Shown piece by piece: positions 1 through 57,599 of a stretch of DNA of 57,599 bases. Location: positions 1 to 57,599 of the IMG/VR virus record IMGVR_UViG_3300035136_000050, one strand, 5' to 3'. Under the pieces are notes generated by a model. That model made no database searches. It was not told where the DNA came from and was given only the letters and a program-made list of their open reading frames with translations. This stretch comes from a virus. How positions within the stretch are numbered: the stretch's first letter is position 1; every line of letters begins with the position of its first letter. The position numbers and the translations under genes were made by a program.

Positions 1-27
1 GCCGTGGCGGGTGGGGGGGGGGGGGGG
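1..27. other. Corrupted contig end (poly-G)
   Basis: These bases end in a long G homopolymer and do not match position 57447-57473, although the flanking sequence does. They read as a garbled version of the same G-rich stretch in the tape measure gene. This is most simply a sequencing or assembly artefact at the contig end, so nothing here should be translated. Confidence 0.85.
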
Positions 28-2986
28 GGCGGCGGCGAAGGTGGCCGGGGATTTTGAGGCCCAGATGGCGACGTTGAGCGTAGCAGCACGTGGGTCAAGC
101 GTGTCGCTGGAAACGTTGCGCGAGGCCGCGTTAAAGACAGGCGCGGACACATCGTTGGTGGGAATATCAGCGAGTGAGAGCGCCGAAGCTATTGAGAACC
201 TTTTTAAAGCGGGCCAGGATGCAACGGATATCTTTGGCGACTTGAATGGTTATTTAGATGGCACGGCTGAATTGAGCGGTTCGTTGCGGGCGGCGATTGA
301 TTTGCAAGCGGCGAGTGAGCTGGACCTGGCACAGACGAGCGAGCTGGTGGCGATCACGATGGCGACGTTTGGGTTGGAGGCGGACGACGCGGGGCGGATC
401 GTGGATAGTTTTGTGCAGAGCGCGGACGCGAGTGTGACGAGCGTGAGCGAGCTGGGGGACGCGATGGTGAACGTGGGGCCGCTGGCGAATTCGCTGGGCT
501 GGTCGTTGGAGGACACGAACACGGCGCTGGCGATCTTGAGCGAGCGGGGGATCAGGGGGGCCGAGGCGGGGACAAACCTCAAGAGCATGATGCTCAACCT
601 CATGAAACAAACGGACCCGGTGACGGACGCGCTGCGCGAGCTGGGCGTGGCGTTGTTTGACGCCGAGGGGAACATGAAGAGCTTGCCGGTGATCCTGGGG
701 GAGCTGGAAGGGGCGATGGCGGGGGCGACGCAGGAGCAACGCTCGTATTACATCCAGACGCTGGCGGGGTCATACGGCCAGGCGGCGATGAACACGTTGT
801 TGGGCGAGGGCAGCGCGGGCTGGGCGGAGATGGAGGCGGGGATTGCGAGCGCGGCGACGGCGGCGGACGTGGCCGGGGCGCGGACGGACACGTTCCAGGG
901 CGCGATGGAGGCGTTGCAGGGGACGATTGAGACGTTGTTGATCCAGGCGGGGACGCCGCTGATCAACGATTTTTTGCGGCCAGCGGTGGAGTGGCTGTCG
1001 GAAGTTGTTGGTTGGTTTACGGCGCTGAGTCCAGAGGTGCAGCAGGCGGCGATTAAATTCGGGCTGCTGGCGGCGGGGATGGGGCCGGCGATAAGGATTG
1101 GGAGCAGTTTGATTGGGACGTTTAGCGGGCTGGCGGGGGGGGCGTTGAAGATGGGGAGCGCGTTGACGGCGGCCCCGGGCCTGATACGGGATGTGGGGGC
1201 GGGGTTCCAGTTGTTGCGGGGTGGGGAGAGCGTGTTTGCGGTGGCCAGCAGTGGCGCGGCGGGGTTGACGGCGACGATGATCCCGCTGGCGGCGGCGGTG
1301 GGGGCGGTGTATTTGACATACAAGGCGTGGTCGGAAGTGCAAGGGAAGGTGGCCGAAGGAACGGCGCAGGTGCAGGACGCCTGGGGAAATTTCTTTGATG
1401 AGCAGGTGGAGAGCGGGGCGAGCGCGTCGGAGGTGCTGGAGGCGTACAGGGAAAAGCAGGCGCTGGTACGCGAGGAGCTGGATAAGGGCGGGGTGGCGGC
1501 GGATTTGTTGATCCGCAACCAGGGGGATTTGATCAACTCGGACAGGGACCTGGCGTTGGCGGTGGCGCGGACGGCAGAGAATTACGAGGAATTTCAGGAG
1601 ATAATGGCGCAGGCGGGGGTGGAGAGCGAGATTTCGGCAGAGACATTTGAACATTTGCAGGCGGGGACGAGCGCGCTGGGGCAGTCTATGAAGGGCTTGA
1701 CGGAGCGGGTGTTGGCGGCGGGGGAGAGTTATCAAGAAATGGGAGACGACGCGGCAGCGAGCGACGAGAGGATGCTGGCATTTGCGTCTAGTGGTAGAGA
1801 GGCGGCGGCAGCGGCTCGAGACGTGGGGACGGAGGTCGAGGTCGTGGTGGGGGCGATGATGGAGGTGAGCGACATCTTGGGCGTGACGGAGAGCGCGTTC
1901 GCGGCGGTGGGGCTGGAAGGAGACGCGCTGGACACGACGATGGCGGGGCTAGAGGTGAGCCTGGGGGCGGTGAGCGCGGCGGACGCGAAATTGCAGAGCG
2001 ACGTGAACCTGGTGGCGGCGGCGTTCGCGGAGGGGACGTTGAGCGCGGCGGCGTTCAACGATTACATGGGCCAGGCGGCGGATGGGACGTTGAATTTGAG
2101 CAACGCGCAGATCGCGGGGATTTCAACAGCGATGGAACACGCGCAGGCGCAGAGAGAGGCGGCGGCGGCGGCGGACGAATACCGGCTGGCATTGCTCTCA
2201 CAGAGCGAGGCGCTGCTGGACGCGACGGCGCAGCAGGCGGCGCAGATCGCGCTGCAGGGGTTGCAAAGTAAATTCGAGGATGGGTTGTTGTCGCTGGACC
2301 AGTACGAAACAGCCGTGATCTCGGTGCAGGATACATACGGGCTGGCAACGCCACAGAGCAGGGCGTTGGCCGAGGCGATCACGGTGCTGAATGATGGTTT
2401 GGCGTCGGGGGCATACGCGCCGGAAGAGTACGCGGCGGCGGTGGAAGCGGCGCGGGCGGCGGCGGAAGGCGGGGAGGATAGTGTTGCGGGGTTGATGACG
2501 GCGGTGGAGGAGGCGGTGGGGCCACTGGGCGAGGGCCGGGACGCGGTAGATGAGATCGGGGGTAGCGCGGATGCGGCGGCAGGGAATTTTGACCGGTTGA
2601 GCGAGTCGGTGGGACGGGCGCGGGATGACCTGAACAATTTGACTGCCGATGAATGGGTTGTACGTGTGGGAACGTCGGGGACGTTACCGCCAGGGGTGGA
2701 ACCAGTACACATGGCGGTGGGGGCGTGGAACGTGGACCAGGACACGCTGGCGATTGTCCACCAGGGCGAGATGGTGGTACCGGCGGCCGAGGCGGAGATA
2801 TTGCGCGGTTTGATCTCGGCGACGCCTCCACCAGTGTTCCCGGCGGCGACGGGAGCAGGGCAGATAATAAACGATTATAGGTCCTATCCGCCAGTGAACG
2901 TTTATGTTGATCGGGTGGGGGACGACGTGGACGTGGAAGTGCTGGCGTATCGGGTGGCGCAGAGGATCCAGGAGCGGATGAGATGA
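11..2986 (+). CDS. Tape measure protein (TP901 family), C-terminal bulk
   Basis: Determines tail length and is threaded through the tail tube. The region up to about residue 300 contains the conserved TP901 core (DFEAQMATLSVAARGSSVSL, then ALAILSERGIRGAEAGTNLK, later QTLAGSYGQAAMNTLLGEG). Two hydrophobic stretches follow, near 1060-1150 and 1250-1320, which could be the membrane-active part. The C-terminus has VHQGEMVVPAAEAEILRG, a motif seen at the end of many tape measures. The apparent start at 11 is artificial: bases before 28 are corrupt and the gene really begins at 57304. The downstream gene encodes a distal tail protein, as expected. Confidence 0.95.
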   Translation: MGGGGGAAAKVAGDFEAQMATLSVAARGSSVSLETLREAALKTGADTSLVGISASESAEAIENLFKAGQDATDIFGDLNGYLDGTAELSGSLRAAIDLQAASELDLAQTSELVAITMATFGLEADDAGRIVDSFVQSADASVTSVSELGDAMVNVGPLANSLGWSLEDTNTALAILSERGIRGAEAGTNLKSMMLNLMKQTDPVTDALRELGVALFDAEGNMKSLPVILGELEGAMAGATQEQRSYYIQTLAGSYGQAAMNTLLGEGSAGWAEMEAGIASAATAADVAGARTDTFQGAMEALQGTIETLLIQAGTPLINDFLRPAVEWLSEVVGWFTALSPEVQQAAIKFGLLAAGMGPAIRIGSSLIGTFSGLAGGALKMGSALTAAPGLIRDVGAGFQLLRGGESVFAVASSGAAGLTATMIPLAAAVGAVYLTYKAWSEVQGKVAEGTAQVQDAWGNFFDEQVESGASASEVLEAYREKQALVREELDKGGVAADLLIRNQGDLINSDRDLALAVARTAENYEEFQEIMAQAGVESEISAETFEHLQAGTSALGQSMKGLTERVLAAGESYQEMGDDAAASDERMLAFASSGREAAAAARDVGTEVEVVVGAMMEVSDILGVTESAFAAVGLEGDALDTTMAGLEVSLGAVSAADAKLQSDVNLVAAAFAEGTLSAAAFNDYMGQAADGTLNLSNAQIAGISTAMEHAQAQREAAAAADEYRLALLSQSEALLDATAQQAAQIALQGLQSKFEDGLLSLDQYETAVISVQDTYGLATPQSRALAEAITVLNDGLASGAYAPEEYAAAVEAARAAAEGGEDSVAGLMTAVEEAVGPLGEGRDAVDEIGGSADAAAGNFDRLSESVGRARDDLNNLTADEWVVRVGTSGTLPPGVEPVHMAVGAWNVDQDTLAIVHQGEMVVPAAEAEILRGLISATPPPVFPAATGAGQIINDYRSYPPVNVYVDRVGDDVDVEVLAYRVAQRIQERMR
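28..153. repeat. Terminal redundancy, left copy
   Basis: This 126-bp segment is identical to 57474-57599. A short exact overlap of this kind is what an assembler leaves when it closes a circle. Joining the ends restores one uninterrupted tape measure frame and gives a circular unit of 57,446 bp. It could also reflect circular permutation of packaged DNA, which the sequence alone cannot distinguish. Confidence 0.9.
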
Positions 2987-3026
2987 TGGGATATTGGGGC
3001 TTGGGGCCTGGGGCCAGGAGCGGGTT

Positions 3027-4427
3027 ATGATATTGCGACTGACGGACGGGACGACGACGGTGAATCTGACGGGTGGGGCAATCTCGCTGGCTGAACCGTA
3101 TATGCCGGCCGCGCCGGACGTGAGCACGGTGGAGTTTGTGGCGGAGAGCCAGGAGGACGGGGGGGAGTTGTTCGAGATCACCCGGCGGAACGTTACAGAG
3201 AGCGCGCTGGTGACGGTGACGGGGGCGACGGTGAGCACGGTGCAGGGGCTGGTGAATGGCATCGAGGAGCTGTTCAAGCAGGCCGAGGAACATCAACGGC
3301 GGGGAGTGGGGAGCAGGGTGTGGGTGGAATACCGGCCAGGATCGTCGGGGGATACGTATCGGTCTGAGATTTTATATGGGAAGGTGGAGCCGGTTGGAGA
3401 GACGGGACGGGCGGCGAATTGGGCGGACGTGGCGATACAGGCGCGGGTGATCTGGCGGCGGCGGTTTTATTGGGAGGGGAGCCTGACGGAGCTGGCGCTG
3501 ACGAACGGGGGGGGGAGCGGCACGGGGGGACGGACGATTTATAACCATGATGATGGTGGAACGGGGCACGATAATTACGTGGCGATTGACGGGGACGATG
3601 TAGAGGGGGTGTTGCCCGCGCCGATCCGGCTGGAGTTGTCGAACACGTACAACGTGTCGGAGAGGGATTATTGGCTCTACGTTAATTTGAATGCGTTTTC
3701 GTACCCGGGGTCATTGGACCACATTTTGGAGGCCGAGGACGCGGCGTACACGCTGGGCAGCACGGTGGCGAGCGGGGTGAGCAGTAACGGGGAATACGAA
3801 ACGCTGAGCTGGGGGACGGATAACGAGACGCTCCTGGTGCGCTGGGCGCTCTCGACGTCGCTGTTGAGCGCGTGCGCGGGGAACTATTTTAGATTACTGG
3901 CGCGGTTTACGGGGAATCCCACGGCGGGGATAAAAATCACGCCTAAAATTACGTTCCCAACGGGAACGCCGATCACGGTGGTGGGGGAGAGCCAGGAGGC
4001 GACGTTGAACACGCGGGAACTCCAAGACCTGGGGGCGTTGCAGATTCCGCCGTGGTTGGTGGGGGAGACGAGCCTGATGGGGCTGGATTTGTGCCTGTAT
4101 GGGCGCAACGAGGGGGGCGGCTCACTGAACCTGGATTTTGTGCAGTTGACGGCGCTGGATGGGTGGCGGCGGCTGGTTCCCAGGGGGTACGGAGCGCCTT
4201 ATGGGTATCGTGTGGTAGACGACGGCCTTGAGGGGAATTTGAGGATTGACACGGGGGGGAGCAGCGCGCGGGCGGGGTATTATATTGGGTATGGGCGACA
4301 GATTCACGTGTGGCCGGGGCGGGATCAGAGGATTCATGTGCTGGCAGCAAACGACGGGGGGGACTCGGAGATTGCGCGGACACACTCGGTGCGGGCGTAT
4401 TATAGGCCGAGGAAGTTGACGGTGTAG
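3027..4427 (+). CDS. Distal tail (Dit-like) protein
   Basis: A 466-residue protein directly after the tape measure, where siphophages place the distal tail protein that joins tube and tip. The start ATG at 3027 has AGGAG 7 nt upstream; the upstream TTG at 2994 lacks one. The N-terminal 150 residues (MILRLTDGTTTVNLTGGAIS, SRVWVEYRPGSSGDTYRSEI) look like the beta-barrel N-domain of Sipho_tail proteins. The remainder, with many Gly/Thr/Tyr strands, looks like one or two beta-sandwich carbohydrate-binding-type domains. The assignment rests mainly on position and overall character. Confidence 0.65.
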   Translation: MILRLTDGTTTVNLTGGAISLAEPYMPAAPDVSTVEFVAESQEDGGELFEITRRNVTESALVTVTGATVSTVQGLVNGIEELFKQAEEHQRRGVGSRVWVEYRPGSSGDTYRSEILYGKVEPVGETGRAANWADVAIQARVIWRRRFYWEGSLTELALTNGGGSGTGGRTIYNHDDGGTGHDNYVAIDGDDVEGVLPAPIRLELSNTYNVSERDYWLYVNLNAFSYPGSLDHILEAEDAAYTLGSTVASGVSSNGEYETLSWGTDNETLLVRWALSTSLLSACAGNYFRLLARFTGNPTAGIKITPKITFPTGTPITVVGESQEATLNTRELQDLGALQIPPWLVGETSLMGLDLCLYGRNEGGGSLNLDFVQLTALDGWRRLVPRGYGAPYGYRVVDDGLEGNLRIDTGGSSARAGYYIGYGRQIHVWPGRDQRIHVLAANDGGDSEIARTHSVRAYYRPRKLTV

Positions 4428-4457
4428 TGGGGAAGTAGGGAGTAGGGAGTAGGTCAA

Positions 4458-6239
4458 GTGAGGATTGGGGTTGAGTTTGAGAAGCGGGATTTTTCGGCTC
4501 CGTTGACGTTTCCGAATTTGCGGTTTGAGGTGAACCGATACTCGCACGCGGCGATGGGGGGGCCGGAGGCGGCGAGTTTGACGGCTTATGGAAATGAGAT
4601 GGCATTGTGGGAGTTGTTGGAGTGGCTGCGAGCGCCGGTGTATTTGATTGACGAGACGGGAGAGCGGGTGTGGTGGGGAATGGTGAGCGAGGTGTCGGTG
4701 AGGGTGGGGGCGATTGCGATTGGGTTGTCGCTGGACCGGATGAGCAACAGGGTGGCGGTGGCGTATTCATACGTGGCCCCGGGGTCGTCGTCGGTAGGGA
4801 CGAGGGCGACGACGGACTGGGCACAGGACGACGATAGCGTGAGTGCGTACGGGACGCTGGAGTTGTTGTCGAGCGTGAGCGGGGCGACGACGGAGCTGGC
4901 CGAGACGGCGCGGGATAGGATATTGGCGGCGCAAAAGTATCCTGTCCCCACGCTGCGAGCGACGCCGGGGAGGGGGAGCTTGAGCGCGACGTTGAGTTGC
5001 CGGGGGTGGTGGGACACGTTGGATTGGAAGTATTACGCGCAACTGGCGGGGCTGGAGAGCCACGAGGACGGGAGCGCGAGCCAGGCGGTGGGTGAGACGA
5101 CGGATAACGAGGAAGCGGCACAGAGCGTGTCGCTGGCGGTGGACACGAGCTGGGAAGCCTCGCGGATTTGGGTGAAGGTGGGGAAAGAGGGCAGCCCAAT
5201 AGACACGTTTTACGTGCAGCTTTATAGCGACGTGGCGGGAGCGCCGGGGGCGCTGCTGGCGACGGGGAGCGCAGCGGGGAGCGCGATTGAGAGCAGCGCA
5301 ACGTGGACGGAGTTTGAGTTGGACGTGGCGGTGACGGTGGAGTATGGGACGACGTATTGGATCAAACTCTCCCGGAGCGGGGCGGTGGATGCGAGTAATT
5401 ATTACACGGTGACGGTGGACGAGGACCTGGGGTATAGCGGGGGAGTGTTCAGGACGTGGAACGGGGCGAGCTGGACGATTAGGAACGTGGTGACGGACGA
5501 GGACGTGACGAGCGATGAAGAGGCGTGGGTGAACCTGGATGGGGAGAGCATTACGGCGGGGTCGGTGGTGGTGGAGCCGGACGGGGGTGGGACGCCGTTC
5601 GTGGAGAACACGGATTATACGATTGATTATGACGGGGGGCGGCTATACACGCTGGCGGCAGGTTCGATTGGGGATGGAACGGCGCTAGACGTGAGTTACA
5701 CATACGGCGACGCGGACCTGGCGTTCAAACTGGCCGGGGTGTGGGAGACGACGCGGCAGATTGAGGAGGCGATTGACGCCGAGGCGGAGTTTATCACGGG
5801 GGTGGACCTGGTGGACGAGAGCGGGGTATGGTCGTCGCAGTACCGGAGCGGGGACGCGACGCTGGCGCAGGTGGTGAAGGAGTTGTTGGAGGCGGGGACG
5901 AGCAATGGTCTGCGATTGCTGGCGACGGTGACGCGGGAGCGAGAATTGAAAATCTACGAGGAACCGGAGGCGGATGACGTGGACGACGCGACGCTGTTCC
6001 TCAAGACTAACGGGCAGGTGGAGAGCCGGTTTGGGCGGCGCGTGAGCCACGAGTGCCCGGCGGGGGAGTGGTGCGCGTTGAAGGATGTTCTTCCGCCGAC
6101 GCTGGACGCGGGGTTGATGGCGGACCCGTCGTTGTTTTTTGTGGAGCGGGCAGAGTACGCGCCGGGGGAGGGGACGCTGGTGTTGGAGCCGCGAGGGGCG
6201 CGGAGTGTGTGGGAGATCGCGGGGATTGAGAAGGGGTAG
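4458..6239 (+). CDS. Tail tip / baseplate protein with binding modules
   Basis: A 593-residue virion protein of the tail tip (Tal or hub position). GTG start at 4458. Residues 1-180 (GVEFEKRDFSAPLTFPNLRF, RAPVYLIDETGERVWWGMVS) resemble the tail hub proteins that follow Dit. About residues 215-330 form a jelly-roll-like module (SWEASRIWVKVGKEGSPIDT, FELDVAVTVEYGTTYWIKLS). About 345-420 form a beta module (VTSDEEAWVNLDGESITAGS, ENTDYTIDYDGGRLYTLAAG) that also occurs inside the major capsid protein at 43438-46086. The C-terminal part returns to a hub-like character. The enzymatic function, if any, is not visible. Confidence 0.6.
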   Translation: MRIGVEFEKRDFSAPLTFPNLRFEVNRYSHAAMGGPEAASLTAYGNEMALWELLEWLRAPVYLIDETGERVWWGMVSEVSVRVGAIAIGLSLDRMSNRVAVAYSYVAPGSSSVGTRATTDWAQDDDSVSAYGTLELLSSVSGATTELAETARDRILAAQKYPVPTLRATPGRGSLSATLSCRGWWDTLDWKYYAQLAGLESHEDGSASQAVGETTDNEEAAQSVSLAVDTSWEASRIWVKVGKEGSPIDTFYVQLYSDVAGAPGALLATGSAAGSAIESSATWTEFELDVAVTVEYGTTYWIKLSRSGAVDASNYYTVTVDEDLGYSGGVFRTWNGASWTIRNVVTDEDVTSDEEAWVNLDGESITAGSVVVEPDGGGTPFVENTDYTIDYDGGRLYTLAAGSIGDGTALDVSYTYGDADLAFKLAGVWETTRQIEEAIDAEAEFITGVDLVDESGVWSSQYRSGDATLAQVVKELLEAGTSNGLRLLATVTRERELKIYEEPEADDVDDATLFLKTNGQVESRFGRRVSHECPAGEWCALKDVLPPTLDAGLMADPSLFFVERAEYAPGEGTLVLEPRGARSVWEIAGIEKG

Positions 6240-6265
6240 GGGATATTGGGGATTGGGTATTAGGG

Positions 6266-6286
6266 TACGTAAGCTGTTGTTATGTG
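6266..6286 (+). repeat. Dispersed 21-bp site 1 (TACGTAA-N7-TTATGTG)
   Basis: Member of the 13-copy family of 7-7-7 inverted repeats; intergenic, 47 bp before the fibre gene and next to the 31-bp inverted repeat at 6291-6321. Confidence 0.85.
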
Positions 6287-6290
6287 CGCA

Positions 6291-6321
6291 GACCCTAAAG
6301 GTCTAACAGACCTTTAGGGTC
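6291..6321. repeat. 14-bp-arm inverted repeat, copy 1
   Basis: GACCCTAAAGGTCT-aac-AGACCTTTAGGGTC, a perfect inverted repeat. Five related copies occur (6291, 37400, 43390, 56962, 57195), with the arm centre either TAAAGG or TTGAGG. Three of them (6291, 43390, 57195) lie directly beside a dispersed 21-bp site. It could fold in RNA, but no T-tract follows, so it is more like a mobile palindrome or protein site than a classic terminator. Confidence 0.85.
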
Positions 6322-6333
6322 TAGGAGTGAGAG

Positions 6334-9300
6334 ATGAGGATATCGGAATTGCAGGAGATGTTAAAGCCATACGTGGTGGGGTGGATTAGCGAGGCGGGGG
6401 GCGGGGAGGGGCCGTTTGCGCCGAGTCCACACGATTTGGGGGGGGCGCATCACACGGGGAGCCTGGCGACGGCGCAGTACCCTGACGCGATTTTGAGGGA
6501 CGGGAGCCGGAGCCTGACGGGGAATTTGAGCGTGGGGAGCGGGGTGACGATAGATGGGGTGGATATTAGCGCGTTGGAGAGTGATTTTGAGGCGCACGAG
6601 CTGGCGACGGCGATGGCGGGGCATAGCGGGATTGGAGAGCACGATCACGAGGACGCGGCGGGGGGCGGGCAGCTCGACCACGGGCTGGCGCTGACGGGGC
6701 TGGGGGATGACGACCACACGCAATATTTGAACACGGCGCGGCACCTGGCGATTGGGGACGCCTCGCCGCACCACGCGGCGGCGACGGCGGGGGATGGGAT
6801 CGCGGTGACGGGGCAGCAGGTGGCGGTGGACCTGGCGACTAATTCGCTATTGGAGTTTAGCAGCGGCGGGGATTTGAGAGTGTCGGCGGCGGCGGCGGGG
6901 GATGGATTGACAGGAGGCGGGGGAGTTGCGTTGGCGGTGGACCTGCACGGGACGTGGAGCGGGTTGGAGATCAGCAGCGCGCAGTTGCGGGTGGACCAAG
7001 ACGCGGTGTTCACGTGGACGCACTTGCATACGTTCAACGCGGGGATTGACGTGGATGGAACGTTGGAATTCCAGGGTGCGGAGCAGATCACGACGACGTC
7101 GGGCAATTTGACGATTTTGCCGGTGGGGGATTTGGTATTGTCGCCGGCGGGGGAGGATGTGCGGCCCGGGACCACAGTGGGAGTGGACCTGGGAGAGTAC
7201 AATTATAAATGGCGGACGTTGTACGCGGCGGAATTGTACGTGGAGACCCTTGTTGCCCAGGATGTGATGGCCACGATTGGGGGACGGATATTGGTTGCAC
7301 CCACAACGAAATTGACGGCGGCAATGACAAATGTGCAAAATTTTATTTATGTGGAACACAATAATTTGGCGGTGGATGATTATGTGATGTTGGAGTCTGC
7401 CCCGGGGGGGGTGGCACAATTTGAGATTATGCAGATTCTAACGGATCCCTCGCCAGCCGGACCGCCATTTTTGTATACAGTGAGTCGAGATGAGGATGGG
7501 ACTGGAGCAAATACGTGGCAGAGTGGGGACGCGGTGGCGAACCTGGGGTATGCGGTGGGAGAGGGGTATTTGGAGTTGACGAGCACCTCGACGGTACACA
7601 CGGACCTGGGGCCGAACATGACGATTTATGCGAGAACGGGGACGGCGAACTGGGACGACGTGGCGGCGACGGTGGCGGTGGGGAACCTGGAGAGTTTTTT
7701 GGATTATTCAGCGGCTGAGTTTGGGGTGGCGGCAGGGGATGATTTGAGTTTGAATCCGGCGGCGGGCGGGGTTTCGGGATTTTCGATTGATCGAACGAAT
7801 GGGTTGAGGTTGTGGAACACGGGGGTGAAATTGTACGATGGGTCCGATTTGCGGATAGAGATGGACCCGACGGCGACGGGGACGGATGCGATGTTTTGGG
7901 CGGGGCCGTCATCGAGTGATAAGCGGTTTGTGGTGACTGGGGATGGGGACGTGTGGCTCTCGACGCTGGCGATTAGCGAGGGGATGGGGGAGTGGTTGTT
8001 TAGCCAGGCGGATGGGCTGTTGTTGCTGGGGCAGCCGCTGAAGGTGCTGAAAGAGGGTGGTGTCAATTACTGGGGAGGGACGAGGGGAGAGCGGGCGACG
8101 GTGAGTGGGGCGCTGCACACGGAGCAGGGGAGGTGGACGGGGAGCCGGGGAGTGGTGGTGGAGGAGGCTACGACTAATTTATGCACAAATCCCAGTTTTG
8201 AGATAGGGACGACTGGATGGGGTACAGGAGGATCAAATACAATTGCATCCTCGACGGTGTGGTCTATGCGAGGTAATCGCTCACTGAAATGCACATATCA
8301 GGATAATACTGTATTGGCGAGTGATTCGATTACAGTTCCTGCGGCAGGAGATTATACTCTGACTGCCTGGGTGTACGTGCCGCAGGATTGGGATGGTGGA
8401 ATTATATATTTATCGGATTCCGGTTTTACCGGTGCAACTAGAGAATATAGAGCGATTAGTGCGGATGTGATGGGGCAGTGGGTGAGGATAGAAACTGGCG
8501 TAACTGTAGATGCGGGCGACTTGAGTGGATCGTTTAGGGTGAATACAAATTCAGCGCCTTCAGCAGGTAAATTTATCTATGTGGACGCTGTGATGTGGGA
8601 GCAGTTGGATCATGCGACTAGCTATTGTGATGGAGACCAGGGGGATGGGTATGCCTGGAGCGGGACGGTGCATGCGAGCACGAGCGCGCGGACGGCGACC
8701 GGTGTGAATCTGGATGCGCTTGTGGGGCTGATTAGCGGAAACGATGCAATGAGTATTGTGGCGTGGGTACAGATGCCTTACGATTATGATGCCACATGGC
8801 CACATAGTACGAGTGTTTATGTAATGGATGCGTATGATGTGGCTGGACGCATCATTATGGAGTATCGAGCTGCAAACAATGTTTTCAGGGTGTTTAATGG
8901 GACAACATGGGTTGCCGCAAGCGAAATTCAATTTTCGGCGGGGGATTGGTTGTGTTTGGCATATACATTGGATTATGGCAATGATGAGTACTATTTGTAT
9001 TGTAATGGTGAATTGGTAGCATCTGATATTACTGCGGCATTGGCTGGAACGTTGTCGCAGTGGCGGCTAGGGAGCCGTTATTCGGGTAGCCAGATTGGCA
9101 ATTTTACGTTTGCAGAGTTTGCGACATTTGATCGGGTGCTCACGGCGGACGAGGTGGCGGGGATGTACGCGGGGCAGAGGCCGCTGGTGGACGGGGGGGC
9201 GATTGAGCGGCCTGGGATTTACATTCTGGATGGGGAATTCAGGTTGCAGTCGTCACAGACGGGCCAGCGGGTGGAGATGCTGCCAGAGGGGATTGGGATT

Positions 9301-9969
9301 TACGACGAGACGGGGTACACGGGGGTGGCGAGGCTGCTGGGGGGGCGGGTGGACACGACGGGGAAGACGCTGGACGCGGAAGGGGACGCGCTGGGATGGT
9401 TTGGGTATGACGGGGATGATGCTCTCCAGGTGGCGTGGTACGCGGCGGGGGACGACGCGGGGAAGATCGTGGCGGGAAGCGGGGCGCTTTGGCTGGATGA
9501 GGATGGAATTTCGATTGAGATAGGGTCCAGCAAAGCGAACGGCCGCGCCTATAAGTTTTTGGATAGCAGCGGCAACGTCGTGTCGGGGATATTTGGCTAC
9601 CTAGGGGTGCATAACGTTGTAGACATAGATGTTGAGCCAGTAGCATCTAAACAATCTGATCTGAATTTGACAGCCTCGGGAGGGTCTGGGGGATATTATG
9701 GCAGGATAGTTTTGAAGGCCGAGAGCGATGGAGATGCTGATACGGCTGAATTGGAAATTTACAGCGATGGTATATCCAGGTATGTGGATTCAAATGTGTC
9801 GATCATTTGTGATGATGATTTTCGGAGCGGGGGCGGTCTGGTCGTGGGCAACGCGAGTGTGAATCCGAATGCTGAGCAAATTCATTTTGGCTCGGCGACG
9901 TATAGGCTGAGGCGAAATGGGACGCACATCGAGTGGTACAATGGCGCTAGTTGGGTGCAGTTGGATTAG
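6334..9969 (+). CDS. Tail fibre / receptor-binding protein with LamG-like lectin domain
   Basis: A 1211-residue fibre, the last large gene of the tail operon; ATG at 6334 after TAGGAG. The N-terminal 200 residues carry His/Asp-rich fibre motifs (HDLGGAHHTGSL, GLGDDDHTQYLNTARH). The middle has beta-strand fibre repeats. About residues 615-760 look like a carbohydrate-binding module (YCDGDQGDGYAWSG), and about 790-950 form a concanavalin/LamG fold (SIVAWVQMPYDYDATWPHST, FATFDRVLTADEVAGMYAG). A beta-rich C-terminus follows, ending with SVNPNAEQIHFGSATYRLRR. Base composition falls from about 75% GC near 8100 to 45-50% over 8200-9120, which suggests that the binding domains were acquired separately. 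Confidence 0.85.
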   Translation: MRISELQEMLKPYVVGWISEAGGGEGPFAPSPHDLGGAHHTGSLATAQYPDAILRDGSRSLTGNLSVGSGVTIDGVDISALESDFEAHELATAMAGHSGIGEHDHEDAAGGGQLDHGLALTGLGDDDHTQYLNTARHLAIGDASPHHAAATAGDGIAVTGQQVAVDLATNSLLEFSSGGDLRVSAAAAGDGLTGGGGVALAVDLHGTWSGLEISSAQLRVDQDAVFTWTHLHTFNAGIDVDGTLEFQGAEQITTTSGNLTILPVGDLVLSPAGEDVRPGTTVGVDLGEYNYKWRTLYAAELYVETLVAQDVMATIGGRILVAPTTKLTAAMTNVQNFIYVEHNNLAVDDYVMLESAPGGVAQFEIMQILTDPSPAGPPFLYTVSRDEDGTGANTWQSGDAVANLGYAVGEGYLELTSTSTVHTDLGPNMTIYARTGTANWDDVAATVAVGNLESFLDYSAAEFGVAAGDDLSLNPAAGGVSGFSIDRTNGLRLWNTGVKLYDGSDLRIEMDPTATGTDAMFWAGPSSSDKRFVVTGDGDVWLSTLAISEGMGEWLFSQADGLLLLGQPLKVLKEGGVNYWGGTRGERATVSGALHTEQGRWTGSRGVVVEEATTNLCTNPSFEIGTTGWGTGGSNTIASSTVWSMRGNRSLKCTYQDNTVLASDSITVPAAGDYTLTAWVYVPQDWDGGIIYLSDSGFTGATREYRAISADVMGQWVRIETGVTVDAGDLSGSFRVNTNSAPSAGKFIYVDAVMWEQLDHATSYCDGDQGDGYAWSGTVHASTSARTATGVNLDALVGLISGNDAMSIVAWVQMPYDYDATWPHSTSVYVMDAYDVAGRIIMEYRAANNVFRVFNGTTWVAASEIQFSAGDWLCLAYTLDYGNDEYYLYCNGELVASDITAALAGTLSQWRLGSRYSGSQIGNFTFAEFATFDRVLTADEVAGMYAGQRPLVDGGAIERPGIYILDGEFRLQSSQTGQRVEMLPEGIGIYDETGYTGVARLLGGRVDTTGKTLDAEGDALGWFGYDGDDALQVAWYAAGDDAGKIVAGSGALWLDEDGISIEIGSSKANGRAYKFLDSSGNVVSGIFGYLGVHNVVDIDVEPVASKQSDLNLTASGGSGGYYGRIVLKAESDGDADTAELEIYSDGISRYVDSNVSIICDDDFRSGGGLVVGNASVNPNAEQIHFGSATYRLRRNGTHIEWYNGASWVQLD

Positions 9970-9981
9970 CTAGGAGGAGAG

Positions 9982-10365
9982 ATGAAGGCGACGGATGTTT
10001 GCACGGAGTTGAAGGCGCTGCTGGGGGTGCGGCGGAACGAGGAGATCGCGCCGGCGGTGAGGGGTCTGTTGGATAAGCGAAAGCCGCGACAACCAACGGG
10101 GGTGTTGTTGGTGTTGGACGAGGGGACGTATTATCCAACGGTAGTGGGAATGAGGCAACCAACGTTGGGCCAGGTGGAGGCGCTCCGGGAGGCGTGTTTG
10201 CATTTTTCGGAGACGCAGTTGGGGAAGATCGGGAATGTGTTGCGGGAGAGGGAGATCGAGGCGCGGGTGCGCGCGGAGTTGAGACGAGAGGCGGGGGGCG
10301 AGGGGCGGGGGGCGAGGGGCGAGGGGCGAGGGGCGAGGGGCGAGGAACACGGGTCGGCGGAGTGA
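9982..10365 (+). CDS. Small hypothetical protein with repeat-derived tail
   Basis: A 127-residue protein starting at ATG 9982 behind AGGAGGAGAG and closing the tail operon. I do not recognise the family. The first 100 residues look like a genuine globular sequence (MKATDVCTELKALLGVRRNE, PTGVLLVLDEGTYYPTVVGM). The last 30 are encoded by a GGGGCGAG microsatellite and read as Gly/Arg/Glu repeats, so the C-terminus has been extended by repeat expansion. A strong terminator follows at 10404. Confidence 0.7.
   Translation: MKATDVCTELKALLGVRRNEEIAPAVRGLLDKRKPRQPTGVLLVLDEGTYYPTVVGMRQPTLGQVEALREACLHFSETQLGKIGNVLREREIEARVRAELRREAGGEGRGARGEGRGARGEEHGSAE
10290..10346 (+). repeat. GGGGCGAG microsatellite
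   Basis: Tandem 7- to 8-bp GGGGCGAG-type units at the 3' end of the preceding gene. Shorter copies of the same unit lie in coding sequence at about 38169-38195 (small terminase C-terminus) and 42340-42357 (MuF protein), so the expansion recurs in unrelated genes. Confidence 0.8.
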
Positions 10366-10403
10366 GTGGATTGGGGGATTAGGTATTGGATATTGGGGAT
10401 TTG

Positions 10404-10440
10404 GCCCTGGCGGCCGGGATGGCCGCCAGGGCTTTTTTGT
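10404..10440 (+). terminator. Rho-independent terminator of the tail operon
   Basis: GCCCTGGCGGCC-gggat-GGCCGCCAGGGC forms a perfect 12-bp stem with a 5-nt loop, followed by TTTTTTG. It ends rightward transcription of the tail genes just before the convergent leftward genes begin. Confidence 0.95.
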
Positions 10441-10450
10441 TGGGGTAGGG

Positions 10451-10471
10451 CAGGTAATGGTTTGTTATGTG
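10451..10471 (+). repeat. Dispersed 21-bp site 2 (CAGGTAA-N7-TTATGTG)
   Basis: Lies in the convergent junction. The stop codon of the leftward gene 10465-10833 is the TAA inside its right arm. Confidence 0.85.
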
Positions 10472-10833
10472 CGCTGGTATTTGATGCTCCAGCCGCAGGC
10501 TGGACACGCGGCCTGATTGGAGTATTTGTGGTCGCCAGCGGGCTGGTAGGCGGTGGCTCCACAGGTGGGACAGATGAGATCAATGATCTCATCCGTGTCG
10601 GCCAGCCACCAGGCTCCCCAGAGATGGCGTGGAATTCCGAGGATGGCCCAGGCCTTCTGGGCGTCCATTTTAAGGGCGGTACGCTGGATATCCTCAATGG
10701 GATAGAGGGTGTAGCGACCGATTTTGTATTCGGTCCATTTGTCGCGCTGAGCGATTTTACTGATTCGCTCGTTGGAAATTCCGAGGATGGCAGCGATTTC
10801 TTTGCGGGTGTAGTAGCCAGGGATTTGAGTCAT
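10465..10833 (-). CDS. HTH protein with C-terminal zinc ribbon
   Basis: A 122-residue DNA-binding protein. The start at 10833 is fixed by an ATGA overlap with the upstream HAD gene. Residues 5-50 (YYTRKEIAAILGISNERISK, then YTLYPIEDIQRTA) form a MerR/excisionase-like helix-turn-helix. Two CxxC pairs near the C-terminus (CPTCG, CPACGW) would form a zinc ribbon. It is the distal gene of a three-gene leftward operon driven from 11726-11753. A regulator or recombination accessory role is possible but not shown. The stop codon lies inside a dispersed 21-bp site. Confidence 0.7.
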   Translation of the reverse strand: MTQIPGYYTRKEIAAILGISNERISKIAQRDKWTEYKIGRYTLYPIEDIQRTALKMDAQKAWAILGIPRHLWGAWWLADTDEIIDLICPTCGATAYQPAGDHKYSNQAACPACGWSIKYQRT

Positions 10834-11366
10834 TGTTCGTTCCGCTTGAAGAACGCATTGGCGTAGATGAATGAGCAACTTGCGGCCTCGGCGGCGAGGC
10901 GATCATCGTCGCTATCGCCGACCATGAGGGTTTCGGAAGGGATAACGTTGGCATCAGCGATGGCCTGCAGGAGCATTCCGGGGGACGGCTTGCGCCAATC
11001 TGACTGCCAGGATGAATAGTGTTCTCCTGGAGTATGAATAATTATGTCGGGCTGGTTTTCGGGAATGGGCGACCAATGGCCTTTTTTGCTCTGGTAGGCG
11101 AAGCTGACGTAGAGCCGGGCGTCAAGGCTACGAGCCAGTCGGATCAGCCGGTACATGGTTTCATTCTTGGTGGGGTATTTGTCTGGATTGCCAAAATTTT
11201 CTTTGTGCATCCAGTAGCCCAGGCCGACGCCGCCCTGATTGGTGGCGAGGGAGATATGAGGCAGGTCGTTGCGCTGGAAGTATTCTGCGACGCCTGGTAG
11301 CAAGTCGTCGGTCCACTTTTGGGTGAGGGTGGTGTCGATATCGAAGATGATTAGTTTGGGATTCAT
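10830..11366 (-). CDS. HAD-superfamily phosphatase, PNKP/HisB-like
   Basis: A 178-residue haloacid dehalogenase-fold hydrolase. All four motifs are present: motif I FDIDTTL (DxDxT), motif II ATNQGGVG, motif III lysine in RKPSPGM, and motif IV VGDSDDDRLAAEAA. The ATNQGG signature and length place it near the polynucleotide 3'-phosphatase / histidinol-phosphatase subgroup. A DNA 3'-end cleaning role would therefore suit a phage, but a sugar or nucleotide phosphatase cannot be excluded. AAGGA precedes the ATG at 11366. Coupled by ATGA to the HTH gene. Confidence 0.8.
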   Translation of the reverse strand: MNPKLIIFDIDTTLTQKWTDDLLPGVAEYFQRNDLPHISLATNQGGVGLGYWMHKENFGNPDKYPTKNETMYRLIRLARSLDARLYVSFAYQSKKGHWSPIPENQPDIIIHTPGEHYSSWQSDWRKPSPGMLLQAIADANVIPSETLMVGDSDDDRLAAEAASCSFIYANAFFKRNEQ

Positions 11367-11411
11367 TGGAGTTCCTTTGCCAGGATTGAAGCTCCTGGCG
11401 GGCCTTTCAAA

Positions 11412-11672
11412 TTATATGGAGACGCTGGTAGGCCAGCCCGTGCTCTCTTTCCATTCCCATCGGATATCTCGGATGCTTTCGCCATCAATGAGCCATCCTC
11501 GAATTGTGTCTCCGCCTTTGTTCTCGCCCTCGATCAGGCGGTCGGTGTCGCGGAGAGCGATTATCTTGCAAGTCTCTGGCTCCATTCCCTCATTGTCGAG
11601 GGTTTCAAGCTCCGCATCAATCAAATTGACCCAGTTGGCGAATGTGGCTTGATTTGTGTTGACTTTGGACAT
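11412..11672 (-). CDS. Small acidic hypothetical protein
   Basis: An 86-residue protein starting MSKVNTNQATFANWVNLIDA at 11672 behind AAGGAG; a longer upstream ATG has no binding site. It is the promoter-proximal gene of the small leftward operon (11412, 10830, 10465). The C-terminal half (DTIRGWLIDGESIRDIRWEW) is beta-rich. Family not recognised. Confidence 0.65.
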   Translation of the reverse strand: MSKVNTNQATFANWVNLIDAELETLDNEGMEPETCKIIALRDTDRLIEGENKGGDTIRGWLIDGESIRDIRWEWKESTGWPTSVSI

Positions 11673-11725
11673 TGGATTTTTCTCCTTTTGTTTTTTAGAG
11701 CGGGCCGTCCCGCTCAACTATTTAC

Positions 11726-11753
11726 AGTATACCACAATATTGTGATATATCAA
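11726..11753 (-). promoter_or_regulatory. Sigma70-type promoter with palindromic operator
   Basis: Read leftward: -35 TTGATA (11753-11748), 16-bp spacer, -10 TATACT (11731-11726). The spacer contains the perfect 12-bp palindrome CACAATATTGTG (11733-11744), placed where a bound repressor would block RNA polymerase. It drives 11412-11672 and the two following genes. Confidence 0.75.
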
Positions 11754-11932
11754 TAGTGAAATTGGGAAAAAGGGGCGCTGGGGAGAATCTCTAATCTGGT
11801 GTTCTGTTTTGTTCTAGTTTGGGATGTTTGCGTGCAAACACGAGGGGAGGAACACGGAGCGGCGGAGTGAGCGGATTAGGGGATTTGGCGCGCCGGCGGA
11901 TGAAAGGGGATTTGGTGCGACGTCGGATGAAA

Positions 11933-13162
11933 TCAGGTTTGGGCTTGCTCCAGGGCGCGGGTGTAGTATTGGAGTTTTTGGCCAAGGTTGAGGCGGGCGG
12001 TGGGGATGGTGGTATGGCAGCCGAGGGTGGCCAGACGACGGGCGAGGTAGCGGGCGTAGGAGAGGGAGACGTGAAGCTCGATTAGATCGCCGCCCGTTAA
12101 AGTGTGTTTGGCCACCAGGTCGCGGGCGAGGGTGCAGGCGTAGTCCTGGCGCGCGCGGGCTTTGGCGTGATCGCCGGACCAAAGGGGGTTTGGCCCGGCG
12201 TTACCCTCCGGGCATAAACCGTCTTGGGTGAGGATGAGCACGTGGTTGTTGTTGAGGCGGGCGCAAGCGAGGGCCTTGGTGAATAGTTGTTGACCAGGTG
12301 ATGAATTTGGCCTTGGGGCCTGGACGATGGCGAAGCGCCGTTGCGGCCGTGGCCAATAGGGATTTTGGTTTTGGAAAACGAGGGCGGTCTCGTCCTCGAT
12401 GCGGGGATAGGATGGGTCGCGGGTGACGTGGATGTTGCGGAATTGGCTGGGGATGACGGCGCGTTGGTGAGTGGCTAGCAGGGTGAGGCCCTGAGCCTGG
12501 CAGAGGGCGCGGGTGTCGGCGGTGATGGGGACGCGGCGCTTGCGCCGGACACGGTCGCCAACGATTAAAACGAGAATACCGCCCGGGGTGAGAACGCGCT
12601 TACACTCACGGTAGGCGGCACGCATGACGCGCAGGTAGTGCTCGTAGACGTGGATGTTGCCGACCTGGGCCTTGGCGTCGCCGTAGCTGAGGCCGTGGCA
12701 AGGGTGGACGTGCTGGCCGTCCAGGGCGTGGCCACTTTTGCGGTTCCAGTTGGAGAACGTGTCGAAATAGGGGGGCGAGGTGAGGATGGCGGGGAAGGTG
12801 GCATTGGGCAACGGGAGGTGCAGCGCGTTCCATTGGCAGGTGAGGACGGGAGAGACGAAAAGCTGGCTTGAGCGGATATGGAGCGCGTTTTGGTTTTGAA
12901 GCGCGGCCCAGTGCGGCTCGACGTCGCCGGAGAGGACGGGTCGGGATTTGAGGGCGGCAAGCAGGATGGAGCCAGCGCCGCCAAAGGGGTCCAGGACGGG
13001 CTGGCCCTGGGCCGTGTAATGGTCGAGGAGCCAGGCGAGCCAGTAGAGGTTGACGCGGGCCTTGTGCTGGAAGGTGGTCGGGGTGAACAGGCGCTGGCGC
13101 AGGTGGTGGTCACGGCCGAAGGAATGTGGATTGGCGGAATAGGCGGATAGAGTAGTGAGCAT
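11933..13162 (-). CDS. DNA methyltransferase (TSPPY) with DUF6884-like C-terminus
   Basis: A 409-residue S-adenosylmethionine-dependent DNA methyltransferase. SAM motif I is VLDPFGGAGSILLAAL (about residues 56-71), and the catalytic motif is ILTSPPYFDTF (about 130), of the N4-cytosine or beta-class type. There is no partner restriction enzyme, so it looks like an orphan methylase that protects phage DNA. The last 120 residues (LTGGDLIELHVSLSYARYLA, TARLNLGQKLQYYTRALE) resemble the C-terminal half of the DUF6884 protein at 14949-15476, suggesting a fusion. The N-terminus reads through a repeat (SAYSANPHSFG). Confidence 0.85.
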   Translation of the reverse strand: MLTTLSAYSANPHSFGRDHHLRQRLFTPTTFQHKARVNLYWLAWLLDHYTAQGQPVLDPFGGAGSILLAALKSRPVLSGDVEPHWAALQNQNALHIRSSQLFVSPVLTCQWNALHLPLPNATFPAILTSPPYFDTFSNWNRKSGHALDGQHVHPCHGLSYGDAKAQVGNIHVYEHYLRVMRAAYRECKRVLTPGGILVLIVGDRVRRKRRVPITADTRALCQAQGLTLLATHQRAVIPSQFRNIHVTRDPSYPRIEDETALVFQNQNPYWPRPQRRFAIVQAPRPNSSPGQQLFTKALACARLNNNHVLILTQDGLCPEGNAGPNPLWSGDHAKARARQDYACTLARDLVAKHTLTGGDLIELHVSLSYARYLARRLATLGCHTTIPTARLNLGQKLQYYTRALEQAQT

Positions 13163-13241
13163 TAGTGTTTGTCTCTGATCTGGAGCAGGCGCAGGGCGAG
13201 GCCGCGATGGTTATCAGGCAGATCGCTATTAGTGTTAGCAT
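13110..13241 (-). CDS. Small membrane or lipoprotein-like peptide
   Basis: A 43-residue peptide, MLTLIAICLITIAASPCACS..., with one hydrophobic N-terminal segment and a lipobox-like Cys cluster. ATG 13241 has GAGGA 8 nt upstream. It overlaps the methyltransferase start by 53 nt, and its last third is encoded by an interspersed repeat, so it may be a remnant. The function is unknown. Confidence 0.4.
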   Translation of the reverse strand: MLTLIAICLITIAASPCACSRSETNTNAHYSIRLFRQSTFLRP

Positions 13242-13257
13242 GATTTTGTTCCTCGTG

Positions 13258-13324
13258 GGGGTGCAGGGGTGCAAAAGGGGCGCTGCACCCCGCTGCACCC
13301 TATGTGTCTGCACCCCTGCACCCC
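13258..13324. repeat. 16-bp inverted repeat with internal copies
   Basis: GGGGTGCAGGGGTGCA (13258-13273) and its exact complement (13309-13324) enclose 35 nt that contain two more CTGCACCC units. It lies directly 3' of the FtsK-like gene and 5' of the small ORF. It would form a strong hairpin in leftward mRNA but lacks a T-tract, so it is more likely an RNA stability or processing element, or a repeat insertion. Confidence 0.8.
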
Positions 13325-14922
13325 TAGTTGCGGCCCAGGAGTTGGTTAATGGCTTTGGCGCGCGAGCCGGATTTGCCGGTTGGTCCCCAGAGGTCTTTCA
13401 TGATGGCGGTGGTTGACGCGCCCTGGCGGCCGAGTTCGCGGACGCGCTGTTCTTCGTTGGGGGAGAGGCTGGCCGTGGGGCCGTCGTCGGTTGGGGGCGG
13501 CTCGACAGATGGCGCGGGCTGGCGCGGGCCGGATTGGCCGGCGAGGAGGGCGTCTATTTCGGCGCGGGTGATGACGGGGGCCTGGAGTTCGACGTCGTTG
13601 TTGTAGCCTCGAAGGCGGCAGATAGCGCGGCCAGCATCGAGGCCCTGGGCGCGGGTGTGACCCAGGAGGACACGGGCTTGATGCGGATCGGCGGCGTGGA
13701 ATTGGACGCGGGTGACGAGCTGGTTGCGGATCTCGCTGGCGGTGGAAGAGACCTTGAAATCCTGGCCGGCCAGGACGAGCCAGAGGCCGAAGGAACGACC
13801 GAGCAGCACCAGGTCCACGGCCTGGCTGGCGATTTGTTTGTCCCCCCGGAGCAGGATGGTGCCCTCGTCGAGCAGGGCCACGAGGGGGCGGAATTGGCCC
13901 GCGCCGTTGGCCCTGGCGTTATAGTCGGCGAGGCTCTTGGCCCCGCCGATGGATTCAAAGGCGGCTTTGCGGGCCTGGAGCTCTTCGTAGCAGGCGGCGA
14001 GGATGGCGCTGCCGTCGTCGCGGGCCGTGACGACGGGCCAGCGCAGGGCGGCGGCGTCCCGCCAGGCGACGAGTTCGCTCTTGAGATCCACGATGGCGAG
14101 GTCGCAGGCGTTGGATTTGACGAATTGGTAGAGTAATGATTCCAGGAAGGTTGTTTTGCCAAAGCCGGTGGAACCGGCGACGGCAAAGTGGACCAGGTCG
14201 TCCATGGCCATGGAGATGGGTTGTTGTTGGCCAGTGGCAGGGTCGCATGTGACGCCGAGAAAGACGCGGTCCAGGGATGCGCCGCCCTGGGCGTCGAGGT
14301 AGCGCGCGAGGGGGACGTAATTGGGCCAGTTCATGATGACGTCGCGGGTGGATTCGTCGGCGGCGGCCAGGGTAGGCGGGGCGTTGTTGGTGGTGTGAGT
14401 GGTGTAGGAGCGGGCTTGCTCGGCCTGGACACGCTGCGCGCCGGCGGTGACGAGGAATTGGGCTTGTTCCCAGCCGGGGGCGACGAGCACGTCTCCGTCG
14501 CTGAGTTGGGTGGTTGCGCCCACGGCACGGTTGGCGTCGAAGATGGTCCAACGGCCACCGGCCTTGGAGATGACGAGGGGGAACAGGCCACCGATGGGGG
14601 CGATGGTGGCAGCCCAGCGCCAGCCACGCAGGGTGAGGGTGGTGATGAGGCCGAGGCCGGCGGCGGTGATCAGGACCAGCGCCACGAGGCGGAGCAGGAT
14701 GTAGACGGCCAGGTCCACGGGTTCGCGGCGGGCGCGGTCGGCGCGGGCCTCGGCCCAGCGGGCCTGATTTTCCTCAAGGGTGGCTTGCTCGTGGGCGCGT
14801 TGCTCGGGGGTGAGGGCGGGGGGGTCGCAGCCTCGGAAGGCGACCCAGGATAGGGCGATGATGACGATGATGGCAAAGGGGGTTGGTGAGTTTAGAAATC
14901 TGGGGAGTGTTAGGTTGCGCAT
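13324..14922 (-). CDS. FtsK/SpoIIIE-like membrane-anchored DNA translocase
   Basis: A 532-residue ATPase. The N-terminus has hydrophobic segments at about residues 15-30 (FAIIVIIALSWVAF) and 73-97 (LLRLVALVLITAAGLGLITT). Walker A is GSTGFGKTTFLESLL at about residue 248 and Walker B is PLVALLDEG. The late motif LVLAGQDFKVSSTASEIRNQ is typical of FtsK-type motors. A C-terminal helix-turn-helix-like tail (GRQGASTTAIMKDLW) may bind DNA. The start has GGAAGGAGT. The domain order resembles single-protein plasmid transfer motors (TraB-like), which is unusual for a tailed phage. It is not the packaging ATPase, which lies at 38928-40691. Confidence 0.8.
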   Translation of the reverse strand: MRNLTLPRFLNSPTPFAIIVIIALSWVAFRGCDPPALTPEQRAHEQATLEENQARWAEARADRARREPVDLAVYILLRLVALVLITAAGLGLITTLTLRGWRWAATIAPIGGLFPLVISKAGGRWTIFDANRAVGATTQLSDGDVLVAPGWEQAQFLVTAGAQRVQAEQARSYTTHTTNNAPPTLAAADESTRDVIMNWPNYVPLARYLDAQGGASLDRVFLGVTCDPATGQQQPISMAMDDLVHFAVAGSTGFGKTTFLESLLYQFVKSNACDLAIVDLKSELVAWRDAAALRWPVVTARDDGSAILAACYEELQARKAAFESIGGAKSLADYNARANGAGQFRPLVALLDEGTILLRGDKQIASQAVDLVLLGRSFGLWLVLAGQDFKVSSTASEIRNQLVTRVQFHAADPHQARVLLGHTRAQGLDAGRAICRLRGYNNDVELQAPVITRAEIDALLAGQSGPRQPAPSVEPPPTDDGPTASLSPNEEQRVRELGRQGASTTAIMKDLWGPTGKSGSRAKAINQLLGRN

Positions 14923-14948
14923 GGTTGGACTCCTTCCTGTTGGCCCGG

Positions 14949-15476
14949 CTAAAGCCTGGACTCCAGGGTGGGCAGATAACTGTTTGTTATGTGAGCTGGA
15001 TGTTGGGTATTGGATATTAGGTATTCGATTTGTTGGTTGAGCCAGCGCAGTTGCTGGCCGATGCCCAGGCCCTGCATGGGGATTTCTATGGTGTAGCCCA
15101 GGGCTTGGAGCCAGCGGGCCAGGCAGGCGTGGTAGGGTTTGCCAGCCAGGATAGTGATTTGGTCCTGGAGAGTGATGTGGTGGATGAGGTCATGTAGGAC
15201 ATTGGCAGACCAGCGTCGCCGGTAGCTGCCGGACGCCTGGGCGAGGGTGAAATCGTAGGGCGCGATGATGGCGGCCGGGTCTACGAGATGGTGATGGGCG
15301 CTGAGGATGTACCAGCGGTCGGCGACTAGTTCGGCGTAGCGGCGGGCCTTTTTGAACCAGACGGATTGGTAGAGGTCGGCGGCGGGGGCGGGATGATCTA
15401 GTTTTTGGCCGACGCAGGCGACAAGGGCGATTTGCTCGGCGTATCGGACATTGATTGTGATTAGAGATTCGGTCAT
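14949..15476 (-). CDS. DUF6884-family protein
   Basis: A 175-residue protein with the hallmarks of DUF6884: VACVGQKLDHPAPAADLYQS near the N-terminus, ADRWYILSAHHHLVDP in the middle, and a C-terminal IPMQGLGIGQQLRWLNQQ. The family occurs in phages and mobile elements, and its biochemical role is not established to my knowledge. ATGA-coupled to the upstream gene, with GAGGTGC as binding site. The C-terminal 17 residues (AHITNSYLPTLESRL) translate through a dispersed 21-bp site, so the gene end has been reshaped by the site. Confidence 0.75.
   Translation of the reverse strand: MTESLITINVRYAEQIALVACVGQKLDHPAPAADLYQSVWFKKARRYAELVADRWYILSAHHHLVDPAAIIAPYDFTLAQASGSYRRRWSANVLHDLIHHITLQDQITILAGKPYHACLARWLQALGYTIEIPMQGLGIGQQLRWLNQQIEYLISNTQHPAHITNSYLPTLESRL
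14973..14993 (+). repeat. Dispersed 21-bp site 3 (CAGATAA-N7-TTATGTG)
   Basis: Lies inside the 3' end of the DUF6884 gene and 51 bp upstream of the FtsK-like gene start. Confidence 0.9.
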
Positions 15477-15817
15477 GGTAGCACCTCGGTGTTTTCTAGT
15501 AGGGGGTTGCGTTTTTCACGACGCCAGACGAGGCGGCCGTCCTGGCGGATGGCGTAGACGTAGTTGGAGACGTTGACCAGGCCGGCGCTGAAATAGCGTT
15601 GGACGTCGCGGACCTGGGCGCGGGTTAGTTCGCCGAAATATTTGATCTGGTCGGGCGGCAGGCCGAATTGGCGGGCGTAGCGTTGTTTGGCTGGAGAGCA
15701 CGGATTGGCAGAATGGAGGGATGATGCCCTGGGTGCAACCCGCTCGCAATCGTCTTCGACAGGCTCAGGCTGATTGCTCGCTATGCTCATTGTTCGTTGA
15801 GCTTTGATTTGGTTCAT
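15473..15817 (-). CDS. Small hypothetical protein with repeat-derived N-terminus
   Basis: A 114-residue protein. ATGA overlaps join it to both neighbours (15814 and 15476), with GAGGTGC upstream of the start. Residues about 17-45 (EPVEDDCERVAP, HSANPCS) are the translation of two interspersed repeats, whereas residues 46-114 (QRYARQFGLPPDQIKYFGEL, RYFSAGLVNVSNYVYAIRQD) look like a real globular domain. The family is not recognised. It shows repeat insertion into a translated gene without loss of frame. Confidence 0.65.
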   Translation of the reverse strand: MNQIKAQRTMSIASNQPEPVEDDCERVAPRASSLHSANPCSPAKQRYARQFGLPPDQIKYFGELTRAQVRDVQRYFSAGLVNVSNYVYAIRQDGRLVWRREKRNPLLENTEVLP

Positions 15818-16686
15818 GAGAGCACCTCGATGCCGTTGCCGTTACGGCGGATTTGGCCGGATTCTTCGAGCTGGCCGAGGGTTAGTGTGACCCAGGATTT
15901 GGAGCGGCCAATGGCGTGGGCGGCGTCGCGGTGGGATGCGCCCGGGTTTTGGTCAAAGTAGTCTAGCAGGTCGGCGGTGGCCTGGGCACGGTTGCGTCGC
16001 CTGGCCCGGTTAGCGTGGTCAAGGTGGGCCTGGTTGGCCGATGGGGCGGCCAGGACGTGGGCAGGTTGGCCGGTTGGGGCCTGGTTATTGCCCGGTTTGT
16101 GACCGGGCAGTTGGCCGGTTTGTGACCGGGCAGGGGTGGTTAATTGGCCGGTTCCTGGCCGGTTATTGTCCGGTTTGTGAGCGGACAATTGGGCGGCTTT
16201 TGACCGGGCAGGGGTGGGCAATTGGGCGGGCAGGTCGCCGGTTTCGCGGCGGGTTTGGTTGGAGCGAATGGCCAGGTTTGTGGCTCCGACGACGGCCAGT
16301 ATGGGGAAAATGGCCGGGGCGACGGTGGACAGGCCGGGCCGGACTTCGAGTACAACGGTGAGGCTGATGGTGACGACGACGTAGACAGCGCCGGTGGTTA
16401 TGGAGAGCCAGAGCAGGCCGGGGGGGGCGAGGGTGCGGCCACGCTTGAGGTTGCCGGCGGGGGTGAGGCTGGATTGGTTCCAGTCGTAGAGACGCAGGGC
16501 GGTGGCGACGGTGGAGATACCGAGGGTCTCGATGACGGCGGCGATGATCAGGGCGATGGCCAGGGGCACGTCCAGGTGGGCGCGGGCGGCGCGGGCGACG
16601 AAAAAGGCGCTAGGCCCAGGGGCGAGCCAGGGGGCCAGGCGGGCGACGAGGTCCAGGGCGGTTTGTTCGAGATTGGGTGTTTTCAT
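15814..16686 (-). CDS. Membrane protein with C-terminal winged helix
   Basis: A 290-residue protein starting MKTPNLEQTALDLVARLAPW at 16686 (ATGA overlap with the gene upstream; GGGAG binding site). Hydrophobic segments lie at about residues 28-55, 83-108 and 112-135. A low-complexity linker holds two copies of a 24-residue unit, TPARSxxxQLxxHKPxNN. The C-terminus (DAAHAIGRSKSWVTLTLGQL, then EESGQIRRNGNGIEV) is a winged helix. It may be a membrane-tethered DNA-binding partner of the FtsK-like motor in the same operon; that is inference. Confidence 0.7.
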   Translation of the reverse strand: MKTPNLEQTALDLVARLAPWLAPGPSAFFVARAARAHLDVPLAIALIIAAVIETLGISTVATALRLYDWNQSSLTPAGNLKRGRTLAPPGLLWLSITTGAVYVVVTISLTVVLEVRPGLSTVAPAIFPILAVVGATNLAIRSNQTRRETGDLPAQLPTPARSKAAQLSAHKPDNNRPGTGQLTTPARSQTGQLPGHKPGNNQAPTGQPAHVLAAPSANQAHLDHANRARRRNRAQATADLLDYFDQNPGASHRDAAHAIGRSKSWVTLTLGQLEESGQIRRNGNGIEVLS

Positions 16687-16919
16687 TGGATTAGTTCTCC
16701 CGGGGCGAGGTCCAGGCGGGGCAGGTAGGCGACGGGGACGTCTAGCTGGGCCTGGGCGGCGAGGGCGAGGGCGTGGAAGGCGGCGGCGATGGTTTCGAGG
16801 GCGTCGGCGTCTGGCCCGCCGGCCGTGGCTGCGGCGTCGCAGGCGCGGGCGAGCTGGCGACAGTCGGCGATGGTGAGGCTGAGGGTGACGAGGCCGAATT
16901 GTACCTGGTTGATCTTCAT
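16683..16919 (-). CDS. Small Ala-rich helical protein, leader-controlled
   Basis: A 78-residue protein, first gene of the operon driven from 17130-17158. Family not recognised; the middle (DALETIAAAFHALALAAQAQ) is a helical hairpin. A degraded paralogue lies on the minus strand at 38242-38463. Its ribosome binding site GGAGCTTCCAAA is exactly complementary to a loop in the leader RNA (16986-16997 on the plus strand), so translation is probably switched by RNA folding. Confidence 0.7.
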   Translation of the reverse strand: MKINQVQFGLVTLSLTIADCRQLARACDAAATAGGPDADALETIAAAFHALALAAQAQLDVPVAYLPRLDLAPGELIQ

Positions 16920-17123
16920 GATTTGGAAGCTCCTTTATGTGAGTTAGCAACACAAAGTCCCATAGCGACCGGTTGCAGCTTTCTCGGAGCTTCCAAACTC
17001 ACAAGAGGCAGCAGTTGCCGGTCACTATGGGACCTTGGGTGGGGTGCGCGATTGGGATATGGTAAAGCGACGCTGTTGGTTGCGACAAAAAAGCTGCGCT
17101 CTAGGTATGAGTTTGGAAGCTCG
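16920..17123 (-). promoter_or_regulatory. Structured 5' leader with competing RBS pairing
   Basis: About 200 nt between promoter and first codon. A long stem pairs 16957-16972 with 17018-17033 (15 of 16 bp). Its loop carries TTTGGAAGCTCC (in the leftward RNA), exactly complementary to the ribosome binding site GGAGCTTCCAAA (plus strand 16922-16933). The 5' end of the RNA (17108-17122) carries a 15-nt element, GAGCTTCCAAACTCA, that can pair perfectly with the same loop. The two pairings exclude each other, as in riboswitches and attenuators. Ligand or trans-factor unknown. Confidence 0.6.
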
Positions 17124-17129
17124 CTGATT

Positions 17130-17158
17130 ATTGTATCATGGATGGCGTTCATAGTCAA
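17130..17158 (-). promoter_or_regulatory. Sigma70 promoter for the 16919-11933 operon
   Basis: Read leftward: -35 TTGACT (17158-17153), 17-bp spacer, -10 TACAAT (17135-17130). It is the best consensus match in the leftward half and sits just before the structured leader. Confidence 0.8.
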
Positions 17159-17175
17159 TAGCTCGTTTGTTCGTG

Positions 17176-17205
17176 AGAACACGGATTGGCGGAATGGACG
17201 GATGG
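17176..17205. repeat. Interspersed repeat family 'acacggattggcggaatgg'
   Basis: Representative copy. Related copies lie near 10348, 11851, 13134, 15698, 17250, 20340, 25526, 28092, 31260, 43331, 47261, 51022 and 53138. Many lie at gene ends and are translated as SANPCS (minus) or REHGLAE (plus). The family looks host-derived; that is inference. Confidence 0.8.
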
Positions 17206-17222
17206 TGGGGCGAGATCGGATT

Positions 17223-17918
17223 TTATTGGTCATCGTCGCTGGTCTCCTGAACACGGAGCGGCGGGATGGACGGATGAGGCCCGGCGAGGGCGTAACGCTC
17301 GCAGCGCCAGGAACGGATGGCCCCGGCGAGTTCGAGCTGGGCGAGGAGGCGGGCGACATCGCGCAGGGGGAGTTTGGTCTTCTGGGCGATGGTTTGGTAG
17401 TGGACGCCGAGGCCGTCGCGGTCGAGGGTGTGGATGGCGGCGAGGATATAGGCGCGCGGGTCAGGCGATTGGATGGGTTGGGCTGGTTTTGCGGATTCGT
17501 CGAATAGGACGTATTCGAGGACGTCGTTGGTAGCCTGGGCCAGGTCCAGGAGGGCGTTGTAGCCGTCCCATTGGCTGAGGCAGTAGGCGGCGTTGCGGGA
17601 GTGGGCCTCGGTAAAGGCGGCGAGGCCGTGGGGGCCGTAGTGGTCGGGGTGGGACCGGGCGGCGGCGATGAATTTGGCGAGGGGGGCCTGGAGCAGGAGG
17701 GAGCGGCAGTGGGGGCAGCAGGGTAGGGGGCCGAGGGGGGCGTCGTCGGTGTCGGGATGGCGGGCGATGTCGCTGGGGAAGGTGGTCCACCAGCAGCAGG
17801 CGGCGGAGTAGATGGCCCACTGGCCGCCGCCGTAGAGGGGGATGTCGGGGGATTGGGATTGGATTTGGGATAGGGTTATTTTGGATATTGGGTATTGGGT
17901 ATTAGATATTTGAGACAT
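17223..17918 (-). CDS. Hypothetical protein with C-terminal winged helix
   Basis: A 231-residue protein; AGGAG precedes the ATG at 17918. The first 20 residues translate a tattggg repeat. A CxxC pair (PCCPHCRS) near residue 70 suggests a small metal site. The C-terminal third (LAAIHTLDRDGLGVHYQTIA, RDVARLLAQLELAGAIRSW) is a winged-helix DNA-binding domain. It sits between the replication genes and the leader-controlled operon and may be a regulator. The family is not recognised. Confidence 0.6.
   Translation of the reverse strand: MSQISNTQYPISKITLSQIQSQSPDIPLYGGGQWAIYSAACCWWTTFPSDIARHPDTDDAPLGPLPCCPHCRSLLLQAPLAKFIAAARSHPDHYGPHGLAAFTEAHSRNAAYCLSQWDGYNALLDLAQATNDVLEYVLFDESAKPAQPIQSPDPRAYILAAIHTLDRDGLGVHYQTIAQKTKLPLRDVARLLAQLELAGAIRSWRCERYALAGPHPSIPPLRVQETSDDDQ
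17876..17915. repeat. Interspersed 'tattgggtattggatatt' repeat family
   Basis: Representative copy of a degenerate hexanucleotide-like filler seen just before many start codons (for example 6241, 10381, 15003, 18455, 19360, 20106, 21706, 23320, 25065, 43155, 52587, 54172, 57255). When translated it gives NTQYPISNTQ segments at several N-termini. Confidence 0.8.
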
Positions 17919-17928
17919 TGGGTTGCTC

Positions 17929-18498
17929 CTATAGTGGGTCTATGCCGATTTGCAGGCAGTCATGGATCCAGCGGGCGAGGTCGTCGGGGGTTTGGGCGCG
18001 CTGGATGGCGGCGCGAAGTTGGGCGAGTTCGGCGGTGAAACCGGAGCCGTCCCAGCAGGGGGCGTTGATGTAGTGGACGAGGTAGGCTTGCAGGATGGCG
18101 AATTGGGTTGGAGTGGGGGGCGGGTTGGCTGGGTCCACGCGGTGGTCGAGGTAGGCGTTGACGGCGGCGGGGATTTGGCCGGTGAGTTCGTCACGCCAGT
18201 TGTAGGGTAGGCCCAGGGGGGGGCGGTAGAAACCGGGCAGATAGCCCTGGGCTGGGTTGGAGAGGGGGATCAGGACGTCGCCGGGGTTTTTGAGCAGGCC
18301 TGATTTTTGGAAGCAGGCTGGATGGAAGCGGGCCTCGATGTTGTTGGCGAATATTCTGATGGGGACGTCGGTGATGGGCTGGCCGCAGAGGCTGCAAGTG
18401 CAGCCGGGGTGGCCGGCGTCGGGGCTGGTGGTGTACCAGGTGATGGTTGGTTGGGTATTGGATATTGGAGATTGGGTATCGAGTAGTGTCGGGGACAT
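17929..18498 (-). CDS. Hypothetical protein with CxxC/HxxC metal site
   Basis: A 189-residue protein starting MSPTLLDTQSPISNTQ at 18498 behind GGAGC; the longer upstream reading is out-of-character Pro/Ser-rich antisense sequence. Residues 25-60 (CTCSLCGQPITD, then ARFHPACF) form a zinc-finger-like CxC-x2-C ... HxxC site. The C-terminal half is helical. The next gene upstream encodes a HerA-like ATPase. Function unknown. Confidence 0.6.
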   Translation of the reverse strand: MSPTLLDTQSPISNTQPTITWYTTSPDAGHPGCTCSLCGQPITDVPIRIFANNIEARFHPACFQKSGLLKNPGDVLIPLSNPAQGYLPGFYRPPLGLPYNWRDELTGQIPAAVNAYLDHRVDPANPPPTPTQFAILQAYLVHYINAPCWDGSGFTAELAQLRAAIQRAQTPDDLARWIHDCLQIGIDPL

Positions 18499-18508
18499 GA
18501 TTTTGCTC

Positions 18509-19396
18509 CTATTCGGTGGGCGTCCAGCCGAGGTCCTCGGTCTGGCGCGGGCGGATGTGGACGACCTCGGAGACGCCGGCGAGGTCGAGGATGAAATGGC
18601 CGGCGTCGAGGCGGGCGAGGTGGGCGAGGGGGATGTGGCGGGAGAGGTAGGGGCGGATGGCGTCGTAATCGTTGAGGATTTCGACACGGCCCAGAAGTTT
18701 GACGTTGACTTGGGCAAAGACGGATTTGGAGAGGTCGCCGGGGCGCTGGGTGGCGAGGACCCAGTTGATGCCGCGCTTGCGGCCCCGGCGGGCGAGGCGC
18801 TCTAGCCACTCGCGGGATTCAGCGGCCCCCCGTTGTTTGCGCTGGGGGGCGATCTCGGCGGCCTCGTCTACGAAGAGGAAGCAACGGCGTTTGACCTGGC
18901 CGGCGGTGGTGTAGAAGTCGAGGGCGAGGCGGCGGAAGATTTCGCGCTGGGCATCGAGGGTAAGCTCGCCGACGTCGAGGACGGCAGCGCCGCCCTCGTG
19001 GAGCACGAAGTTGACGATGCCAATATGTTCCCACCCGAGGTCGGGCACCTCGATGACCTCGACGCCGGGGAGGGCGGCGAGTCCGGCGAATTCGGATTCC
19101 TGATCGAAGACGAGGAAGGGGTAGCCGACGCGGTGGACCTCTTCGGCGATGACGGCGAGGGCGTAGGATTTGCCGGAGCCGCTGGAACCGATGAGGATGA
19201 GGCGGTAGCCCTGGGTGCGGAAACGCGCGCCGTCGAGGTCGAAGGTGACGGGACCGGTGACGGGGTGGTCGGCGATGTGCAGGACCGGGGGGATGCTGGC
19301 CCGGGGTAGGACTTCGGCGAATTTGACATGGCCGTCGTCGGTTTCGAGCAGGCCGAATTGGGTATTGGGTATTGGAGTTTGGGTATTGAGCGTCAT
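18509..19396 (-). CDS. HerA-like (DUF87) ATPase
   Basis: A 295-residue hexameric-type ATPase of the HerA/FtsK superfamily. Walker A is LILIGSSGSGKSYALAVIAE (about residues 66-85), followed by FDQESEFAGL. Walker B is CFLFVDEAAEIAP, and the sensor is WVLATQRPGDLSKSVFAQVN. HerA proteins translocate DNA, often with the NurA nuclease in end resection or with effectors in defence systems. No NurA lies next to it, although a PD-(D/E)XK-like protein is encoded at 25507-26055. ATGA-coupled to the Zn-finger gene upstream; AAGGAAC before the ATG. Confidence 0.8.
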   Translation of the reverse strand: MTLNTQTPIPNTQFGLLETDDGHVKFAEVLPRASIPPVLHIADHPVTGPVTFDLDGARFRTQGYRLILIGSSGSGKSYALAVIAEEVHRVGYPFLVFDQESEFAGLAALPGVEVIEVPDLGWEHIGIVNFVLHEGGAAVLDVGELTLDAQREIFRRLALDFYTTAGQVKRRCFLFVDEAAEIAPQRKQRGAAESREWLERLARRGRKRGINWVLATQRPGDLSKSVFAQVNVKLLGRVEILNDYDAIRPYLSRHIPLAHLARLDAGHFILDLAGVSEVVHIRPRQTEDLGWTPTE

Positions 19397-20094
19397 TGGT
19401 TCGAGTTCCTTTTGATTTGGGTGAGTGAGCGTGTGGACGTGGGGTGGTTTTTGTATTTACTACACGCAATGGCGCGCAGGGGGTTGGCCGGGCGCGAGTT
19501 TTGCCAGTCCTGGACCAGGGATTGTTTGAGGGAGCGAATGTAGAGGCCGCGTGGGGCGGCGTTGTGCTGGCGCAGGTATTGGTAGAGGACAGCTATGTAG
19601 AGATCGCGGATGGGCCTGGGCAGGATGGAGGCGGCGTTGAATTGGTGGTCGGTGTGGTACTCGCTGGTGTTGGTGTTGGATAGGGTCACGGGGAAGGCGA
19701 CGAGGTCCTCGGGCTGGTGCCAGATGTAGTGACGCCCGTGAACGTTGAAGACGAAGCAGATGAGGTAGTAGGTGCGATAGATGCCGGTGCCGTCGCATTT
19801 GTAGCAGTCGAGTTCGCCGGATCCCCAATAGTCGCCGGTGCCGTCGCAGGACCAGCATTCGAGGTGTTGGGCCTGGCGGCGGGCGGCGATGCAGTAGCCC
19901 TGTTCATAGAATGATTGAATGAGGGAGGTTTTGAGGGTGTAGATGGCGGCGCGGTGGGCGTAGTCGCAGTGGCGGGCGTGGCGATTGAGGTGCCAGAGGC
20001 AGCGGGCGACGAGGCGCTGGTCGTGGGCGTGGAGCCAGCGCCGGGCCTGGTGGAGGAGGTGTTGTTGGTGGAGGTAGAGTTTTAGGTATTTCAT
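19393..20094 (-). CDS. Protein with DnaJ-type zinc finger
   Basis: A 233-residue protein; AAGGAC precedes the ATG at 20094. Two CxxC pairs spaced as in DnaJ zinc fingers (CWSCDGTGDYWGSGE and CYKCDGTGIYRT) lie at about residues 80-106. The rest is His/Tyr/Arg-rich and helical, with no J domain, so this is not a co-chaperone by itself. It may be an RNA- or DNA-binding protein in the replication operon. The family is not recognised. Confidence 0.65.
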   Translation of the reverse strand: MKYLKLYLHQQHLLHQARRWLHAHDQRLVARCLWHLNRHARHCDYAHRAAIYTLKTSLIQSFYEQGYCIAARRQAQHLECWSCDGTGDYWGSGELDCYKCDGTGIYRTYYLICFVFNVHGRHYIWHQPEDLVAFPVTLSNTNTSEYHTDHQFNAASILPRPIRDLYIAVLYQYLRQHNAAPRGLYIRSLKQSLVQDWQNSRPANPLRAIACSKYKNHPTSTRSLTQIKRNSNQ

Positions 20095-20132
20095 CGGTTT
20101 GTCCTTTGGGTATTAGGTATTGGGTATTAGGG

Positions 20133-20153
20133 CAGATAAGACGTTATTATGTG
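20133..20153 (+). repeat. Dispersed 21-bp site 4 (CAGATAA-N7-TTATGTG)
   Basis: Supplies the TAA stop of the small gene 20147-20326 and lies 39 bp upstream of the next start (20094). Confidence 0.9.
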
Positions 20154-20326
20154 TCCTGGTTTTGAGTGTTGGGATAGGTGAGATGGATTGCTAGAAAGTC
20201 CAGGAACAATATGAGATAGGCTGGTTTTGTGTAGCCGGTCACGAATAGATAGACGGTTAGCAGACAAACCAGGGCGGTGATTAGTAGTTTTGTGTCGTCT
20301 TCGAGTAGCCATAGTAGTTTGTTCAT
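20147..20326 (-). CDS. Small two-segment membrane protein
   Basis: A 59-residue peptide, MNKLLWLLEDDTKLLITALV..., with two hydrophobic segments (LLITALVCLLTVYLFV and AYLILFLDFLAI) separated by TGYTKP. GGAGC lies just before the ATG at 20326. An overlapping frame of similar length on this strand is basic and not protein-like, so this frame is preferred. The stop TAA is inside the dispersed 21-bp site. The function is unknown; a small inner-membrane protein between helicase and Zn-finger genes. Confidence 0.6.
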   Translation of the reverse strand: MNKLLWLLEDDTKLLITALVCLLTVYLFVTGYTKPAYLILFLDFLAIHLTYPNTQNQDT

Positions 20327-20363
20327 GGTGCTCCTTAGAACGCGGAACGGCGGAATGGGCGGA

Positions 20364-21830
20364 TTAGAATGCTAACGGTTTGTGGTAGACCTCGGCGTCT
20401 ACGAATTGGGTTAGATGTTTGCGGAAGAAGAGTTGGACGACGCCGGTGGGGCCGTGGCGCTGCTTGGCGATGATGACGTCGGCGATGTTTTTTAGCTCGG
20501 TGTCTGGGTTGTAGAGTTCGTCGCGGTAGAGGAAAAGGACGACGTCGGCGTCTTGTTCCAGGGCACCGCTGTCACGTAGATCGCTCAGGATAGGGCGCTT
20601 GTCGTAGCGTTGCTCGACGGCGCGGGAGAGCTGGCTGGCGACGACAAGGGGCACGTGCAGCTCGCGGGCGAGTTGTTTTAGTTCGCGGCTGATTTCGGAG
20701 ACGGCCTGGACGCGGTTTTCGGTGTGACCGTCGCTGGTCATTAGCTGGAGATAGTCTACCATGATCAGGTCGAGGCCATATTCTGCGTGCATGCGGCGGG
20801 TTTTGGCGCGGAGCTGCAAGGGCGATATGCCAGGGGTGTCGTCAATGAAGATCAGGGTCTCTGACAAGCGCCCGGCAGCCTCGGTGAACTTGGGCCACTC
20901 GTCGTCGTGCAGGTTGGCGGTGCGCAGGCGCTGGCTATCAATGCCGGTTTCGGCGGAGACGAGGCGCTGGACGAGTTGTTCGTTGGACATTTCAAGGCTG
21001 AAAAAGGCGACGCGCTGCTGGTATTGGCGAGCGGCGGTGAGGGCCAGGTTGAGCAGGAAGCTGGTTTTGCCGACGCCGGGGCGGGCGGCGACGATGATCA
21101 CGTCTGATTTTTGGAGTCCGCCGAGGAGTTTGTCCAGGTCTATAAAGCCGGTGGGGATGCCGAGTGGCTCTCCCTGGTGGGCGTGCAGGTATTCTATGCG
21201 GTCGTAGTAGGCGGCCAGGAGTTTGTTTAGCGGGGTGAGGTCGTGCTCACGCTGGGTGTTTGAGACGGCGAATAGGGCGGCCTCGGCCTGGTCCAGGAGT
21301 TCCTCGACTGGGCGGTCCAGTTGCCAGGCGAGGGAGGCGATGTCGCTGGCGGCGGTGATCAGGCGGCGGCGCAGGGCGGCGCGCATGACGATGTGCGCGT
21401 AGGCGGGGGCGTGCAGGGCGGTGGGGACGGTGTTGACGAGGGTAGAGAGGTAGGCGGGGCCGCCGATTTTAGCGAGCTGGTCGCGGGCTTGGAGTTCGTC
21501 GCAGAGGGTGACGAGGTCGGGCTGCACGCGCTGGGAGTGCAGGTGTTGGATGGCGTCGTAAATCCAGCCGTGGCGGACGATGTAGAAATCGCTGGCGCTG
21601 AGGATGGGTTCGATTTCGTTGATGATGGTGGGGTCTATGAGGAGCGCGCCCAAGACGGACTCCTCGGCGTCCAGGTTGTGGGGGACGGATTTTTTGGGCT
21701 GGGTATTGGATATTGGATATTGGGTATTGTCGTCGTGCTCGGGTGGCGGTGATGTGTTGAGATCGAAGGGGGGAGCCTCGGGCACGGTTTGGGTTCCTTC
21801 GACAGGCCCAGGATGATAATTGTTGGTCAT
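20364..21830 (-). CDS. dnaB: Replicative DNA helicase DnaB
   Basis: A 488-residue hexameric 5'-3' replicative helicase. The N-terminal DnaB domain begins near residue 50 (HNLDAEESVLGALLIDPTII). The C-terminal RecA-type domain has Walker A AARPGVGKTSFLLN and Walker B LDLIMVDYLQLM. Arginine-finger-region motifs follow (DLRDSGALEQDADVVLFLYR). The first 45 residues are repeat-derived linker (NTQYPISNTQPKK). AAGGAC precedes the ATG, and the start overlaps the nucleotidyltransferase stop. With the DnaC-like and RepA-like genes it forms the replication core. Confidence 0.95.
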   Translation of the reverse strand: MTNNYHPGPVEGTQTVPEAPPFDLNTSPPPEHDDNTQYPISNTQPKKSVPHNLDAEESVLGALLIDPTIINEIEPILSASDFYIVRHGWIYDAIQHLHSQRVQPDLVTLCDELQARDQLAKIGGPAYLSTLVNTVPTALHAPAYAHIVMRAALRRRLITAASDIASLAWQLDRPVEELLDQAEAALFAVSNTQREHDLTPLNKLLAAYYDRIEYLHAHQGEPLGIPTGFIDLDKLLGGLQKSDVIIVAARPGVGKTSFLLNLALTAARQYQQRVAFFSLEMSNEQLVQRLVSAETGIDSQRLRTANLHDDEWPKFTEAAGRLSETLIFIDDTPGISPLQLRAKTRRMHAEYGLDLIMVDYLQLMTSDGHTENRVQAVSEISRELKQLARELHVPLVVASQLSRAVEQRYDKRPILSDLRDSGALEQDADVVLFLYRDELYNPDTELKNIADVIIAKQRHGPTGVVQLFFRKHLTQFVDAEVYHKPLAF

Positions 21831-22555
21831 TTCCAGAGTCCTTTTTCACGGTGTTTGGGGGCGATCCAGGGGACGCCTAGTTCGGTGAAAACGTCTTGTT
21901 CGTCGGGGGTGGTGAGGCGACCGCCGTGTCGCCAGAGGCGACGGTCGCGGCAGCGCATGTTGCCGGGGAGAGCGCCGCCCTGGGCCTGGGGTGTGAACAG
22001 CCAGCGGGCAAAGTCGGCGCTGCCGGTGCGCTGGGTGAAAATGACGCCCCAGGAGTCGAGGTTGGTGATGAACAGGTCGAGCTGGACGTCGTAGGGGGGA
22101 ACGATGAATTTTTTATAGCGGTCGCCTTGCTTGTCGCCGGGGACGAGACGGCCGGCGGCGACGAGACGGTCCAGGGCAAAGTCGAGGCGGGACTGCTGGC
22201 CGTAGACCTCGCTGAATAGATTGGTTAGCGGGTCATAGTGAGGGATGGCGACGAGTTCGATGTCGCCGATGTAGGTACACTGGCGGCGGAGGCTGCCGGC
22301 GATCTGGAGACGGGCGCAGGCAGGGGCCAGGGCACGAGTGAGTTCCTGGGCCTGGGCCAGGGCGTCGTCGTAGGAGAGTTTGAGTTTCATCGGTTCACCT
22401 CGCAGGGTTTTGTAATACTCGGGGCGGGTGATGTGTTCGAGTTTGTTGATGCCCAGGTTGAGGGCGTCGAACAGGCCCGAGGGGAAGACGCGCAGGATGC
22501 GATAGAGGGCGCGGCCCTGGGTGCTATGAATGTAGGAGTGGGATTGGATGGTCAT
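21827..22555 (-). CDS. DNA polymerase X-like nucleotidyltransferase
   Basis: A 242-residue protein with a Pol-beta-type palm. The signature is GSLRRQCTYIGDIELVAIP (GS motif with the metal-binding DxE pair), and a third acidic residue lies in VQLDLFIT. The C-terminal TGSADFARWLF and RHGGRLTTPDEQDVFTELGV resemble the end of the PolX fingers/thumb module. No HhH or PHP domains are present, so it is a minimal version. The start at 22555 gives ATGA coupling to the loader gene, but an internal ATG at 22390 (MKLKLSYDDALAQ) has a stronger GAGGTGA site. Likely roles are DNA end repair or gap filling. Confidence 0.75.
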   Translation of the reverse strand: MTIQSHSYIHSTQGRALYRILRVFPSGLFDALNLGINKLEHITRPEYYKTLRGEPMKLKLSYDDALAQAQELTRALAPACARLQIAGSLRRQCTYIGDIELVAIPHYDPLTNLFSEVYGQQSRLDFALDRLVAAGRLVPGDKQGDRYKKFIVPPYDVQLDLFITNLDSWGVIFTQRTGSADFARWLFTPQAQGGALPGNMRCRDRRLWRHGGRLTTPDEQDVFTELGVPWIAPKHREKGLWK

Positions 22556-23376
22556 TGTCCCCCCCGGGCCCCCCCAGAGGGGGGGGAGATTTGAGCGCCG
22601 TAGGGCGGGGCGAGGATGGCTAGATGGATGCAGTGATTTTTATCTATGATGCGCGTGAAAAGACGCGGGTCGTGTTTTTCTAGCTCGTCGAGGGTGAGGG
22701 CGGTGGTGATGACGGTGGGCAGGTGGGCGACGTAGCGATGGTCGAGGAGCTGGTACAGCTTTTCCTGCGCCCAGGGCGTGGCGCTGTGCGCGCCCAGGTC
22801 GTCGAGGATGAGGAGAGGGGCGCAGCGGACGGCGTCAAAGCGGGCGTCGTAGGTGGTGTTGCTGGCGGGGTTGAAGGCGGCGCGCAGGTGGTCGAGCAGG
22901 TCGGCGACGGTGTAGAGCAGGGCGGGCTGCAGCTCGACGGCGACGCGGTGGTTGGCGATGGCGGCGGCGAGGTGGGTCTTGCCGCTGCCGTGGGGGCCGA
23001 ATAATAGGAGCCAGTCGAGCGGGTCGCGGGCGTAGGCGCGAGCACGGTCGAGGGCGCGGGATAGGCGGCGGCGCTCGTCGGGGGGGAGATCGGGACGAGC
23101 GGGCTGGAAGACGTCGAAGGTTTGGTCGGCGTGCAGGGGGAGAGTGCCAAAGGCGCTGAGGCGATGGGCGCGGCGCTGGGCCAGGGTCGCGGCCTGGCAG
23201 GTGCAGGGGATGAGTTTGCCAAAGTTTGGGTCGGTGGTGGGGAGGTCGGGGCGGAGGTAGCCCAGGCCGCCACAGGTGGGGCAAGTGGATATTGGGTCCC
23301 CTCGACTAGCTCGGGGTGATAATTGGGTATTAGGTATTGGGCGTTGAGCTAATTGCACATCTGTTTGTAGGTTCAT
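22552..23376 (-). CDS. DnaC-like helicase loader ATPase
   Basis: A 274-residue AAA+ protein. The N-terminus has a CxxC zinc knuckle (CPTCGGLGYLRPDL, then CTCQ), common in DnaC/DnaI-type loaders. Walker A is LLFGPHGSGKTHLAAAIANH and Walker B is APLLILDDLGAHS. It would deliver the adjacent DnaB helicase to the origin. The last 11 residues (SPPSGGARGGQ) come from a C/G-rich repeat shared with two other genes. GGAGAA precedes the ATG at 23376. Confidence 0.9.
   Translation of the reverse strand: MNLQTDVQLAQRPIPNTQLSPRASRGDPISTCPTCGGLGYLRPDLPTTDPNFGKLIPCTCQAATLAQRRAHRLSAFGTLPLHADQTFDVFQPARPDLPPDERRRLSRALDRARAYARDPLDWLLLFGPHGSGKTHLAAAIANHRVAVELQPALLYTVADLLDHLRAAFNPASNTTYDARFDAVRCAPLLILDDLGAHSATPWAQEKLYQLLDHRYVAHLPTVITTALTLDELEKHDPRLFTRIIDKNHCIHLAILAPPYGAQISPPSGGARGGQ
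22553..22590. repeat. C-run/G-run repeat (tccccccctggggggggga)
   Basis: Three closely related copies (22556-22590, 26053-26090, 28353-28390) each sit at the junction between two leftward genes. They encode the C-terminal SPPSGGxxGGx of the upstream gene while overlapping the next start codon. Confidence 0.75.
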
Positions 23377-23401
23377 TGAATGTTCTCCATTTCGGCTAAC
23401 A

Positions 23402-23474
23402 TGTTACTTGTTACTTGTTTTTTTGGGTTTTCTCGTTTTGGGGCCAAAGTGAAAAAAACAAGTAACAAGTAACA
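23402..23474. terminator. 23-bp inverted repeat, probable leftward terminator or attenuator
   Basis: TGTTACTTGTTACTTGTTTTTTT and its exact complement enclose 27 nt between the RepA-like and loader genes. Each arm contains a duplicated GTTACTTG unit and a run of seven T or A. In leftward RNA the stem is preceded and followed by U-rich sequence, so it could reduce transcription between the two genes. Confidence 0.6.
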
Positions 23475-23489
23475 AGTTCGATATCTTTG

Positions 23490-24755
23490 CTAATCTGCCA
23501 AAGTCCAACAATTCTCTGGTGCATGTGGGTTGTCGGGTATGGTATTTATAATCAGTTCAGCCAGTTCTTGTTTAGCTTTGTAGACAGTACTGCGACTGTA
23601 GTTTTCCGGGTGTTCGTCGGCTAACTGGAAAATCTCGCTGGATTTGCGCGGCTTGCCGTCAGAGAGCAAATCCAATAACCACTCAGCGCAGGTCTGACGT
23701 TTGCTAGGCTTTTGGTATGGGTCGGGCGGCTCGACGAACTTGACCTGGGCGACGTCGCGGTTGGCCGGGTGGGGCACGAGCTGGACGCCTAGTTTGTCGG
23801 GATGGCGGGCGATGTTGTTTTTGAGGTGCCAGAATAAACGCGGCCCGTTAGGATCGGCTTGCTCGCTGGTGGGAATCCACTGCATACCCCAAACGATACT
23901 GGCCATGGATACGAGATGGGTCGAGCCGCGAACGCGGTCGAGGGACATGGGCAGGTAGCTGGCCTGGGCGGGCTTGTTGAGGTGATGGATGAGGAGCAGG
24001 CTCAGACCGAATTCCAGGGCGATCTGGTTGTAAAAGGCGACGGAAGGGTGGATATCTTCTTTGGAGTTCTCGCCGCGACTGGAGGCGCTGCCGAAGGAAT
24101 CCACAATGAGCAGGGCGGGGTTGATGGACCAGAGCATGTCCAGGAGCGTGGCCTGGTCGTCGGGCTGGTCGAGATGGATGTAGCCCCGGTCGGGACGGGG
24201 GATGAACAGGTATAGGTTTTCGAGGTCGGCGGCGGGCCAGACTGCAAAACGTTGTTTGTTGATGGCGGGGCGGTTCTCGGCGTCCACCCAGAGCACGCGG
24301 CCCGGGGGGACGGTGACGCCGTTGGGGAACTCGTCGCCCTGACAGACTATCTGGGCAATGGCCTGGGCCAGGTAGCTTTTGCCTGTTCCGGGAGCGCCGG
24401 CCAGGAGGGTCCAGAGGGACTGGGGAAGCCAGTCCTGCCAGAGCCAGGTGTAGTCTGGGAGCTGGTCGAGGATGGCGAGGGCGGAGCGGTAATCGGGCGG
24501 GTTGTCTATGGCGCGGGTGATGGCGGCGAGGTTGAGCATTTCGCGCTCGTCGCGCTGGCTGAGGAACGACGTGAACCAGGCCAGGTAGTGGTCCTGTTGG
24601 CCTGGAGAGGCGAGGATGTTGTTCAGGATGTATTGGTAGTAGTCAGTCCAGGGGGGAGTGAGGCGGGCCTGGATGTCGGGGGCGAGGGGAGTGGTGGAGC
24701 GCCCGGCGAGATAATCGGCTATTTTGCGGGTGATGAGTGGTAATGAGAGGTTCAT
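23490..24755 (-). CDS. RepA-like RecA-fold ATPase with winged helix
   Basis: A 421-residue AAA_25/RepA-type ATPase. Walker A is LLAGAPGTGKSYLAQAIAQI (about residue 115), and a WVDAENR motif follows. Walker B is PALLIVDSFGSAS, and LLLIHHLNKP is the sensor region. The C-terminus (SDGKPRKSSEIFQLADEHPE, RSTVYKAKQELAEL) is a winged helix. Relatives act in plasmid or phage replication initiation, as a helicase or primase partner. AGGAG precedes the ATG at 24755; a dispersed 21-bp site lies 20 bp upstream. Confidence 0.85.
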   Translation of the reverse strand: MNLSLPLITRKIADYLAGRSTTPLAPDIQARLTPPWTDYYQYILNNILASPGQQDHYLAWFTSFLSQRDEREMLNLAAITRAIDNPPDYRSALAILDQLPDYTWLWQDWLPQSLWTLLAGAPGTGKSYLAQAIAQIVCQGDEFPNGVTVPPGRVLWVDAENRPAINKQRFAVWPAADLENLYLFIPRPDRGYIHLDQPDDQATLLDMLWSINPALLIVDSFGSASSRGENSKEDIHPSVAFYNQIALEFGLSLLLIHHLNKPAQASYLPMSLDRVRGSTHLVSMASIVWGMQWIPTSEQADPNGPRLFWHLKNNIARHPDKLGVQLVPHPANRDVAQVKFVEPPDPYQKPSKRQTCAEWLLDLLSDGKPRKSSEIFQLADEHPENYSRSTVYKAKQELAELIINTIPDNPHAPENCWTLAD

Positions 24756-24774
24756 GATTTCTCCTGTGGCTGCG

Positions 24775-24795
24775 CATGTAATAAAGCGTTATGTG
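24775..24795 (+). repeat. Dispersed 21-bp site 5 (CATGTAA-N7-TTATGTG)
   Basis: Between the RepA-like gene start and the ASCH gene; supplies the ASCH gene's TAA stop. Confidence 0.85.
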
Positions 24796-25058
24796 CCCTG
24801 GTGGGGAGTGGTGCGTTCTGGGTCGTGGACGATGTAGACGGCGTCGTACACGAGGATTTTGTCGGCGTCTACGATGGGGTAGATGGCGGCAAGGGTGGCG
24901 ATGGCGATGACTCTGCCGGCGGGGAGTTTGTAGGGCGAGTCGTAGCCGGCGGCGGCCAGGGGGCCACGGTAGGAGGCGGCCCAGGAGCGGGTTTCGATTT
25001 GTTTGGCTCCGAGGGCGACGAGGGTGGCCCAGGGCTGGTGGAGGGTGAGGGTTTTCAT
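24789..25058 (-). CDS. ASCH-domain protein
   Basis: An 89-residue protein starting MKTLTLHQPWATLVALGAKQ at 25058 behind CAGGAG. This N-terminal signature, then IETRSW, is diagnostic of ASCH domains (PUA-like fold), which bind RNA or modified nucleosides; some hydrolyse N4-acetylcytidine. The protein is shorter than typical ASCH proteins and ends HQGT at a stop codon inside a dispersed 21-bp site, so the C-terminus may be trimmed. Confidence 0.8.
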   Translation of the reverse strand: MKTLTLHQPWATLVALGAKQIETRSWAASYRGPLAAAGYDSPYKLPAGRVIAIATLAAIYPIVDADKILVYDAVYIVHDPERTTPHQGT

Positions 25059-25510
25059 TGGGTCTCCTGGGTATTGGGTATTGGAGATTGGATATTGGGC
25101 TTGACAATGCACGGGGCTAAGGGGAAGTTGCTGTTTGTCCAATGTACGCAGTCAAAGGTTCCAGGTAATGATAGAATTGAGTTGGGAATGGCATAGGAGC
25201 CGTGGCGGATTTGGTATCCTTTGTCTTGCAAGTGTTCTTTGACTAGATCATGCATTTTAAACATACCGTCATAAATGCTTTGGTCGCGGGGTGTTATTGG
25301 TGCATTGTTGGCCCAGCCTATTGTTCGTTTGTATTTGAGCCAGACCAGGTGATTGTGTTTATTGAGTGCCTGTAATTCGAGAAATATGTGTTTTTCGAGT
25401 GTGCTCGTTGAGGTGACAGCGGAGAGATTTAGATAGGTGGTGTATATATCAAGTTCGTCTAGGAAATCGGCCAGATTGGTCATGCGTAGGACTGCGGGTA
25501 TGGAGTTCAT
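25055..25510 (-). CDS. Hypothetical protein
   Basis: A 151-residue protein, MNSIPAVLRMTNLADFLDEL, with AAGGAGA before the ATG at 25510 and ATGA overlap with the ASCH gene. The composition is AT-richer than its neighbours, with a mixed alpha/beta look (KHIFLELQALNKHNHLVWLK). The last 15 residues derive from a tattggg repeat. The family is not recognised. Confidence 0.6.
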   Translation of the reverse strand: MNSIPAVLRMTNLADFLDELDIYTTYLNLSAVTSTSTLEKHIFLELQALNKHNHLVWLKYKRTIGWANNAPITPRDQSIYDGMFKMHDLVKEHLQDKGYQIRHGSYAIPNSILSLPGTFDCVHWTNSNFPLAPCIVKPNIQSPIPNTQETQ

Positions 25511-26055
25511 GAGTGGTCTCCTTTGGAACACGGATTGGCGGAATGGGCGGATAGGTCCAGGGAGAGTTGGGTGTTGTGGGGGGAGGGCCTATCCAGGATC
25601 AGGGCGGCGAAATGCCAGGCGTTGTAAAAGATGGACCATTGGCCGGTGTAGTGGGCCGGGTTGGGGGTCCAGATAGCGATGTTGGTCGTGTGGGCGTAGG
25701 CGGCGGCGGGGATGATGAAATAGTGCAGCGCGATTTGGGCCTGGCAGGCGAAGATGAGCAGGTCGGCCTGGTGGTTGCGGATGGCGGCCTGGTAGCGGCC
25801 GGATTTGTAGGTGGCGGCTTTGATTTCGACGCGGTGGCCGTTTACGGTGAGGTCCCAGGGGGCGTTGTAGCCGTTGCGCTGGACGTGGTAGCCGGCGCGT
25901 TCGAGGCGGAGCTGGACGAGGCGCTCGACGCGGCCGGCGAGTTCTTTGCGTGGGTCGGTGGAGTTGGCGCGGGTGTGCGTGAAGCGACGACGGGCCAGGA
26001 ACTGGCGGAAGCGGCGGTGCATTTGGTAGAGGGGGTATTCGGGATCGTTGATCAT
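25507..26055 (-). CDS. PD-(D/E)XK-like nuclease
   Basis: A 182-residue protein starting MINDPEYPLYQMHRRFRQFL at 26055 (ATGA overlap with the ParB-like gene). The core reads RVERLVQLRLERAGYHVQRN, then PWDLTVNGHRVEIKAATY: a D-x(n)-ExK pattern with a preceding helix, typical of resolvase-like PD-(D/E)XK enzymes. A strand with AIRNHQADLLIFACQ follows. It probably cleaves branched or damaged DNA during replication. The C-terminus (SAHSANPCSKGDHS) is repeat-derived. Confidence 0.7.
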   Translation of the reverse strand: MINDPEYPLYQMHRRFRQFLARRRFTHTRANSTDPRKELAGRVERLVQLRLERAGYHVQRNGYNAPWDLTVNGHRVEIKAATYKSGRYQAAIRNHQADLLIFACQAQIALHYFIIPAAAYAHTTNIAIWTPNPAHYTGQWSIFYNAWHFAALILDRPSPHNTQLSLDLSAHSANPCSKGDHS

Positions 26056-28058
26056 TTCCCCCCCTCGGTCCCCCCCTGGGGGGGGGAAGTTTGGTCGCGC
26101 AGGGTTTCTAGTTTGGATTGCAGGGCGATGATGAGTGTGGCTAGAACTGAGTGTTGATCGCTGGGTGGACACTCGCGCAGTTCGTCCCGCAGACGTTGCA
26201 GGTTGGTGATGTTGCCCACGATGGCCCTGGGGTCAGGGTCGGGTGGGAGGGCGAGATACCATTCCCGGATGCGATCGAACTGGCGGTTGATTTTGTCGAG
26301 CGGGTTGGAATTGGGACCTGGTGCAGAATTATCGGCGCGTTCGATGGCGGCGACAAGGTCGGGAGTAATGGCGAGTTGAGTGTCGGCGTCGCAGCGGCGA
26401 TGGCGCGCGAGTTCTAACGCGGCTTCAATGCGGTTGGGGTCGTGAATGGCGCAGAAATGCCTGGACTCGGCGGACGTGCCGGATAGGATTTCGCGGATGA
26501 GGGCGATGGCATTGATGGGGACGTTTAGTTCGCTGGCGAGTTGCGCGTGGGTTTTGCGTACCGAGTCGGGCCAGGGCAGGGGGAGACCGAGTTCCTCGAA
26601 GGCGTGGGCGATGGTGGATTGGGCGGGCTTGGGTTGATCGTGTTGCCAGCGCAAGTTGGGGAGCAGCTCGCTGGCGATTTTATATTGGATGTAGTCCAAG
26701 TTCCAGTCCTGGCCCTTGCCGGTGTAGGCGTGGTTGAGTCTCGCCAGGAGCAGTCGCCAGACTCCGAGGTGGTTGGCGGCGAGGGCGTTGGCGAGAGCCT
26801 GGAAGGCCGGGTCCGCTAGTTGATGGACGAGCTTTTCGCGCTCGCGGCGGGCCTGGAGATCGGGGTCGCTGGCGTTGCGCTCGCGGGTTTGGGCGGCTTT
26901 TTTAGAGGCGATGCAGGTGCAACGCTCGCCCTCGCCATGGTGACAGACGACGCGGACATCCTCGAAACCTGGAATGGAGTCTGATTGGCGTCGGAATGGA
27001 TTGCGGTCGTATTCGAGACGCAGGCGCTGGTGTGGGCAGCCCTCGTCCAGGATTTCGGCGAGCAAGGTTGCCTCGTCGGCGCTGTAAAATGCGTGGCGAG
27101 TGTTATAGTTTGATTCTGCCGGGTCGAGACGCGGGATGCCGGAAGCGGCCTCGGCCTGGGTTAGACAAAGGTCAGCCCACAATTCCTGCTTGAGGTTGAG
27201 ACAGGATTCGTCAGGGCAGCGTTGTTGATTGCCGTGTTTGACGCGGATGGCGCAGTCCGCGCAGGCGTGTTGTTGCAGGCGCGTGGCTTGCTCATCGTCC
27301 ACCTCGAACCAGTGGTCGAGGGGGAATGGCACGTCTTTGAGGGAGGTGGTGGCGTTGGTGACAATGTTGTTGGCACGGTCGCGGATGTCGTTGGAGCTGA
27401 GGTCGTCGTTGATGGCGGATTCTAGCAGATCCCGGGGTTTAATGCTCCAGTGGGTGTTGGCCTTGGCCTGGGCCGGTTCGGGGAGGCTCAGGACGGGCAT
27501 GAGGGCGACGGCCTGGCGCTCGGAGAGCTGGCGCTGTTGCAGGGCGATCTGGACGTCGTCGGGGAGGCGCAGCAGGCGGAGTTTGTTGGCGATGGTGGAG
27601 CGGTCGAGGCCGAGGCGGTCGGCAAGTTGGGCCTGGGTCCAGGAAAACGATTCCAGCATGTGCTGGAAGGCCAGGGCTTCCTCAATGGGGGTGAGGTCTT
27701 TACGGGCGGCGTTTTCGGTCCAGGCGGATGTGGCCATTTCTTCGTCGTCAAAGGACACCAGGTCCAGGGGCATTTGAGCATAGTCGGGGTCGCCGGGGAA
27801 GGCGTCGTCGTCGCCCTGGGCCAGGAGGCGGAAGGCGGCGAGGCGGTTGTGGCCGTAGGCGAGCTGGACGCGCGCGCCGTCGCCGGATTGGCCGGGGACG
27901 AAGCGAGCGGCGGGGACCTGGAGCAGTCCGAGGGTTTCGGGGCGGCTGGCTTTGCGGCTGGCGATGTCCACGGCCAGGTCGCGGACGTGGAATTCGTCGA
28001 GAGACTGGCGGGTCTGCCAGGGGTTGGGTTCGATTTGGGAGAGGGGGATGTGGATCAT
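26052..28058 (-). CDS. Large ParB-like DNA-binding protein
   Basis: A 668-residue protein, about twice normal ParB length. The N-terminal ParB/sulfiredoxin-fold domain has IPLSQIEPNPWQTRQSL and the box LAYGHNRLAAFRLL (in place of GERR). Next come ENAARKDLTPIEEALAFQHM and the HTH RLGLDRSTIANKLRLLRLPD. The middle carries Cys clusters (CADCAIRVKHGNQQRCPDES, CHHGEGERCTC). The C-terminal 250 residues are unfamiliar. No ParA is encoded nearby. It is a candidate reader of the evenly spaced 21-bp sites. AAGGAGA precedes the ATG. Confidence 0.85.
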   Translation of the reverse strand: MIHIPLSQIEPNPWQTRQSLDEFHVRDLAVDIASRKASRPETLGLLQVPAARFVPGQSGDGARVQLAYGHNRLAAFRLLAQGDDDAFPGDPDYAQMPLDLVSFDDEEMATSAWTENAARKDLTPIEEALAFQHMLESFSWTQAQLADRLGLDRSTIANKLRLLRLPDDVQIALQQRQLSERQAVALMPVLSLPEPAQAKANTHWSIKPRDLLESAINDDLSSNDIRDRANNIVTNATTSLKDVPFPLDHWFEVDDEQATRLQQHACADCAIRVKHGNQQRCPDESCLNLKQELWADLCLTQAEAASGIPRLDPAESNYNTRHAFYSADEATLLAEILDEGCPHQRLRLEYDRNPFRRQSDSIPGFEDVRVVCHHGEGERCTCIASKKAAQTRERNASDPDLQARREREKLVHQLADPAFQALANALAANHLGVWRLLLARLNHAYTGKGQDWNLDYIQYKIASELLPNLRWQHDQPKPAQSTIAHAFEELGLPLPWPDSVRKTHAQLASELNVPINAIALIREILSGTSAESRHFCAIHDPNRIEAALELARHRRCDADTQLAITPDLVAAIERADNSAPGPNSNPLDKINRQFDRIREWYLALPPDPDPRAIVGNITNLQRLRDELRECPPSDQHSVLATLIIALQSKLETLRDQTSPPQGGTEGGK

Positions 28059-28354
28059 GATAGCGTCTCCTTTCCTTCGACTAGCTCAGGATGAACACGG
28101 ATTTGCGGAATGGGCGGATTGTTTGCGCGCAAACGTCGCGCGGCGCGCAAACACCCGTTGCCGGGTTGGATGATGGATAGTGGAACGTAGACGAGCTGGT
28201 CGCTGGTGTTGCGTTGTAGCCAGTCGTCTAATAGTTGGCGCTCGTCGGATCCGTAGACCTGGGGGAGGGCGGCCTCGAGGAGGGCGACCAGGTCCACGCG
28301 GACGTCGAGCTGGGTGGGACTGGGTAGAGGCTGGCGGGCGATGATGGTGGTCAT
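28055..28354 (-). CDS. Small hypothetical protein with repeat-derived C-terminus
   Basis: A 99-residue protein joined by ATGA overlaps to genes on both sides. Residues 1-65 (LDVRVDLVALLEAALPQVYG, DQLVYVPLSIIQPG) look globular. Residues 66-99 (ANNPPIPQIRVHPELVEGKE) are the translation of three successive interspersed repeats, including the GTTTGCGCGCAAAC palindrome. Family not recognised. Confidence 0.55.
   Translation of the reverse strand: MTTIIARQPLPSPTQLDVRVDLVALLEAALPQVYGSDERQLLDDWLQRNTSDQLVYVPLSIIQPGNGCLRAARRLRANNPPIPQIRVHPELVEGKETLS
28121..28134. repeat. GTTTGCGCGCAAAC palindrome family
   Basis: A perfect 14-bp palindrome followed by gtcgcgcggcgcgcaaac. Related copies lie at 11826-11839, 43295-43308 and 56915-56942. 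Confidence 0.8.
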
Positions 28355-28605
28355 TGGCCCCCCCTTTGTCCCCCCCTGGGGGGGGGAGATTGGGCCGCGC
28401 GCTGGTCGGCGGGGGTGGGTAGATTGAAGAGGCGTTGGTAGCCGGCGGCGGCTCCGTTGACGGGGCGGCCGTTGTGCTGGACGACGAGGCCGCAGGTGGG
28501 GCAGCGGCGGACGTGGAGCAGGCCCTCGCGGCTGGGTGGGAAGCGGTGGGCGGCGGCGGCGTGCTGGCAGTTGGGGCAGATTAGAGTCGGGATACGGGCC
28601 ATCAC
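28351..28605 (-). CDS. Small zinc-ribbon protein
   Basis: An 84-residue protein with paired CPNC and CPTCG motifs (residues 10-40) forming a zinc ribbon. The start overlaps the upstream stop as ATGA. The end, SPPPRGGQRGGQ, is repeat-derived. It is probably a small nucleic-acid-binding protein of the early operon; function unknown. Confidence 0.6.
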   Translation of the reverse strand: MMARIPTLICPNCQHAAAAHRFPPSREGLLHVRRCPTCGLVVQHNGRPVNGAAAGYQRLFNLPTPADQRAAQSPPPRGGQRGGQ

Positions 28606-28907
28606 GCCACCACCTGGATGTTGCGCTCGTGGGCGGAGCGGTTGAGCTGGCCGGGGACGGCGATGGCCCAGTAGCCGGGGATGTCCAGGGGGTAGAGGAC
28701 GTGACCGGGGATGCCGTGGACGGTGACGCTGTCGCCGGGCGTGATGGGCCTGGCGCTGGATGTCTCGGCGGATTGGGGCTGAGCGGCGTCTGGGTCTGGG
28801 ATATGGAGTGTTTGCCAGAGGGCGCGCAGATGGCCGGGCAGATCGCCGTGGGCGCGAGTGTCGGCCAGGGTGCTCTTGAGTTCGTGAATGGTTGCCAGGG
28901 GTTGCAT
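28602..28907 (-). CDS. Small hypothetical protein
   Basis: A 101-residue protein, MQPLATIHELKSTLADTRAH, with AAGGAGA before the ATG at 28907. The C-terminal half (PGDSVTVHGIPGHVLYPLDI) suggests a small beta-barrel. First gene of the run that continues into the ParB-like gene. The family is not recognised. Confidence 0.6.
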   Translation of the reverse strand: MQPLATIHELKSTLADTRAHGDLPGHLRALWQTLHIPDPDAAQPQSAETSSARPITPGDSVTVHGIPGHVLYPLDIPGYWAIAVPGQLNRSAHERNIQVVA

Positions 28908-28930
28908 TTTTTGGGTCTCCTTGTATACTA

Positions 28931-28951
28931 GGGACGAATGGAATGTTCGTC
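28931..28951. promoter_or_regulatory. Palindromic operator-like element upstream of 28907
   Basis: GGACGAA-tggaatg-TTCGTCC has perfect 7-bp arms, 24 bp upstream of the start codon. In the leftward direction it is followed by TAGTATAC, a fair -10. No clear -35 is visible. It may be an operator for the ParB-like operon. Confidence 0.5.
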
Positions 28952-28957
28952 CGGGTT

Positions 28958-29200
28958 CTATTCGTCGCCGCTGGTGGCAGCCAGCGGCGTTTCTCTTGTT
29001 ACGATGCGCTCTAGTTCCTGGATGGCTTCCAGGTTCTCGGCCAGGGCTAGAGTGGCCTTGGTGAGCGCGATGCTCAACGCGCGGGAGTTGCCCGCGTTGT
29101 CGAGGATTTGTTGAATGGCTACCCGGGCGGCTCTATTCGCTCTCTGCGCCCGGTTGATCTCCTGCCGGAAGATGTAGCCCCCGATGATCGGTTTCGGCAT
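28958..29200 (-). CDS. Small helical protein
   Basis: An 80-residue protein, MPKPIIGGYIFRQEINRAQR, with GGGGAA before the ATG at 29200. It is predicted to be nearly all helical (ILDNAGNSRALSIALTKATL) and possibly a coiled coil. It overlaps the membrane protein gene 29133-29576 by 68 nt. Function unknown. Confidence 0.55.
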   Translation of the reverse strand: MPKPIIGGYIFRQEINRAQRANRAARVAIQQILDNAGNSRALSIALTKATLALAENLEAIQELERIVTRETPLAATSGDE

Positions 29201-29576
29201 CAGTTTCCCCTTTTAGCCATTGGAGCCAAGACGGCAGCTCCTGGATTAGTGTGTTGGCGGCGCGCTCGTCTCGTTGGCGATGCTGAACGTGGCGGGTGAC
29301 GGAGCCCCAGATCATGGGCAGGCCGCTGGCGATGAAACAGGCCAGCAGGATCGCGCCAAAGGCGAGCGCGGTGGCCAGGTCGGTGAGCGCGGCCTGGATG
29401 ATGACGGCCCCGGTTCCTGTGACGGCGACGCCGGCGACGACGATAAAGGCCATGTAGCCCCGGTCGTGGCCGTAGCGTTCGAGCCAGGCAACAAAGCGGT
29501 TGTAAAATATGCCAAAGGCAAGCAGGAAAGTGCAAACGATACTACTGATGATCCAGAACGATTGATCTGTATTCAT
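29133..29576 (-). CDS. Membrane protein with three transmembrane segments
   Basis: A 147-residue protein starting MNTDQSFWIISSIVCTFLLA at 29576. Hydrophobic segments lie at about residues 7-25, 42-64 (YMAFIVVAGVAVTGTGAVII) and 69-93 (ALAFGAILLACFIASGLPMI), followed by a charged cytoplasmic tail. AGGAGA lies upstream. It could be a superinfection-exclusion or early membrane protein; this is not shown by the sequence. Confidence 0.65.
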   Translation of the reverse strand: MNTDQSFWIISSIVCTFLLAFGIFYNRFVAWLERYGHDRGYMAFIVVAGVAVTGTGAVIIQAALTDLATALAFGAILLACFIASGLPMIWGSVTRHVQHRQRDERAANTLIQELPSWLQWLKGETDAETDHRGLHLPAGDQPGAESE

Positions 29577-29887
29577 TGGCCTTTTGGTCTCCTTTTCTGG
29601 CCGCGATAGCGCGGGCCGGTTATAATAGAATCGGGCGTGGGGGGACATCGCTGCGTTTTTCAGCAGGGGCCACGTGCCCCGCTCGCGCACGGGTTTCTCG
29701 ACGTCCTGTGTGGATAGCCCCACGCCCGGGGCCCACACTGGTTGTTTTGCTTCGGCACATCTAGGGAACGGTGAGGCAGCAGGTTGGGGGGGGGAACGCT
29801 GCGACCTCACCGGCCCTTAGTTGGGCCGAAACGCCAGGATAGATAATTGGTTATTATGTACCCTGGTTTCGGCAATCTTCGATATGC
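29577..29887 (-). other. Structured 311-bp gene-less region (candidate ncRNA)
   Basis: No convincing reading frame. Several nested inverted repeats are present: CGGGCGTGGGG (29632 region) with CCCCACGCCCG (29718 region), GGGGCCACGTGCCCC, CGGTGAGG...CCTCACCG with an inner CAGC/GCTG pair around 29770-29812, and CGGCCC-ttagtt-GGGCCG. A TATTATAAC -10-like box lies leftward near 29620, and dispersed site 6 lies at 29840-29860. It may be a structured RNA or a remnant of an IS200/IS605-type element end. Neither is proved. Confidence 0.4.
29840..29860 (+). repeat. Dispersed 21-bp site 6 (TAGATAA-N7-TTATGTA)
   Basis: In the gene-less region downstream of the recombinase fragment; followed by CCCTGG like most copies. 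Confidence 0.8.
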
Positions 29888-30079
29888 TCAGGACGAACTA
29901 GATTTTTCCCCCACGTGATTTAAATAGAGACTGGTGACGCCGATGTTGGAATGATTCAGCATACGGCAAACTGTTTGTCTGGATTGAGCGCGACGAGTTT
30001 TCCGGCCAGCCAGATAACGCCTGGTGGTGATGAGGCTGGAATGGCCCAACGTCTGAGAGATGCGATTTTTTGTGTTCAT
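29888..30079 (-). CDS. Tyrosine recombinase C-terminal fragment with duplicated motif
   Basis: A 63-residue product ATGA-coupled to the full recombinase, with GAGGAAA before its ATG. It holds two copies of the recombinase end motif: ISQTLGHSSLITTRRYL and CRMLNHSNIGVTSLYLNHV. Each aligns with SKMLGHSSLNITMLYLDHL of the upstream protein, the segment with the second conserved His and the nucleophilic Tyr. The upstream catalytic residues are absent, so it cannot be an active recombinase alone. It is either decaying duplication or a small accessory peptide. Confidence 0.6.
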   Translation of the reverse strand: MNTKNRISQTLGHSSLITTRRYLAGRKTRRAQSRQTVCRMLNHSNIGVTSLYLNHVGEKSSSS

Positions 30080-31224
30080 GTGGTTTCCTCTTGGTCTGTG
30101 ATTAAATCGAGTTTGAGTAAAGCGGCGGCTTGACGCCAGGATTTGTCTGGAACGCCTTTGAGGTGGTCCAGGTAGAGCATGGTGATGTTGAGGCTGGAAT
30201 GGCCCAACATTTTTGAGATGGCGCGGATGTCGTCGCCAGAGGCGTCGCGCAGCATGGCGGCGGAGTGGCGCAGGATGTGGATGTGGATGCGGTCGGCGTC
30301 TAGCCCGGCGCGGCGGGCGTATTTTTTGAGCAGGCGGCCCACGGTGCCCGGGGCGAGAGGCCGCTGACGGTCCCAGGTGAGTTCGCTGACGTTGGCGAAA
30401 CGGGTGGCGTTGTCGGAATGCGGGATGAAGATGTAATCGTCTTCGGCCAGGTCATGGCGCTGGGCGGCCTTGAGGTATTTGCGGATGGCCGCCCAGACGG
30501 GGGGGGCCAGCTCGTTGCGCTCGCCTTTTTTGCCCTTGCCGTCCCAGACGTGCGTGACTTTTTTGCCCTTGAATTCCAGGTCTCCCCATTGCAATTCGCG
30601 CCATTCACTGTTACGGCGACCGGTGAAGACGTAGCCGAGGAATAGCGCGTAATCGCGCAGACCCTGGACCGAGTCTTGTTTGATGGCGTTCAGGAGCAGG
30701 AACAGGTCCGTGGGGGGGAGATAGTCGGCCTTTTCGGCGGGGGCGGCGCGGGGCAGGCGAACCGCAAGCGCAGGGTTGACGCCGTCGTGCAGGGCGCGCT
30801 CGCTGCCGTCGGGTTCGATGATGGTGTAGCGGGTTTGAACGAAGGTATAGAATGAGCTAATGGCGGCGCGGTATTGGGCGATGGTGGTGGGGGCGTAGCC
30901 AAAGCGGTCCTTGCGGCGGCCCTTGCGGACGAGGCCCTTGACGACGCCCTGGTCAAGCGGTCGCTGGCCGAGGTCCTGAATCCAGTCGCGGATATCGGGG
31001 GATGTGACGCGCCAGGGGTATTTTCCTGTGAACTCTAACAGGTCGCGCCAGGCGCGCTCGTAGGCGTTGCGGGTGTTGGCGGCGGTGAATTCGGCGAGCC
31101 ATTGAGTGTAGGCGCGGCTCCACTCGGCGGCACGGTCAAAGGGGGACCCCGCGAGGGGTTCCTCGACGACGACGATGGGTTGATCGCCGAAAAAGCCGTT
31201 GGGGACGAGGTCGGTGCTGGTCAT
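30076..31224 (-). CDS. Tyrosine recombinase (XerC/D-like)
   Basis: A 382-residue site-specific recombinase. The N-terminal core-binding domain (about 30-150) includes QWLAEFTAANTRNAYERAWR. Catalytic residues: Arg in FTGRRNSEWRELQWGDLEF, Lys around VWDGKGKKGERNEL, His-x-x-Arg in HILRHSAAMLRDAS, His in MLGHSS, and Tyr in TMLYLDHL. All are present, so it should be active. GGAGAGG precedes the ATG at 31224. No attachment site is obvious beside it, so it may act as a resolvase or excision partner rather than the integrase at 34224. Confidence 0.9.
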   Translation of the reverse strand: MTSTDLVPNGFFGDQPIVVVEEPLAGSPFDRAAEWSRAYTQWLAEFTAANTRNAYERAWRDLLEFTGKYPWRVTSPDIRDWIQDLGQRPLDQGVVKGLVRKGRRKDRFGYAPTTIAQYRAAISSFYTFVQTRYTIIEPDGSERALHDGVNPALAVRLPRAAPAEKADYLPPTDLFLLLNAIKQDSVQGLRDYALFLGYVFTGRRNSEWRELQWGDLEFKGKKVTHVWDGKGKKGERNELAPPVWAAIRKYLKAAQRHDLAEDDYIFIPHSDNATRFANVSELTWDRQRPLAPGTVGRLLKKYARRAGLDADRIHIHILRHSAAMLRDASGDDIRAISKMLGHSSLNITMLYLDHLKGVPDKSWRQAAALLKLDLITDQEETT

Positions 31225-31547
31225 TGGCGGGCCTCTCCTTCGACAAGCTCAGGACGAGGAGAGCACGGCTCGGCGGAATTGACGGATGATGGCTCGACAG
31301 CGACGGATTCCTGGCAGATGAGGCAGTAGCGGATGCCGGTCATGCTGGGGTCGGGGTGGGGGATGGTGGGCCGGTCGCACTGGGGGCAGAGGTGGGGGAG
31401 TTCGCCGGCGGCTTGCAGGCCCTGGCGGATGAGGTTGGCGGCGACCTGGCGGGGGTCGTCGCACCCCAGGCGGTCTGTGAGACGGCCCAGGGCGCGACTG
31501 GTGGCCGGGGGGAGTTTGACGTAGATTCTAAGGGGGGTGTAATCCAT
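31221..31547 (-). CDS. Ribbon-helix-helix-like protein with zinc ribbon
   Basis: A 108-residue protein starting MDYTPLRIYVKLPPATSRAL at 31547 behind GAGGAG. The N-terminal RIYVKLPP strand and following helices (DDPRQVAANLIRQGL) fit a ribbon-helix-helix regulator. The CPQCDRP and CLICQE pairs form a zinc site. The C-terminus (SSVNSAEPCSPRPELVEG) is repeat-derived. As the first leftward gene opposite the XRE repressor it may be an early regulator (Cro-like role); this is inference. Confidence 0.6.
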   Translation of the reverse strand: MDYTPLRIYVKLPPATSRALGRLTDRLGCDDPRQVAANLIRQGLQAAGELPHLCPQCDRPTIPHPDPSMTGIRYCLICQESVAVEPSSVNSAEPCSPRPELVEGEARQ

Positions 31548-31586
31548 TGATAATGGCTCCTCATGCGCTATCCGATTGGTATGTAA

Positions 31587-31604
31587 ATTATACCCGCAGG
31601 TATA
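31587..31604 (-). promoter_or_regulatory. Early leftward promoter with palindromic operator
   Basis: A consensus -10, TATAAT (leftward, 31592-31587), overlaps the palindrome TATACC-cgca-GGTATA (31589-31604). The -35 region (TTTCAA-like) is weak, as expected for a regulated phage promoter. It serves the leftward operon starting at 31547. Confidence 0.65.
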
Positions 31605-31623
31605 GGTTTGAAATAGTACCAAA

Positions 31624-31652
31624 TGTCACGTAAAAAAGGTGACAAATGTCAC
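31624..31652. promoter_or_regulatory. TGTCAC operator cluster
   Basis: TGTCAC (31624-31629), GTGACA (31639-31644) and TGTCAC (31647-31652) form two overlapping inverted repeats between the divergent genes. They are a likely binding array for the XRE repressor encoded just to the right. Confidence 0.6.
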
Positions 31653-31703
31653 ATCATTCCGCTTGGTATAGAAATTTGTCCCACGGGTTTAGCGCGTTGT
31701 GAT

Positions 31704-32099
31704 ATGCTTGCCGTTGTGAATGATTCCTTTGCCACGTGGTTAATAGAAGAACTTAAGAAAAAGGACTGGTCGCAGAGCGATTTGGCACGACGAGCCGGGG
31801 TGAGTCAGGTTACTGTATCTCGGGTGCTGAGTGAAACGCGCCAGCCTGGGCCTGAATTTTGCCAGGGGGTTGCGCAGGCGTTGCGCATTCCGCCAGAGCA
31901 GGTTTTTCGTCGCGCCGGATTGTTGCCACTAAAATCACAGCAGCAAGAGGGAATCGAGGAGTTGCTTTTTTATTATGAGCAACTGACGCCTGGCGATCAG
32001 GCGCGCGCGCTGACGTTGTTGCGCGCGCTGGCTGAGGAAAGGGTGGAGTATGATGCTGAGGCGAGTCCGAGATTACAGGGCAAGACGGCGACGGCGTGA
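31704..32099 (+). CDS. XRE-family (CI-like) repressor
   Basis: A 131-residue regulator. The helix-turn-helix spans WSQSDLARRAGVSQVTVSRV with flanking helices (residues about 20-70). The C-terminal QQEGIEELLFYYEQLTPGDQ is a helical dimerisation region without a LexA-type protease domain. Start uncertain: ATG 31704 and a leaderless GTG 31716 are both possible. A TTGTCC/TGATAT promoter-like pair (31676-31705) would favour the latter. It faces the early leftward operon across palindromic operators, the standard lysogeny-switch layout. Confidence 0.8.
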   Translation: MLAVVNDSFATWLIEELKKKDWSQSDLARRAGVSQVTVSRVLSETRQPGPEFCQGVAQALRIPPEQVFRRAGLLPLKSQQQEGIEELLFYYEQLTPGDQARALTLLRALAEERVEYDAEASPRLQGKTATA

Positions 32100-32250
32100 G
32101 TTTGTGGTAGGTTTTGGGGGTTTGGGGGGGCCTGAGCGCCGTTTTGTGTTGGATACGTTGCGGTTGTGGTGCGAGTGTCCGAGGCGGTGGTGGTTTGTGG
32201 AGGAGGTAGGGAAGGCGGTGGTGATCGGGGGATGAGGGGCGCGTAGGTTT

Positions 32251-32278
32251 CTATAGATTTGGTAGGATAAATCTATAG
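32251..32278. promoter_or_regulatory. Palindromic operator upstream of the surface protein gene
   Basis: CTATAGATTT-ggtaggat-AAATCTATAG, perfect 10-bp arms, 18 bp before the start at 32296. AT-rich in a GC-rich genome. The preceding 150 bp (32100-32250) are G-rich, with no gene I can support. Confidence 0.6.
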
Positions 32279-32295
32279 ATTGAAGGGGAAGCAGG

Positions 32296-33129
32296 ATGGG
32301 CAAGGCAAAGAAACAACAGTCGGATATGTTCGCGTGGGTGATTTTGAGCCTCATTGTTATCATGCTGGGGGTGTGGGGGTTGGTGGAATGCGGGGGGAAT
32401 GATTCTGCAGCTCCTGCAACCAAGGAACCTACATTCACCAGGAGACCTACGGCTACAGTGACGCCATCCTCTACAGCTACTAGTATGCCTACCCAAACGC
32501 TGACGCCAACGTCTACGCCAACGTTTACGCCAACGCAGGGACCTACGGCGACGCGAACGAGACCCCCTAGAAGTACATTACGCCCGACACGTACACCGCG
32601 ACCGACAAGCACGTCACGCCCAACTAATACCCCGCTTTCCCTTGGCGCGGTTGAGGCGGCGACGGCTACGCAGCCGTCAGCACCGACTCAGCCACCACCG
32701 ACGTTAGTGCCGACTGAACTGCCGCCTACGCCCGTGCCGACTGAGCCACCACCGACATCTACGCCGACCGTGCCCCCACCAACTGAGCCGCCAACCCCGG
32801 CCCCGGCTAGTGTTGTGATCAATTATATATTTTATGATGGTGTAGTGGCACGTGTGGAGAGCGATGAATATGCTCAGATTGTAAATAACGGTGGGGTGGC
32901 AGTGAACTTGAGTGGATGGCGGTTAAATGCTGGCGATACTGGTCAAGATTTCTGGTTCCCTGTATTTGAGTTGCAACCGGGGGCATCCTGCCGAATTTTC
33001 ACGAATGAGATTCACGCGGAGAGTTGTGGTTTTTCGTTCGGCTCTGGACAAGCGTTGTGGAACAATGGCGGTGACTGTGGGTATTTGTTCAATGCCCAGG
33101 GTGAGCAGGTATCGGAGTTTTGTTATTAG
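32296..33129 (+). CDS. Secreted Pro/Thr-rich protein with lamin-tail domain
   Basis: A 277-residue protein with an N-terminal membrane anchor or signal (about 13-31, WVILSLIVIMLGVWGLV). It has a 130-residue Thr/Pro linker (for example TPTSTPTFTPTQGPTATRTR) and a C-terminal lamin-tail (LTD) domain (SDEYAQIVNNGGVAVNLSGW, then FELQPGASCRIFTNE). Such domain combinations are frequent in surface proteins of Anaerolineae-type Chloroflexota. Sitting between repressor and integrase, it is probably expressed from the prophage (a moron) and displayed on the host surface. Its promoter region carries the palindrome at 32251-32278. Confidence 0.8.
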   Translation: MGKAKKQQSDMFAWVILSLIVIMLGVWGLVECGGNDSAAPATKEPTFTRRPTATVTPSSTATSMPTQTLTPTSTPTFTPTQGPTATRTRPPRSTLRPTRTPRPTSTSRPTNTPLSLGAVEAATATQPSAPTQPPPTLVPTELPPTPVPTEPPPTSTPTVPPPTEPPTPAPASVVINYIFYDGVVARVESDEYAQIVNNGGVAVNLSGWRLNAGDTGQDFWFPVFELQPGASCRIFTNEIHAESCGFSFGSGQALWNNGGDCGYLFNAQGEQVSEFCY

Positions 33130-33377
33130 TCTATCAGGGTATGGTGCGCATGGATGTGGGTTTGGGTCTGGGTTGTGTTTTGGCATTGGGGAGACCGTTG
33201 CAACGTCTGAGGCGCTCGATAATCAGTTCTGTTAGTTTTACGAGATCAACGTCAGGGGAAACATGAATCTCTTGAACTATCGTGATCTTGGGACAACGCT
33301 TTCGGAACATTGTCTCTCCTAGTGACTAAAATCTTATATTTAGTATAGCACGTTTGTGCGATTTGACAAGGAGTAGA

Positions 33378-33824
33378 ATGATGAGTGAGGAAGCTCAGAG
33401 CGATAAAGCTTTTGCGGATGGAAAAAACGAGGGTGTTGATAGAATACTCCAAATGTTTGTCTCGATTGCAAACGACAATATGGTGGAGACTGGGATAACC
33501 TTGAACGTGGGATGTTGCCTGGTTTCTGGGACAATGATTGGGTTCAAAAAGTATCTGGAGATACTGTTTTCTGATTTTGCGGGAGGATTTCGTGCTGAGG
33601 GACTTGCAGAGATAGCTGATGCCGTGGAAGAGAGAGCAAGAAAGGCACTTCAAGATATTGAAACAGAGCAAGATGCAAAGTCTTCCAAGCCTCGTTACAT
33701 TCATTTGAAAGATGCTCGATTTTTCTTTGGTAATGAGGCGGTTCCGCATAATCGAAAAGTTCTTTGGAGAGGTAAATTGTCGGCGGTTGAAGGATTTACG
33801 ATAGGTGTTATGAGTGTTAGTTAG
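33378..33824 (+). CDS. GvpU-like protein
   Basis: A 148-residue protein starting at ATG 33378 behind AAGGAG. The pattern VETGITLNVGCCLVSGTMIG, then YIHLKDARFF, then WRGKLSAVEGFTIGVMS, resembles the gas-vesicle accessory protein GvpU and its wider family of single-domain proteins. No other gas vesicle gene is present. AT-richer than the structural genes. Together with the surface protein it forms a probable lysogenic cargo island next to attP. The role is unknown. Confidence 0.5.
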   Translation: MMSEEAQSDKAFADGKNEGVDRILQMFVSIANDNMVETGITLNVGCCLVSGTMIGFKKYLEILFSDFAGGFRAEGLAEIADAVEERARKALQDIETEQDAKSSKPRYIHLKDARFFFGNEAVPHNRKVLWRGKLSAVEGFTIGVMSVS

Positions 33825-33842
33825 GTGGCGAGACGAGCAGGA

Positions 33843-33863
33843 TAGATAAGTGATTATTATGTG
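33843..33863 (+). repeat. Dispersed 21-bp site 7 (TAGATAA-N7-TTATGTG)
   Basis: In the non-coding attP region after the GvpU-like gene. Confidence 0.85.
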
Positions 33864-34003
33864 CGCAGGCCCTGGCGGGAGTATTTCCCGGAAATGGGAG
33901 TTTTTGGGAACCAGGGGGCGCACGGATTTAATGGACCGGAGGGTTCAGGGGTGGCTGTGGGGAGTAACCGTGGGGACCGGGGTGTGAGGTTTGATGGTGC
34001 ATA

Positions 34004-34048
34004 CTTCACATCCGTGAGGTCGTGAGTTCGAGTCTCTCCGCGCCCACC
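34004..34048 (+). other. attP: 3' part of a tRNA-Val(CAC)-like gene
   Basis: The sequence from the anticodon loop (CTTCACAT) through variable loop, T-arm (GTGAGTTCGAGTC) and acceptor strand (CGCGCCCACC) matches the 3' half of a bacterial tRNA with anticodon CAC. No matching 5' half (GGGCGCG) lies upstream, so it is not a whole tRNA. It sits 176 bp before an integrase gene. Integrases commonly recombine into tRNA 3' ends and the phage copy restores the gene. A false minus-strand reading of it gives the familiar RRDSNSRPHG string. Confidence 0.8.
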
Positions 34049-34164
34049 TGACTACACTGGGGGCCGCAGGGGTAGGGAAATCTTCAACCCGTGCGGCCCT
34101 CGGTAGCGTGAATCCTCTCACTGGCGGTTGCAGGGTTGGTTTAAAAAAACCGCTCCCAGAAATA

Positions 34165-34192
34165 TTATGTGTCCTGAAATTCAAATTATGTG
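34165..34192 (+). repeat. Tandem half-sites TTATGTG-N-CCTG, 21 bp apart
   Basis: TTATGTG at 34165 and 34186, each followed by tCCTG or aCCTG, lie two helical turns apart just before the integrase. They match the right half of the dispersed 21-bp site. They could be integrase arm sites or an operator. The rest of 33825-34223 holds a GGCCGCA...TGCGGCC inverted repeat and no gene. Confidence 0.7.
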
Positions 34193-34223
34193 ACCTGTAC
34201 CGGGGGGACTGGAGGTAGCACGG

Positions 34224-35165
34224 GTGAACCAGAACCAGGTAACGCTGTCTAAGGCGGTCGAGGGGTATTTGCTCTATGCTCATAGCAGGCGTTTGAGTGA
34301 GCACACGATCCGCGATTATTCTCATTCGTTTCGCAAGTTTGGGGAGTTTTTGGACTCTGATCCCGAGCTGGCGTCGGTGTCGGTGGAGCAGGTGGAAGGG
34401 TTCCTGGCCAGCCTGGGGCATTTGTCGAAAAAGACGGTGTTGAATTATCACGTGGGGTTGTCGGCTTTGTGGACGTGGGCGGTGCGGCGGGGAATCGCAG
34501 ACGAGCACGTGCCACGGCTGATTGACGCGCCCAAGCCTAAAAAGGCGGTGATTGAGATTTTTAGCGAGGATGAGGTGCAGAGGTTGTTGGATGCGTGCAA
34601 CCATTCCAGGGCATATAAGCGACCTCGGACGCGGAAGTGCTCGAACACGCGGCCCACGGCGCTGCGGGATAAGGCAATCATTTTGACGCTGCTGGATTCT
34701 ATGGTGCGCGTGAGTGAGTTGGGGGGTATGTTGCGGTCGGAAATGGATTTGCGACAGGGAACGGTCAAGGTGCTGGGAAAGGGGGCTAAGGAGCGGGTAG
34801 TGCCGATTTCGAGCGAGACGGCGGACGCGATCTGGCATTATCTAGCGGTGCGGCTTGACGCGAAGCCACAGTATATTGATCTGGTGTTTTTGACGACGGA
34901 GGGGCGGCCGCTGGATCGCAACGCGGTGGGGAAGTTGGTGAGACGGTTGGGGCGGAAGGTGGGAGTGGCGGCGAATCCGCATAAGTTCAGGCACACGGGG
35001 GCCACGCAATTTTTGCGCAACGGGGGGAATGCGTTCACGCTGAAGGAGATTTTGGGACATTCGACGATGGCGATGGTGGAGCGGTATATCCATCTGGCGC
35101 AGGTGGATATTGAGGAGGCGCATAAAAGAGCATCGCCGGTGTACAATTGGGATTTGAGGAGATAG
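34224..35165 (+). CDS. int: Phage integrase (tyrosine recombinase)
   Basis: A 313-residue integrase. GTG start at 34224 behind GGAGGT. The N-terminal SAM-like domain (HSRRLSEHTIRDYSHSFRKF) precedes the catalytic domain: Arg in SMVRVSELGGML, Lys in KVLGKGAKERVVP, HxxR in HKFRHTGATQF, His in EILGHSTM, and Tyr in MVERYIHLAQ. It is beside the tRNA-type attP, so it is the likely integration enzyme. The sequence CNHSRAYKRPRTRKCSNTRP is an insertion before the first catalytic Arg. Confidence 0.95.
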   Translation: MNQNQVTLSKAVEGYLLYAHSRRLSEHTIRDYSHSFRKFGEFLDSDPELASVSVEQVEGFLASLGHLSKKTVLNYHVGLSALWTWAVRRGIADEHVPRLIDAPKPKKAVIEIFSEDEVQRLLDACNHSRAYKRPRTRKCSNTRPTALRDKAIILTLLDSMVRVSELGGMLRSEMDLRQGTVKVLGKGAKERVVPISSETADAIWHYLAVRLDAKPQYIDLVFLTTEGRPLDRNAVGKLVRRLGRKVGVAANPHKFRHTGATQFLRNGGNAFTLKEILGHSTMAMVERYIHLAQVDIEEAHKRASPVYNWDLRR

Positions 35166-35201
35166 GGAGTAGGTGGATTAAAACAACCGTGGGGCCGGGT
35201 G

Positions 35202-35230
35202 TTGACGTGGTAGAATAATTGTGCTATAGT
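35202..35230 (+). promoter_or_regulatory. Strong promoter before the late region
   Basis: -35 TTGACG (35202-35207), 17-bp spacer, -10 TATAGT (35225-35230). The best rightward consensus match in the window. It precedes a 72-codon ORF and then a terminator, an arrangement like late promoters controlled by antitermination. Confidence 0.75.
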
Positions 35231-35273
35231 TATGAGTGTTGTGGGGGATGGTTGAGACGTTGAATGGAGTGAG

Positions 35274-35492
35274 ATGGGCGCTCAACACTCGCAGCATAAC
35301 AAAAAAGGGATGGTTCCAGCGGTCAAGGGACTGCGCCGGTTGACGTGGGCGCAGTTGGAGATGCTGGATTTGTGCGTGGATCAGGTGTGCGAGGCTGGCT
35401 TTGGCTCGATAGTAGTGATTGTCGAGCGGGGCAAGCCTCTTTTTGTTTATCCGAAGCCGAGGCTGAGGTTGCAGCCAGGGCGGGGGGACTAG
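35274..35492 (+). CDS. Small basic protein at the late promoter
   Basis: A 72-residue protein, MGAQHSQHNKKGMVPAVKGL, then QLEMLDLCVDQVCEAGFGSI. It is the only gene between the promoter at 35202 and the terminator at 35545. The family is not recognised. The C-terminal GKPLFVYPKPRLRLQ is a basic strand. An antitermination or regulatory role would fit its place but is speculation. Confidence 0.55.
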   Translation: MGAQHSQHNKKGMVPAVKGLRRLTWAQLEMLDLCVDQVCEAGFGSIVVIVERGKPLFVYPKPRLRLQPGRGD

Positions 35493-35544
35493 GCGATTTT
35501 GATCGCATAATTGAATAGCTGGCCCGACAGGGACAAGTGAAACC

Positions 35545-35577
35545 GGGGCAACGCCATAATGGCGTTGCCCCTTTTTT
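35545..35577 (+). terminator. Rho-independent terminator before the lysis cassette
   Basis: GGGGCAACGCCA-taa-TGGCGTTGCCCC, a perfect 12-bp stem with a 3-nt loop and TTTTTTG. Only 16 bp separate it from the start at 35594, with the binding site AGGAGG in between and no promoter. Confidence 0.95.
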
Positions 35578-35593
35578 GTTTTAGGAGGTTGAC

Positions 35594-36037
35594 ATGAAAA
35601 AGTCGTTAGTTTGGGTGGTTGTGTTTGTTTTGGTGTTGGTGTTGGCAGGCGTGGCCAACGCGCAGGATGACTCTCCGTTACCAACTCCAACCAGCGTTCC
35701 TGATCCGAATTATCCACCACCGTCGCCGGGCGACGACGAGGCGTTGAAGATGGCGCTGTTGTGGATCGTGGGCGGCGGCGGAGCGGGCGCGATTGCGTAC
35801 TGGCTAATGGGCAACGTGTCCTGGTTGGGCGACCTGGCCTCGGATAAAAAGCGGTACGTGGCGCTGGGACTGTCGGGGCTGCTGGCCTGGCTAGCGCTTG
35901 GGGCAGCCGTGGGTCTGGAGTATTTGCCGGATCCGGGCAGCGGCCAGGCGTGGCTGGAACAGTTGTTTGCGATTGCGTTCGCGGCGGTGGCGACCAGCCA
36001 GAGCGTGCATGGCTGGCGGCAGTTGCGCGCTGAGTAA
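35594..36037 (+). CDS. Holin-like membrane protein with signal peptide
   Basis: A 147-residue protein. A cleavable-looking signal (MKKSLVWVVVFVLVLVLAGV ANA) precedes a short Pro-rich segment (SPLPTPTSVPDPNYPPPSPG), and two or three transmembrane segments follow (ALLWIVGGGGAGAIAYWLM, LGLSGLLAWLALGAAVGL, LFAIAFAAVATS). AGGAGG precedes the ATG. Its size, topology and place two genes before a peptidase suit a holin; sequence homology is not visible to me. Confidence 0.6.
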   Translation: MKKSLVWVVVFVLVLVLAGVANAQDDSPLPTPTSVPDPNYPPPSPGDDEALKMALLWIVGGGGAGAIAYWLMGNVSWLGDLASDKKRYVALGLSGLLAWLALGAAVGLEYLPDPGSGQAWLEQLFAIAFAAVATSQSVHGWRQLRAE

Positions 36038-36051
36038 CAAAATGGGTCGCG

Positions 36052-36477
36052 GTGAAGAATGTACTGCGTCAGTTTCTCAGAGACCATTTTGACGAGCAAG
36101 AGCTGCGCACGCTGTGTTTCGACCTGGGGGTTGATTATGATGATCTGCCGGGTGAGGGGCGCAGTGATCGAGCGAGGGAATTGGTCGCGTATTTTGAGCG
36201 GCGCGGACAGTCGCATTATCTGGCCGGGGCGTGTGTAATGCTCCGGCCAGAGGTGTGGGGACGGCAATCGCGGCAAAAATTCGGGCGGACGGGATTGACT
36301 GATAGGTTGTCGCCAGATGCGTTGGATGATGGCGGGCGGGAATACCGCGAGCTAGTTTTGCTAGTCATCGGGCGGCTTGAGGCTAGAGTGGATCGGATGA
36401 TGCTGGCGGTGGCGGCGCTTTTGGCGATGTCTGTGGCGAATACGATTTTTTGGGTGGCGCAGATGGTGGGGAGATGA
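36052..36477 (+). CDS. Effector-associated (death-like) domain protein with TM tail
   Basis: A 141-residue protein, GTG start. Residues about 4-68 (VLRQFLRDHFDEQELRTLCF, then DLGVDYDDLPGEGRSDRARE and LVAYFERRG) match the helical effector-associated domains that act as death-fold-like adaptors in bacterial conflict and immunity systems, common in Chloroflexota and cyanobacteria. A spacer leads to one transmembrane segment (about 115-136, MMLAVAALLAMSVANTIFWV). In hosts this domain sits on NACHT, CHAT, TIR or protease proteins. Here it is alone with a membrane anchor, between holin-like and peptidase genes. Confidence 0.7.
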   Translation: MKNVLRQFLRDHFDEQELRTLCFDLGVDYDDLPGEGRSDRARELVAYFERRGQSHYLAGACVMLRPEVWGRQSRQKFGRTGLTDRLSPDALDDGGREYRELVLLVIGRLEARVDRMMLAVAALLAMSVANTIFWVAQMVGR

Positions 36478-36478
36478 C

Positions 36479-36730
36479 GTGGACGAGAAAACAAGGTTGT
36501 TGGTGTTGGTGCCACACATGCGTCGTATCCCGGCCAGGGCGCAGGCGTTGTTAGAGCACGTCCTGGAGTTTCGCCAGTTGTTAATGGGAGAGACCGGGGA
36601 CCTGGGGCAATACGTGGAAGCCCTGGTGCAGGAGAGCGTGATGTTGGAGCAGGAGACGCGGGAACTGGTTCACGTGGCCGGCATGATTGAGAGACTGGTG
36701 GAGTGGTTGAGCAATGAGCAGTCAGATTGA
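36479..36730 (+). CDS. Small coiled-coil protein
   Basis: An 83-residue protein, GTG start one base after the preceding stop. It is almost wholly helical with a heptad pattern (ALLEHVLEFRQLLMGETGDL, EALVQESVMLEQETRELVHV). It overlaps the peptidase start by 17 nt. No signal or membrane segment. It may be a spanin-like or regulatory part of the lysis cassette, but nothing specific is recognised. Confidence 0.55.
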   Translation: MDEKTRLLVLVPHMRRIPARAQALLEHVLEFRQLLMGETGDLGQYVEALVQESVMLEQETRELVHVAGMIERLVEWLSNEQSD

Positions 36731-37397
36731 TTTGCATTTGTTGGCGCAGGAAATTGCGCAGGCAGCCGAGGCGAACAGGCAACGGTCTGAGGCACTGGTG
36801 GCGCAGGCCACGCGGTTGCTGGCGCTCTTGGAGCGGCCCGAGGTGGAGCGACCAGTGGGCGAGGGGGCACGGCTGGACGTGCCGTGGGTTTCGCAGTTGG
36901 GGCCGGGGACGAATTACGCGCCGGGGGATTGTGGGATGGCGGCGCTGGCGATGTGGTTGCGTTACCTGGGCCACGACGTGACGGTGGATGACGTGAGCCG
37001 AGCGACGGGGTTGTCGATGGGGTTCAGGTTGTCGTCGTTTCAGCATTTGCAAAAGGCGGCGCGGGCCTGGGGGTTGGAGTTGGCGTGGGCGGCGCGGCAA
37101 TCGCTGGACGCGCTGCGGGCGGAACTGGCGACGGGGTCGCCGGTGATCGCGCTGGTGCATTATCTGAGTTTGCCGAAGCCGGTGCGTTATGCCGCGCAGT
37201 ATCCATATAGTCACTGGGTAACGGTAGTGGGATATTCGGCGGGGTTTGTGGTGTACCACGATCCGTATTTTCCACCGGAGCAGGATGACGGGGGGGCGTT
37301 TATCGAGATCCCGAACGAGGATTTTTTGACGGCCTGGGGGAACAATCACAAGGCCAAGAATTTCAACAGCGATTTTGCGATGATCAAAGGAGCGTAA
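36714..37397 (+). CDS. C39-like cysteine peptidase (probable endolysin)
   Basis: A 227-residue protein. An N-terminal helical region (1-50) precedes a papain-fold peptidase_C39_2-type domain: catalytic Cys in YAPGDCGMAALAMWLRYLGH, His in YPYSHWVTVVGYS, and Asp/Asn in VYHDPYFPPEQDD. Such domains cleave peptide cross-links. In this position, after a holin-like gene and at the end of the cassette, an endolysin role is likely. A 25-bp inverted repeat of the GACCTTNAGGTC family follows at once. Confidence 0.75.
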   Translation: MSSQIDLHLLAQEIAQAAEANRQRSEALVAQATRLLALLERPEVERPVGEGARLDVPWVSQLGPGTNYAPGDCGMAALAMWLRYLGHDVTVDDVSRATGLSMGFRLSSFQHLQKAARAWGLELAWAARQSLDALRAELATGSPVIALVHYLSLPKPVRYAAQYPYSHWVTVVGYSAGFVVYHDPYFPPEQDDGGAFIEIPNEDFLTAWGNNHKAKNFNSDFAMIKGA

Positions 37398-37399
37398 AT

Positions 37400-37424
37400 C
37401 CTTGAGGTCTGAGAGACCTCAAGG
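37400..37424. repeat. Inverted repeat (AGGTCT-type), copy 2, terminator-like
   Basis: CCTTGAGGTCT-gag-AGACCTCAAGG directly after the peptidase stop, followed by GTTTGTTGG. It may end lysis-gene transcription weakly. The AT-rich 37440-37500 stretch beyond may hold a promoter for the packaging genes, but I see no convincing -35/-10 pair. Confidence 0.6.
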
Positions 37425-37525
37425 GTTTGTTGGTGTGCTGCGTGTAGTCAATCGAGTTGTCATGTTTAGTGTTAAATTTTTCTTTACTTTAAATAAAAAC
37501 GTCCGAATTGTCCGGTTGGGAGTGA

Positions 37526-38248
37526 GTGTGGGGGTGTGGGAGTGTGGGTGAGCAGAGGAAGTGGTGGTCGAGCGCGTTTGGGGCGCGGGGGAGTAGGGTA
37601 AAGGACGACCCGGCGACGGCGTTCCCGGCGAGCGAGGAGACGCCAGGGCAGGAGGAGAGCCGGACGGCGTACCAGCGGCTGAGGGACGTGGGGCGGAAGT
37701 ACCCGTGGTGGGAGGAATATCTGGAACTGCGGGCGGCGGGATGGACGTGGCGCAAGGCGGTGCTGATCGCGTGGCTGACGATGCCCAGCGACCGCAGGCA
37801 GCCGGAGACGAAGCAGGAATTGGCCGTGAACGTGTTGGCGCTACGGAGCGACCGGACGGTGCGGCGATGGCAGAGGAAGGACCCGCGCATTGACGAGACG
37901 GTGGCGGCGCGGCAGGCGGCGGCGCTGTTTCAGTATCGGGCGGACATCTTCCACGCGCTGGGGACGATGGCGGCGACGCCAGAGGCCAAGGGGTTCAATG
38001 ATCGAAGGCTGGCGTTGGAGATGATGGGGGATTACCGGCCCAGGAGCGCGGTAGAGGTGACGGGAGAGGATGGGGGGGCATTAGACGTGAAGGCGAGCCT
38101 GGTGGGGCTGGTGGGGGAGTTGGACGGCGAGGAGTTGCGCCAGCTCATCAGGAATTTGGAGACGGCGAGCGAGGGGCGAGGGGCGAGGGGCGAGGGACCG
38201 GGCGCGGGCCTGGAAGGGGACGCGCACCCGGCCGAGGTGGATCAGTGA
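37526..38248 (+). CDS. Terminase small subunit (putative)
   Basis: A 240-residue protein upstream of the large terminase region. The central part (WTWRKAVLIAWLTMPSDRRQ, LRSDRTVRRWQRKDPRIDET) fits an HTH DNA-recognition domain, and FNDRRLALEMMGDYRPRSA then VTGEDGG is the tail often seen in TerS. Start uncertain: GTG 37526 or a later GTG 37544. The C-terminal 35 residues include a translated GGGGCGAG repeat (EGRGARGEGPGAG). Confidence 0.7.
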   Translation: MWGCGSVGEQRKWWSSAFGARGSRVKDDPATAFPASEETPGQEESRTAYQRLRDVGRKYPWWEEYLELRAAGWTWRKAVLIAWLTMPSDRRQPETKQELAVNVLALRSDRTVRRWQRKDPRIDETVAARQAAALFQYRADIFHALGTMAATPEAKGFNDRRLALEMMGDYRPRSAVEVTGEDGGALDVKASLVGLVGELDGEELRQLIRNLETASEGRGARGEGPGAGLEGDAHPAEVDQ

Positions 38249-38463
38249 ACGAGGTGAGGCAGGTTGGTTTGGGTGAGGCCAGAGTCGCGCAGGCGCTGGA
38301 CGTGGGCGGCGAGGTCGGGCAGGCGCATGTCGGCGTGGGCGCTGGCGGCGACGGCCAGGGCGAGAAAGGCCGCGCCGAGGGTCTCGATGCTGGCGGCGGG
38401 GGCCTCATGGCGCTCGCTGGCGAGTTCGCTTTGACTGGCGTCGCAGGCGAGGGTGCGCAGTGA
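38242..38463 (-). pseudogene. Minus-strand remnant of a paralogue of 16683-16919
   Basis: Read leftward, this segment has an open frame ending at TGA 38244-38242 with protein-like sequence (SIETLGAAFLALAVAASAHA) that aligns with LETIAAAFHALALAAQAQ of the leader-controlled gene. No start codon is found in a suitable place, because the rightward gene 38460 now occupies it. The plus-strand frame here is Gly/Ala-rich antisense and not credible. Confidence 0.45.
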
Positions 38464-38861
38464 GGACGCTGGCAGAAATTTTAGAAGCGGCCAAAAGTGG
38501 AAATAAGCCTGGCCACGAAGAGTGTTATTGGGCTATGTTGGCTCTCGGTGCGCTCAATCATTTCAATTTCGTTGCGCTGGAACGCCTGGCTGATTATGAG
38601 GGAATAGGGCGACCGTTTGGGCCAAAGTTCCAATTTGAGGAAGCGTTTGGACGGGAAAAAAAGGCTTTGGAACAATCTCCACGTGAATGGGTGGGAGAGG
38701 CGTATGATCCGGCTAATCCTGCATATCAGCAGTGGCGGCGGGTGGCCTTGTCGGTATTTGAGACTGTATTGATAGAGGCAGGCAGGTATGGGACGCAGGG
38801 TGAAACTACCAGAGACGAGGGCGGAAACTCCGTCACAAAAACTGACAGGCGGGGGAGTTAG
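38460..38861 (+). CDS. Hypothetical protein
   Basis: A 133-residue protein, GTG start. The sequence (MRTLAEILEAAKSGNKPGHE, ALGALNHFNFVALERLADYE) looks globular and helical. It has lower GC than the flanking packaging genes, hinting at separate acquisition. Family not recognised. It lies between the small and large terminase genes. Confidence 0.65.
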   Translation: MRTLAEILEAAKSGNKPGHEECYWAMLALGALNHFNFVALERLADYEGIGRPFGPKFQFEEAFGREKKALEQSPREWVGEAYDPANPAYQQWRRVALSVFETVLIEAGRYGTQGETTRDEGGNSVTKTDRRGS

Positions 38862-38922
38862 TCCGGTGGCCTATATTGGGCTGATACCGCTGCTCGTTGC
38901 GATTATCAGGGCGTTGAGGTAG
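38788..38922 (+). CDS. Very small membrane peptide
   Basis: A 44-residue frame (MGRRVKLPETRAETPSQKLT, then one hydrophobic segment SPVAYIGLIPLLVAIIRALR) that overlaps the end of the preceding gene. ATG 38788 follows GGCAGG. It may be a real small transmembrane peptide, but the evidence is only the basic N-terminus plus a clean hydrophobic stretch. Confidence 0.4.
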   Translation: MGRRVKLPETRAETPSQKLTGGGVSPVAYIGLIPLLVAIIRALR

Positions 38923-38927
38923 GGAAA

Positions 38928-40691
38928 TTGGTGTTGGGTGCAGGCGTCCGAGGGACGGGAAACAGGGCACATAATAGAACCTTATCTGACCTGGATAGGC
39001 GGCGGGTGCGGGCGGCGGCGATGGTGGAGCAGCGGCTGCGGGCGGCGCGACGGGACCGGGCAAAAGTGGACCTGTTGACGTGGACAATGTTGCACCGGCG
39101 ACGGCTGGGGCCGGGACGGTTGTTTGACCTGACGCAGCACCGTTATTTGATGGAGATTTACCGCGACCAGGCTGAGGAGATAGTGGTGATTAAGGCGGGA
39201 CAAGTGGGAGTGAGCGAATACGCGATCTCCTGGGTGCTGTGGGCGGCGGATATGCGAGGGGCAACAGGGTTGTATGTGTTCCCGACCGACACGCACGTGA
39301 GTGATTTCAGTGCGGCGCGGCTGGGTCCGGCGATTGAGCCAGAGGTGTCGCCGTATCTGGCGGACCTGGTGGTGGCGGCGCAGGGGAATAGCAAGCGCGG
39401 CGCTGACCGAGTGGGACTGAAACGGGTGCGCAATCGGTTTATTTATTTCCGAGGCGCGAAGGTGCAGCCGGACGGGCGAGCGCCTCAGTTGCGCAGTATT
39501 GACGCGGACGTGCTGGTGCTCGATGAATATGACGAGATGGACCGGCGAGCGCCGGCCATTGCCCGCGAGCGGCTGGGGCATAGCGCCATCGCCGAGACGC
39601 GGCTGATTTCGACACCCACATTCGCAAACGTTGGCGTCCACGCGGAATACCTGGCCAGCGATCAGAGATCGTGGCACGTGCGATGTATGGCCTGCGGTCG
39701 TTGGCAGGATTTGACGATTGATGACCTGGTGGTGGAGTGGGATGACCTGGGCAGGCCAGTGGCGTGGCACGAGGACGGGGATGGCAAGCCGTTTTTGGCG
39801 TGTAGGGCCTGCGGGGGTGAGATGGACCGGCTGGGACGAGGGGGATGGGTGGCGGCGTACCCAGGCCGGGCGGCACATGGGTATCATTTGAGCCGATTGT
39901 TCGCGCCTCAGCGGGCACTAGTTGTTCTCCTGGATGCCCTAGGCAGCACGGATGAGAGCGAGCGGCAGCAGGTTTATAACCAGGGCCTGGGGCTGCCGTA
40001 TCGTTCGCCCACCTCGATGTCGTTGGATGACGAGACGTTGGACAGGTGCAGGCGAGAATACGGCCTGGCGATTGGGGACGAGGAACCGGTGATGGGGGTG
40101 GACGTAGGACGGGCGCTGCACGTGGTGGTGCGCGAGACGCTGGAAGGCGGGGAGCGCCGGGCGCGGTTCATTGGCGAGGTGCCGAATTTTGAGGACGTGA
40201 CGCAGTTGATGAACTTGCACGATGTGAGGCGGTGCGTGGTGGACGCGCTGCCGGAGACGCGGAAGGCGAGGGAATTCCAGGCCGAGCACGGGCGGGGCGT
40301 GGTGTGGCTGGCGTATTATAGCGGCCAGAGGGCGGGGAGCCAGAAGGAAGCGGCGGCGCGCTGGAACGAGGGCGAGGGGACGGTGACGCTGGACCGGACG
40401 CGGACGCTGGACGCGACGTTGGGACTTTTTGCGACGGCGGCGCGGGGAGAGGTCGGGAACACATTGCCTGCGAACGCGCGGGATTTGCGGGATTATTACG
40501 CGCATTTGAAGGCGATGGAGCGCGTGTTCCGCGACGGGACGGACGGAAACCAGGTGGCGGTGTACGTGGAGAGCGGGCCGGATCACTATGCTCACGCGGA
40601 GAATTATTGTATGGCGGCGGCATTGGCCCCGGGTCCTGTGAAGGTGCGGACGTCGAGCCGGGTGGTGAGCGCGCGGGGGATGTTTGACTGA
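38928..40691 (+). CDS. Terminase large subunit (GpA-like)
   Basis: A 587-residue packaging motor and nuclease. The Walker A-like motif is EIVVIKAGQVGVSEYAISW and Walker B is ADVLVLDEYDEMDRRAP. The motif-III region is ETRLISTPTFANVG. A zinc-binding insertion (CMACGRWQDL, CRACGGE), characteristic of the GpA group, follows. The nuclease domain carries the acidic residues in EEPVMGVDVGRALHVVV and VVDALPETRKAREF. Start uncertain: TTG 38928 has GAGG upstream but would translate a dispersed 21-bp site (38968-38988) as AHNRTLSDLD. ATG 39021 begins the conserved part. Confidence 0.9.
   Translation: MVLGAGVRGTGNRAHNRTLSDLDRRRVRAAAMVEQRLRAARRDRAKVDLLTWTMLHRRRLGPGRLFDLTQHRYLMEIYRDQAEEIVVIKAGQVGVSEYAISWVLWAADMRGATGLYVFPTDTHVSDFSAARLGPAIEPEVSPYLADLVVAAQGNSKRGADRVGLKRVRNRFIYFRGAKVQPDGRAPQLRSIDADVLVLDEYDEMDRRAPAIARERLGHSAIAETRLISTPTFANVGVHAEYLASDQRSWHVRCMACGRWQDLTIDDLVVEWDDLGRPVAWHEDGDGKPFLACRACGGEMDRLGRGGWVAAYPGRAAHGYHLSRLFAPQRALVVLLDALGSTDESERQQVYNQGLGLPYRSPTSMSLDDETLDRCRREYGLAIGDEEPVMGVDVGRALHVVVRETLEGGERRARFIGEVPNFEDVTQLMNLHDVRRCVVDALPETRKAREFQAEHGRGVVWLAYYSGQRAGSQKEAAARWNEGEGTVTLDRTRTLDATLGLFATAARGEVGNTLPANARDLRDYYAHLKAMERVFRDGTDGNQVAVYVESGPDHYAHAENYCMAAALAPGPVKVRTSSRVVSARGMFD
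38968..38988 (+). repeat. Dispersed 21-bp site 8 (CACATAA-N7-TTATCTG)
   Basis: 33 bp before ATG 39021, the preferred start of the terminase. Confidence 0.85.
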
Positions 40692-41971
40692 TGAGTCTGA
40701 TTAGCCGATTTACGGCGTTGTTTCGGCGCGAGGACCAGGGCCAGGCGCGGACAACGAGCGACGAGGTCCCACGCCCAGCGCGGCCCACGGCGGAGTTGCG
40801 GCGGTTCCAGGCGGAGAAGGGACGCCGGGAGATCGTGACAGTCTGCCGGCAGATGTATGACGAGGACACGCGGGCCGAGGGGGTGTTGAAAACACTGGCG
40901 CGGGACGCGACGCGAGGCGGGTTTCAGGTGCATGTGTCGGAGGGGACCGAGGTGCAGCGGGCGCAGGACGTGGCAGAGGCGTTGATACAACGACTCAAAT
41001 TGTTCCAACGGTTGGACGATTGGGCGCGGTTGTCGCTTCGAGATGGGGATTCGTTCCTGGAACTGTCGGTGGATGAGGCAGGGCTGGTGCAGGAGGTGAC
41101 CAGGAAGCCGACGTTGGAGATGCACAGGAACTCTAACGACCGCGACCAGTTCGAGGACGCGACGCGGGCGTTTTGGTGGGCAGACGGGGTATGGATGGGG
41201 CAGGAAGCGCCGCGAGACGCGACGTGGTTCGCGAAGTGGCAGATCATCCACGGGCGGTGGAGCCACGACAAGGAGAGCAGGTATGGGCGACCGCTGTTTG
41301 CGAGCGCGCGGGGGCCGTGGAAGCGGGTGCGCGAGGGAGAGTTGGACCTGGCCGTGAGGCGCAAAACACGGGCGGGGATGAAATATCTGCACACGCTGGA
41401 CGGAGCCGACTCGACTGCAGTGGAGCAATATAAAGAGGATAACAAAGACGCATTGAATGACCCGTTCGCGGCGGTGGCAGATTTTTTCACTAACAATAAA
41501 GCCTCAATTCAGGCGATTCAGGGCGACGCGCGGCTGGGGGAAATCGCGGACGTGGTGCATCATATTCGGACGTGGTGGGTGGCCTCGCCGGTGCCGATGT
41601 CTCTTTTAGGCTATGGCCAGGACCTCAATCGGGACGTGCTGGGGGAGCAGAAGGAGCAGTATGTTGAGACGTTGCCGGGGGTGAGCGATTGGGTGGGGAA
41701 TCAGTTCGTGGTGCCGTTGTTGGAGCGGCAGTGGTTACTGCAGGGAATCTGGCCCAAGGGGATGACGTACAAGGTCACGTGGGCAGTGAAGCAGGTGTTG
41801 ACGGCGGAGCGGTTGCTAAAACTGGCGCAGGCGCTGACGGCGATGCAGGCGACGACGTTGTTCGATAGCGAGACGTTGATCAGGATCGCGGCGCGGATTG
41901 TGCCAGGGCTGGACGTGGAGGCGTTGCTGTTGGCGATGGAGAAGGCACGGGCTGATAGACCGTACTATTAG
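40691..41971 (+). CDS. Portal protein
   Basis: A 426-residue portal through which DNA enters and leaves the head. It begins at ATG 40691, overlapping the terminase stop. Typical features: RRFQAEKGRREIVTVCRQMY with DEDTRAEGVLKTLARDA (wing/stem start), LSLRDGDSFLELSVDEAG, then EIADVVHHIRTWWVASPVP, SLLGYGQDLNRDVLGEQKEQ and a C-terminal helical part. It is flanked by TerL and a MuF protein, the classic head-gene order. Confidence 0.9.
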   Translation: MSLISRFTALFRREDQGQARTTSDEVPRPARPTAELRRFQAEKGRREIVTVCRQMYDEDTRAEGVLKTLARDATRGGFQVHVSEGTEVQRAQDVAEALIQRLKLFQRLDDWARLSLRDGDSFLELSVDEAGLVQEVTRKPTLEMHRNSNDRDQFEDATRAFWWADGVWMGQEAPRDATWFAKWQIIHGRWSHDKESRYGRPLFASARGPWKRVREGELDLAVRRKTRAGMKYLHTLDGADSTAVEQYKEDNKDALNDPFAAVADFFTNNKASIQAIQGDARLGEIADVVHHIRTWWVASPVPMSLLGYGQDLNRDVLGEQKEQYVETLPGVSDWVGNQFVVPLLERQWLLQGIWPKGMTYKVTWAVKQVLTAERLLKLAQALTAMQATTLFDSETLIRIAARIVPGLDVEALLLAMEKARADRPYY

Positions 41972-42003
41972 GGAGTAGGGGAGTAGGGAGTAGGGGAGTA
42001 GGA

Positions 42004-42939
42004 ATGGCCGAAATTAACGAGATTGCGCTAGAAAAATTACCAGAGGCGATCCAGGCGGCTCTTTTGAAGCTGCACCTGGTGGTGACGGGGGAAACGACGC
42101 GGCTGCTGGCCGAGTTTGGGACGAGCGCGCGGGGGGTGCTGCTGGGGGCGGCGGACGAGGACGGGAAGCTGGACGCAATACGCGGTTTTAGCGCGGTGGC
42201 CGAGGTGGAGCAGCGGTGGCGGGATATGTTCACGGCCTGGACAGCGATGTTTGAGGCGGCCAGGTGGCAGGCCGGGGCGCTGGCGTTTGGGGGGCTGGCG
42301 CGTCAGCACCAAGGGATGATGGGGCTGGGGGTGGACGAGGGGCGAGGGGCGAGGGGCGGAAAGCGGTTGTTGGAACAAGAGGACTCGTCGCCGGTGTTTG
42401 AGCCGCAGTTGCAGGCGGTGCTGGACGCGGCGAGCCAGCGGGTGTGGTCGGATGGGTTCCAGTTGAGCCAGAGGATTTGGCGGCTGGACCGGGAGAGCTT
42501 GGACGGGATTCGACGGACGCTGTTGAACGGGATTGCAAGCGGGGATAGCGCGTGGAAATTGGCGCAGGAGCTCGAGCAGTTCCTGGGAGCGGACGGGGAG
42601 TGCCCTCGATGGACCTCGACTCGGTTATACAAATTGACGCCCACGGAGCGGATGGTCAGCCGCAAGGGGTTGTTGTCGTCGGTGATGGGGACGCCGTGCG
42701 AGAGCAAGGGAGTGGCGTACAAGGCGTTGCGGCTGGCGCGGAACGAGATACAGATCGCGCACATGCGGGCGACGGACGCGATTTGGGGGAACGTGCCGTG
42801 GATTGAGCAGGAGCAGATCGTGCTCAGCCCGGATCACCCGCCGATTTCGTGCGAGTGCGAGGACGTGGTGGCCGGGGGGGAGAACGGAGACGGAGTGTAT
42901 CCGAAGGGAGAGATCACGCTGCCGCTGCATATTCAGTGA
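42004..42939 (+). CDS. MuF-like minor head protein, N-terminal part before in-frame TGA
   Basis: A 311-residue head morphogenesis protein. A long helical N-terminus precedes the MuF domain (KALRLARNEIQIAHMRATDA, LSPDHPPISCECEDVV, KGEITLPLHIQ). The frame stops at TGA 42937-42939, exactly where the conserved HxxCxC motif needs its first Cys, and continues in the same frame as MCFKAAVLMPPDEF. An ordinary MuF protein would be one chain to 43167. A GGGGCGAG repeat interrupts the helical part (DEGRGARGGK). Confidence 0.8.
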   Translation: MAEINEIALEKLPEAIQAALLKLHLVVTGETTRLLAEFGTSARGVLLGAADEDGKLDAIRGFSAVAEVEQRWRDMFTAWTAMFEAARWQAGALAFGGLARQHQGMMGLGVDEGRGARGGKRLLEQEDSSPVFEPQLQAVLDAASQRVWSDGFQLSQRIWRLDRESLDGIRRTLLNGIASGDSAWKLAQELEQFLGADGECPRWTSTRLYKLTPTERMVSRKGLLSSVMGTPCESKGVAYKALRLARNEIQIAHMRATDAIWGNVPWIEQEQIVLSPDHPPISCECEDVVAGGENGDGVYPKGEITLPLHIQ

Positions 42940-43167
42940 ATGTGTTTCAAGGCGGCCGTGTTGATGCCGCCCGACGAGTTTGTGGGACGGCTGAGGGATT
43001 GGCTGGCGGGGGGAGTGTGGCCGGAGATGGATAGTTATGGGGAGTACGTGGGGGCAGAGGGAGAGGCGTTGGCGTCGCCGTCGCTGCTGGTGAGCTGGGG
43101 GGTGGAGCTGGTGACGTGGTTGTGGGGGGATGAGGCGGCGTTAAAGGGGGCGTTGGGTATTGGGTAG
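42940..43167 (+). CDS. MuF C-terminal part, same frame after TGA
   Basis: 75 codons in the same frame as 42004-42939, beginning MCFKAAVLMPPDEFVGRLRD. The sequence is the expected continuation of the MuF protein, not a separate family. It could be made by reinitiation at TGAATG or by reading through TGA. A GGCGGC-n9-GCCGCC hairpin starts 11 nt after the TGA. Confidence 0.7.
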   Translation: MCFKAAVLMPPDEFVGRLRDWLAGGVWPEMDSYGEYVGAEGEALASPSLLVSWGVELVTWLWGDEAALKGALGIG

Positions 43168-43364
43168 CGGATATTAGGTATTGGGTATTCTAGCCCGCTG
43201 GGTGCTGGGTTGGGATCGGGTACACCCCCCGGGTGTCCCCCCCGGGATCCCCCCCACCCTATCCCGCTCAGCACCGAGGGGGTTAGAACGGGGTGTTTGC
43301 GCGCAAACGTCGCGCGGCGTGCAAACATTAGAACGCAGAGCGGCGGAATGGGCGGATTTCAGGG

Positions 43365-43385
43365 CACATAATAGGGCATTATGTG
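43365..43385 (+). repeat. Dispersed 21-bp site 9 (CACATAA-N7-TTATGTG)
   Basis: A perfect inverted repeat, 53 bp before the capsid gene, adjoining the inverted repeat at 43390-43420. The 270-bp gap 43168-43437 also holds tattggg, GTTTGCGCGCAAAC and acgcagagcggcggaatgg repeats and no gene. Confidence 0.9.
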
Positions 43386-43389
43386 AGCA

Positions 43390-43420
43390 GACCCTAAAGG
43401 TCTGACAGACCTTTAGGGTC
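43390..43420. repeat. 14-bp-arm inverted repeat, copy 3
   Basis: GACCCTAAAGGTCT-gac-AGACCTTTAGGGTC immediately after dispersed site 9 and before the capsid gene's ribosome binding site. Confidence 0.85.
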
Positions 43421-43437
43421 GAGAGCAGGAGGGCAGG

Positions 43438-46086
43438 ATGAGCAAGCGAAAGGTTGAGCGCGGGAAGGCGTTGGAAGAGTTGGTGAAGGGATCGCTAAAT
43501 TATACGTTCTACGCGATCCGGCAGGCGTTTCGGACGCAGTTCCCCGATTTGAAATGGGATTATTGGGTGGAGGAGATTTTTGTTGATCACATCATCGTCA
43601 AAAATGAGGACCTCCCGGTTGACGAGTATTATTATGTCACCTATGCGCGCGACGGGGACGAATACGTGTTTGCCGACCGAGATGGTTGGGAGATCGTAGA
43701 ACTGACGTACCAGGTGCAAATGGCAGAGCGCCGGGAGCGGCCGGAGGGGGAGCGATTTACCGAGGCGATGGGGAGCGTGCGGCTGCTGGACGAGGGGAAG
43801 GACACGCCAGAGGGGCCGTGGCGCATCAAGGCCGTGGGAGTCACGGCGGACGTAGTGAATGAAAACGGGCGACGTTACCCGGCTCCGGTGCTCGATGCAG
43901 CGGTTCAGGAGCTGCGCTCTCATCTGCACGAGAGCGCGGGGCAGGGACGCGCATTACAGTTATATGGCGAATCGGAACATCCCAGCATGAAGGCGGCCCG
44001 GCGGCCGTTCCTTCCCGAGGTGGTCGTGAACTGGGACAAGGTGGCGTTCGACGGGCAGCAAATCCTGCTCGAAGGCAACCTGCTGGGAACGGCCAAGGGG
44101 AAGGACATCCGGGCGCAGATGGTGGGCGGCGTGGTTCCTGGCGTGAGCCAGCGCGCATACGGCGAGACGCACATTGTAAAAGAGGACGGCCAGCAAATCC
44201 AGGAGGCGGATTGGTTGATCATCACGGGCTATGACCTGACGGTTGAACCGAGCGATCCGGTTGCTGGCGTAACTATGTTTGAATCCAAGAAACGTCAGGA
44301 GGGCGAGATGGAACTGAATTTGGAGGTTTTGAAGGAGAAATACCCGGAGCTGGTGGCGGCGATTCTCCAGGAGGCGAATGAAAAGAAGCGCCGCGAGCTG
44401 GAGGAGGCGCTGGCGCAGAAGGCCGAGGAAGACGCGCACATCAAAAAGCTCGTCGCCGGGCGCGAGGCCGAGTTGCGCAAGGCGCTGGGGCTGGACGAGA
44501 CGGCGGACCTGGTGCAGGCCGTGGCGGGCCAGAAGGACCGGCTGGTGGAGCTTGAGGAAGCAAACCGGAAGCGCGCGGTGGCCGAGTACATCGAGGCGCA
44601 GATCGGGGAGATCAAAAACTACCCCGAGTGGTTGCGCAAACAGATGACCGAGGCGGTGCAGGAGCTGGCTCCGCAGACTGTCGAGGAAGCGAAAAAGGTC
44701 ATCCTGGCCAAGCGCAAGGAATACGACGGGATCATGGCCCGGGTGGAACTGGCGGCGCAGGGGCATCCGTCTGGTCTCCAGGTGCTGGGGCCGGTGTTGG
44801 AGCGGGAGACGGGTGTGCCAGCATACGCGGCGGCGTCGTGGCAGTTGCAGGAATCCATGCGGCGCAGCGGGATGGTGCGGACCTGGGACGCCAGGAAACC
44901 GGCCAACGTGAACGAAATGTTTGCCAAGTTGTACCTGGAGCGGTTCGACAAGGTCTACCAGGCGCATCTGGCCCGCGAACAGCGGGAATACGAGGAAGCG
45001 GAGCAGGCTAGTGACCTGAATCTGCCATACTCTGTGAGCCGGGCGGTGGTGGCCGAGGCGTTTCCTATGCTGGTGGCCACCAGCATTTTTGACTTTGGCA
45101 CGACGGACCAGGGTACGTTTCGATTGTATTACGAAACCTACGCGGGCGAGTCGGGCTATACAGGGACGGTGACGGACGAGGCCGTGACGGCGGATCACGA
45201 CGACTGGGTGGCGTTGGATTACAAGCGCGCCACGCCGGGGACGGTGGTGGTAACGAACTCGGGCGGGACCGTGACCTACACCGAGGGCAGTGATTACGTG
45301 GTGGATTACGCCAACGGGCAAATTATGGCTCTTTCGACCGGCAGTATCACCAACGCGCAGTCGCTCTTGGTGGATTACCAATACACGGCGATCCGCAAGG
45401 GCGAAATGGCGGCCATCGAGCGCGGGAAACTGACGTTGAGCTACCAGGTGGTGGACGCGGCGGCGGATCGGCTGGCGACGCAGATCAGCAGCGAGGCCAT
45501 TGTGTTCAGCCGCAGCCAGATCGGCTGGGACGCGGTGGCGCGGACGCTATCCAGCCTGGTGCGGCAGGTGCAGCGCAAGATTGACCAGGGCATCTTGTAC
45601 CTGGCCCTGGCCTCGGCGTTGCGCGTGGCGAACAACAGCGGCGGGACCTGGGATAGCGCGAACGACACCCTGGACGACCTGGTGCAGCTTCTGGGTCTGG
45701 CCAAGGTCAAAATCTACAATCGGTTCTATGAGCCGACATCATTCGTGATCAGCGCGACGAACGCGGATCGGTTGAGCAACTGGAGCGGGTTCAAGCGGGA
45801 CGGGTTCCCGGACGCGGTCCTGAACGCCAACGGGTTTGTGGGGCGCGTGAAAGGGTTGCCGGTGTTCCAGAGCACCGAGTTCAGCGACAGCTACGTTTTG
45901 CCGGTGAACCGGGAGCTGGTCATGCACCGCGTGTTCCAGCCGATGGTCATCAAGGGGCCGTATCCGTCCTACGACGTGAGCGGCGGGACCTCGAAGATCG
46001 TGGCGGCGGATCAGTATTACGCCGAGGAATACAACGTGAGCGCGGCTCCTGTGCCTGAGAAGGGCGCGTACATCGCGGTGATCTAG
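43438..46086 (+). CDS. Prohead protease - scaffold - major capsid fusion
   Basis: An 882-residue polyprotein. Residues 1-95 are unfamiliar. About 105-270 form an S78-type prohead protease (VGVTADVVNENGRRYPAPVL, catalytic His in GESEHPSMKAARR, Ser in VVPGVSQRAYGE). About 285-425 form a Glu/Lys-rich scaffold coiled coil (EANEKKRRELEEALAQKAEE). About 440-882 are an HK97-fold major capsid protein (NRFYEPTSFVISATNADRLS, GLPVFQSTEF). A beta module at about 575-640 (TYTEGSDYVVDYANGQIMAL) is shared with the tail-tip protein. The protease would cut itself free during maturation. Codon use is less G-biased than in neighbours. Confidence 0.85.
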   Translation: MSKRKVERGKALEELVKGSLNYTFYAIRQAFRTQFPDLKWDYWVEEIFVDHIIVKNEDLPVDEYYYVTYARDGDEYVFADRDGWEIVELTYQVQMAERRERPEGERFTEAMGSVRLLDEGKDTPEGPWRIKAVGVTADVVNENGRRYPAPVLDAAVQELRSHLHESAGQGRALQLYGESEHPSMKAARRPFLPEVVVNWDKVAFDGQQILLEGNLLGTAKGKDIRAQMVGGVVPGVSQRAYGETHIVKEDGQQIQEADWLIITGYDLTVEPSDPVAGVTMFESKKRQEGEMELNLEVLKEKYPELVAAILQEANEKKRRELEEALAQKAEEDAHIKKLVAGREAELRKALGLDETADLVQAVAGQKDRLVELEEANRKRAVAEYIEAQIGEIKNYPEWLRKQMTEAVQELAPQTVEEAKKVILAKRKEYDGIMARVELAAQGHPSGLQVLGPVLERETGVPAYAAASWQLQESMRRSGMVRTWDARKPANVNEMFAKLYLERFDKVYQAHLAREQREYEEAEQASDLNLPYSVSRAVVAEAFPMLVATSIFDFGTTDQGTFRLYYETYAGESGYTGTVTDEAVTADHDDWVALDYKRATPGTVVVTNSGGTVTYTEGSDYVVDYANGQIMALSTGSITNAQSLLVDYQYTAIRKGEMAAIERGKLTLSYQVVDAAADRLATQISSEAIVFSRSQIGWDAVARTLSSLVRQVQRKIDQGILYLALASALRVANNSGGTWDSANDTLDDLVQLLGLAKVKIYNRFYEPTSFVISATNADRLSNWSGFKRDGFPDAVLNANGFVGRVKGLPVFQSTEFSDSYVLPVNRELVMHRVFQPMVIKGPYPSYDVSGGTSKIVAADQYYAEEYNVSAAPVPEKGAYIAVI

Positions 46087-46130
46087 TTTTACAAGCGCGG
46101 GGGCGGGGTGGCCTCGCCCCCTGTTGTTCC
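46087..46130 (+). terminator. Possible terminator after the capsid gene
   Basis: GCGGGGGCGGGGTGGCCTCGCCCCCTGTTGTT: a GGGGGCG/CGCCCCC stem followed by a broken T-tract. It may adjust the ratio of capsid to downstream messages. Confidence 0.5.
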
Positions 46131-46131
46131 T

Positions 46132-46155
46132 TCCTTCGGCAAGCTCAGGATGAGA
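46132..46155. repeat. Interspersed 'ccttcgacaagctcaggatga' repeat family
   Basis: Representative copy. Others near 15757, 21795, 23300, 28074, 29871, 31236, 53117 and 54187. When translated it gives PELVEG or PSTSSG tails. Widely dispersed in some bacterial genomes, so probably acquired from the host. Confidence 0.8.
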
Positions 46156-46192
46156 CGCGGAGGGGCAGGACGGATTTTTGGGAGGTAGGAAG

Positions 46193-46867
46193 GTGAAATC
46201 GAAAATCAGGTTGTTGACGACGGTGGTTTTGAGCGCGATGCTGGCGCTGGTGTTGATCGGGGCGCTGGTGGCGTCGTCGCCGACGGCGAGGGCAGAGCCG
46301 GGAGCGCCGGAGCCGGGGACGGTGGCCGGGATACGGACGTTCGAGTTTTATCCGGCGACATACGTCAGTGGGGCGAGTGGGACGGCGTATTCGTCCAGTC
46401 CTCGATATTACTATGGCCAAGACATGACCTATTCGAGGAATTGGCACAGCGCGGACGTGTTTGTGACGGCGGACGTGAGCGGAACGGCCGCGGTTACGGT
46501 GACGGCGCAGTATAGCCCGGACGCGACGAACTGGACGGACGCAGAGTTTTTAAGCGAGGGCTGGGTGTTGCCGTTGACATACGAATCTACTGTCACGAAC
46601 ACCGCGACTATAACGAATAGCAGCGGGGTCACGAGTACGACGACGTCCACCTCGACGATGACGACGACGGCGACGCATTCGTTCAGCGGCTCGACGGCGA
46701 CGAGGTCCAGCGAGTGGGTGAAATACCAGACAAATCTTTCGACTGACGCCACAGAGTTTTTCCGGCTGCCTTTGGCCGGGGAGTACATGCGGTTCAAGAT
46801 CGAGTACGCGGCCAGTGTGACCGAGGGTGTTACTGTCACCATCAAGTCCACGTTGCGCAACGATTAG
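46193..46867 (+). CDS. Signal-peptide-bearing virion-region protein
   Basis: A 224-residue protein. GTG start at 46193 behind GGAGG. A long hydrophobic N-terminus (VVLSAMLALVLIGALVA, then SSPTARAEP) looks like a cleavable signal peptide. The rest is Thr/Ser/Val-rich beta sequence (TFEFYPATYVSGASGTAYSS, FFRLPLAGEYMRFKIEYAAS). Placed directly after the capsid gene where decoration proteins occur, yet exported proteins are not expected in capsids. It may be a surface or outer-envelope protein. Confidence 0.6.
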   Translation: MKSKIRLLTTVVLSAMLALVLIGALVASSPTARAEPGAPEPGTVAGIRTFEFYPATYVSGASGTAYSSSPRYYYGQDMTYSRNWHSADVFVTADVSGTAAVTVTAQYSPDATNWTDAEFLSEGWVLPLTYESTVTNTATITNSSGVTSTTTSTSTMTTTATHSFSGSTATRSSEWVKYQTNLSTDATEFFRLPLAGEYMRFKIEYAASVTEGVTVTIKSTLRND

Positions 46868-46897
46868 ACGAGCGGCGAGTCAGCGAGTCAGCGAATT

Positions 46898-46925
46898 GGC
46901 GAGGGGGGCGGGGTCTCCCCTCGCT
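46898..46925 (+). terminator. Hairpin GCGAGGGG...CCCCTCGC
   Basis: An 8-bp stem in the 81-bp gap after the previous gene, followed by TTGTGG. A weak terminator or processing hairpin. Confidence 0.4.
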
Positions 46926-46948
46926 TGTGGATATAGACGGAGGACGAT

Positions 46949-47278
46949 ATGGTTACGGTGACGTACATTGGAGAGAATCCGTTGCCGGTTTTTGGCCGGT
47001 TGATGCTGCCGGGGGAGCGGCGGGAGTTGAATCCGAAGCAGGCGGCCTGGCTGGACGAGGAATACCCGGGGCGGTTCGAGTTTGCTGTGGATGGCGAGGT
47101 ATTTGTTCAGGCGGTTCCTGACACGTCTGTGGACATAGACGCAACGGACGCGGCGACGCGGCTGGCTCAGGTTGCGGGGATAAAACTGGCCGACGTGGCG
47201 GCGGGGCTAGAGCCGGGAAAGCGCGTGGGGAAGCCGGACGTGGATACGTTTTTGAGGGAACACGGATTGGCGGAATGA
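46949..47278 (+). CDS. Hypothetical structural-region protein
   Basis: A 109-residue protein, MVTVTYIGENPLPVFGRLML, with GGAGG upstream. The N-terminal half is beta-rich. The C-terminal part (TRLAQVAGIKLADVAAGLEP, then PDVDTFLREHGLAE) is helical, and its last residues are encoded by an acacggattggcggaatg repeat. The position suggests a head or connector accessory protein. Confidence 0.6.
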   Translation: MVTVTYIGENPLPVFGRLMLPGERRELNPKQAAWLDEEYPGRFEFAVDGEVFVQAVPDTSVDIDATDAATRLAQVAGIKLADVAAGLEPGKRVGKPDVDTFLREHGLAE

Positions 47279-47288
47279 ACGGATAGGG

Positions 47289-47309
47289 CACGTAAGCGAT
47301 TATTATGTG
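47289..47309 (+). repeat. Dispersed 21-bp site 10 (CACGTAA-N7-TTATGTG)
   Basis: Intergenic, 18 bp before the next start codon. Confidence 0.85.
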
Positions 47310-47326
47310 ATCTGTGGAGAGTGCGT

Positions 47327-47590
47327 ATGGCAACATTAGCAGATGCAGATCGTTTGGCCATCTGGGCGGACGTGATGAGGGACCTCAGCCGGTCTCATAT
47401 AGAGATTCCTATCAATAACGTGGATTTGCGCTCGTTGATCAATTTCATGGACGTGCAGTTGGAGAGCGCCGAGACCAGTATTTTTACCGCGTTGCCGGCA
47501 GGCGAGGGCAAGGCCTGGTTGCTGGCGCATCCTGAACTGGGGCGGGAGTTGTTGGCGCGGATTGAGCGCAAACGACGGGAGACGTTGTAA
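47327..47590 (+). CDS. Small hypothetical protein
   Basis: An 87-residue protein starting MATLADADRLAIWADVMRDL at 47327 with GGAG upstream. Helical, with IPINNVDLRSLINFMDVQLE and HPELGRELLARIERKRR. Its stop overlaps the next start as TAATG. Proteins of this kind often accompany the decoration protein that follows in related phages; function unknown. Confidence 0.6.
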   Translation: MATLADADRLAIWADVMRDLSRSHIEIPINNVDLRSLINFMDVQLESAETSIFTALPAGEGKAWLLAHPELGRELLARIERKRRETL

Positions 47591-48096
47591 TGGCCAGCGG
47601 CGATGCAGTGGTGCAGGTTCTGGAGATCATACCGCCTGGCGCGAACGGGGCGTTGTTCGATTTCCGCGTGGGCGGCAGCACGCCACCGGAGGCGGTGCCA
47701 GTTTATGATTTTCCGGCCAACGCGTATGCGTATCTGGATTTCAAATGCAGGTTGAGCGGGTACGATGGCAATGGATTAACGCTGGCTACGCCGTGGTCGG
47801 CGTCATCGGCAACGAGTGGACAGGTGCGCTGGGGAGCCGCTATCAGACGTATAGCTGATGACGCGGAGGATATTGATAATTCTCACACATACGATTACAA
47901 CGAGGTGAGCGACACTGCGCCGAGCGCCAGCGGCGAGGTGAGTTATCCAACGATTACGTTTGCGGATGGCGTGGACATGGACAATTGGGATGATGGGGAG
48001 CTGGCTATTGTGCGCGTGTACAGGCATTATGACCACGCAGACGATAACATGAGCGGGGACGCCGAGTTGTGGAATCTGAGTGGAATTGAGAGCTGA
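47590..48096 (+). CDS. Virion surface beta-sandwich protein
   Basis: A 168-residue protein, MASGDAVVQVLEIIPPGANG, then ATPWSASSATSGQVRWGAAI, RIADDAEDID and GDAELWNLSGIE. This pattern (SATSG-VRW, DDAEDID, ADDNMSGDAELW) recurs in a family of phage-encoded jelly-roll proteins that lie near capsid genes. A decoration or fibre-attachment role is likely but not proved. TGATGG overlap with the next gene. Confidence 0.65.
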   Translation: MASGDAVVQVLEIIPPGANGALFDFRVGGSTPPEAVPVYDFPANAYAYLDFKCRLSGYDGNGLTLATPWSASSATSGQVRWGAAIRRIADDAEDIDNSHTYDYNEVSDTAPSASGEVSYPTITFADGVDMDNWDDGELAIVRVYRHYDHADDNMSGDAELWNLSGIES

Positions 48097-49880
48097 TGGC
48101 GCGGTTGTTTGACGACGCATCGAATGAGTATTTGCGAATAGCAGCATCGCCAGTGGCGGCAGAGCCGTTTGCGGTGGCAGCCTGGGTCAGGCCGGACGAT
48201 GCAGCACCAGATCAGCAGACAATCCTATCTATTGGCCATGCAATAGGATCCAGGTATTTTTGCTCGGCGTTGGATGGAGCTAGTGGTAAATTGGTTGCAT
48301 TGGCATACGATGGAGACGCCAGTTCGCTGGCAGTAACATCTACGTCGTTTGCGATTAATACCTGGCAGCACACAGTAGCTATTTTTGCGGACAACGGAGA
48401 CATCAGAGTATTACTAGATAATGCAGGCAGGGGGATCAACACTGATGTACATTCATCTATGACGAGTAATGCTGTTGCGATTGGTGTGTCTGCGGACAAC
48501 ACGCCATACGGATATATGTCGGGGAGAATTGCAGAGGCCGCCATATACGACCTGAGCCAGTTGCCAGGAGCGACTAATGGAGATAAAGCGGATGAGTTTG
48601 AGCGCATTGTTTTGCCGGCGTTGGCGGCGGGGTACTCACCGTTATTTTTTCGATTGGGATTGGTGGCATATTGGCCACTGGTGCGCGATAGAGACCTGGA
48701 TTGGGTTGGTGGTCATCACTTAACAGCATACAACACTCCTAATGTAGCCGAACATCTGCGGATTATTTATCCGCGTCCGAGGGCGACAATTATGTGGCCA
48801 TCGGGTCTGACACTGGTGCATGTGATTGGGGAGACGGCGCAGGCGGCAGAGAGCACAGGACGAACGCGAACATTGGCGCGATTACTGACTGAGAGTGTTC
48901 AAGAAAGCGAGAGCGCGGCCCGGATACGGACGCTGGCCCGGCTGGTGGCTGAGGCCGTCCAGGGGAGCGAGGGCGTGCTCAGGCCCCGGACGTTGGCCCG
49001 GCTCATTGGCGAGACGGCTCAAATTGGGGAAAGCCCCTCGCGGCTGAGGGGCCTGCTCAGAGCAATCGGCGAGACGGTCCAGATTGGGGAGAGCATAGCT
49101 AGAATCCGGGGATTGATGCGAGCGGCCAGCGAGACGGTGCAGGCGTCGGAGAGCGTGGCCAGGTTGATGGCGATGACGCGGACCATCGGCGAGACGGTGC
49201 AGGGTAGTGAGGGTGTGGTCCGGATACGGGCGCTGGCCCGGCTGATCTCGGAGAGCATCCAGATCAGCGAGGGCGCGGCGAGGGCCAGGGCGCTGGCCAG
49301 GGCGATTGGCGAGACGGTGCAGGCCGGGGAAGTGGGCGCTCGATTGAAGGGGATGGTGAGGGCAGTTGGCGAGACCATCCAGATTGGGGAGAGCTTGGCG
49401 CAGGTCCGGGGCCTGGTGCGAGCGGCCAGCGAGACGGTGCAATCCTCGGAGAGCGCAGCGAGGCTGATGGCGATGACGCGGACCATCGGCGAGACGGTGC
49501 AGGGTAGTGAGGGTGTGGCCCGGATACGGGCGCTGGCTCGGCTGATCTCGGAGAGCATCCAGATCAGCGAGGGCGTGGCGAGGGCCAGGGCGCTGGCCAG
49601 GGCGATTGGCGAGACGGTGCAGGCCGGGGAAGTGGGCGCTCGATTGATGGGGATGGTGAGGGCGATTGGCGAGACCATCCAGATTGGGGAGAGCGTGGCC
49701 CAGGTCCGGGGACTGGTGCGCGTGGTTGGGGAGATGGTGCAGGTGGTGGGAGGCGTGATCCGGGCGCTGGCCGTGATAGTAGCAGCAGTGCGGCGGGTGG
49801 TGGTGGAAAGCGAGAGCCGGCTGTTGAGCGTGAAGGGGGGCAGGATGGTGGTGGTAGATGAGGAAGATAGGACGATTTAG
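48096..49880 (+). CDS. LamG-domain protein with sixteen 20-residue repeats
   Basis: A 594-residue virion protein. Residues about 5-215 form a LamG/concanavalin domain (FDDASNEYLRIAASPVAAEP, FAVAAWVRPDDAAPD, AEAAIYDLSQLPGATN). Residues 245-564 are sixteen tandem 20-mers of consensus GETVQxGESxARxRxLxRxI. A basic C-terminus follows. The repeats alternate charged and aliphatic positions and may form a long helical or beta-solenoid stalk holding the lectin head. Repeat number could vary by slippage. Confidence 0.8.
   Translation: MARLFDDASNEYLRIAASPVAAEPFAVAAWVRPDDAAPDQQTILSIGHAIGSRYFCSALDGASGKLVALAYDGDASSLAVTSTSFAINTWQHTVAIFADNGDIRVLLDNAGRGINTDVHSSMTSNAVAIGVSADNTPYGYMSGRIAEAAIYDLSQLPGATNGDKADEFERIVLPALAAGYSPLFFRLGLVAYWPLVRDRDLDWVGGHHLTAYNTPNVAEHLRIIYPRPRATIMWPSGLTLVHVIGETAQAAESTGRTRTLARLLTESVQESESAARIRTLARLVAEAVQGSEGVLRPRTLARLIGETAQIGESPSRLRGLLRAIGETVQIGESIARIRGLMRAASETVQASESVARLMAMTRTIGETVQGSEGVVRIRALARLISESIQISEGAARARALARAIGETVQAGEVGARLKGMVRAVGETIQIGESLAQVRGLVRAASETVQSSESAARLMAMTRTIGETVQGSEGVARIRALARLISESIQISEGVARARALARAIGETVQAGEVGARLMGMVRAIGETIQIGESVAQVRGLVRVVGEMVQVVGGVIRALAVIVAAVRRVVVESESRLLSVKGGRMVVVDEEDRTI
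48828..49787 (+). repeat. 60-bp tandem repeat x16 with a 300-bp higher-order unit
   Basis: Sixteen in-frame 60-bp units. Units 6-10 (49128-49427) and 11-15 (49428-49727) are near-identical as 300-bp blocks, showing a recent duplication of five units. Confidence 0.9.
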
Positions 49881-50061
49881 GCGCGTCGTAGGTCGAATGA
49901 TAATCTGGATAGCATTGTTGATGTCCAGCCGATCAATCAGGCGGATGGCGCGGGCGAAATTGGGACCGGACGCCACGGTAGACACAGCAGAGCAGGTGGT
50001 GGCGGTTTTGAGCAGGAATGGAAACGGGGCGCAGCCCTATAAAAGGAGGGTTATTAGATGA
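49858..50061 (+). CDS. Small basic hypothetical protein
   Basis: A 67-residue frame that overlaps the end of the repeat protein and the start of the next gene. A likely internal start at ATG 49897 gives MIIWIALLMSSRSIRRMARA followed by VDTAEQVVAVLSRNGNGAQP. Plausible codon pattern but no recognised family; it may be an accessory peptide or a chance frame. Confidence 0.4.
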   Translation: MRKIGRFRRVVGRMIIWIALLMSSRSIRRMARAKLGPDATVDTAEQVVAVLSRNGNGAQPYKRRVIR

Positions 50062-50666
50062 ACTTTTTACGACTGAAATCGGATGCAGTGGCGCGCTATA
50101 AGGCGCGGTGGGGCCAGTATTGGATGGACAGGCTGGTGGAGGAAATTCAGCGGCGGCACCGCGACCAGGTGGCGGTGACGGGGACGGTGCTGGCGGTGTT
50201 GCGCGAGCCGAGACTGGGGTTGGAGTTGTGTGTCCCAGGGCTGAACATCGTGACGAACGACGGGGATACGTATTACGCGCAGAGCGCGGCCGGGGAGTCT
50301 GTGGACGACGATTTTGATGGGGCCAGCTCGGGCCTGCGACTGGGGGATGATAACACCAGCCCGACCAAAACAGACACGGACGTGACCTCGTTTTTGGCAA
50401 CATCAGGTCACGCCCTCGACGGTGGATATGAAAAAACGGACGACGACGACAGCGACAATACTGGGGCGGGGGTAGATGTAGTTACGTGGCGGTACTCGTA
50501 TTTGACGAGCGAGGGCAACGTAGCCGACATCATCGAGGGGGCGGTGGTGGACGACCGCACGACTCCCACGGCGGCGTTGACGCATTTCCTGTTTGCGGCG
50601 ACGTTCAGCAAAACGAGTTCGGACACGCTCAAGGTTTTTGTGAATCACACGATGAACGGGGTATAG
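50058..50666 (+). CDS. Virion structural protein
   Basis: A 202-residue protein, ATG 50058 behind AGGAGG. A helical N-terminus (YKARWGQYWMDRLVEEIQRR) precedes a beta-rich domain with Asp/Thr-rich loops (TYYAQSAAGESVDDDFDGAS, LRLGDDNTSPTKTDTDV, FAATFSKTSSDTLKVFVNHT). The C-terminal pattern resembles a phage protein family found in head-tail regions. Function not assigned. Confidence 0.6.
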   Translation: MNFLRLKSDAVARYKARWGQYWMDRLVEEIQRRHRDQVAVTGTVLAVLREPRLGLELCVPGLNIVTNDGDTYYAQSAAGESVDDDFDGASSGLRLGDDNTSPTKTDTDVTSFLATSGHALDGGYEKTDDDDSDNTGAGVDVVTWRYSYLTSEGNVADIIEGAVVDDRTTPTAALTHFLFAATFSKTSSDTLKVFVNHTMNGV

Positions 50667-50667
50667 C

Positions 50668-50934
50668 GTGGACACATTTTACAAGGACCCGAACGCTAAC
50701 CTGGATTACCAGATTGACTGGTCTTCGTGGCTGGGGAGCGACACGATCAGCAGCAGCGCGTGGACGGTGCAGAGCGGGCTGACGAAAGGGTCCGACTCGA
50801 AAACCGACACGACGACGACGGTGTGGTTGAGCGGGGGGACGGCGGGGCAGACGTACCGGGTGACGAACCGGGTGGTCACGGCGGGGGGACGGACGGATGA
50901 TCGTTCGTTCTGGGTGGTGGTGGAGGAAAAGTAG
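50668..50934 (+). CDS. Small Ig-like virion protein
   Basis: An 88-residue protein, GTG start two bases after the preceding stop. The sequence ISSSAWTVQSGLTKGSDSKT, then TTTTVWLSGGTAGQTYRVTN and GGRTDDRSFWVVV, is the small Ig-like fold seen in many siphophages between capsid and connector genes. Probably a decoration or spike component. Confidence 0.65.
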   Translation: MDTFYKDPNANLDYQIDWSSWLGSDTISSSAWTVQSGLTKGSDSKTDTTTTVWLSGGTAGQTYRVTNRVVTAGGRTDDRSFWVVVEEK

Positions 50935-50986
50935 GGCTGCGTGTTACGTGCTGCGTGTTACGTGCTGCGTGGTGCGTTTGGCAGGG

Positions 50987-51007
50987 CATATAATAGGGAG
51001 TTATGTG
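50987..51007 (+). repeat. Dispersed 21-bp site 11 (CATATAA-N7-TTATGTG)
   Basis: In a 116-bp gap rich in gtgttacgtgctgc repeats, 44 bp before the connector gene. Confidence 0.9.
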
Positions 51008-51050
51008 TGCTGGCTTTGAGAGCAGGATTTTCGGAATAGGCGGATAGATT

Positions 51051-51704
51051 ATGAGTGTTAGCCTGGCGGACCTGGTGGCGCGGCTGGAGGAGGATGTGCC
51101 AGCGCGGAATAGCGTGCCGACGGATCGGCAGTACCAGCGGTGCGTGAAGGATGCGGCGGCGGATTATAGCCGGCGGCGGTCGTTGCGGAAGCTGACGACG
51201 TTGAGCGTGGTTCGTGGGACGGCGGAATACGAGTTGCCGGACGATTTCCTGAAGGTGCTGTTGCTGGAGTCGTTGTCGTCACCGGATGGGGTGCTGGTGT
51301 CGGCGGCGGGGCTGATCCCGCTGGATGCGACGTATAAAGAGCGGTTTTACGTCGTGGGGACGACGCTGACGCTGGACCCGACGCCGACGTACACGCTGGA
51401 CCGGGATTTGTGGTATGCGGCGGGGTACGTGTTGGACGCTGACAGCGTGTACCAGGATATGGGCGAGGCCGAGGCGGGGGTGGTGTTGTTGAAAGCGGCG
51501 GCGCTGGCGCTGACGAGGCAGGCGAACAAGGCGGCGCAGGAGGCCTGGCAGTACGCGGTGGGGGATGAGCGGGTGAACAAGGAGCGGCTGGCGGAGGCGC
51601 TGCGCAAGCAGGCAGAGGCGAGCGAGGCGCAGTATTTGCGCGAGACGGCGGCGGAGACGGGGCCGGTGGGGATGAGGGCGCGGTATGACGCGCTGGGGTA
51701 TTGA
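51051..51704 (+). CDS. Head-tail connector (gp6-like)
   Basis: A 217-residue protein with DAAADYSRRRSLRKLTTLSV, YELPDDFLKVLLLESLSSPD and LLKAAALALTRQANKAAQEA, the mostly helical pattern of head-tail adaptor proteins that bind below the portal. It opens the connector-tail block (51051, 52257, 52613, 54701, 55633). Confidence 0.7.
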   Translation: MSVSLADLVARLEEDVPARNSVPTDRQYQRCVKDAAADYSRRRSLRKLTTLSVVRGTAEYELPDDFLKVLLLESLSSPDGVLVSAAGLIPLDATYKERFYVVGTTLTLDPTPTYTLDRDLWYAAGYVLDADSVYQDMGEAEAGVVLLKAAALALTRQANKAAQEAWQYAVGDERVNKERLAEALRKQAEASEAQYLRETAAETGPVGMRARYDALGY

Positions 51705-51733
51705 GTAATACGTAAAGCGTAAAGGAGGGCGAC

Positions 51734-52195
51734 GTGAATAATCCGATTGGAGAGGGGGGGCTGACTGAACTCATTGGGGTGGATGAGCAGGTTGCTCAGA
51801 ACAAGTTTGGGGGGAGCGTGGGGGTAACGCTGGACGCGACGTTGAAACGGTCGGGGGAGATCGTGAGCCTGGCGTTGTATAGCACGGGCGGGGGAATTTT
51901 GACGCCGGCGGGGAAGCTGCTAGTGCTGGACGCGGACCCGGCCGTGGCGGTGGGCGACGCGGCGCTGGCGGCGGCGGAATGGGCGACTGTGTTGGGCGTG
52001 GTGGCGGTGGCGGCGGGGGACTGGGTGGCGGACGCGGCGGGGGCGGCCGTGTTCAAGGCGGACGTGGGGCTGGCGTTTCACGCGGTGCAGTCGTTGTATT
52101 TCGTGTGGCTGCACCAGGACGCGACGACGTTTAATAGCGACGCGGGGGATGATGAGTTGTTGCAACTCAATTTTTGGTACCGTAGGGATAGTTAG
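51734..52195 (+). CDS. Virion beta protein
   Basis: A 153-residue protein, GTG start behind GGAGG. Beta-rich, Ala/Gly-rich sequence (GVTLDATLKRSGEIVSLALY, ADVGLAFHAVQSLYFVWLHQ) resembling single-domain decoration proteins. The position among connectors supports a structural role; no family is recognised. Confidence 0.55.
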   Translation: MNNPIGEGGLTELIGVDEQVAQNKFGGSVGVTLDATLKRSGEIVSLALYSTGGGILTPAGKLLVLDADPAVAVGDAALAAAEWATVLGVVAVAAGDWVADAAGAAVFKADVGLAFHAVQSLYFVWLHQDATTFNSDAGDDELLQLNFWYRRDS

Positions 52196-52199
52196 TTTT

Positions 52200-52235
52200 T
52201 TGGAAGCCGCATCGGGGATGCTCACTCCGCTTTAA
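52200..52235. repeat. 'gcatcggggatgct' repeat
   Basis: GCATC-ggg-GATGC hairpin units occur here once and twice in tandem at about 55137-55191 (units of roughly 28 bp ending ctcctcatagag). Both locations are intergenic. Confidence 0.7.
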
Positions 52236-52256
52236 GAGAAATAAGGAGTAGGGAGT

Positions 52257-52586
52257 ATGGGGTTGATTGGGAGCGATGATTTGGCGCAGATGGCGGCGGA
52301 TTTGGCCGAGGTGCGCGGCGATAATGAGGTGAGTGTGATCATCCGGCGAGGGGGGAGCACGCTGGCGGCGCAGAGCGTGCGCGTGGCGCGGACGGGGGGG
52401 CAGGGGATGGAGCGGGATAGCGAGGGAGCGCAGCAGGCGACGGGGCGGGTGGTGGTGCTGGGGGCGACGACGCTGGACATAGAAGCCCAGGATAGGTTTA
52501 GCGTGGCGGGAGTGTTGTACGAGGTGGTGCTGGTGCGGCCGAATAGGACGGCGGCGACGGTGGCCGAGGCGCGGTTGGTAGAATAG
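52257..52586 (+). CDS. Head closure protein (putative)
   Basis: A 109-residue protein. VRGDNEVSVIIRRGGSTLAA, then VVVLGATTLDIEAQDRFSVA and YEVVLVRPNR form a small beta-barrel typical of head-closure or stopper proteins placed after the gp6-like connector. The GGATGTLY-like class is not clear, so the call rests on length, fold impression and order. Confidence 0.6.
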   Translation: MGLIGSDDLAQMAADLAEVRGDNEVSVIIRRGGSTLAAQSVRVARTGGQGMERDSEGAQQATGRVVVLGATTLDIEAQDRFSVAGVLYEVVLVRPNRTAATVAEARLVE

Positions 52587-52612
52587 GTATTGGATATTAG
52601 GTATTGGGGATT

Positions 52613-52963
52613 ATGAGTGTTCGATGGGTCAGGCCGCCGAGTGAATTGGAGAAAGCAATTGAGCAATACGCGGATAGGGTGCTGACGGCGGTCACGGCTG
52701 TTGCTGAGTATTCGGCGACGACGATGCAGAACGAGGCGCGGCGGAACGCGAGGTGGACGGATAGGACGGGGAACGCGCGCGGCGGGTTGTTTGGGTTGGC
52801 GGTTCGAGATGGGAAAGTGATCAAGATTGTGTTGGGACACACTATGTATTATGGATTGTATCTCGAAACGAGCTATGGGCAAAAATACGCGATCATCATG
52901 ACGACGATTGAGGCGCATTTGCCGGAGTTGGAGCGGATGTTGCGGGATTTGTTGAGTGGGTGA
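52613..52963 (+). CDS. Tail completion / HK97 gp10-like protein
   Basis: A 116-residue protein starting MSVRWVRPPSELEKAIEQYA at 52613. QNEARRNARWTDRTGNARGG, then GHTMYYGLYLETSYGQKYAI and HLPELERMLRDLL match the gp10/neck family: a helix with Asn-Ala-x-W-x-D-xTG-ARxG and a GH(x)YG-YLE motif. It acts at the head-tail joint. Confidence 0.8.
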   Translation: MSVRWVRPPSELEKAIEQYADRVLTAVTAVAEYSATTMQNEARRNARWTDRTGNARGGLFGLAVRDGKVIKIVLGHTMYYGLYLETSYGQKYAIIMTTIEAHLPELERMLRDLLSG

Positions 52964-53029
52964 GTCGTTGGGTGGGCGGGCGCTCCCGCTGGGGAGTGGG
53001 GAGCGCCCGCCCACCGAGGGGCTGACTCA
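52961..53029. repeat. Large hairpin GGTGGGCGGGCGCTCCC
   Basis: 17-bp perfect arms (52971-52987 and 52999-53015), extended by TGAGTC/GACTCA outside. It has no T-tract and is followed by a stretch whose leftward reading ends ...LIKNLADLNAARLQ, possibly another gene remnant. The gap to 53176 otherwise holds repeats and dispersed site 12. Confidence 0.75.
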
Positions 53030-53088
53030 TTGCAGGCGGGCGGCGTTGAGGTCGGCGAGGTTTTTGATGAGGACGGCCAGGAGCAGGG

Positions 53089-53109
53089 CAGGTAATCACC
53101 TATTATGTG
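53089..53109 (+). repeat. Dispersed 21-bp site 12 (CAGGTAA-N7-TTATGTG)
   Basis: In the gap before the glycosyltransferase gene, followed by TCCTGG and two other repeat families. Confidence 0.85.
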
Positions 53110-53176
53110 TCCTGGCTTTCGACAGGCTCAGGATGAGAGCAGGATTTTCGGAATGGGCGGATGAGGGGATAGGGGA

Positions 53177-54208
53177 ATGAATTATTTTTTGAGCCATCAC
53201 CTGGACCGGGATGGGTATGGGTACGCGGGGTTGAAGATTCTCCAGGCGCTGGGGCGAGTGGCGCGGGGCGAGTGGCGGGGGGTGGATATGTGCGCGGATG
53301 GGGGGCGGGCAAGGCCGGGGGAGCGGGAATGGGTAGTGGAGAGGACGGCGGTGGTGATGACGACGCCGGAGTGGTGGCCGGACGTGCGAGCGGAGAGGTT
53401 GATTGGGTTCACGATGTTCGAGAGCACACGGATGCCGGAGAAACGGGTGGAGCTGATCAACGAGCACGCGGCGGCGTGCCTGGTTCCGTGCGAGTGGTGC
53501 AGGCGCGTGTTCGAGGAACAGGGGGTGAGGGTTCCTGTGCGCGTGGCGCGGTGGGGCGTGGACCAGGCTGATTATTGGTTCCTGGACCGGAGCGACCACG
53601 AGGGGCCGTATACGTTTTTGTGGAGCGGGACGCCGGATTTCCGCAAGGGGTGGGACCTGGTGTACAAGGCGTTCTGGGCGGCGTTCGGGGGGAGCGACGC
53701 GGCGCGGCTGGTGCTGCATTTCCGGGAGATGCCGAGGGGGGTGCGCGGGGTGGGCGACCGCAACGTGCGGTTCGTGGTGGGATACCTGGGACGGCGGGAG
53801 ATGCGGCGGTTGTTCCAGGATGCGGATTGTTTTGTGTTCCCCAGCCGGGGCGAGGGGTGGGGCCTCCCACCCAGGGAGGCGGCGGCGACGGGGCTGCCGG
53901 TGATTGCGACGGAGTGGGGCGGGCTGGCGGAGGAGATTTCGGATTGGGCGGTGTGCCCGCTGCGGGTGCGCGAGTTGCGGCCGGCGGCGTTTGGGTTTTG
54001 GAACGCGGGGGAGATCGGGGAGTGGGCGGAGCCGGAGTTTGAGCATCTGGTGACGTTGATGAGATGGTGTGCGGAGAATCGGGAGGCGGCGGTGAAAATG
54101 GGGGAGATGAAGGCAACGTGGATGGCGAGCGAGGGGACGTGGGAGAGGACGGCGAGGGGGATTAGAGATTGGGTATTGGGTATTGGTCCTTCGACAAGCT
54201 CAGGATGA
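53177..54208 (+). CDS. Family 4 glycosyltransferase
   Basis: A 343-residue glycosyltransferase of the GT-B fold. The nucleotide-sugar binding region FVFPSRGEGWGLPPREAAAT, then GLPVIATEWGGLAEE, carries the E-x7-E signature of GT4. TFLWSGTPDFRKGWDLVYKA is the usual inter-domain segment. It lies inside the connector-tail block with a methyltransferase next to it, so the substrate is probably a virion protein or host surface glycan. The C-terminus (GPSTSSG) is repeat-derived. Confidence 0.85.
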   Translation: MNYFLSHHLDRDGYGYAGLKILQALGRVARGEWRGVDMCADGGRARPGEREWVVERTAVVMTTPEWWPDVRAERLIGFTMFESTRMPEKRVELINEHAAACLVPCEWCRRVFEEQGVRVPVRVARWGVDQADYWFLDRSDHEGPYTFLWSGTPDFRKGWDLVYKAFWAAFGGSDAARLVLHFREMPRGVRGVGDRNVRFVVGYLGRREMRRLFQDADCFVFPSRGEGWGLPPREAAATGLPVIATEWGGLAEEISDWAVCPLRVRELRPAAFGFWNAGEIGEWAEPEFEHLVTLMRWCAENREAAVKMGEMKATWMASEGTWERTARGIRDWVLGIGPSTSSG

Positions 54209-54214
54209 AATGAG

Positions 54215-54694
54215 ATGAAATTGTTGCTGGGGTGTGGGGATGAGAATAGGGGTAAGGACTGGGTACACGTGGACCGGGTGGGGCTGGGGCACGTGGACGT
54301 GGTGTGGGATTTGAACGTCAGGCCGTGGCCGTTTGAGGAGGGGGATGTTGAGCGGATAGAGGCGGTTGACGTGTTGGAACACCTCGACGACACGGTGGGG
54401 TTTTTTGACGAGTGCTGGCGGGTGCTGAGGCCGGGGGGGCGGCTGGTGGTGCAGACGGTGCATTATGCCAGCGAGAATTGTTGGCGAGACCCGACGCATC
54501 GGCGGGGGTATCACCCGGATATGTTTTATTATTTTGATCCGTCGTCGCCGTGGTGGCAGACATTTGGGAAATTGTACACAGAACGGACGTGGCGGGTGTT
54601 GCGGGTGGTGCATTTGGTTGAGGATGGAAATATTTGGGCGGAGATGGAGCCGTTGAAGGAAGTGGGGAGTAGGGAAGTAGGGAGTAGGGAGTAG
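54215..54694 (+). CDS. Class I SAM methyltransferase (type 11-like)
   Basis: A 159-residue small-molecule methyltransferase. SAM motif I is KLLLGCGDENRGKDWVHVD, and EAVDVLEHLDDTVGFFDECW then RVLRPGGRLVV are typical of the Methyltransf_11 group associated with sugar modification. It follows the glycosyltransferase by 6 bp, suggesting a joint glycan pathway. The C-terminus (SREVGSRE) translates a gtagggagtaggg repeat. Confidence 0.8.
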   Translation: MKLLLGCGDENRGKDWVHVDRVGLGHVDVVWDLNVRPWPFEEGDVERIEAVDVLEHLDDTVGFFDECWRVLRPGGRLVVQTVHYASENCWRDPTHRRGYHPDMFYYFDPSSPWWQTFGKLYTERTWRVLRVVHLVEDGNIWAEMEPLKEVGSREVGSRE

Positions 54695-54700
54695 GGGAGT

Positions 54701-55117
54701 ATGCGGGACGCGATTTTTGACGTGTTGGATGGGGATGTGACGCTGGGGGCGACGCTGACGGGTGGGGTCTACACGGGTGTAGAGATCAGCCGCCAGGGGA
54801 CGCCGGGGGCGTTTGACGCGAACGGGGAGATCGAGCCTTGCGGGTTGTTGCGGTTTTCGACGGAGACGCCGATTGGGCCGCACGATCACAGCGCGCGGTT
54901 GTTTTTTAGCGTGATGTTTTACGAGCGGGCGGGGTACACGAGCATCGAGGCGGCGCGGGCCAGGGTGTACGCGCTGTTGCATCGGCAGCGGGTGACGCCG
55001 GGGAGCGGGGGGTGCTGGGAGATCCGGCATAGCGACGACGTGCTGGATGTGGAGGACGAGGCGCTGGGGTGCAAGCTGGCGATTAGCCGGTTTTACGCGG
55101 TGGTGAATCGCGGATAG
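54701..55117 (+). CDS. Tail terminator-like protein
   Basis: A 138-residue protein. AIFDVLDGDVTLGATLTGGV, then SARLFFSVMFYERAGYTSIE and ARARVYALLHRQRVTP match the DUF3168/tail-terminator type that caps the tail tube. Order (gp10-like, terminator, tube protein) agrees, apart from the inserted glycan genes. Confidence 0.7.
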   Translation: MRDAIFDVLDGDVTLGATLTGGVYTGVEISRQGTPGAFDANGEIEPCGLLRFSTETPIGPHDHSARLFFSVMFYERAGYTSIEAARARVYALLHRQRVTPGSGGCWEIRHSDDVLDVEDEALGCKLAISRFYAVVNRG

Positions 55118-55204
55118 GGCGTTTTTTGCGAGACCCGCATCGGGGATGCTTGCTCCTCATAGAGCATCGGGGATGCTGGCTCCTCATAGAGAGAGGTAGG
55201 GAAT

Positions 55205-55618
55205 ATGAGAATCAGGTATGTTGGTCCTGGAGAACGGATTTGGGGGAAGCATGTTTGGAACGTGACTGTCGGGATGGCGCAGGAGATTGACGACTTGGAC
55301 GCGGTGGTGGATTTGTTGACGTATCCCAGGGAGCAGTTTGTGGTGGACGGGGACGAGCCGCTGTTGCTGGTGGATGGGATAGAGGCGCGGACGGCGGCGA
55401 TGCTGGCGTTAGAGGGAATTGGGGACTTGGAGGCGCTGGCGGCGCTGGATAGGGAGGGGGTTGAGAAGTTGAGCGGGGCGATCTGGGTCAGCAAGCGGCA
55501 GATCGCGGGTTGGGTTCGGCAGGCCAGGAAGCTCCTGGACCTGATCGTCGAGACGGGCCAGGACGAGGCTGGTCCGGCGAGCACACAGGAACCAGGTGGT
55601 AGCCCTGGGACTGAATAG
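55205..55618 (+). CDS. Helix-hairpin-helix protein in the tail block
   Basis: A 137-residue protein. The N-terminal 50 residues (MRIRYVGPGERIWGKHVWNV) resemble the small protein at 57006-57203. The C-terminal part (VDGIEARTAAMLALEGIGDL, EGVEKLSGAIWVSKRQIAGW) is a pair of helix-hairpin-helix motifs like those in DNA-binding or DUF4332 proteins. Similar N-terminal modules occur in head-tail joining proteins; the HhH domain here is unusual. Confidence 0.65.
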   Translation: MRIRYVGPGERIWGKHVWNVTVGMAQEIDDLDAVVDLLTYPREQFVVDGDEPLLLVDGIEARTAAMLALEGIGDLEALAALDREGVEKLSGAIWVSKRQIAGWVRQARKLLDLIVETGQDEAGPASTQEPGGSPGTE

Positions 55619-55632
55619 TTAGGAGGTTGGAT

Positions 55633-56157
55633 ATGTCTGGTTATGGTGACAAGCCGTTTGGATTGAGAGACGTAAAATTTACGGATATCACGGGCAGCAC
55701 GCAGGTAGACCTGCCGGTGGCGCGGACGCTTTCACTCAAGGAGCGACTGCGCACGGGGGAGTTGAGCGGCGATGACCAACTCCAGGCCGTGGTGGCGTTT
55801 TCCGAAGCGGTGGAGTGGAGCCTGGAGGAGGGCGGCATTTCGTTGGAGGCATACGCGCTGATCACCGGCCGCACGGTGAGCACGGCGGGCAGCTCGCCGA
55901 GCGAGACGACGACGCTAACGGTGGACGGGGCGGAGACGTTCCCGTATTTCAAAATCTACGGAAAGAGCATCGGCGACGGCGACGATGACGTTCACGTCAA
56001 ATTGTTCAAGGCGAAGGTTACGGGGGGCCTGGAAGGAACGTTGCAGGATGGTAGCTTTTTCGTGACCAAATGCTCCGGGATCGCGGTGGACGACGGCGTG
56101 AACGGTATCATGGACATCGTGCAGAACGAGACGGCGGACGATTTGCCGGCGACGTAG
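55633..56157 (+). CDS. Major tail (tube) protein
   Basis: A 174-residue protein starting MSGYGDKPFGLRDVKFTDIT at 55633 behind AGGAGG. TQVDLPVARTLSLKERLRTG, then WSLEEGGISLEAYALITG and a beta-rich C-terminus fit siphophage tube proteins. It is directly before the tail chaperone pair and tape measure, the canonical position. Confidence 0.85.
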   Translation: MSGYGDKPFGLRDVKFTDITGSTQVDLPVARTLSLKERLRTGELSGDDQLQAVVAFSEAVEWSLEEGGISLEAYALITGRTVSTAGSSPSETTTLTVDGAETFPYFKIYGKSIGDGDDDVHVKLFKAKVTGGLEGTLQDGSFFVTKCSGIAVDDGVNGIMDIVQNETADDLPAT

Positions 56158-56229
56158 TGCGTGTTGTGTGATGCGTGTTGCGTGATACGTGTTGCGTGAT
56201 TACGTGTTGCAACGAAAGGGGAAAGTGTT

Positions 56230-56643
56230 ATGGACGAAAAGTATGTGCTGGGGGTGGAGGAATGGCGGCGGCGGCGGCAGGAGGGGGAGCTGGTGACGTT
56301 GCCGAGTGGGATGGTGGCGCGGCTGCGGCGGATCCACATCCTGGACCTGGTGGAGCAGGGGGAGATACCGGCTTCGCTGGCGACGCTGGCAAGCGAGCTG
56401 GTAAGCGCGAGCCGGACGAACTTGAACGCGGGGGCGATGAAGCGGTACGGGCAGATCGTCAACCGGGTGGTGCGGGCGGCGATGGTGGAGCCGCGCGTGG
56501 GGGATGAGCCAACGAAGGAGCAACTGGCGGTGGACGAGTTGGAAATGCTGGACAGGCTGGCAATTTTCAACTATGGCAACGTATCCACGCGCTCGTTGCG
56601 GCTTTTTCGTCCGGAGCAAAAGGAATCTGTGGAGTCTGCATAA
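56230..56643 (+). CDS. Tail assembly chaperone, upstream ORF (gpG-like)
   Basis: A 137-residue chaperone that coats the tape measure. The sequence VTLPSGMVARLRRIHILDLV, QGEIPASLATLASEL, then LAVDELEMLDRLAIFN fits the family. It overlaps the next frame, which continues the family but lies +1 (or -2) relative to it, so a minority of ribosomes probably shift near 56590-56640. Confidence 0.75.
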   Translation: MDEKYVLGVEEWRRRRQEGELVTLPSGMVARLRRIHILDLVEQGEIPASLATLASELVSASRTNLNAGAMKRYGQIVNRVVRAAMVEPRVGDEPTKEQLAVDELEMLDRLAIFNYGNVSTRSLRLFRPEQKESVESA

Positions 56644-56914
56644 TCTGGCGGCGGCGTATGGTCAGCGGCCCTCGGCGATCTTGGAGATTGAGGATAGCTG
56701 GGCGGCGTACCAGTTGGACCTGGCGTGTTTGACGGTGGGGCGCTGGGTGGAGAACCGGCTGGCGCGGCGGGATAAAAAGGGCCGCCCAGTGTTCACGCTG
56801 GAAATGTTGCTGCACCAGGATGATGGCGAGGGCCAGCCTGGCGGCGGGGCGTTCAGGTCGCTGGCGGGGATGGTGCGGCGGAAGGCGCGGATTGATAGGA
56901 GCGGTGTTTGGTAG
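56504..56914 (+). CDS. Tail assembly chaperone, frameshifted extension (gpT-like)
   Basis: The credible part starts near 56630 (LHNLAAAYGQRPSAILEIED, then WAAYQLDLACLTVGRWVENR), a signature of the downstream half of chaperone pairs. The N-terminal residues of this frame are antisense-like. Possible entries are a programmed +1/-2 shift from the upstream frame (around CAAAAGGAA) or an internal ATG at 56573. The C-terminus (GAFRSLAGMVRRKARIDRSG) is basic. Confidence 0.7.
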   Translation: MSQRRSNWRWTSWKCWTGWQFSTMATYPRARCGFFVRSKRNLWSLHNLAAAYGQRPSAILEIEDSWAAYQLDLACLTVGRWVENRLARRDKKGRPVFTLEMLLHQDDGEGQPGGGAFRSLAGMVRRKARIDRSGVW

Positions 56915-56961
56915 TGTTTGCGCGCAACGTTTGCGTGCAAACATTATCAGCCGGAGAGCCG

Positions 56962-56992
56962 GACCCTTGAGGTCTATCAGACCTCAAGGGTC
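56962..56992. repeat. 14-bp-arm inverted repeat, copy 4
   Basis: GACCCTTGAGGTCT-atc-AGACCTCAAGGGTC, directly before the ribosome binding site of 57006. Preceded by a GTTTGCGCGC-type palindrome. Confidence 0.85.
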
Positions 56993-57005
56993 TAGGAGTG
57001 TAGCG

Positions 57006-57203
57006 ATGACGAGGATCAGGTACGTTGGCGGGGAGAGGCAGGCCGAGGTGCTGGTGCATACCAAGGGGCAGGGGTGGAGGGTGTACCAGTGGAATGCGGG
57101 GAATGGGTTTGTGGTGGACGTGGACGATGAGGAACTGGTGATGGAGTTTTTGGAAGAGCCGGATCAGTTTGCGCGAGCGGACGCGCCATTTATAGACCCT
57201 TGA
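57006..57203 (+). CDS. Small protein paralogous to the 55205 N-terminus
   Basis: A 65-residue protein (MTRIRYVGGERQAEVLVHTK) with AGGAG upstream. RIRYVG and the DVDDEELVMEFLEEPDQF end parallel the N-terminal module of the HhH protein at 55205-55618. Between tail chaperone and tape measure; function unknown. Confidence 0.65.
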   Translation: MTRIRYVGGERQAEVLVHTKGQGWRVYQWNAGNGFVVDVDDEELVMEFLEEPDQFARADAPFIDP

Positions 57204-57225
57204 GGTCTGGGAGACCTCAAGGGTC
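57195..57225. repeat. 14-bp-arm inverted repeat, copy 5
   Basis: GACCCTTGAGGTCT-ggg-AGACCTCAAGGGTC overlapping the stop of the previous gene, 4 bp before dispersed site 13. Confidence 0.85.
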
Positions 57226-57229
57226 TGCT

Positions 57230-57250
57230 CATATAACCTGTTGTTATGTG
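57230..57250 (+). repeat. Dispersed 21-bp site 13 (CATATAA-N7-TTATGTG)
   Basis: 53 bp before the tape measure start; followed by TACTGG. Confidence 0.9.
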
Positions 57251-57303
57251 TACTGGATATTGGGGATTAGGGATTGGGAATGTCACATGTGGAGTGAGAG
57301 TAG

Positions 57304-57599
57304 ATGGCTGTTGAGCTAGGGTCGGCTTATGGACAGATAATCCTGGATGCCAGTGGAGTGCAACAGGGGGCGGGGCAGGCCAAGGGGGCGCTGGGGGGGT
57401 TGCAGGGCACGCTGGCGGGCGTGGGAGAGACGCTTACCAAGCGCGTGACGTTGCCGCTGGTGGGGGTGGGGGTGGCGGCGGCGAAGGTGGCCGGGGATTT
57501 TGAGGCCCAGATGGCGACGTTGAGCGTAGCAGCACGTGGGTCAAGCGTGTCGCTGGAAACGTTGCGCGAGGCCGCGTTAAAGACAGGCGCGGACACATC
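57304..57599 (+). CDS. Tape measure protein, N-terminal part
   Basis: The true start of the tape measure gene is the ATG at 57304, beginning MAVELGSAYGQIILDASGVQ. It continues across the circle junction into the frame ending at 2986, giving about 1042 residues. The N-terminus, with its Gly/Ala-rich amphipathic segment and KRVTLPLVGVGVAAAK, is typical of TP901-type tape measures. The start lies about 50 bp downstream of a dispersed 21-bp site (57230-57250) and follows the tail-chaperone genes, the standard order. Confidence 0.9.
   Translation, partial: MAVELGSAYGQIILDASGVQQGAGQAKGALGGLQGTLAGVGETLTKRVTLPLVGVGVAAAKVAGDFEAQMATLSVAARGSSVSLETLREAALKTGADT
57474..57599. repeat. Terminal redundancy, right copy
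   Basis: Exact copy of 28-153; see that entry. The overlap lies inside the tape measure gene, in frame. Confidence 0.9.

Follow-up and report, generated by a model that had tools for sequence, protein, structure and literature searches.

The closest described counterparts of the locus analyzed here are the single-recombinase Xer systems, the hallmarks of which are a recognition site located beside the recombinase gene and a protein of about 355 aa (PMC5357621). The inner ATAA-N6-TTAT sequence is common to many bacterial dif sites (table in PMC2731167). A protein with the tyrosine recombinase fold, MrpR, acts as a repressor on repeated intergenic elements of the phage SPbeta (PMC10516654). Our search of the open-licence literature yielded no description of a regular array of recombinase sites in phages. 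Here we analyze a phage genome with 14 evenly dispersed dyads and present a candidate recombinase for them, together with the distribution of such dyads among related phages.

The window, that is, the whole stretch of DNA that was analyzed, is an entire virus record (57,599 bp). Because an ORF of 1093 aa remains open across the junction of the two ends, a circular map is very likely. The phage is temperate, with Chloroflexota bacteria as the probable hosts; relatives of its integrase, P0001, occur in Anaerolineae MAGs and point to a Chloroflexota/Anaerolineae host. Scanning of the window for Rfam families and tRNAs gave no matches. The GC skew is positive (about 0.17-0.42) around the entire circle (1-57599) regardless of gene direction, which suggests that one strand is always leading or displaced, as in unidirectional or rolling-circle replication. 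Repeats of other kinds include a 300-bp direct repeat (49062-49720; two copies, 91% matches) in a gene of the structural region and a 78-bp tandem repeat in a leftward gene (16057-16229), with smaller units resembling GGCAATTGGCCGG.

The first-pass annotation of this DNA had recognized 13 copies of a 21-bp string, CANNTAA-N7-TTATGTG, and a weaker copy at 2861. All 13 coordinates are correct, and a scan with a 35-column weight matrix identifies the weaker copy as a genuine 14th member: 14 places, and no other, score above the threshold, the remaining matches being the same sites on the opposite strand. With a leave-one-out matrix, every site stays within the top ~22 matches, most of which are sites on both strands. 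The string was slightly too strict, being exact on the plus strand in 9 of the 13 copies; those at 6266, 29840, 33843 and 38968 carry one or two changes, and the copy at 38968 is an exact match on the minus strand. When up to 2 mismatches are allowed, 13 forward and 4 reverse matches are found, versus 0 for a reversed control pattern. The site is longer than 21 bp: it is an imperfect palindrome, CAGGGCACATAA-N7-TTATGTGnCCTG, that consists of two ~12-bp arms and an unconserved 7-bp center. This 12-N7-12 layout, a dyad of ~31 bp, is the architecture of the core sites of dif/loxP-type tyrosine recombinases.

Along the map, site 1 (2856..2886; CAGGGCAGATAA-taaacga-TTATAGGTCCTA) is located in a long tail gene near the 3' end, and is followed by site 2 (6261..6291). 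Site 3 (10446..10476) lies between convergent genes and provides the stop codon of the gene 10465-10833 (minus strand), site 4 (14968..14998) is in the 3' end of the minus-strand gene 14949-15476, 46 bp upstream of a gene for an FtsK-like protein, and sites 5 (20128..20158) and 6 (24770..24800) provide the stop codons of the minus-strand genes 20147-20326 and 24789-25058, respectively. The previously reported use of the TTA of the site (TAA on the minus strand) as the stop of three leftward genes, at 10465, 20147 and 24789, is thus borne out. Site 7 (29835..29865) is 226 bp past the 3' end of the recombinase gene discussed below and is the counterpart of the gene-adjacent site of the relatives; site 8 (33838..33868) adjoins a putative attP; site 9 (38963..38993), upstream of the terminase gene, is assigned to the minus strand, its inner arm motif fitting better reversed; site 10 (43360..43390) is upstream of the capsid/protease gene, and a dyad is present in the same junction of two relatives, G011 and G004. 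Sites 11 (47284..47314), 12 (50982..51012), 13 (53084..53114) and 14 (57225..57255) complete the set; all sites except site 9 are assigned to the plus strand. All 14 sites are documented by both the matrix and the dyad scans. In the product of the gene downstream of site 10 (43438-46086), capsid protein, maturation protease and Ig-like domain are fused; part of this gene is 65% nucleotide-identical to Rctr41k, a virus found in an anaerobic enrichment culture (DAMO/AAA).

The 14 sites occur about every 4 kb, with circular gaps of 2.1-5.2 kb and a coefficient of variation of 0.20. This evenness, which had been asserted at first reading, is far beyond chance: none of 200,000 random circular placements was as even, and neither was any of 20,000 placements confined to gene junctions. 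The same polarity that had been ascribed to all copies survives as a bias (random flipping, p=0.0017; arms alone, 0.008); strict polarity can be rejected because the best-fitting orientation reverses 2-3 sites. Most of the sites are 20-100 bp ahead of start codons, some occupy operon gaps of 30-50 bp, those at 2861 and 14973 are inside genes, and that at 10451 separates convergent genes; the orientation of the sites is mostly constant across both directions of transcription. The combination of evenness, junctions of either orientation, operon gaps and in-gene positions favors a role at the DNA level over promoter control, in support of the earlier judgment that these are not ordinary operators, that their spacing is constrained, and that they do not depend on the direction of transcription. 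The spacers revealed no sign of selection for distinctness.

The first-pass annotation had missed both the recombinase-type dyad nature of the site and a linked recombinase in the same genome. The protein that we propose as the binder of the array, P0002 (30076..31224, minus strand), is identified as an Xer-like tyrosine recombinase by Pfam, NCBIfam, PDB profile and tree analyses, and its link to the array by gene-adjacent dyads. In the PDB profile search, P0002 matched XerA with 8e-30 and XerD with 1.5e-27. The NCBIfam match is Xer-like but under the curated cut-offs for XerA/C/D/S, which places P0002 outside those named equivalogs. The catalytic residues R-K-H-R-H-Y are invariant in the 7 aligned members of the P0002 clade, and all six are intact in P0002 itself. 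The clade received support of 98/98, then 99/99 with nine members, and is separate from the clade of the integrase P0001 (12 rows, from records with or without an array). The relatives of P0002 are 329-459 aa long, and the best-covering matches to P0002 in described phages are below about 33% identity. When the ORFs of 18 records were clustered, tyrosine recombinases were the sole family present in all array records. We consider it quite likely that P0002 binds the array sites.

The gene for P0002 follows a small one for an RHH-like protein in an operon that opens divergently from the gene of an XRE repressor (31623..32099, plus strand), and the same gene order is found in G002. P0002 is therefore expected to be expressed early, which speaks against a role as the master repressor of lysogeny. 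The other proteins that had been suggested as readers of the array fare poorly. The ParB HTH is present in the window and in none of the other four array phages that have a P0002-clade gene (G002, G012, G018 and G021), and it is found in the array-less G014. The XRE repressor can be rejected as the binder because the presence of XRE-like genes does not correlate with that of arrays across the genomes. The ParB-like proteins are large, 650-670 aa (26052-28058 in the window; 9340-11292 in G014, there directly 5' of the P0002 relative). Relatives of the FtsK/SpoIIIE-like translocase of the window (13324..14922, minus strand) co-occur with P0002: FtsK-like proteins above the Pfam cut-off are encoded in 5 of the 9 genomes with P0002 versus 0 of the 8 others, with a further weak match in G018. 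The FtsK-like gene is flanked by DUF6884 on both sides: one neighbor (14949-15476) is a DUF6884 protein in its own right, and the other, a DNA methyltransferase (11933-13162), shows a weak match at its C-terminal end.

We searched the whole records of relatives, which are metagenomic and in some cases partial, for dispersed dyads, independently of the motif of the window; in a control with first-order Markov shuffling of each contig, one spurious motif (n=5) appeared over all contigs. Distant relatives carry similar regular arrays with other site sequences. Among the P0002-positive records, G002 (IMGVR 3300048837_000773) has 17 sites (CAGaaCCGATAA, N6 with one N7), G012 (3300027811_000005) 13 sites (CGGGACTGATAA, N7), G018 (3300025164_000390) 11 sites (TAGGTAAnATAA, N6) and G021 (3300048577_000125) 8 sites (CTGTACnGATAA, N7). 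The arms vary between the phages and the ATAA/TTAT beside the spacer is largely kept, its TAA/TTA part being retained. Compared with random placement at gene junctions, the evenness is significant at p<5e-5 in each of the window, G002, G012 and G018, marginal in G011 (p=0.018), and not distinguishable in G021 (p=0.35). As to the test on related phages envisaged at the outset, the regular spacing is kept in G002, G012 and G018, and the polarity is not always kept: it is biased in the window and G012 and is not kept in G018 or G021. In long genes that lack junctions, sites are found inside the gene (11730 in G002, 26495 in G012, 13460 in G018); together with the sites in operon-internal gaps, these speak for a DNA-level role.

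Two records without a P0002-clade gene have dyads as well. G011 (3300031673_000058; L088-L090) contains 9 sites at 15-50060, with arms like AAnGnCnGTTAA and N6, and the fragment G004 (L081-L082) contains 4 sites with arms and spacer of the same kind. Both encode another Xer-like recombinase, the pair being 67% identical. A different Xer-like recombinase may serve a similar arrangement. The dyads of G011 and G004 form a second, separate kind of array, so that more than one family of recombinases may have given rise to arrays. No clear dyad array was detected in the capsid-gene relatives G003, G006, G007 and Rctr41k. A scan of viral contigs with the motif of the window itself gave 52 single matches and 0 multi-site contigs.

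In all 9 genomes with a P0002-clade gene, a dyad is located at or just past the 3' end of this gene (0-1.1 kb). G018, G020, G021, G028 and G029 have it at the gene end or inside the gene, and it follows at +176 bp in G014, +226 in the window, +547 in G002 and +1094 in G012; G029 has a weak dyad (8/12), and in G012 the distance amounts to 1.1 kb. The P0002-clade dyad is single in 4 of the 9 genomes (G014, G020, G028 and G029) and part of an array of 8-17 sites in the other 5, in 4 of which the array is demonstrably regular. The single dyads are TTGTTGTGATAA-tgctta-TTATCACAACAA, a perfect 12/12 dyad, at the gene end in G028, TAGGCACAATAA-cataca-TTATAGTGCCTA at +176 in G014 and TAGTGCGGATAA-cgtatg-TTATACGCACAA within the 3' end of the gene in G020; none of these three records has another strict TAA/TTA dyad of at least 9/12, the chance expectation being 0.1-0.3 per genome for the broader pattern that was searched. 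No such strict dyad is present in the records with P0001 only. The array and single-site forms are intermixed on the P0002 tree of nine members.

The first-pass inventory had also overlooked two exact tandem half-sites, TTATGTGTCCTG and TTATGTGACCTG (34165..34197, plus strand), which start at 34165 and 34186, 21 bp apart, directly before the integrase gene P0001 (34224..35165, plus strand; identified by Pfam, tree and att-region comparison). The same tandem layout is present in G002, G018 and G029, and half-sites or full dyads of matching specificity precede the integrase in all 5 array phages (the window, G002, G012, G018 and G021) and in G029. P0001 probably acts at an att site in a tRNA gene; a tRNA 3'-end-like sequence (34000..34048, plus strand), the putative attP, occurs at the same position before the P0001 relatives. 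The att regions of the integrases are rich in CACGGAT/CGTGAGG words, so that the target of the integrase probably differs from the array; a single pattern, CAC[AGC][TC]GG, misfits some loci, the window included. P0001 was rejected as the array binder because its family is present in 12 compared records with or without arrays and the att regions carry other repeats. The Chloroflexota integrase family (L061, L062, L094, L127, L133, L136) has no evident arm-binding domain, follows directly after tRNA 3' ends, and has CACGG-type words around att. G002 has the same tRNA 3' sequence at both contig ends (L076:1-120 and L078:19000-19168) and looks like an integrated prophage.

We propose, with a probability of roughly one half, that the 14 sites are dif-like and recognized by P0002, in other words, that the phage encodes a single-recombinase Xer/dif module the site of which has been multiplied into a regular array. 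This reading is grounded in the dyads and their regularity, in the core that is kept through arm turnover, and in the physical and phylogenetic link to P0002; the binding, cleavage, timing and purpose that follow are extrapolated from the sequences. P0002 would bind each site as a dimer, its two subunits being accommodated by the two arms that flank the 7-bp spacer. The gene and the adjacent site would constitute the Xer module proper, the number of sites having been raised to 14, mostly at gene junctions. Upon induction, P0002 would be synthesized early and bind the array on the circular replicating phage DNA; the bound sites could then synapse, and P0002, perhaps with the FtsK-like translocase, would resolve or unlink joined copies. 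P0002 also would bind the half-sites before the integrase gene, probably regulating the integrase. Because the spacers differ between sites, productive exchange would be expected when sister copies meet at one and the same site, and not between different sites, so that the array need not destroy the genome. The array may serve in resolving, unlinking or synapsing replicating DNA, or in regulation. We suggest, tentatively and with less confidence than we place in the module itself, that a resolution module has been turned into a genome-wide even lattice, the spacing of which is itself selected, to synapse, partition or reassort the replicating genome, an organization not known in phages. Several points count against the proposal that P0002 serves a multiplied dif-like site: the four phages with one site show that the P0002 clade can do without an array, and the array and single forms are intermixed on the tree; dyads also occur in G011 and G004, where no P0002-clade gene is present; the gene-adjacent dyads of G029 and G012 are weak and distant, respectively; the spacers show no selection for being distinct; and one dimer-resolution site is normally enough, so that 14 require another reason.

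The position of most sites 20-100 bp before start codons also counts against it, being what is expected of regulators, and it leads to the alternative that P0002 or another early protein regulates or silences transcription genome-wide through the dyads, which would be even because every stretch needs cover. We regard this as possible though doubtful, and keep it at that level on account of the MrpR precedent and of the half-sites before the integrase, which, being tandem, cannot be crossover sites and look regulatory. The catalytic residues lost in MrpR are, however, all kept in P0002 and its relatives, P0002 is on the early side of the XRE switch and is unlikely to be a lysogenic repressor, and neither the sites between convergent genes, in genes or in 30-50 bp operon gaps nor the independence of site orientation from transcription fits such control. 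Silencing of the stoperator kind, which had been put forward at first reading, may be considered alongside; the stoperators of cluster A are oriented with transcription (PMC9283540), unlike the array sites.

The DNA-level readings other than the Xer/dif module appear far less probable. That P0002 swaps modules of ~4 kb, each delimited by sites of like orientation, among phages or prophages in the same cell, in the manner of integron cassettes, would agree with the junction sites, the intact recombinase, the biased polarity in the window and G012, and the conserved placement before the capsid gene and one tail gene in G011; we nevertheless deem it improbable, given that no close pair with a common site specificity was found among the relatives, that the spacers lack address-like constraint, and that polarity is not kept in G018 or G021. 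Phages of the N15 type are known to have dispersed centromere sites, and the ParB HTH in the protein 26052-28058 would suit a centromere or condensation array bound by this protein or by host factors. This is very improbable considering the distribution of the ParB HTH described above, the layout with a variable 6-7 bp spacer, which is unlike parS, and the integrases and tRNA att sites of the window phage and its relatives. The ATAA-N6-TTAT core, as in dif, could also mean that the host XerCD recombinases act on the array as a mimic of the host dif; the arms, however, vary between phages, and single copies are located next to the recombinase gene of the phage, and we consider this explanation extremely improbable. 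The motif of the window is not enriched in four Anaerolineae/Chloroflexi MAGs, with ~0.5-2 matches per Mb, near the control level, although the true host, and its own dif, may differ; a host-wide repeat can be rejected on this basis.

If the proposed Xer/dif module is real, Xer/dif systems are encoded by phages themselves, and a regular site array has been gained or lost in several lineages, the two states being scattered over the P0002 tree in a way that gives no polarity to gain and loss. About nine families of recombinase-site pairs with differing arm specificities would be available ready-made, along with a natural test of why selection acts on the spacing of protein sites along DNA. P0002 might be a counterpart, still live in catalysis, of the dead-recombinase repressor of SPbeta, and the evenly spaced repeats of phage genomes from metagenomes would find an explanation.

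The comparison with known systems sets the array apart from each of them in some respect. Stoperators of L5 and cluster A are likewise dispersed in short intergenic gaps of temperate phages; unlike the array dyads, these more than 20 short sites are 13 bp long, asymmetric, recognized by an HTH repressor and oriented with transcription. Integron attC arrays in phages similarly offer several sites to one recombinase family, whereas attC sites are long, folded, flank short cassettes and are borrowed from integrons (PMC9892861). MrpR and its SPBRE elements share with the window a temperate phage, a protein of the tyrosine recombinase fold and repeated, mostly intergenic elements throughout the genome, but MrpR is a catalytically dead lysogenic master repressor with a 15-bp motif, in contrast to the intact residues, ~31-bp dyad and early position of P0002. 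Cre/loxP of P1 is also a phage-encoded tyrosine recombinase with a dyad, which keeps the replicon monomeric, and differs in having one site and a plasmid prophage. XerS/difSL and XerH/difH resemble P0002 most directly in combining one tyrosine recombinase with a dif-like dyad beside its gene, and the single-recombinase systems (XerS, XerH, archaeal XerA) share the 6-11 bp center and a similar protein size; the FtsK translocase of these systems, which XerA does without, may have a counterpart in the FtsK-like proteins of the phages. These systems are chromosomal, with one site per replicon and a function in dimer resolution, whereas here the module is phage-borne and has 8-17 dispersed sites in several phages; G014, G020 and G028 carry one site, and the window carries 14 instead of one, so that the P0002 module would work like a single-recombinase Xer system rather than being a plain member of that group.

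What the first reader, a model, noticed from the sequence alone, without database searches (positions are those of the whole stretch)
16920..17158. Leader RNA with mutually exclusive pairing that can hide a ribosome binding site
From a near-consensus promoter, the leftward transcript starts with a 15-nt element (17122-17108). It is perfectly complementary to a loop sequence (17001-16987). The same loop is perfectly complementary over 12 nt to the ribosome binding site of gene 16683-16919 (16933-16922). The loop is presented by a long stem (16957-16972 with 17018-17033, one mismatch). This three-part layout (anti-anti-RBS, anti-RBS, RBS) is that of a riboswitch or attenuator, controlling an operon with a FtsK-like motor and a methyltransferase.
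Basis: partly seen in the sequence, partly recalled or inferred. Interest (0 to 1): 0.68.

Follow-up and report, generated by a model that had tools for sequence, protein, structure and literature searches.

The report
Phage RNA leader that gates translation
A virus of an uncultured bacterium starts one of its messages with an RNA segment that can pair in two mutually exclusive ways, one of which covers the start signal for making a small protein, and three other virus contigs carry the same layout with different letters, so evolution is keeping the pairing and it is probably a real on/off switch.

Summary
In the leftward transcript of this phage, a 15-nt 5'-end element (A, 17122-17108) and the 12-nt RBS element (C, 16933-16922) are both perfectly complementary to one segment (B, 17001-16986) at the tip of a 20-bp rod. 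I found three more leaders with the same anatomy but different sequence in other phage contigs (L082, L243, L346): promoter, A at the TSS, GCUUUUUUGU, 19-20-bp rod, B as a 5-bp/4-nt tip hairpin, C over the Shine-Dalgarno 12-14 nt before the start codon. A:B and B:C keep 43 of 44 core pairs each, with double-sided changes at 8 and 7 of 11 positions. No Rfam family matches. The controlled genes differ but are small and acidic; the window's 78-aa protein is homologous to L346's. This supports a cis-acting translational switch resembling the timP toxin mRNA (A:B pseudoknot = RBS open, B:C = RBS closed). Which state is the default, and the trigger, are unknown. It is not specifically an FtsK/methyltransferase regulator: elsewhere the leader sits on moron-like cassettes. 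A new RNA family built on a known principle.

The parts
17130..17158 (-). sigma-70-type promoter, TTGACT-17-TACAAT, TSS inferred at about 17123
   Evidence: 10 of 12 matches, TG before -10; the same strong promoter stands at the same place in L082, L243 and L346
17108..17122 (-). element A (anti-anti-RBS) at the 5' end of the transcript, GAGCUUCCAAACUCA
   Evidence: 15/15 complementary to B; starts 1-3 nt from the start of each leader as taken (at the inferred TSS) in all four leaders
17082..17097 (-). conserved element GCAGCUUUUUUGUCGC; its core GCUUUUUUGU is in all four leaders, in the loop of a small hairpin in L082, L243 and L346
17018..17037 (-). 5' arm of the 20-bp rod
16986..17001 (-). 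element B (anti-RBS), containing the tip hairpin GAGUU-UGGA-AGCUC (17000-16987)
   Evidence: same 5-bp + 4-nt tip in all four leaders
16953..16972 (-). 3' arm of the 20-bp rod
16922..16933 (-). element C, the RBS (GGAGCUUCCAAA), 12/12 complementary to B
   Evidence: starts 14 nt before the AUG
16683..16919 (-). first controlled gene, 78 aa, acidic and without a predicted membrane segment
   Evidence: homologous to the L346 leader gene (E 7e-11)
15814..16686 (-). second gene, 290 aa, hydrophobic stretches plus C-terminal winged helix (phrog_1687); its start overlaps the stop of the 78-aa gene (ATGA)
13324..14922 (-). FtsK/SpoIIIE-like motor at the end of the close-packed gene chain (via 15473-15817 and 14949-15476)
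   Evidence: PF01580, 4.7e-8

Best explanation
A cis-acting translational switch in the 5' leader of a small phage gene. One segment (B), presented as a hairpin at the tip of a 19-20-bp rod, can pair either with element A at the very 5' end (a pseudoknot, perhaps started by loop-loop kissing of the A and B hairpins) or with element C, which contains the Shine-Dalgarno and reaches almost to the start codon. A:B leaves C free (translation on); B:C covers it (translation off). A:B is at least as stable as B:C in all four leaders and A is made first, so nascent transcripts probably start on and are shut when A is masked, removed or out-competed. Shown here: the pairings, the fixed geometry, their covariation and the position over the Shine-Dalgarno. 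Inferred: that translation changes, the direction of the default state, and the trigger (5' trimming, RNase III cutting of the rod, a trans RNA or a protein at GCUUUUUUGU).
For: Four leaders share the same order and spacing: A-to-B 121/114/114/100 nt, B-to-C 68/59/54/66, C-to-AUG 14/13/12/13. A:B pairs 43 of 44 core cells with 8 of 11 positions changed on both sides; B:C 43 of 44 with 7 of 11; swapping partners between leaders breaks pairs. The observed triple of 11/11/11/9 nt exceeds every one of 2000 shuffles per leader. Each has an uninterrupted rod of 20/19/20/19 bp including G.U pairs, and an identical 5-bp + 4-nt tip on B. Duplex energies A:B -25.5/-24.0/-19.5/-23.8 and B:C -19.4/-21.0/-19.5/-22.4 kcal/mol. 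Folds are stable against shuffles: z -4.26, -3.02, -2.31, -2.44. The leader is rare and sits at a strong promoter and a start codon each time.
Against: No expression data. A:B and B:C together with the rod are pseudoknots, which the folding programs used here cannot score, so relative stability in full context is unknown. Plain MFE folds leave B in its own tip hairpin and pair neither A nor C with it. Only four members are known, two of them chosen by a promoter + GCTTTTTTG pattern, so the promoter and T6 conservation is partly ascertained; the A/B/C triple was not part of any search pattern that found a relative.
Confidence: 0.77

Rival explanations
1. DNA operators: A, B and C are three binding sites of a phage repressor on the DNA, and they change together between phages because the repressor's specificity changes.
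For: A lies at about +1, a usual operator position. A and B are imperfect palindromes (6-12 of 14 positions). Homologues of the 78-aa gene in an Anaerolineae genome have palindromes upstream of the start, as operators would look.
Against: C is not palindromic in any of the four (4, 4, 6, 4 of 14 positions). B is always inverted and always at the tip of a long rod whose G.U pairs only make sense in RNA. C is fixed over the Shine-Dalgarno 12-14 nt before the AUG. A:B and B:C extend in different directions from the shared core.
Confidence: 0.1
2. A ligand- or protein-sensing riboswitch with the rod and GCUUUUUUGU as the sensor.
For: GCUUUUUUGU is conserved in all four while the rest drifts; such a loop could bind a protein.
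Against: No conserved aptamer-like core; rod sequences are mostly unrelated (4-6 of 19-20 identical in five of six comparisons, 13 of 19 in the sixth); no Rfam match.
Confidence: 0.12
3. Type I toxin-antitoxin-like mRNA: the small protein is a toxin, the leader keeps its mRNA inert, and an antisense RNA is the antitoxin.
For: Mutually exclusive RBS sequestration and 5'-end pseudoknots occur in such mRNAs (timP, PMC11228461; aapA3, PMC6733600).
Against: The products are acidic (net charge -4 to -7) without membrane segments. No antisense promoter is conserved in place, and antisense scores are low (best 6.3-9.9 against 12.7-16.5 for the sense promoters).
Confidence: 0.08
4. Chance repeats without function.
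For: Short repeats are common in GC-rich DNA.
Against: Shuffle test 0 of 2000 in each leader, and four cases with the same geometry.
Confidence: 0.02

Closest known systems
timP mRNA of the timPR type I toxin-antitoxin locus (Enterobacteria; PMC11228461)
   Same: Long 5' UTR whose RBS is sequestered in one conformation, while a pseudoknot between the 5'-end stem-loop and a later stem-loop gives the translatable one; the pseudoknot covaries between species.
   Different: In timP the RBS is closed inside its own stem-loop (SL4) and the pseudoknot has 7 bp; here one segment pairs directly with either the 5' element (12-15 bp) or the RBS (11-13 bp). No antisense RNA or membrane toxin is evident here, and host group and sequence are unrelated.
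aapA3 toxin mRNA of Helicobacter pylori (PMC6733600)
   Same: Successive anti-Shine-Dalgarno pairings decide whether a small ORF is translated.
   Different: aapA3 closure finally needs a 5'-3' long-distance interaction and is opened by 3' trimming; here all partners lie in the leader.
lambda cIII mRNA (from general knowledge, not tested here)
   Same: Phage message with two exclusive RNA structures that open or close the ribosome site, with RNase III involved.
   Different: Different structure, gene and host; no 5'-end third element.

Membership tests
Known Rfam RNA families (riboswitches, leaders) | Score above the curated gathering threshold of a family | tested here: not met
   No match in the window or in L346, L243, L082; with E up to 5 only two hits far below their gathering scores
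Translational switch by mutually exclusive RBS pairing | One RNA segment complementary both to the RBS and to a second element | tested here: met
   four leaders with covariation
Translational switch by mutually exclusive RBS pairing | Pairing state changes translation | not testable with these tools
   Needs reporters or in vitro translation
Type I toxin-antitoxin mRNA (timP-like) | Antisense antitoxin RNA encoded at the locus | tested here: inconclusive
   No antisense promoter conserved in place in the four leaders; absence of a promoter motif is not proof
Type I toxin-antitoxin mRNA (timP-like) | Small hydrophobic membrane toxin | tested here: not met
   maximum 19-residue hydropathy 0.76-1.23, net charge -4 to -7
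Transcription attenuator | Intrinsic terminator in the leader | tested here: not met
   no terminator-like site on the minus strand between 15700 and 17300
Metabolite riboswitch | Conserved ligand-binding core | tested here: inconclusive
   Only GCUUUUUUGU is clearly conserved among four diverged leaders

The most novel reading that the evidence does not exclude
A new family of mobile phage leader RNAs, found in unrelated phages of Anaerolineae-like bacteria, that gates small acidic moron proteins (possibly anti-defence proteins) through a kissing contest between a 5'-end hairpin and the RBS for one rod-tip hairpin, with the sequence of all three partners freely interchangeable.
Probability: 0.35. 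Interest if true: 0.75.

Novelty: new variant of a known kind. Interest (0 to 1): 0.62.

Why it matters
RNA switches of this kind are known mainly from model bacteria and toxin mRNAs. Here is an apparently undescribed family in phages of a poorly known phylum, whose three partner sequences change together while the geometry stays fixed, which makes the mechanism directly testable by swapping letters. It also marks a set of small, unannotated phage genes that seem to need tight translational control, and it is a natural design for a sequence-programmable switch.

Tried and rejected
Relatives of the 78-aa, FtsK-like and HerA-like proteins in IMG/VR: none. Megablast of the surroundings in phage and plasmid records: none; distant search with the leaders: only a 22-bp chance match or nothing. 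Exact pattern of the window's own B and C words in IMG/VR: none, so the words themselves are not conserved. GCTTTTTTGTYGC...CGTCGC: only L082 (again as L127) is real among 41; the CGTCGC part is not general. A repeat in L093 that looked like a triple is a coding repeat of an FtsK C-terminus. Prophages with related terminases or portals (L230-L239, L377-L381) lack the triple. Genome pattern hits L226-L229 and L358-L367 are not leaders. Fold model of the 78-aa protein: mean pLDDT 65.7, too weak for a fold search. The L082 and L243 leader genes match no family convincingly. No metagenome scan was allowed.

Full report
Observation. The window is an IMG/VR virus record of 57,599 bases carrying tail, terminase and portal genes, an integrase and a leftward block with DnaB, HerA-like, FtsK-like and methyltransferase genes. 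Its DnaB is closest to Anaerolineae/Chloroflexota proteins (55% over 438 residues, 63% over 327), and related terminases occur in Anaerolineae genomes, so the host is probably an Anaerolineae-like bacterium (inference). Shuffles of the leader never give such a triple (0 of 2000).

Relatives. The window's own words are not found elsewhere, but a scan that ignores the letters and asks only for w ... complement(w) ... w found the same layout in L082, a contig of the same phage group (terminase 73%, portal 71% identical). There it lies upstream of the terminase, a different genome position, in front of an unrelated 94-aa gene. From the promoter and GCTTTTTTG shared by these two I scanned IMG/VR and then tested the hits for the triple, which was not in the pattern: two of the 118 stretches held have it, L243 and L346. 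In the pieces held, L243 and L346 share no protein with the window at E 1e-4 in an all-against-all comparison, apart from the small leader gene of L346 seen in the direct comparison, so the leader occurs in phages that are not close relatives. L243 lies between portal/head genes and a scaffold-like gene (the last by eye); L346 lies among tail genes and is followed by an HNH-type endonuclease-like ORF (by eye).

Anatomy. In all four leaders A begins 1-3 nt from the inferred transcript start, B follows 100-121 nt later, C 54-68 nt after B, and the AUG 12-14 nt after the start of C. GCUUUUUUGU is conserved between A and the rod, in the loop of a hairpin in three of the four. The rod has 19-20 uninterrupted pairs with G.U pairs, and its tip is always a 5-bp, 4-nt-loop hairpin made of B. 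A:B and B:C keep 43 of 44 core pairs each, with 8 and 7 of 11 positions changed on both sides, while crossing A of one leader with B of another leaves 4-9 of 11 pairs. A and B are near-palindromes, C is not.

Mechanism. The simplest reading is that B is an anti-RBS that can be captured either by A or by the RBS. A:B is at least as stable as B:C in isolation, and A is transcribed first, so I favour an initially open RBS that closes when A is lost or occupied; the opposite default (B:C until a factor frees it) is not excluded. These directions are inference. The published timP mRNA works by the same logic: a 5'-end pseudoknot opens an otherwise sequestered RBS, with covariation and compensatory mutants as proof (PMC11228461). 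In aapA3, successive anti-SD hairpins close the RBS (PMC6733600). A DNA-operator reading is the most serious rival and is disfavoured by the non-palindromic C, the rod with G.U pairs and the fixed placement over the Shine-Dalgarno. A toxin-antitoxin reading is disfavoured by the acidic, non-membrane products and the lack of a conserved antisense promoter.

What is controlled. The 78-aa product is homologous to the L346 product (33% identity, E 7e-11) and, through a profile of the two, to three proteins of one Anaerolineae genome. Those three have no leader of this kind; at least two show palindromes in front of the start. One is followed by XisH and XisI genes. None of the four leader genes has a convincing Pfam or PHROG match. 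In the window the 78-aa gene overlaps a 290-aa hydrophobic/winged-helix protein and, by further overlaps, leads into a DUF6884 gene and, 26 nt on, the FtsK-like gene; the methyltransferase is 161 nt further and its co-transcription is not shown. Since the other three leaders are not attached to such an operon, the leader is best seen as a mobile control unit for small phage genes, not as an FtsK regulator.

Verdict. Novelty: a new RNA family (no Rfam match) using a known principle in a new arrangement. Literature searches returned no description of it, but they cover open-licence papers only.

Noticed in passing
window 16916-16963, minus strand: A frame starting at an ATG in the rod's 3' arm (MGLCVANSHKGASKS) runs through the RBS and stops on a TGA overlapping the gene's ATG. 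L082 and L346 have the same ATGA overlap, L243 does not; possible translational coupling to an upstream ORF.
   Followed up: partly
L368, L370, L371, L373 (Anaerolineae genome G174): Three dispersed homologues of the 78-aa protein (with a ...FHACxIASYSQWH-like motif) in one chromosome, at least two with palindromes in front, one followed by XisH and XisI (PF08814, PF08869); an uncharacterised small-protein family.
   Followed up: partly
window 13324-16919, minus strand: The gene chain small protein - hydrophobic/winged-helix protein - DUF6884 - FtsK-like motor in a phage resembles transfer modules of actinobacterial integrative elements (from general knowledge).
   Followed up: no
window 9970-25107, several ORF ends: Recurrent SNTQYPISNTQ-like tails at ORF termini from a dispersed DNA repeat, and other ORF tails that look like a second short repeat.
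   Followed up: no
window 56962-57226: A palindromic repeat GACCCTTGAGGTCT/AGACCTCAAGGGTC occurs several times near the right end.
   Followed up: no
window 17177-17204 and 17249-17276: Two 28-nt copies, 89% identical, GAACACGGATTGGCGGAATGGACGGATG, just upstream of the promoter.
   Followed up: no
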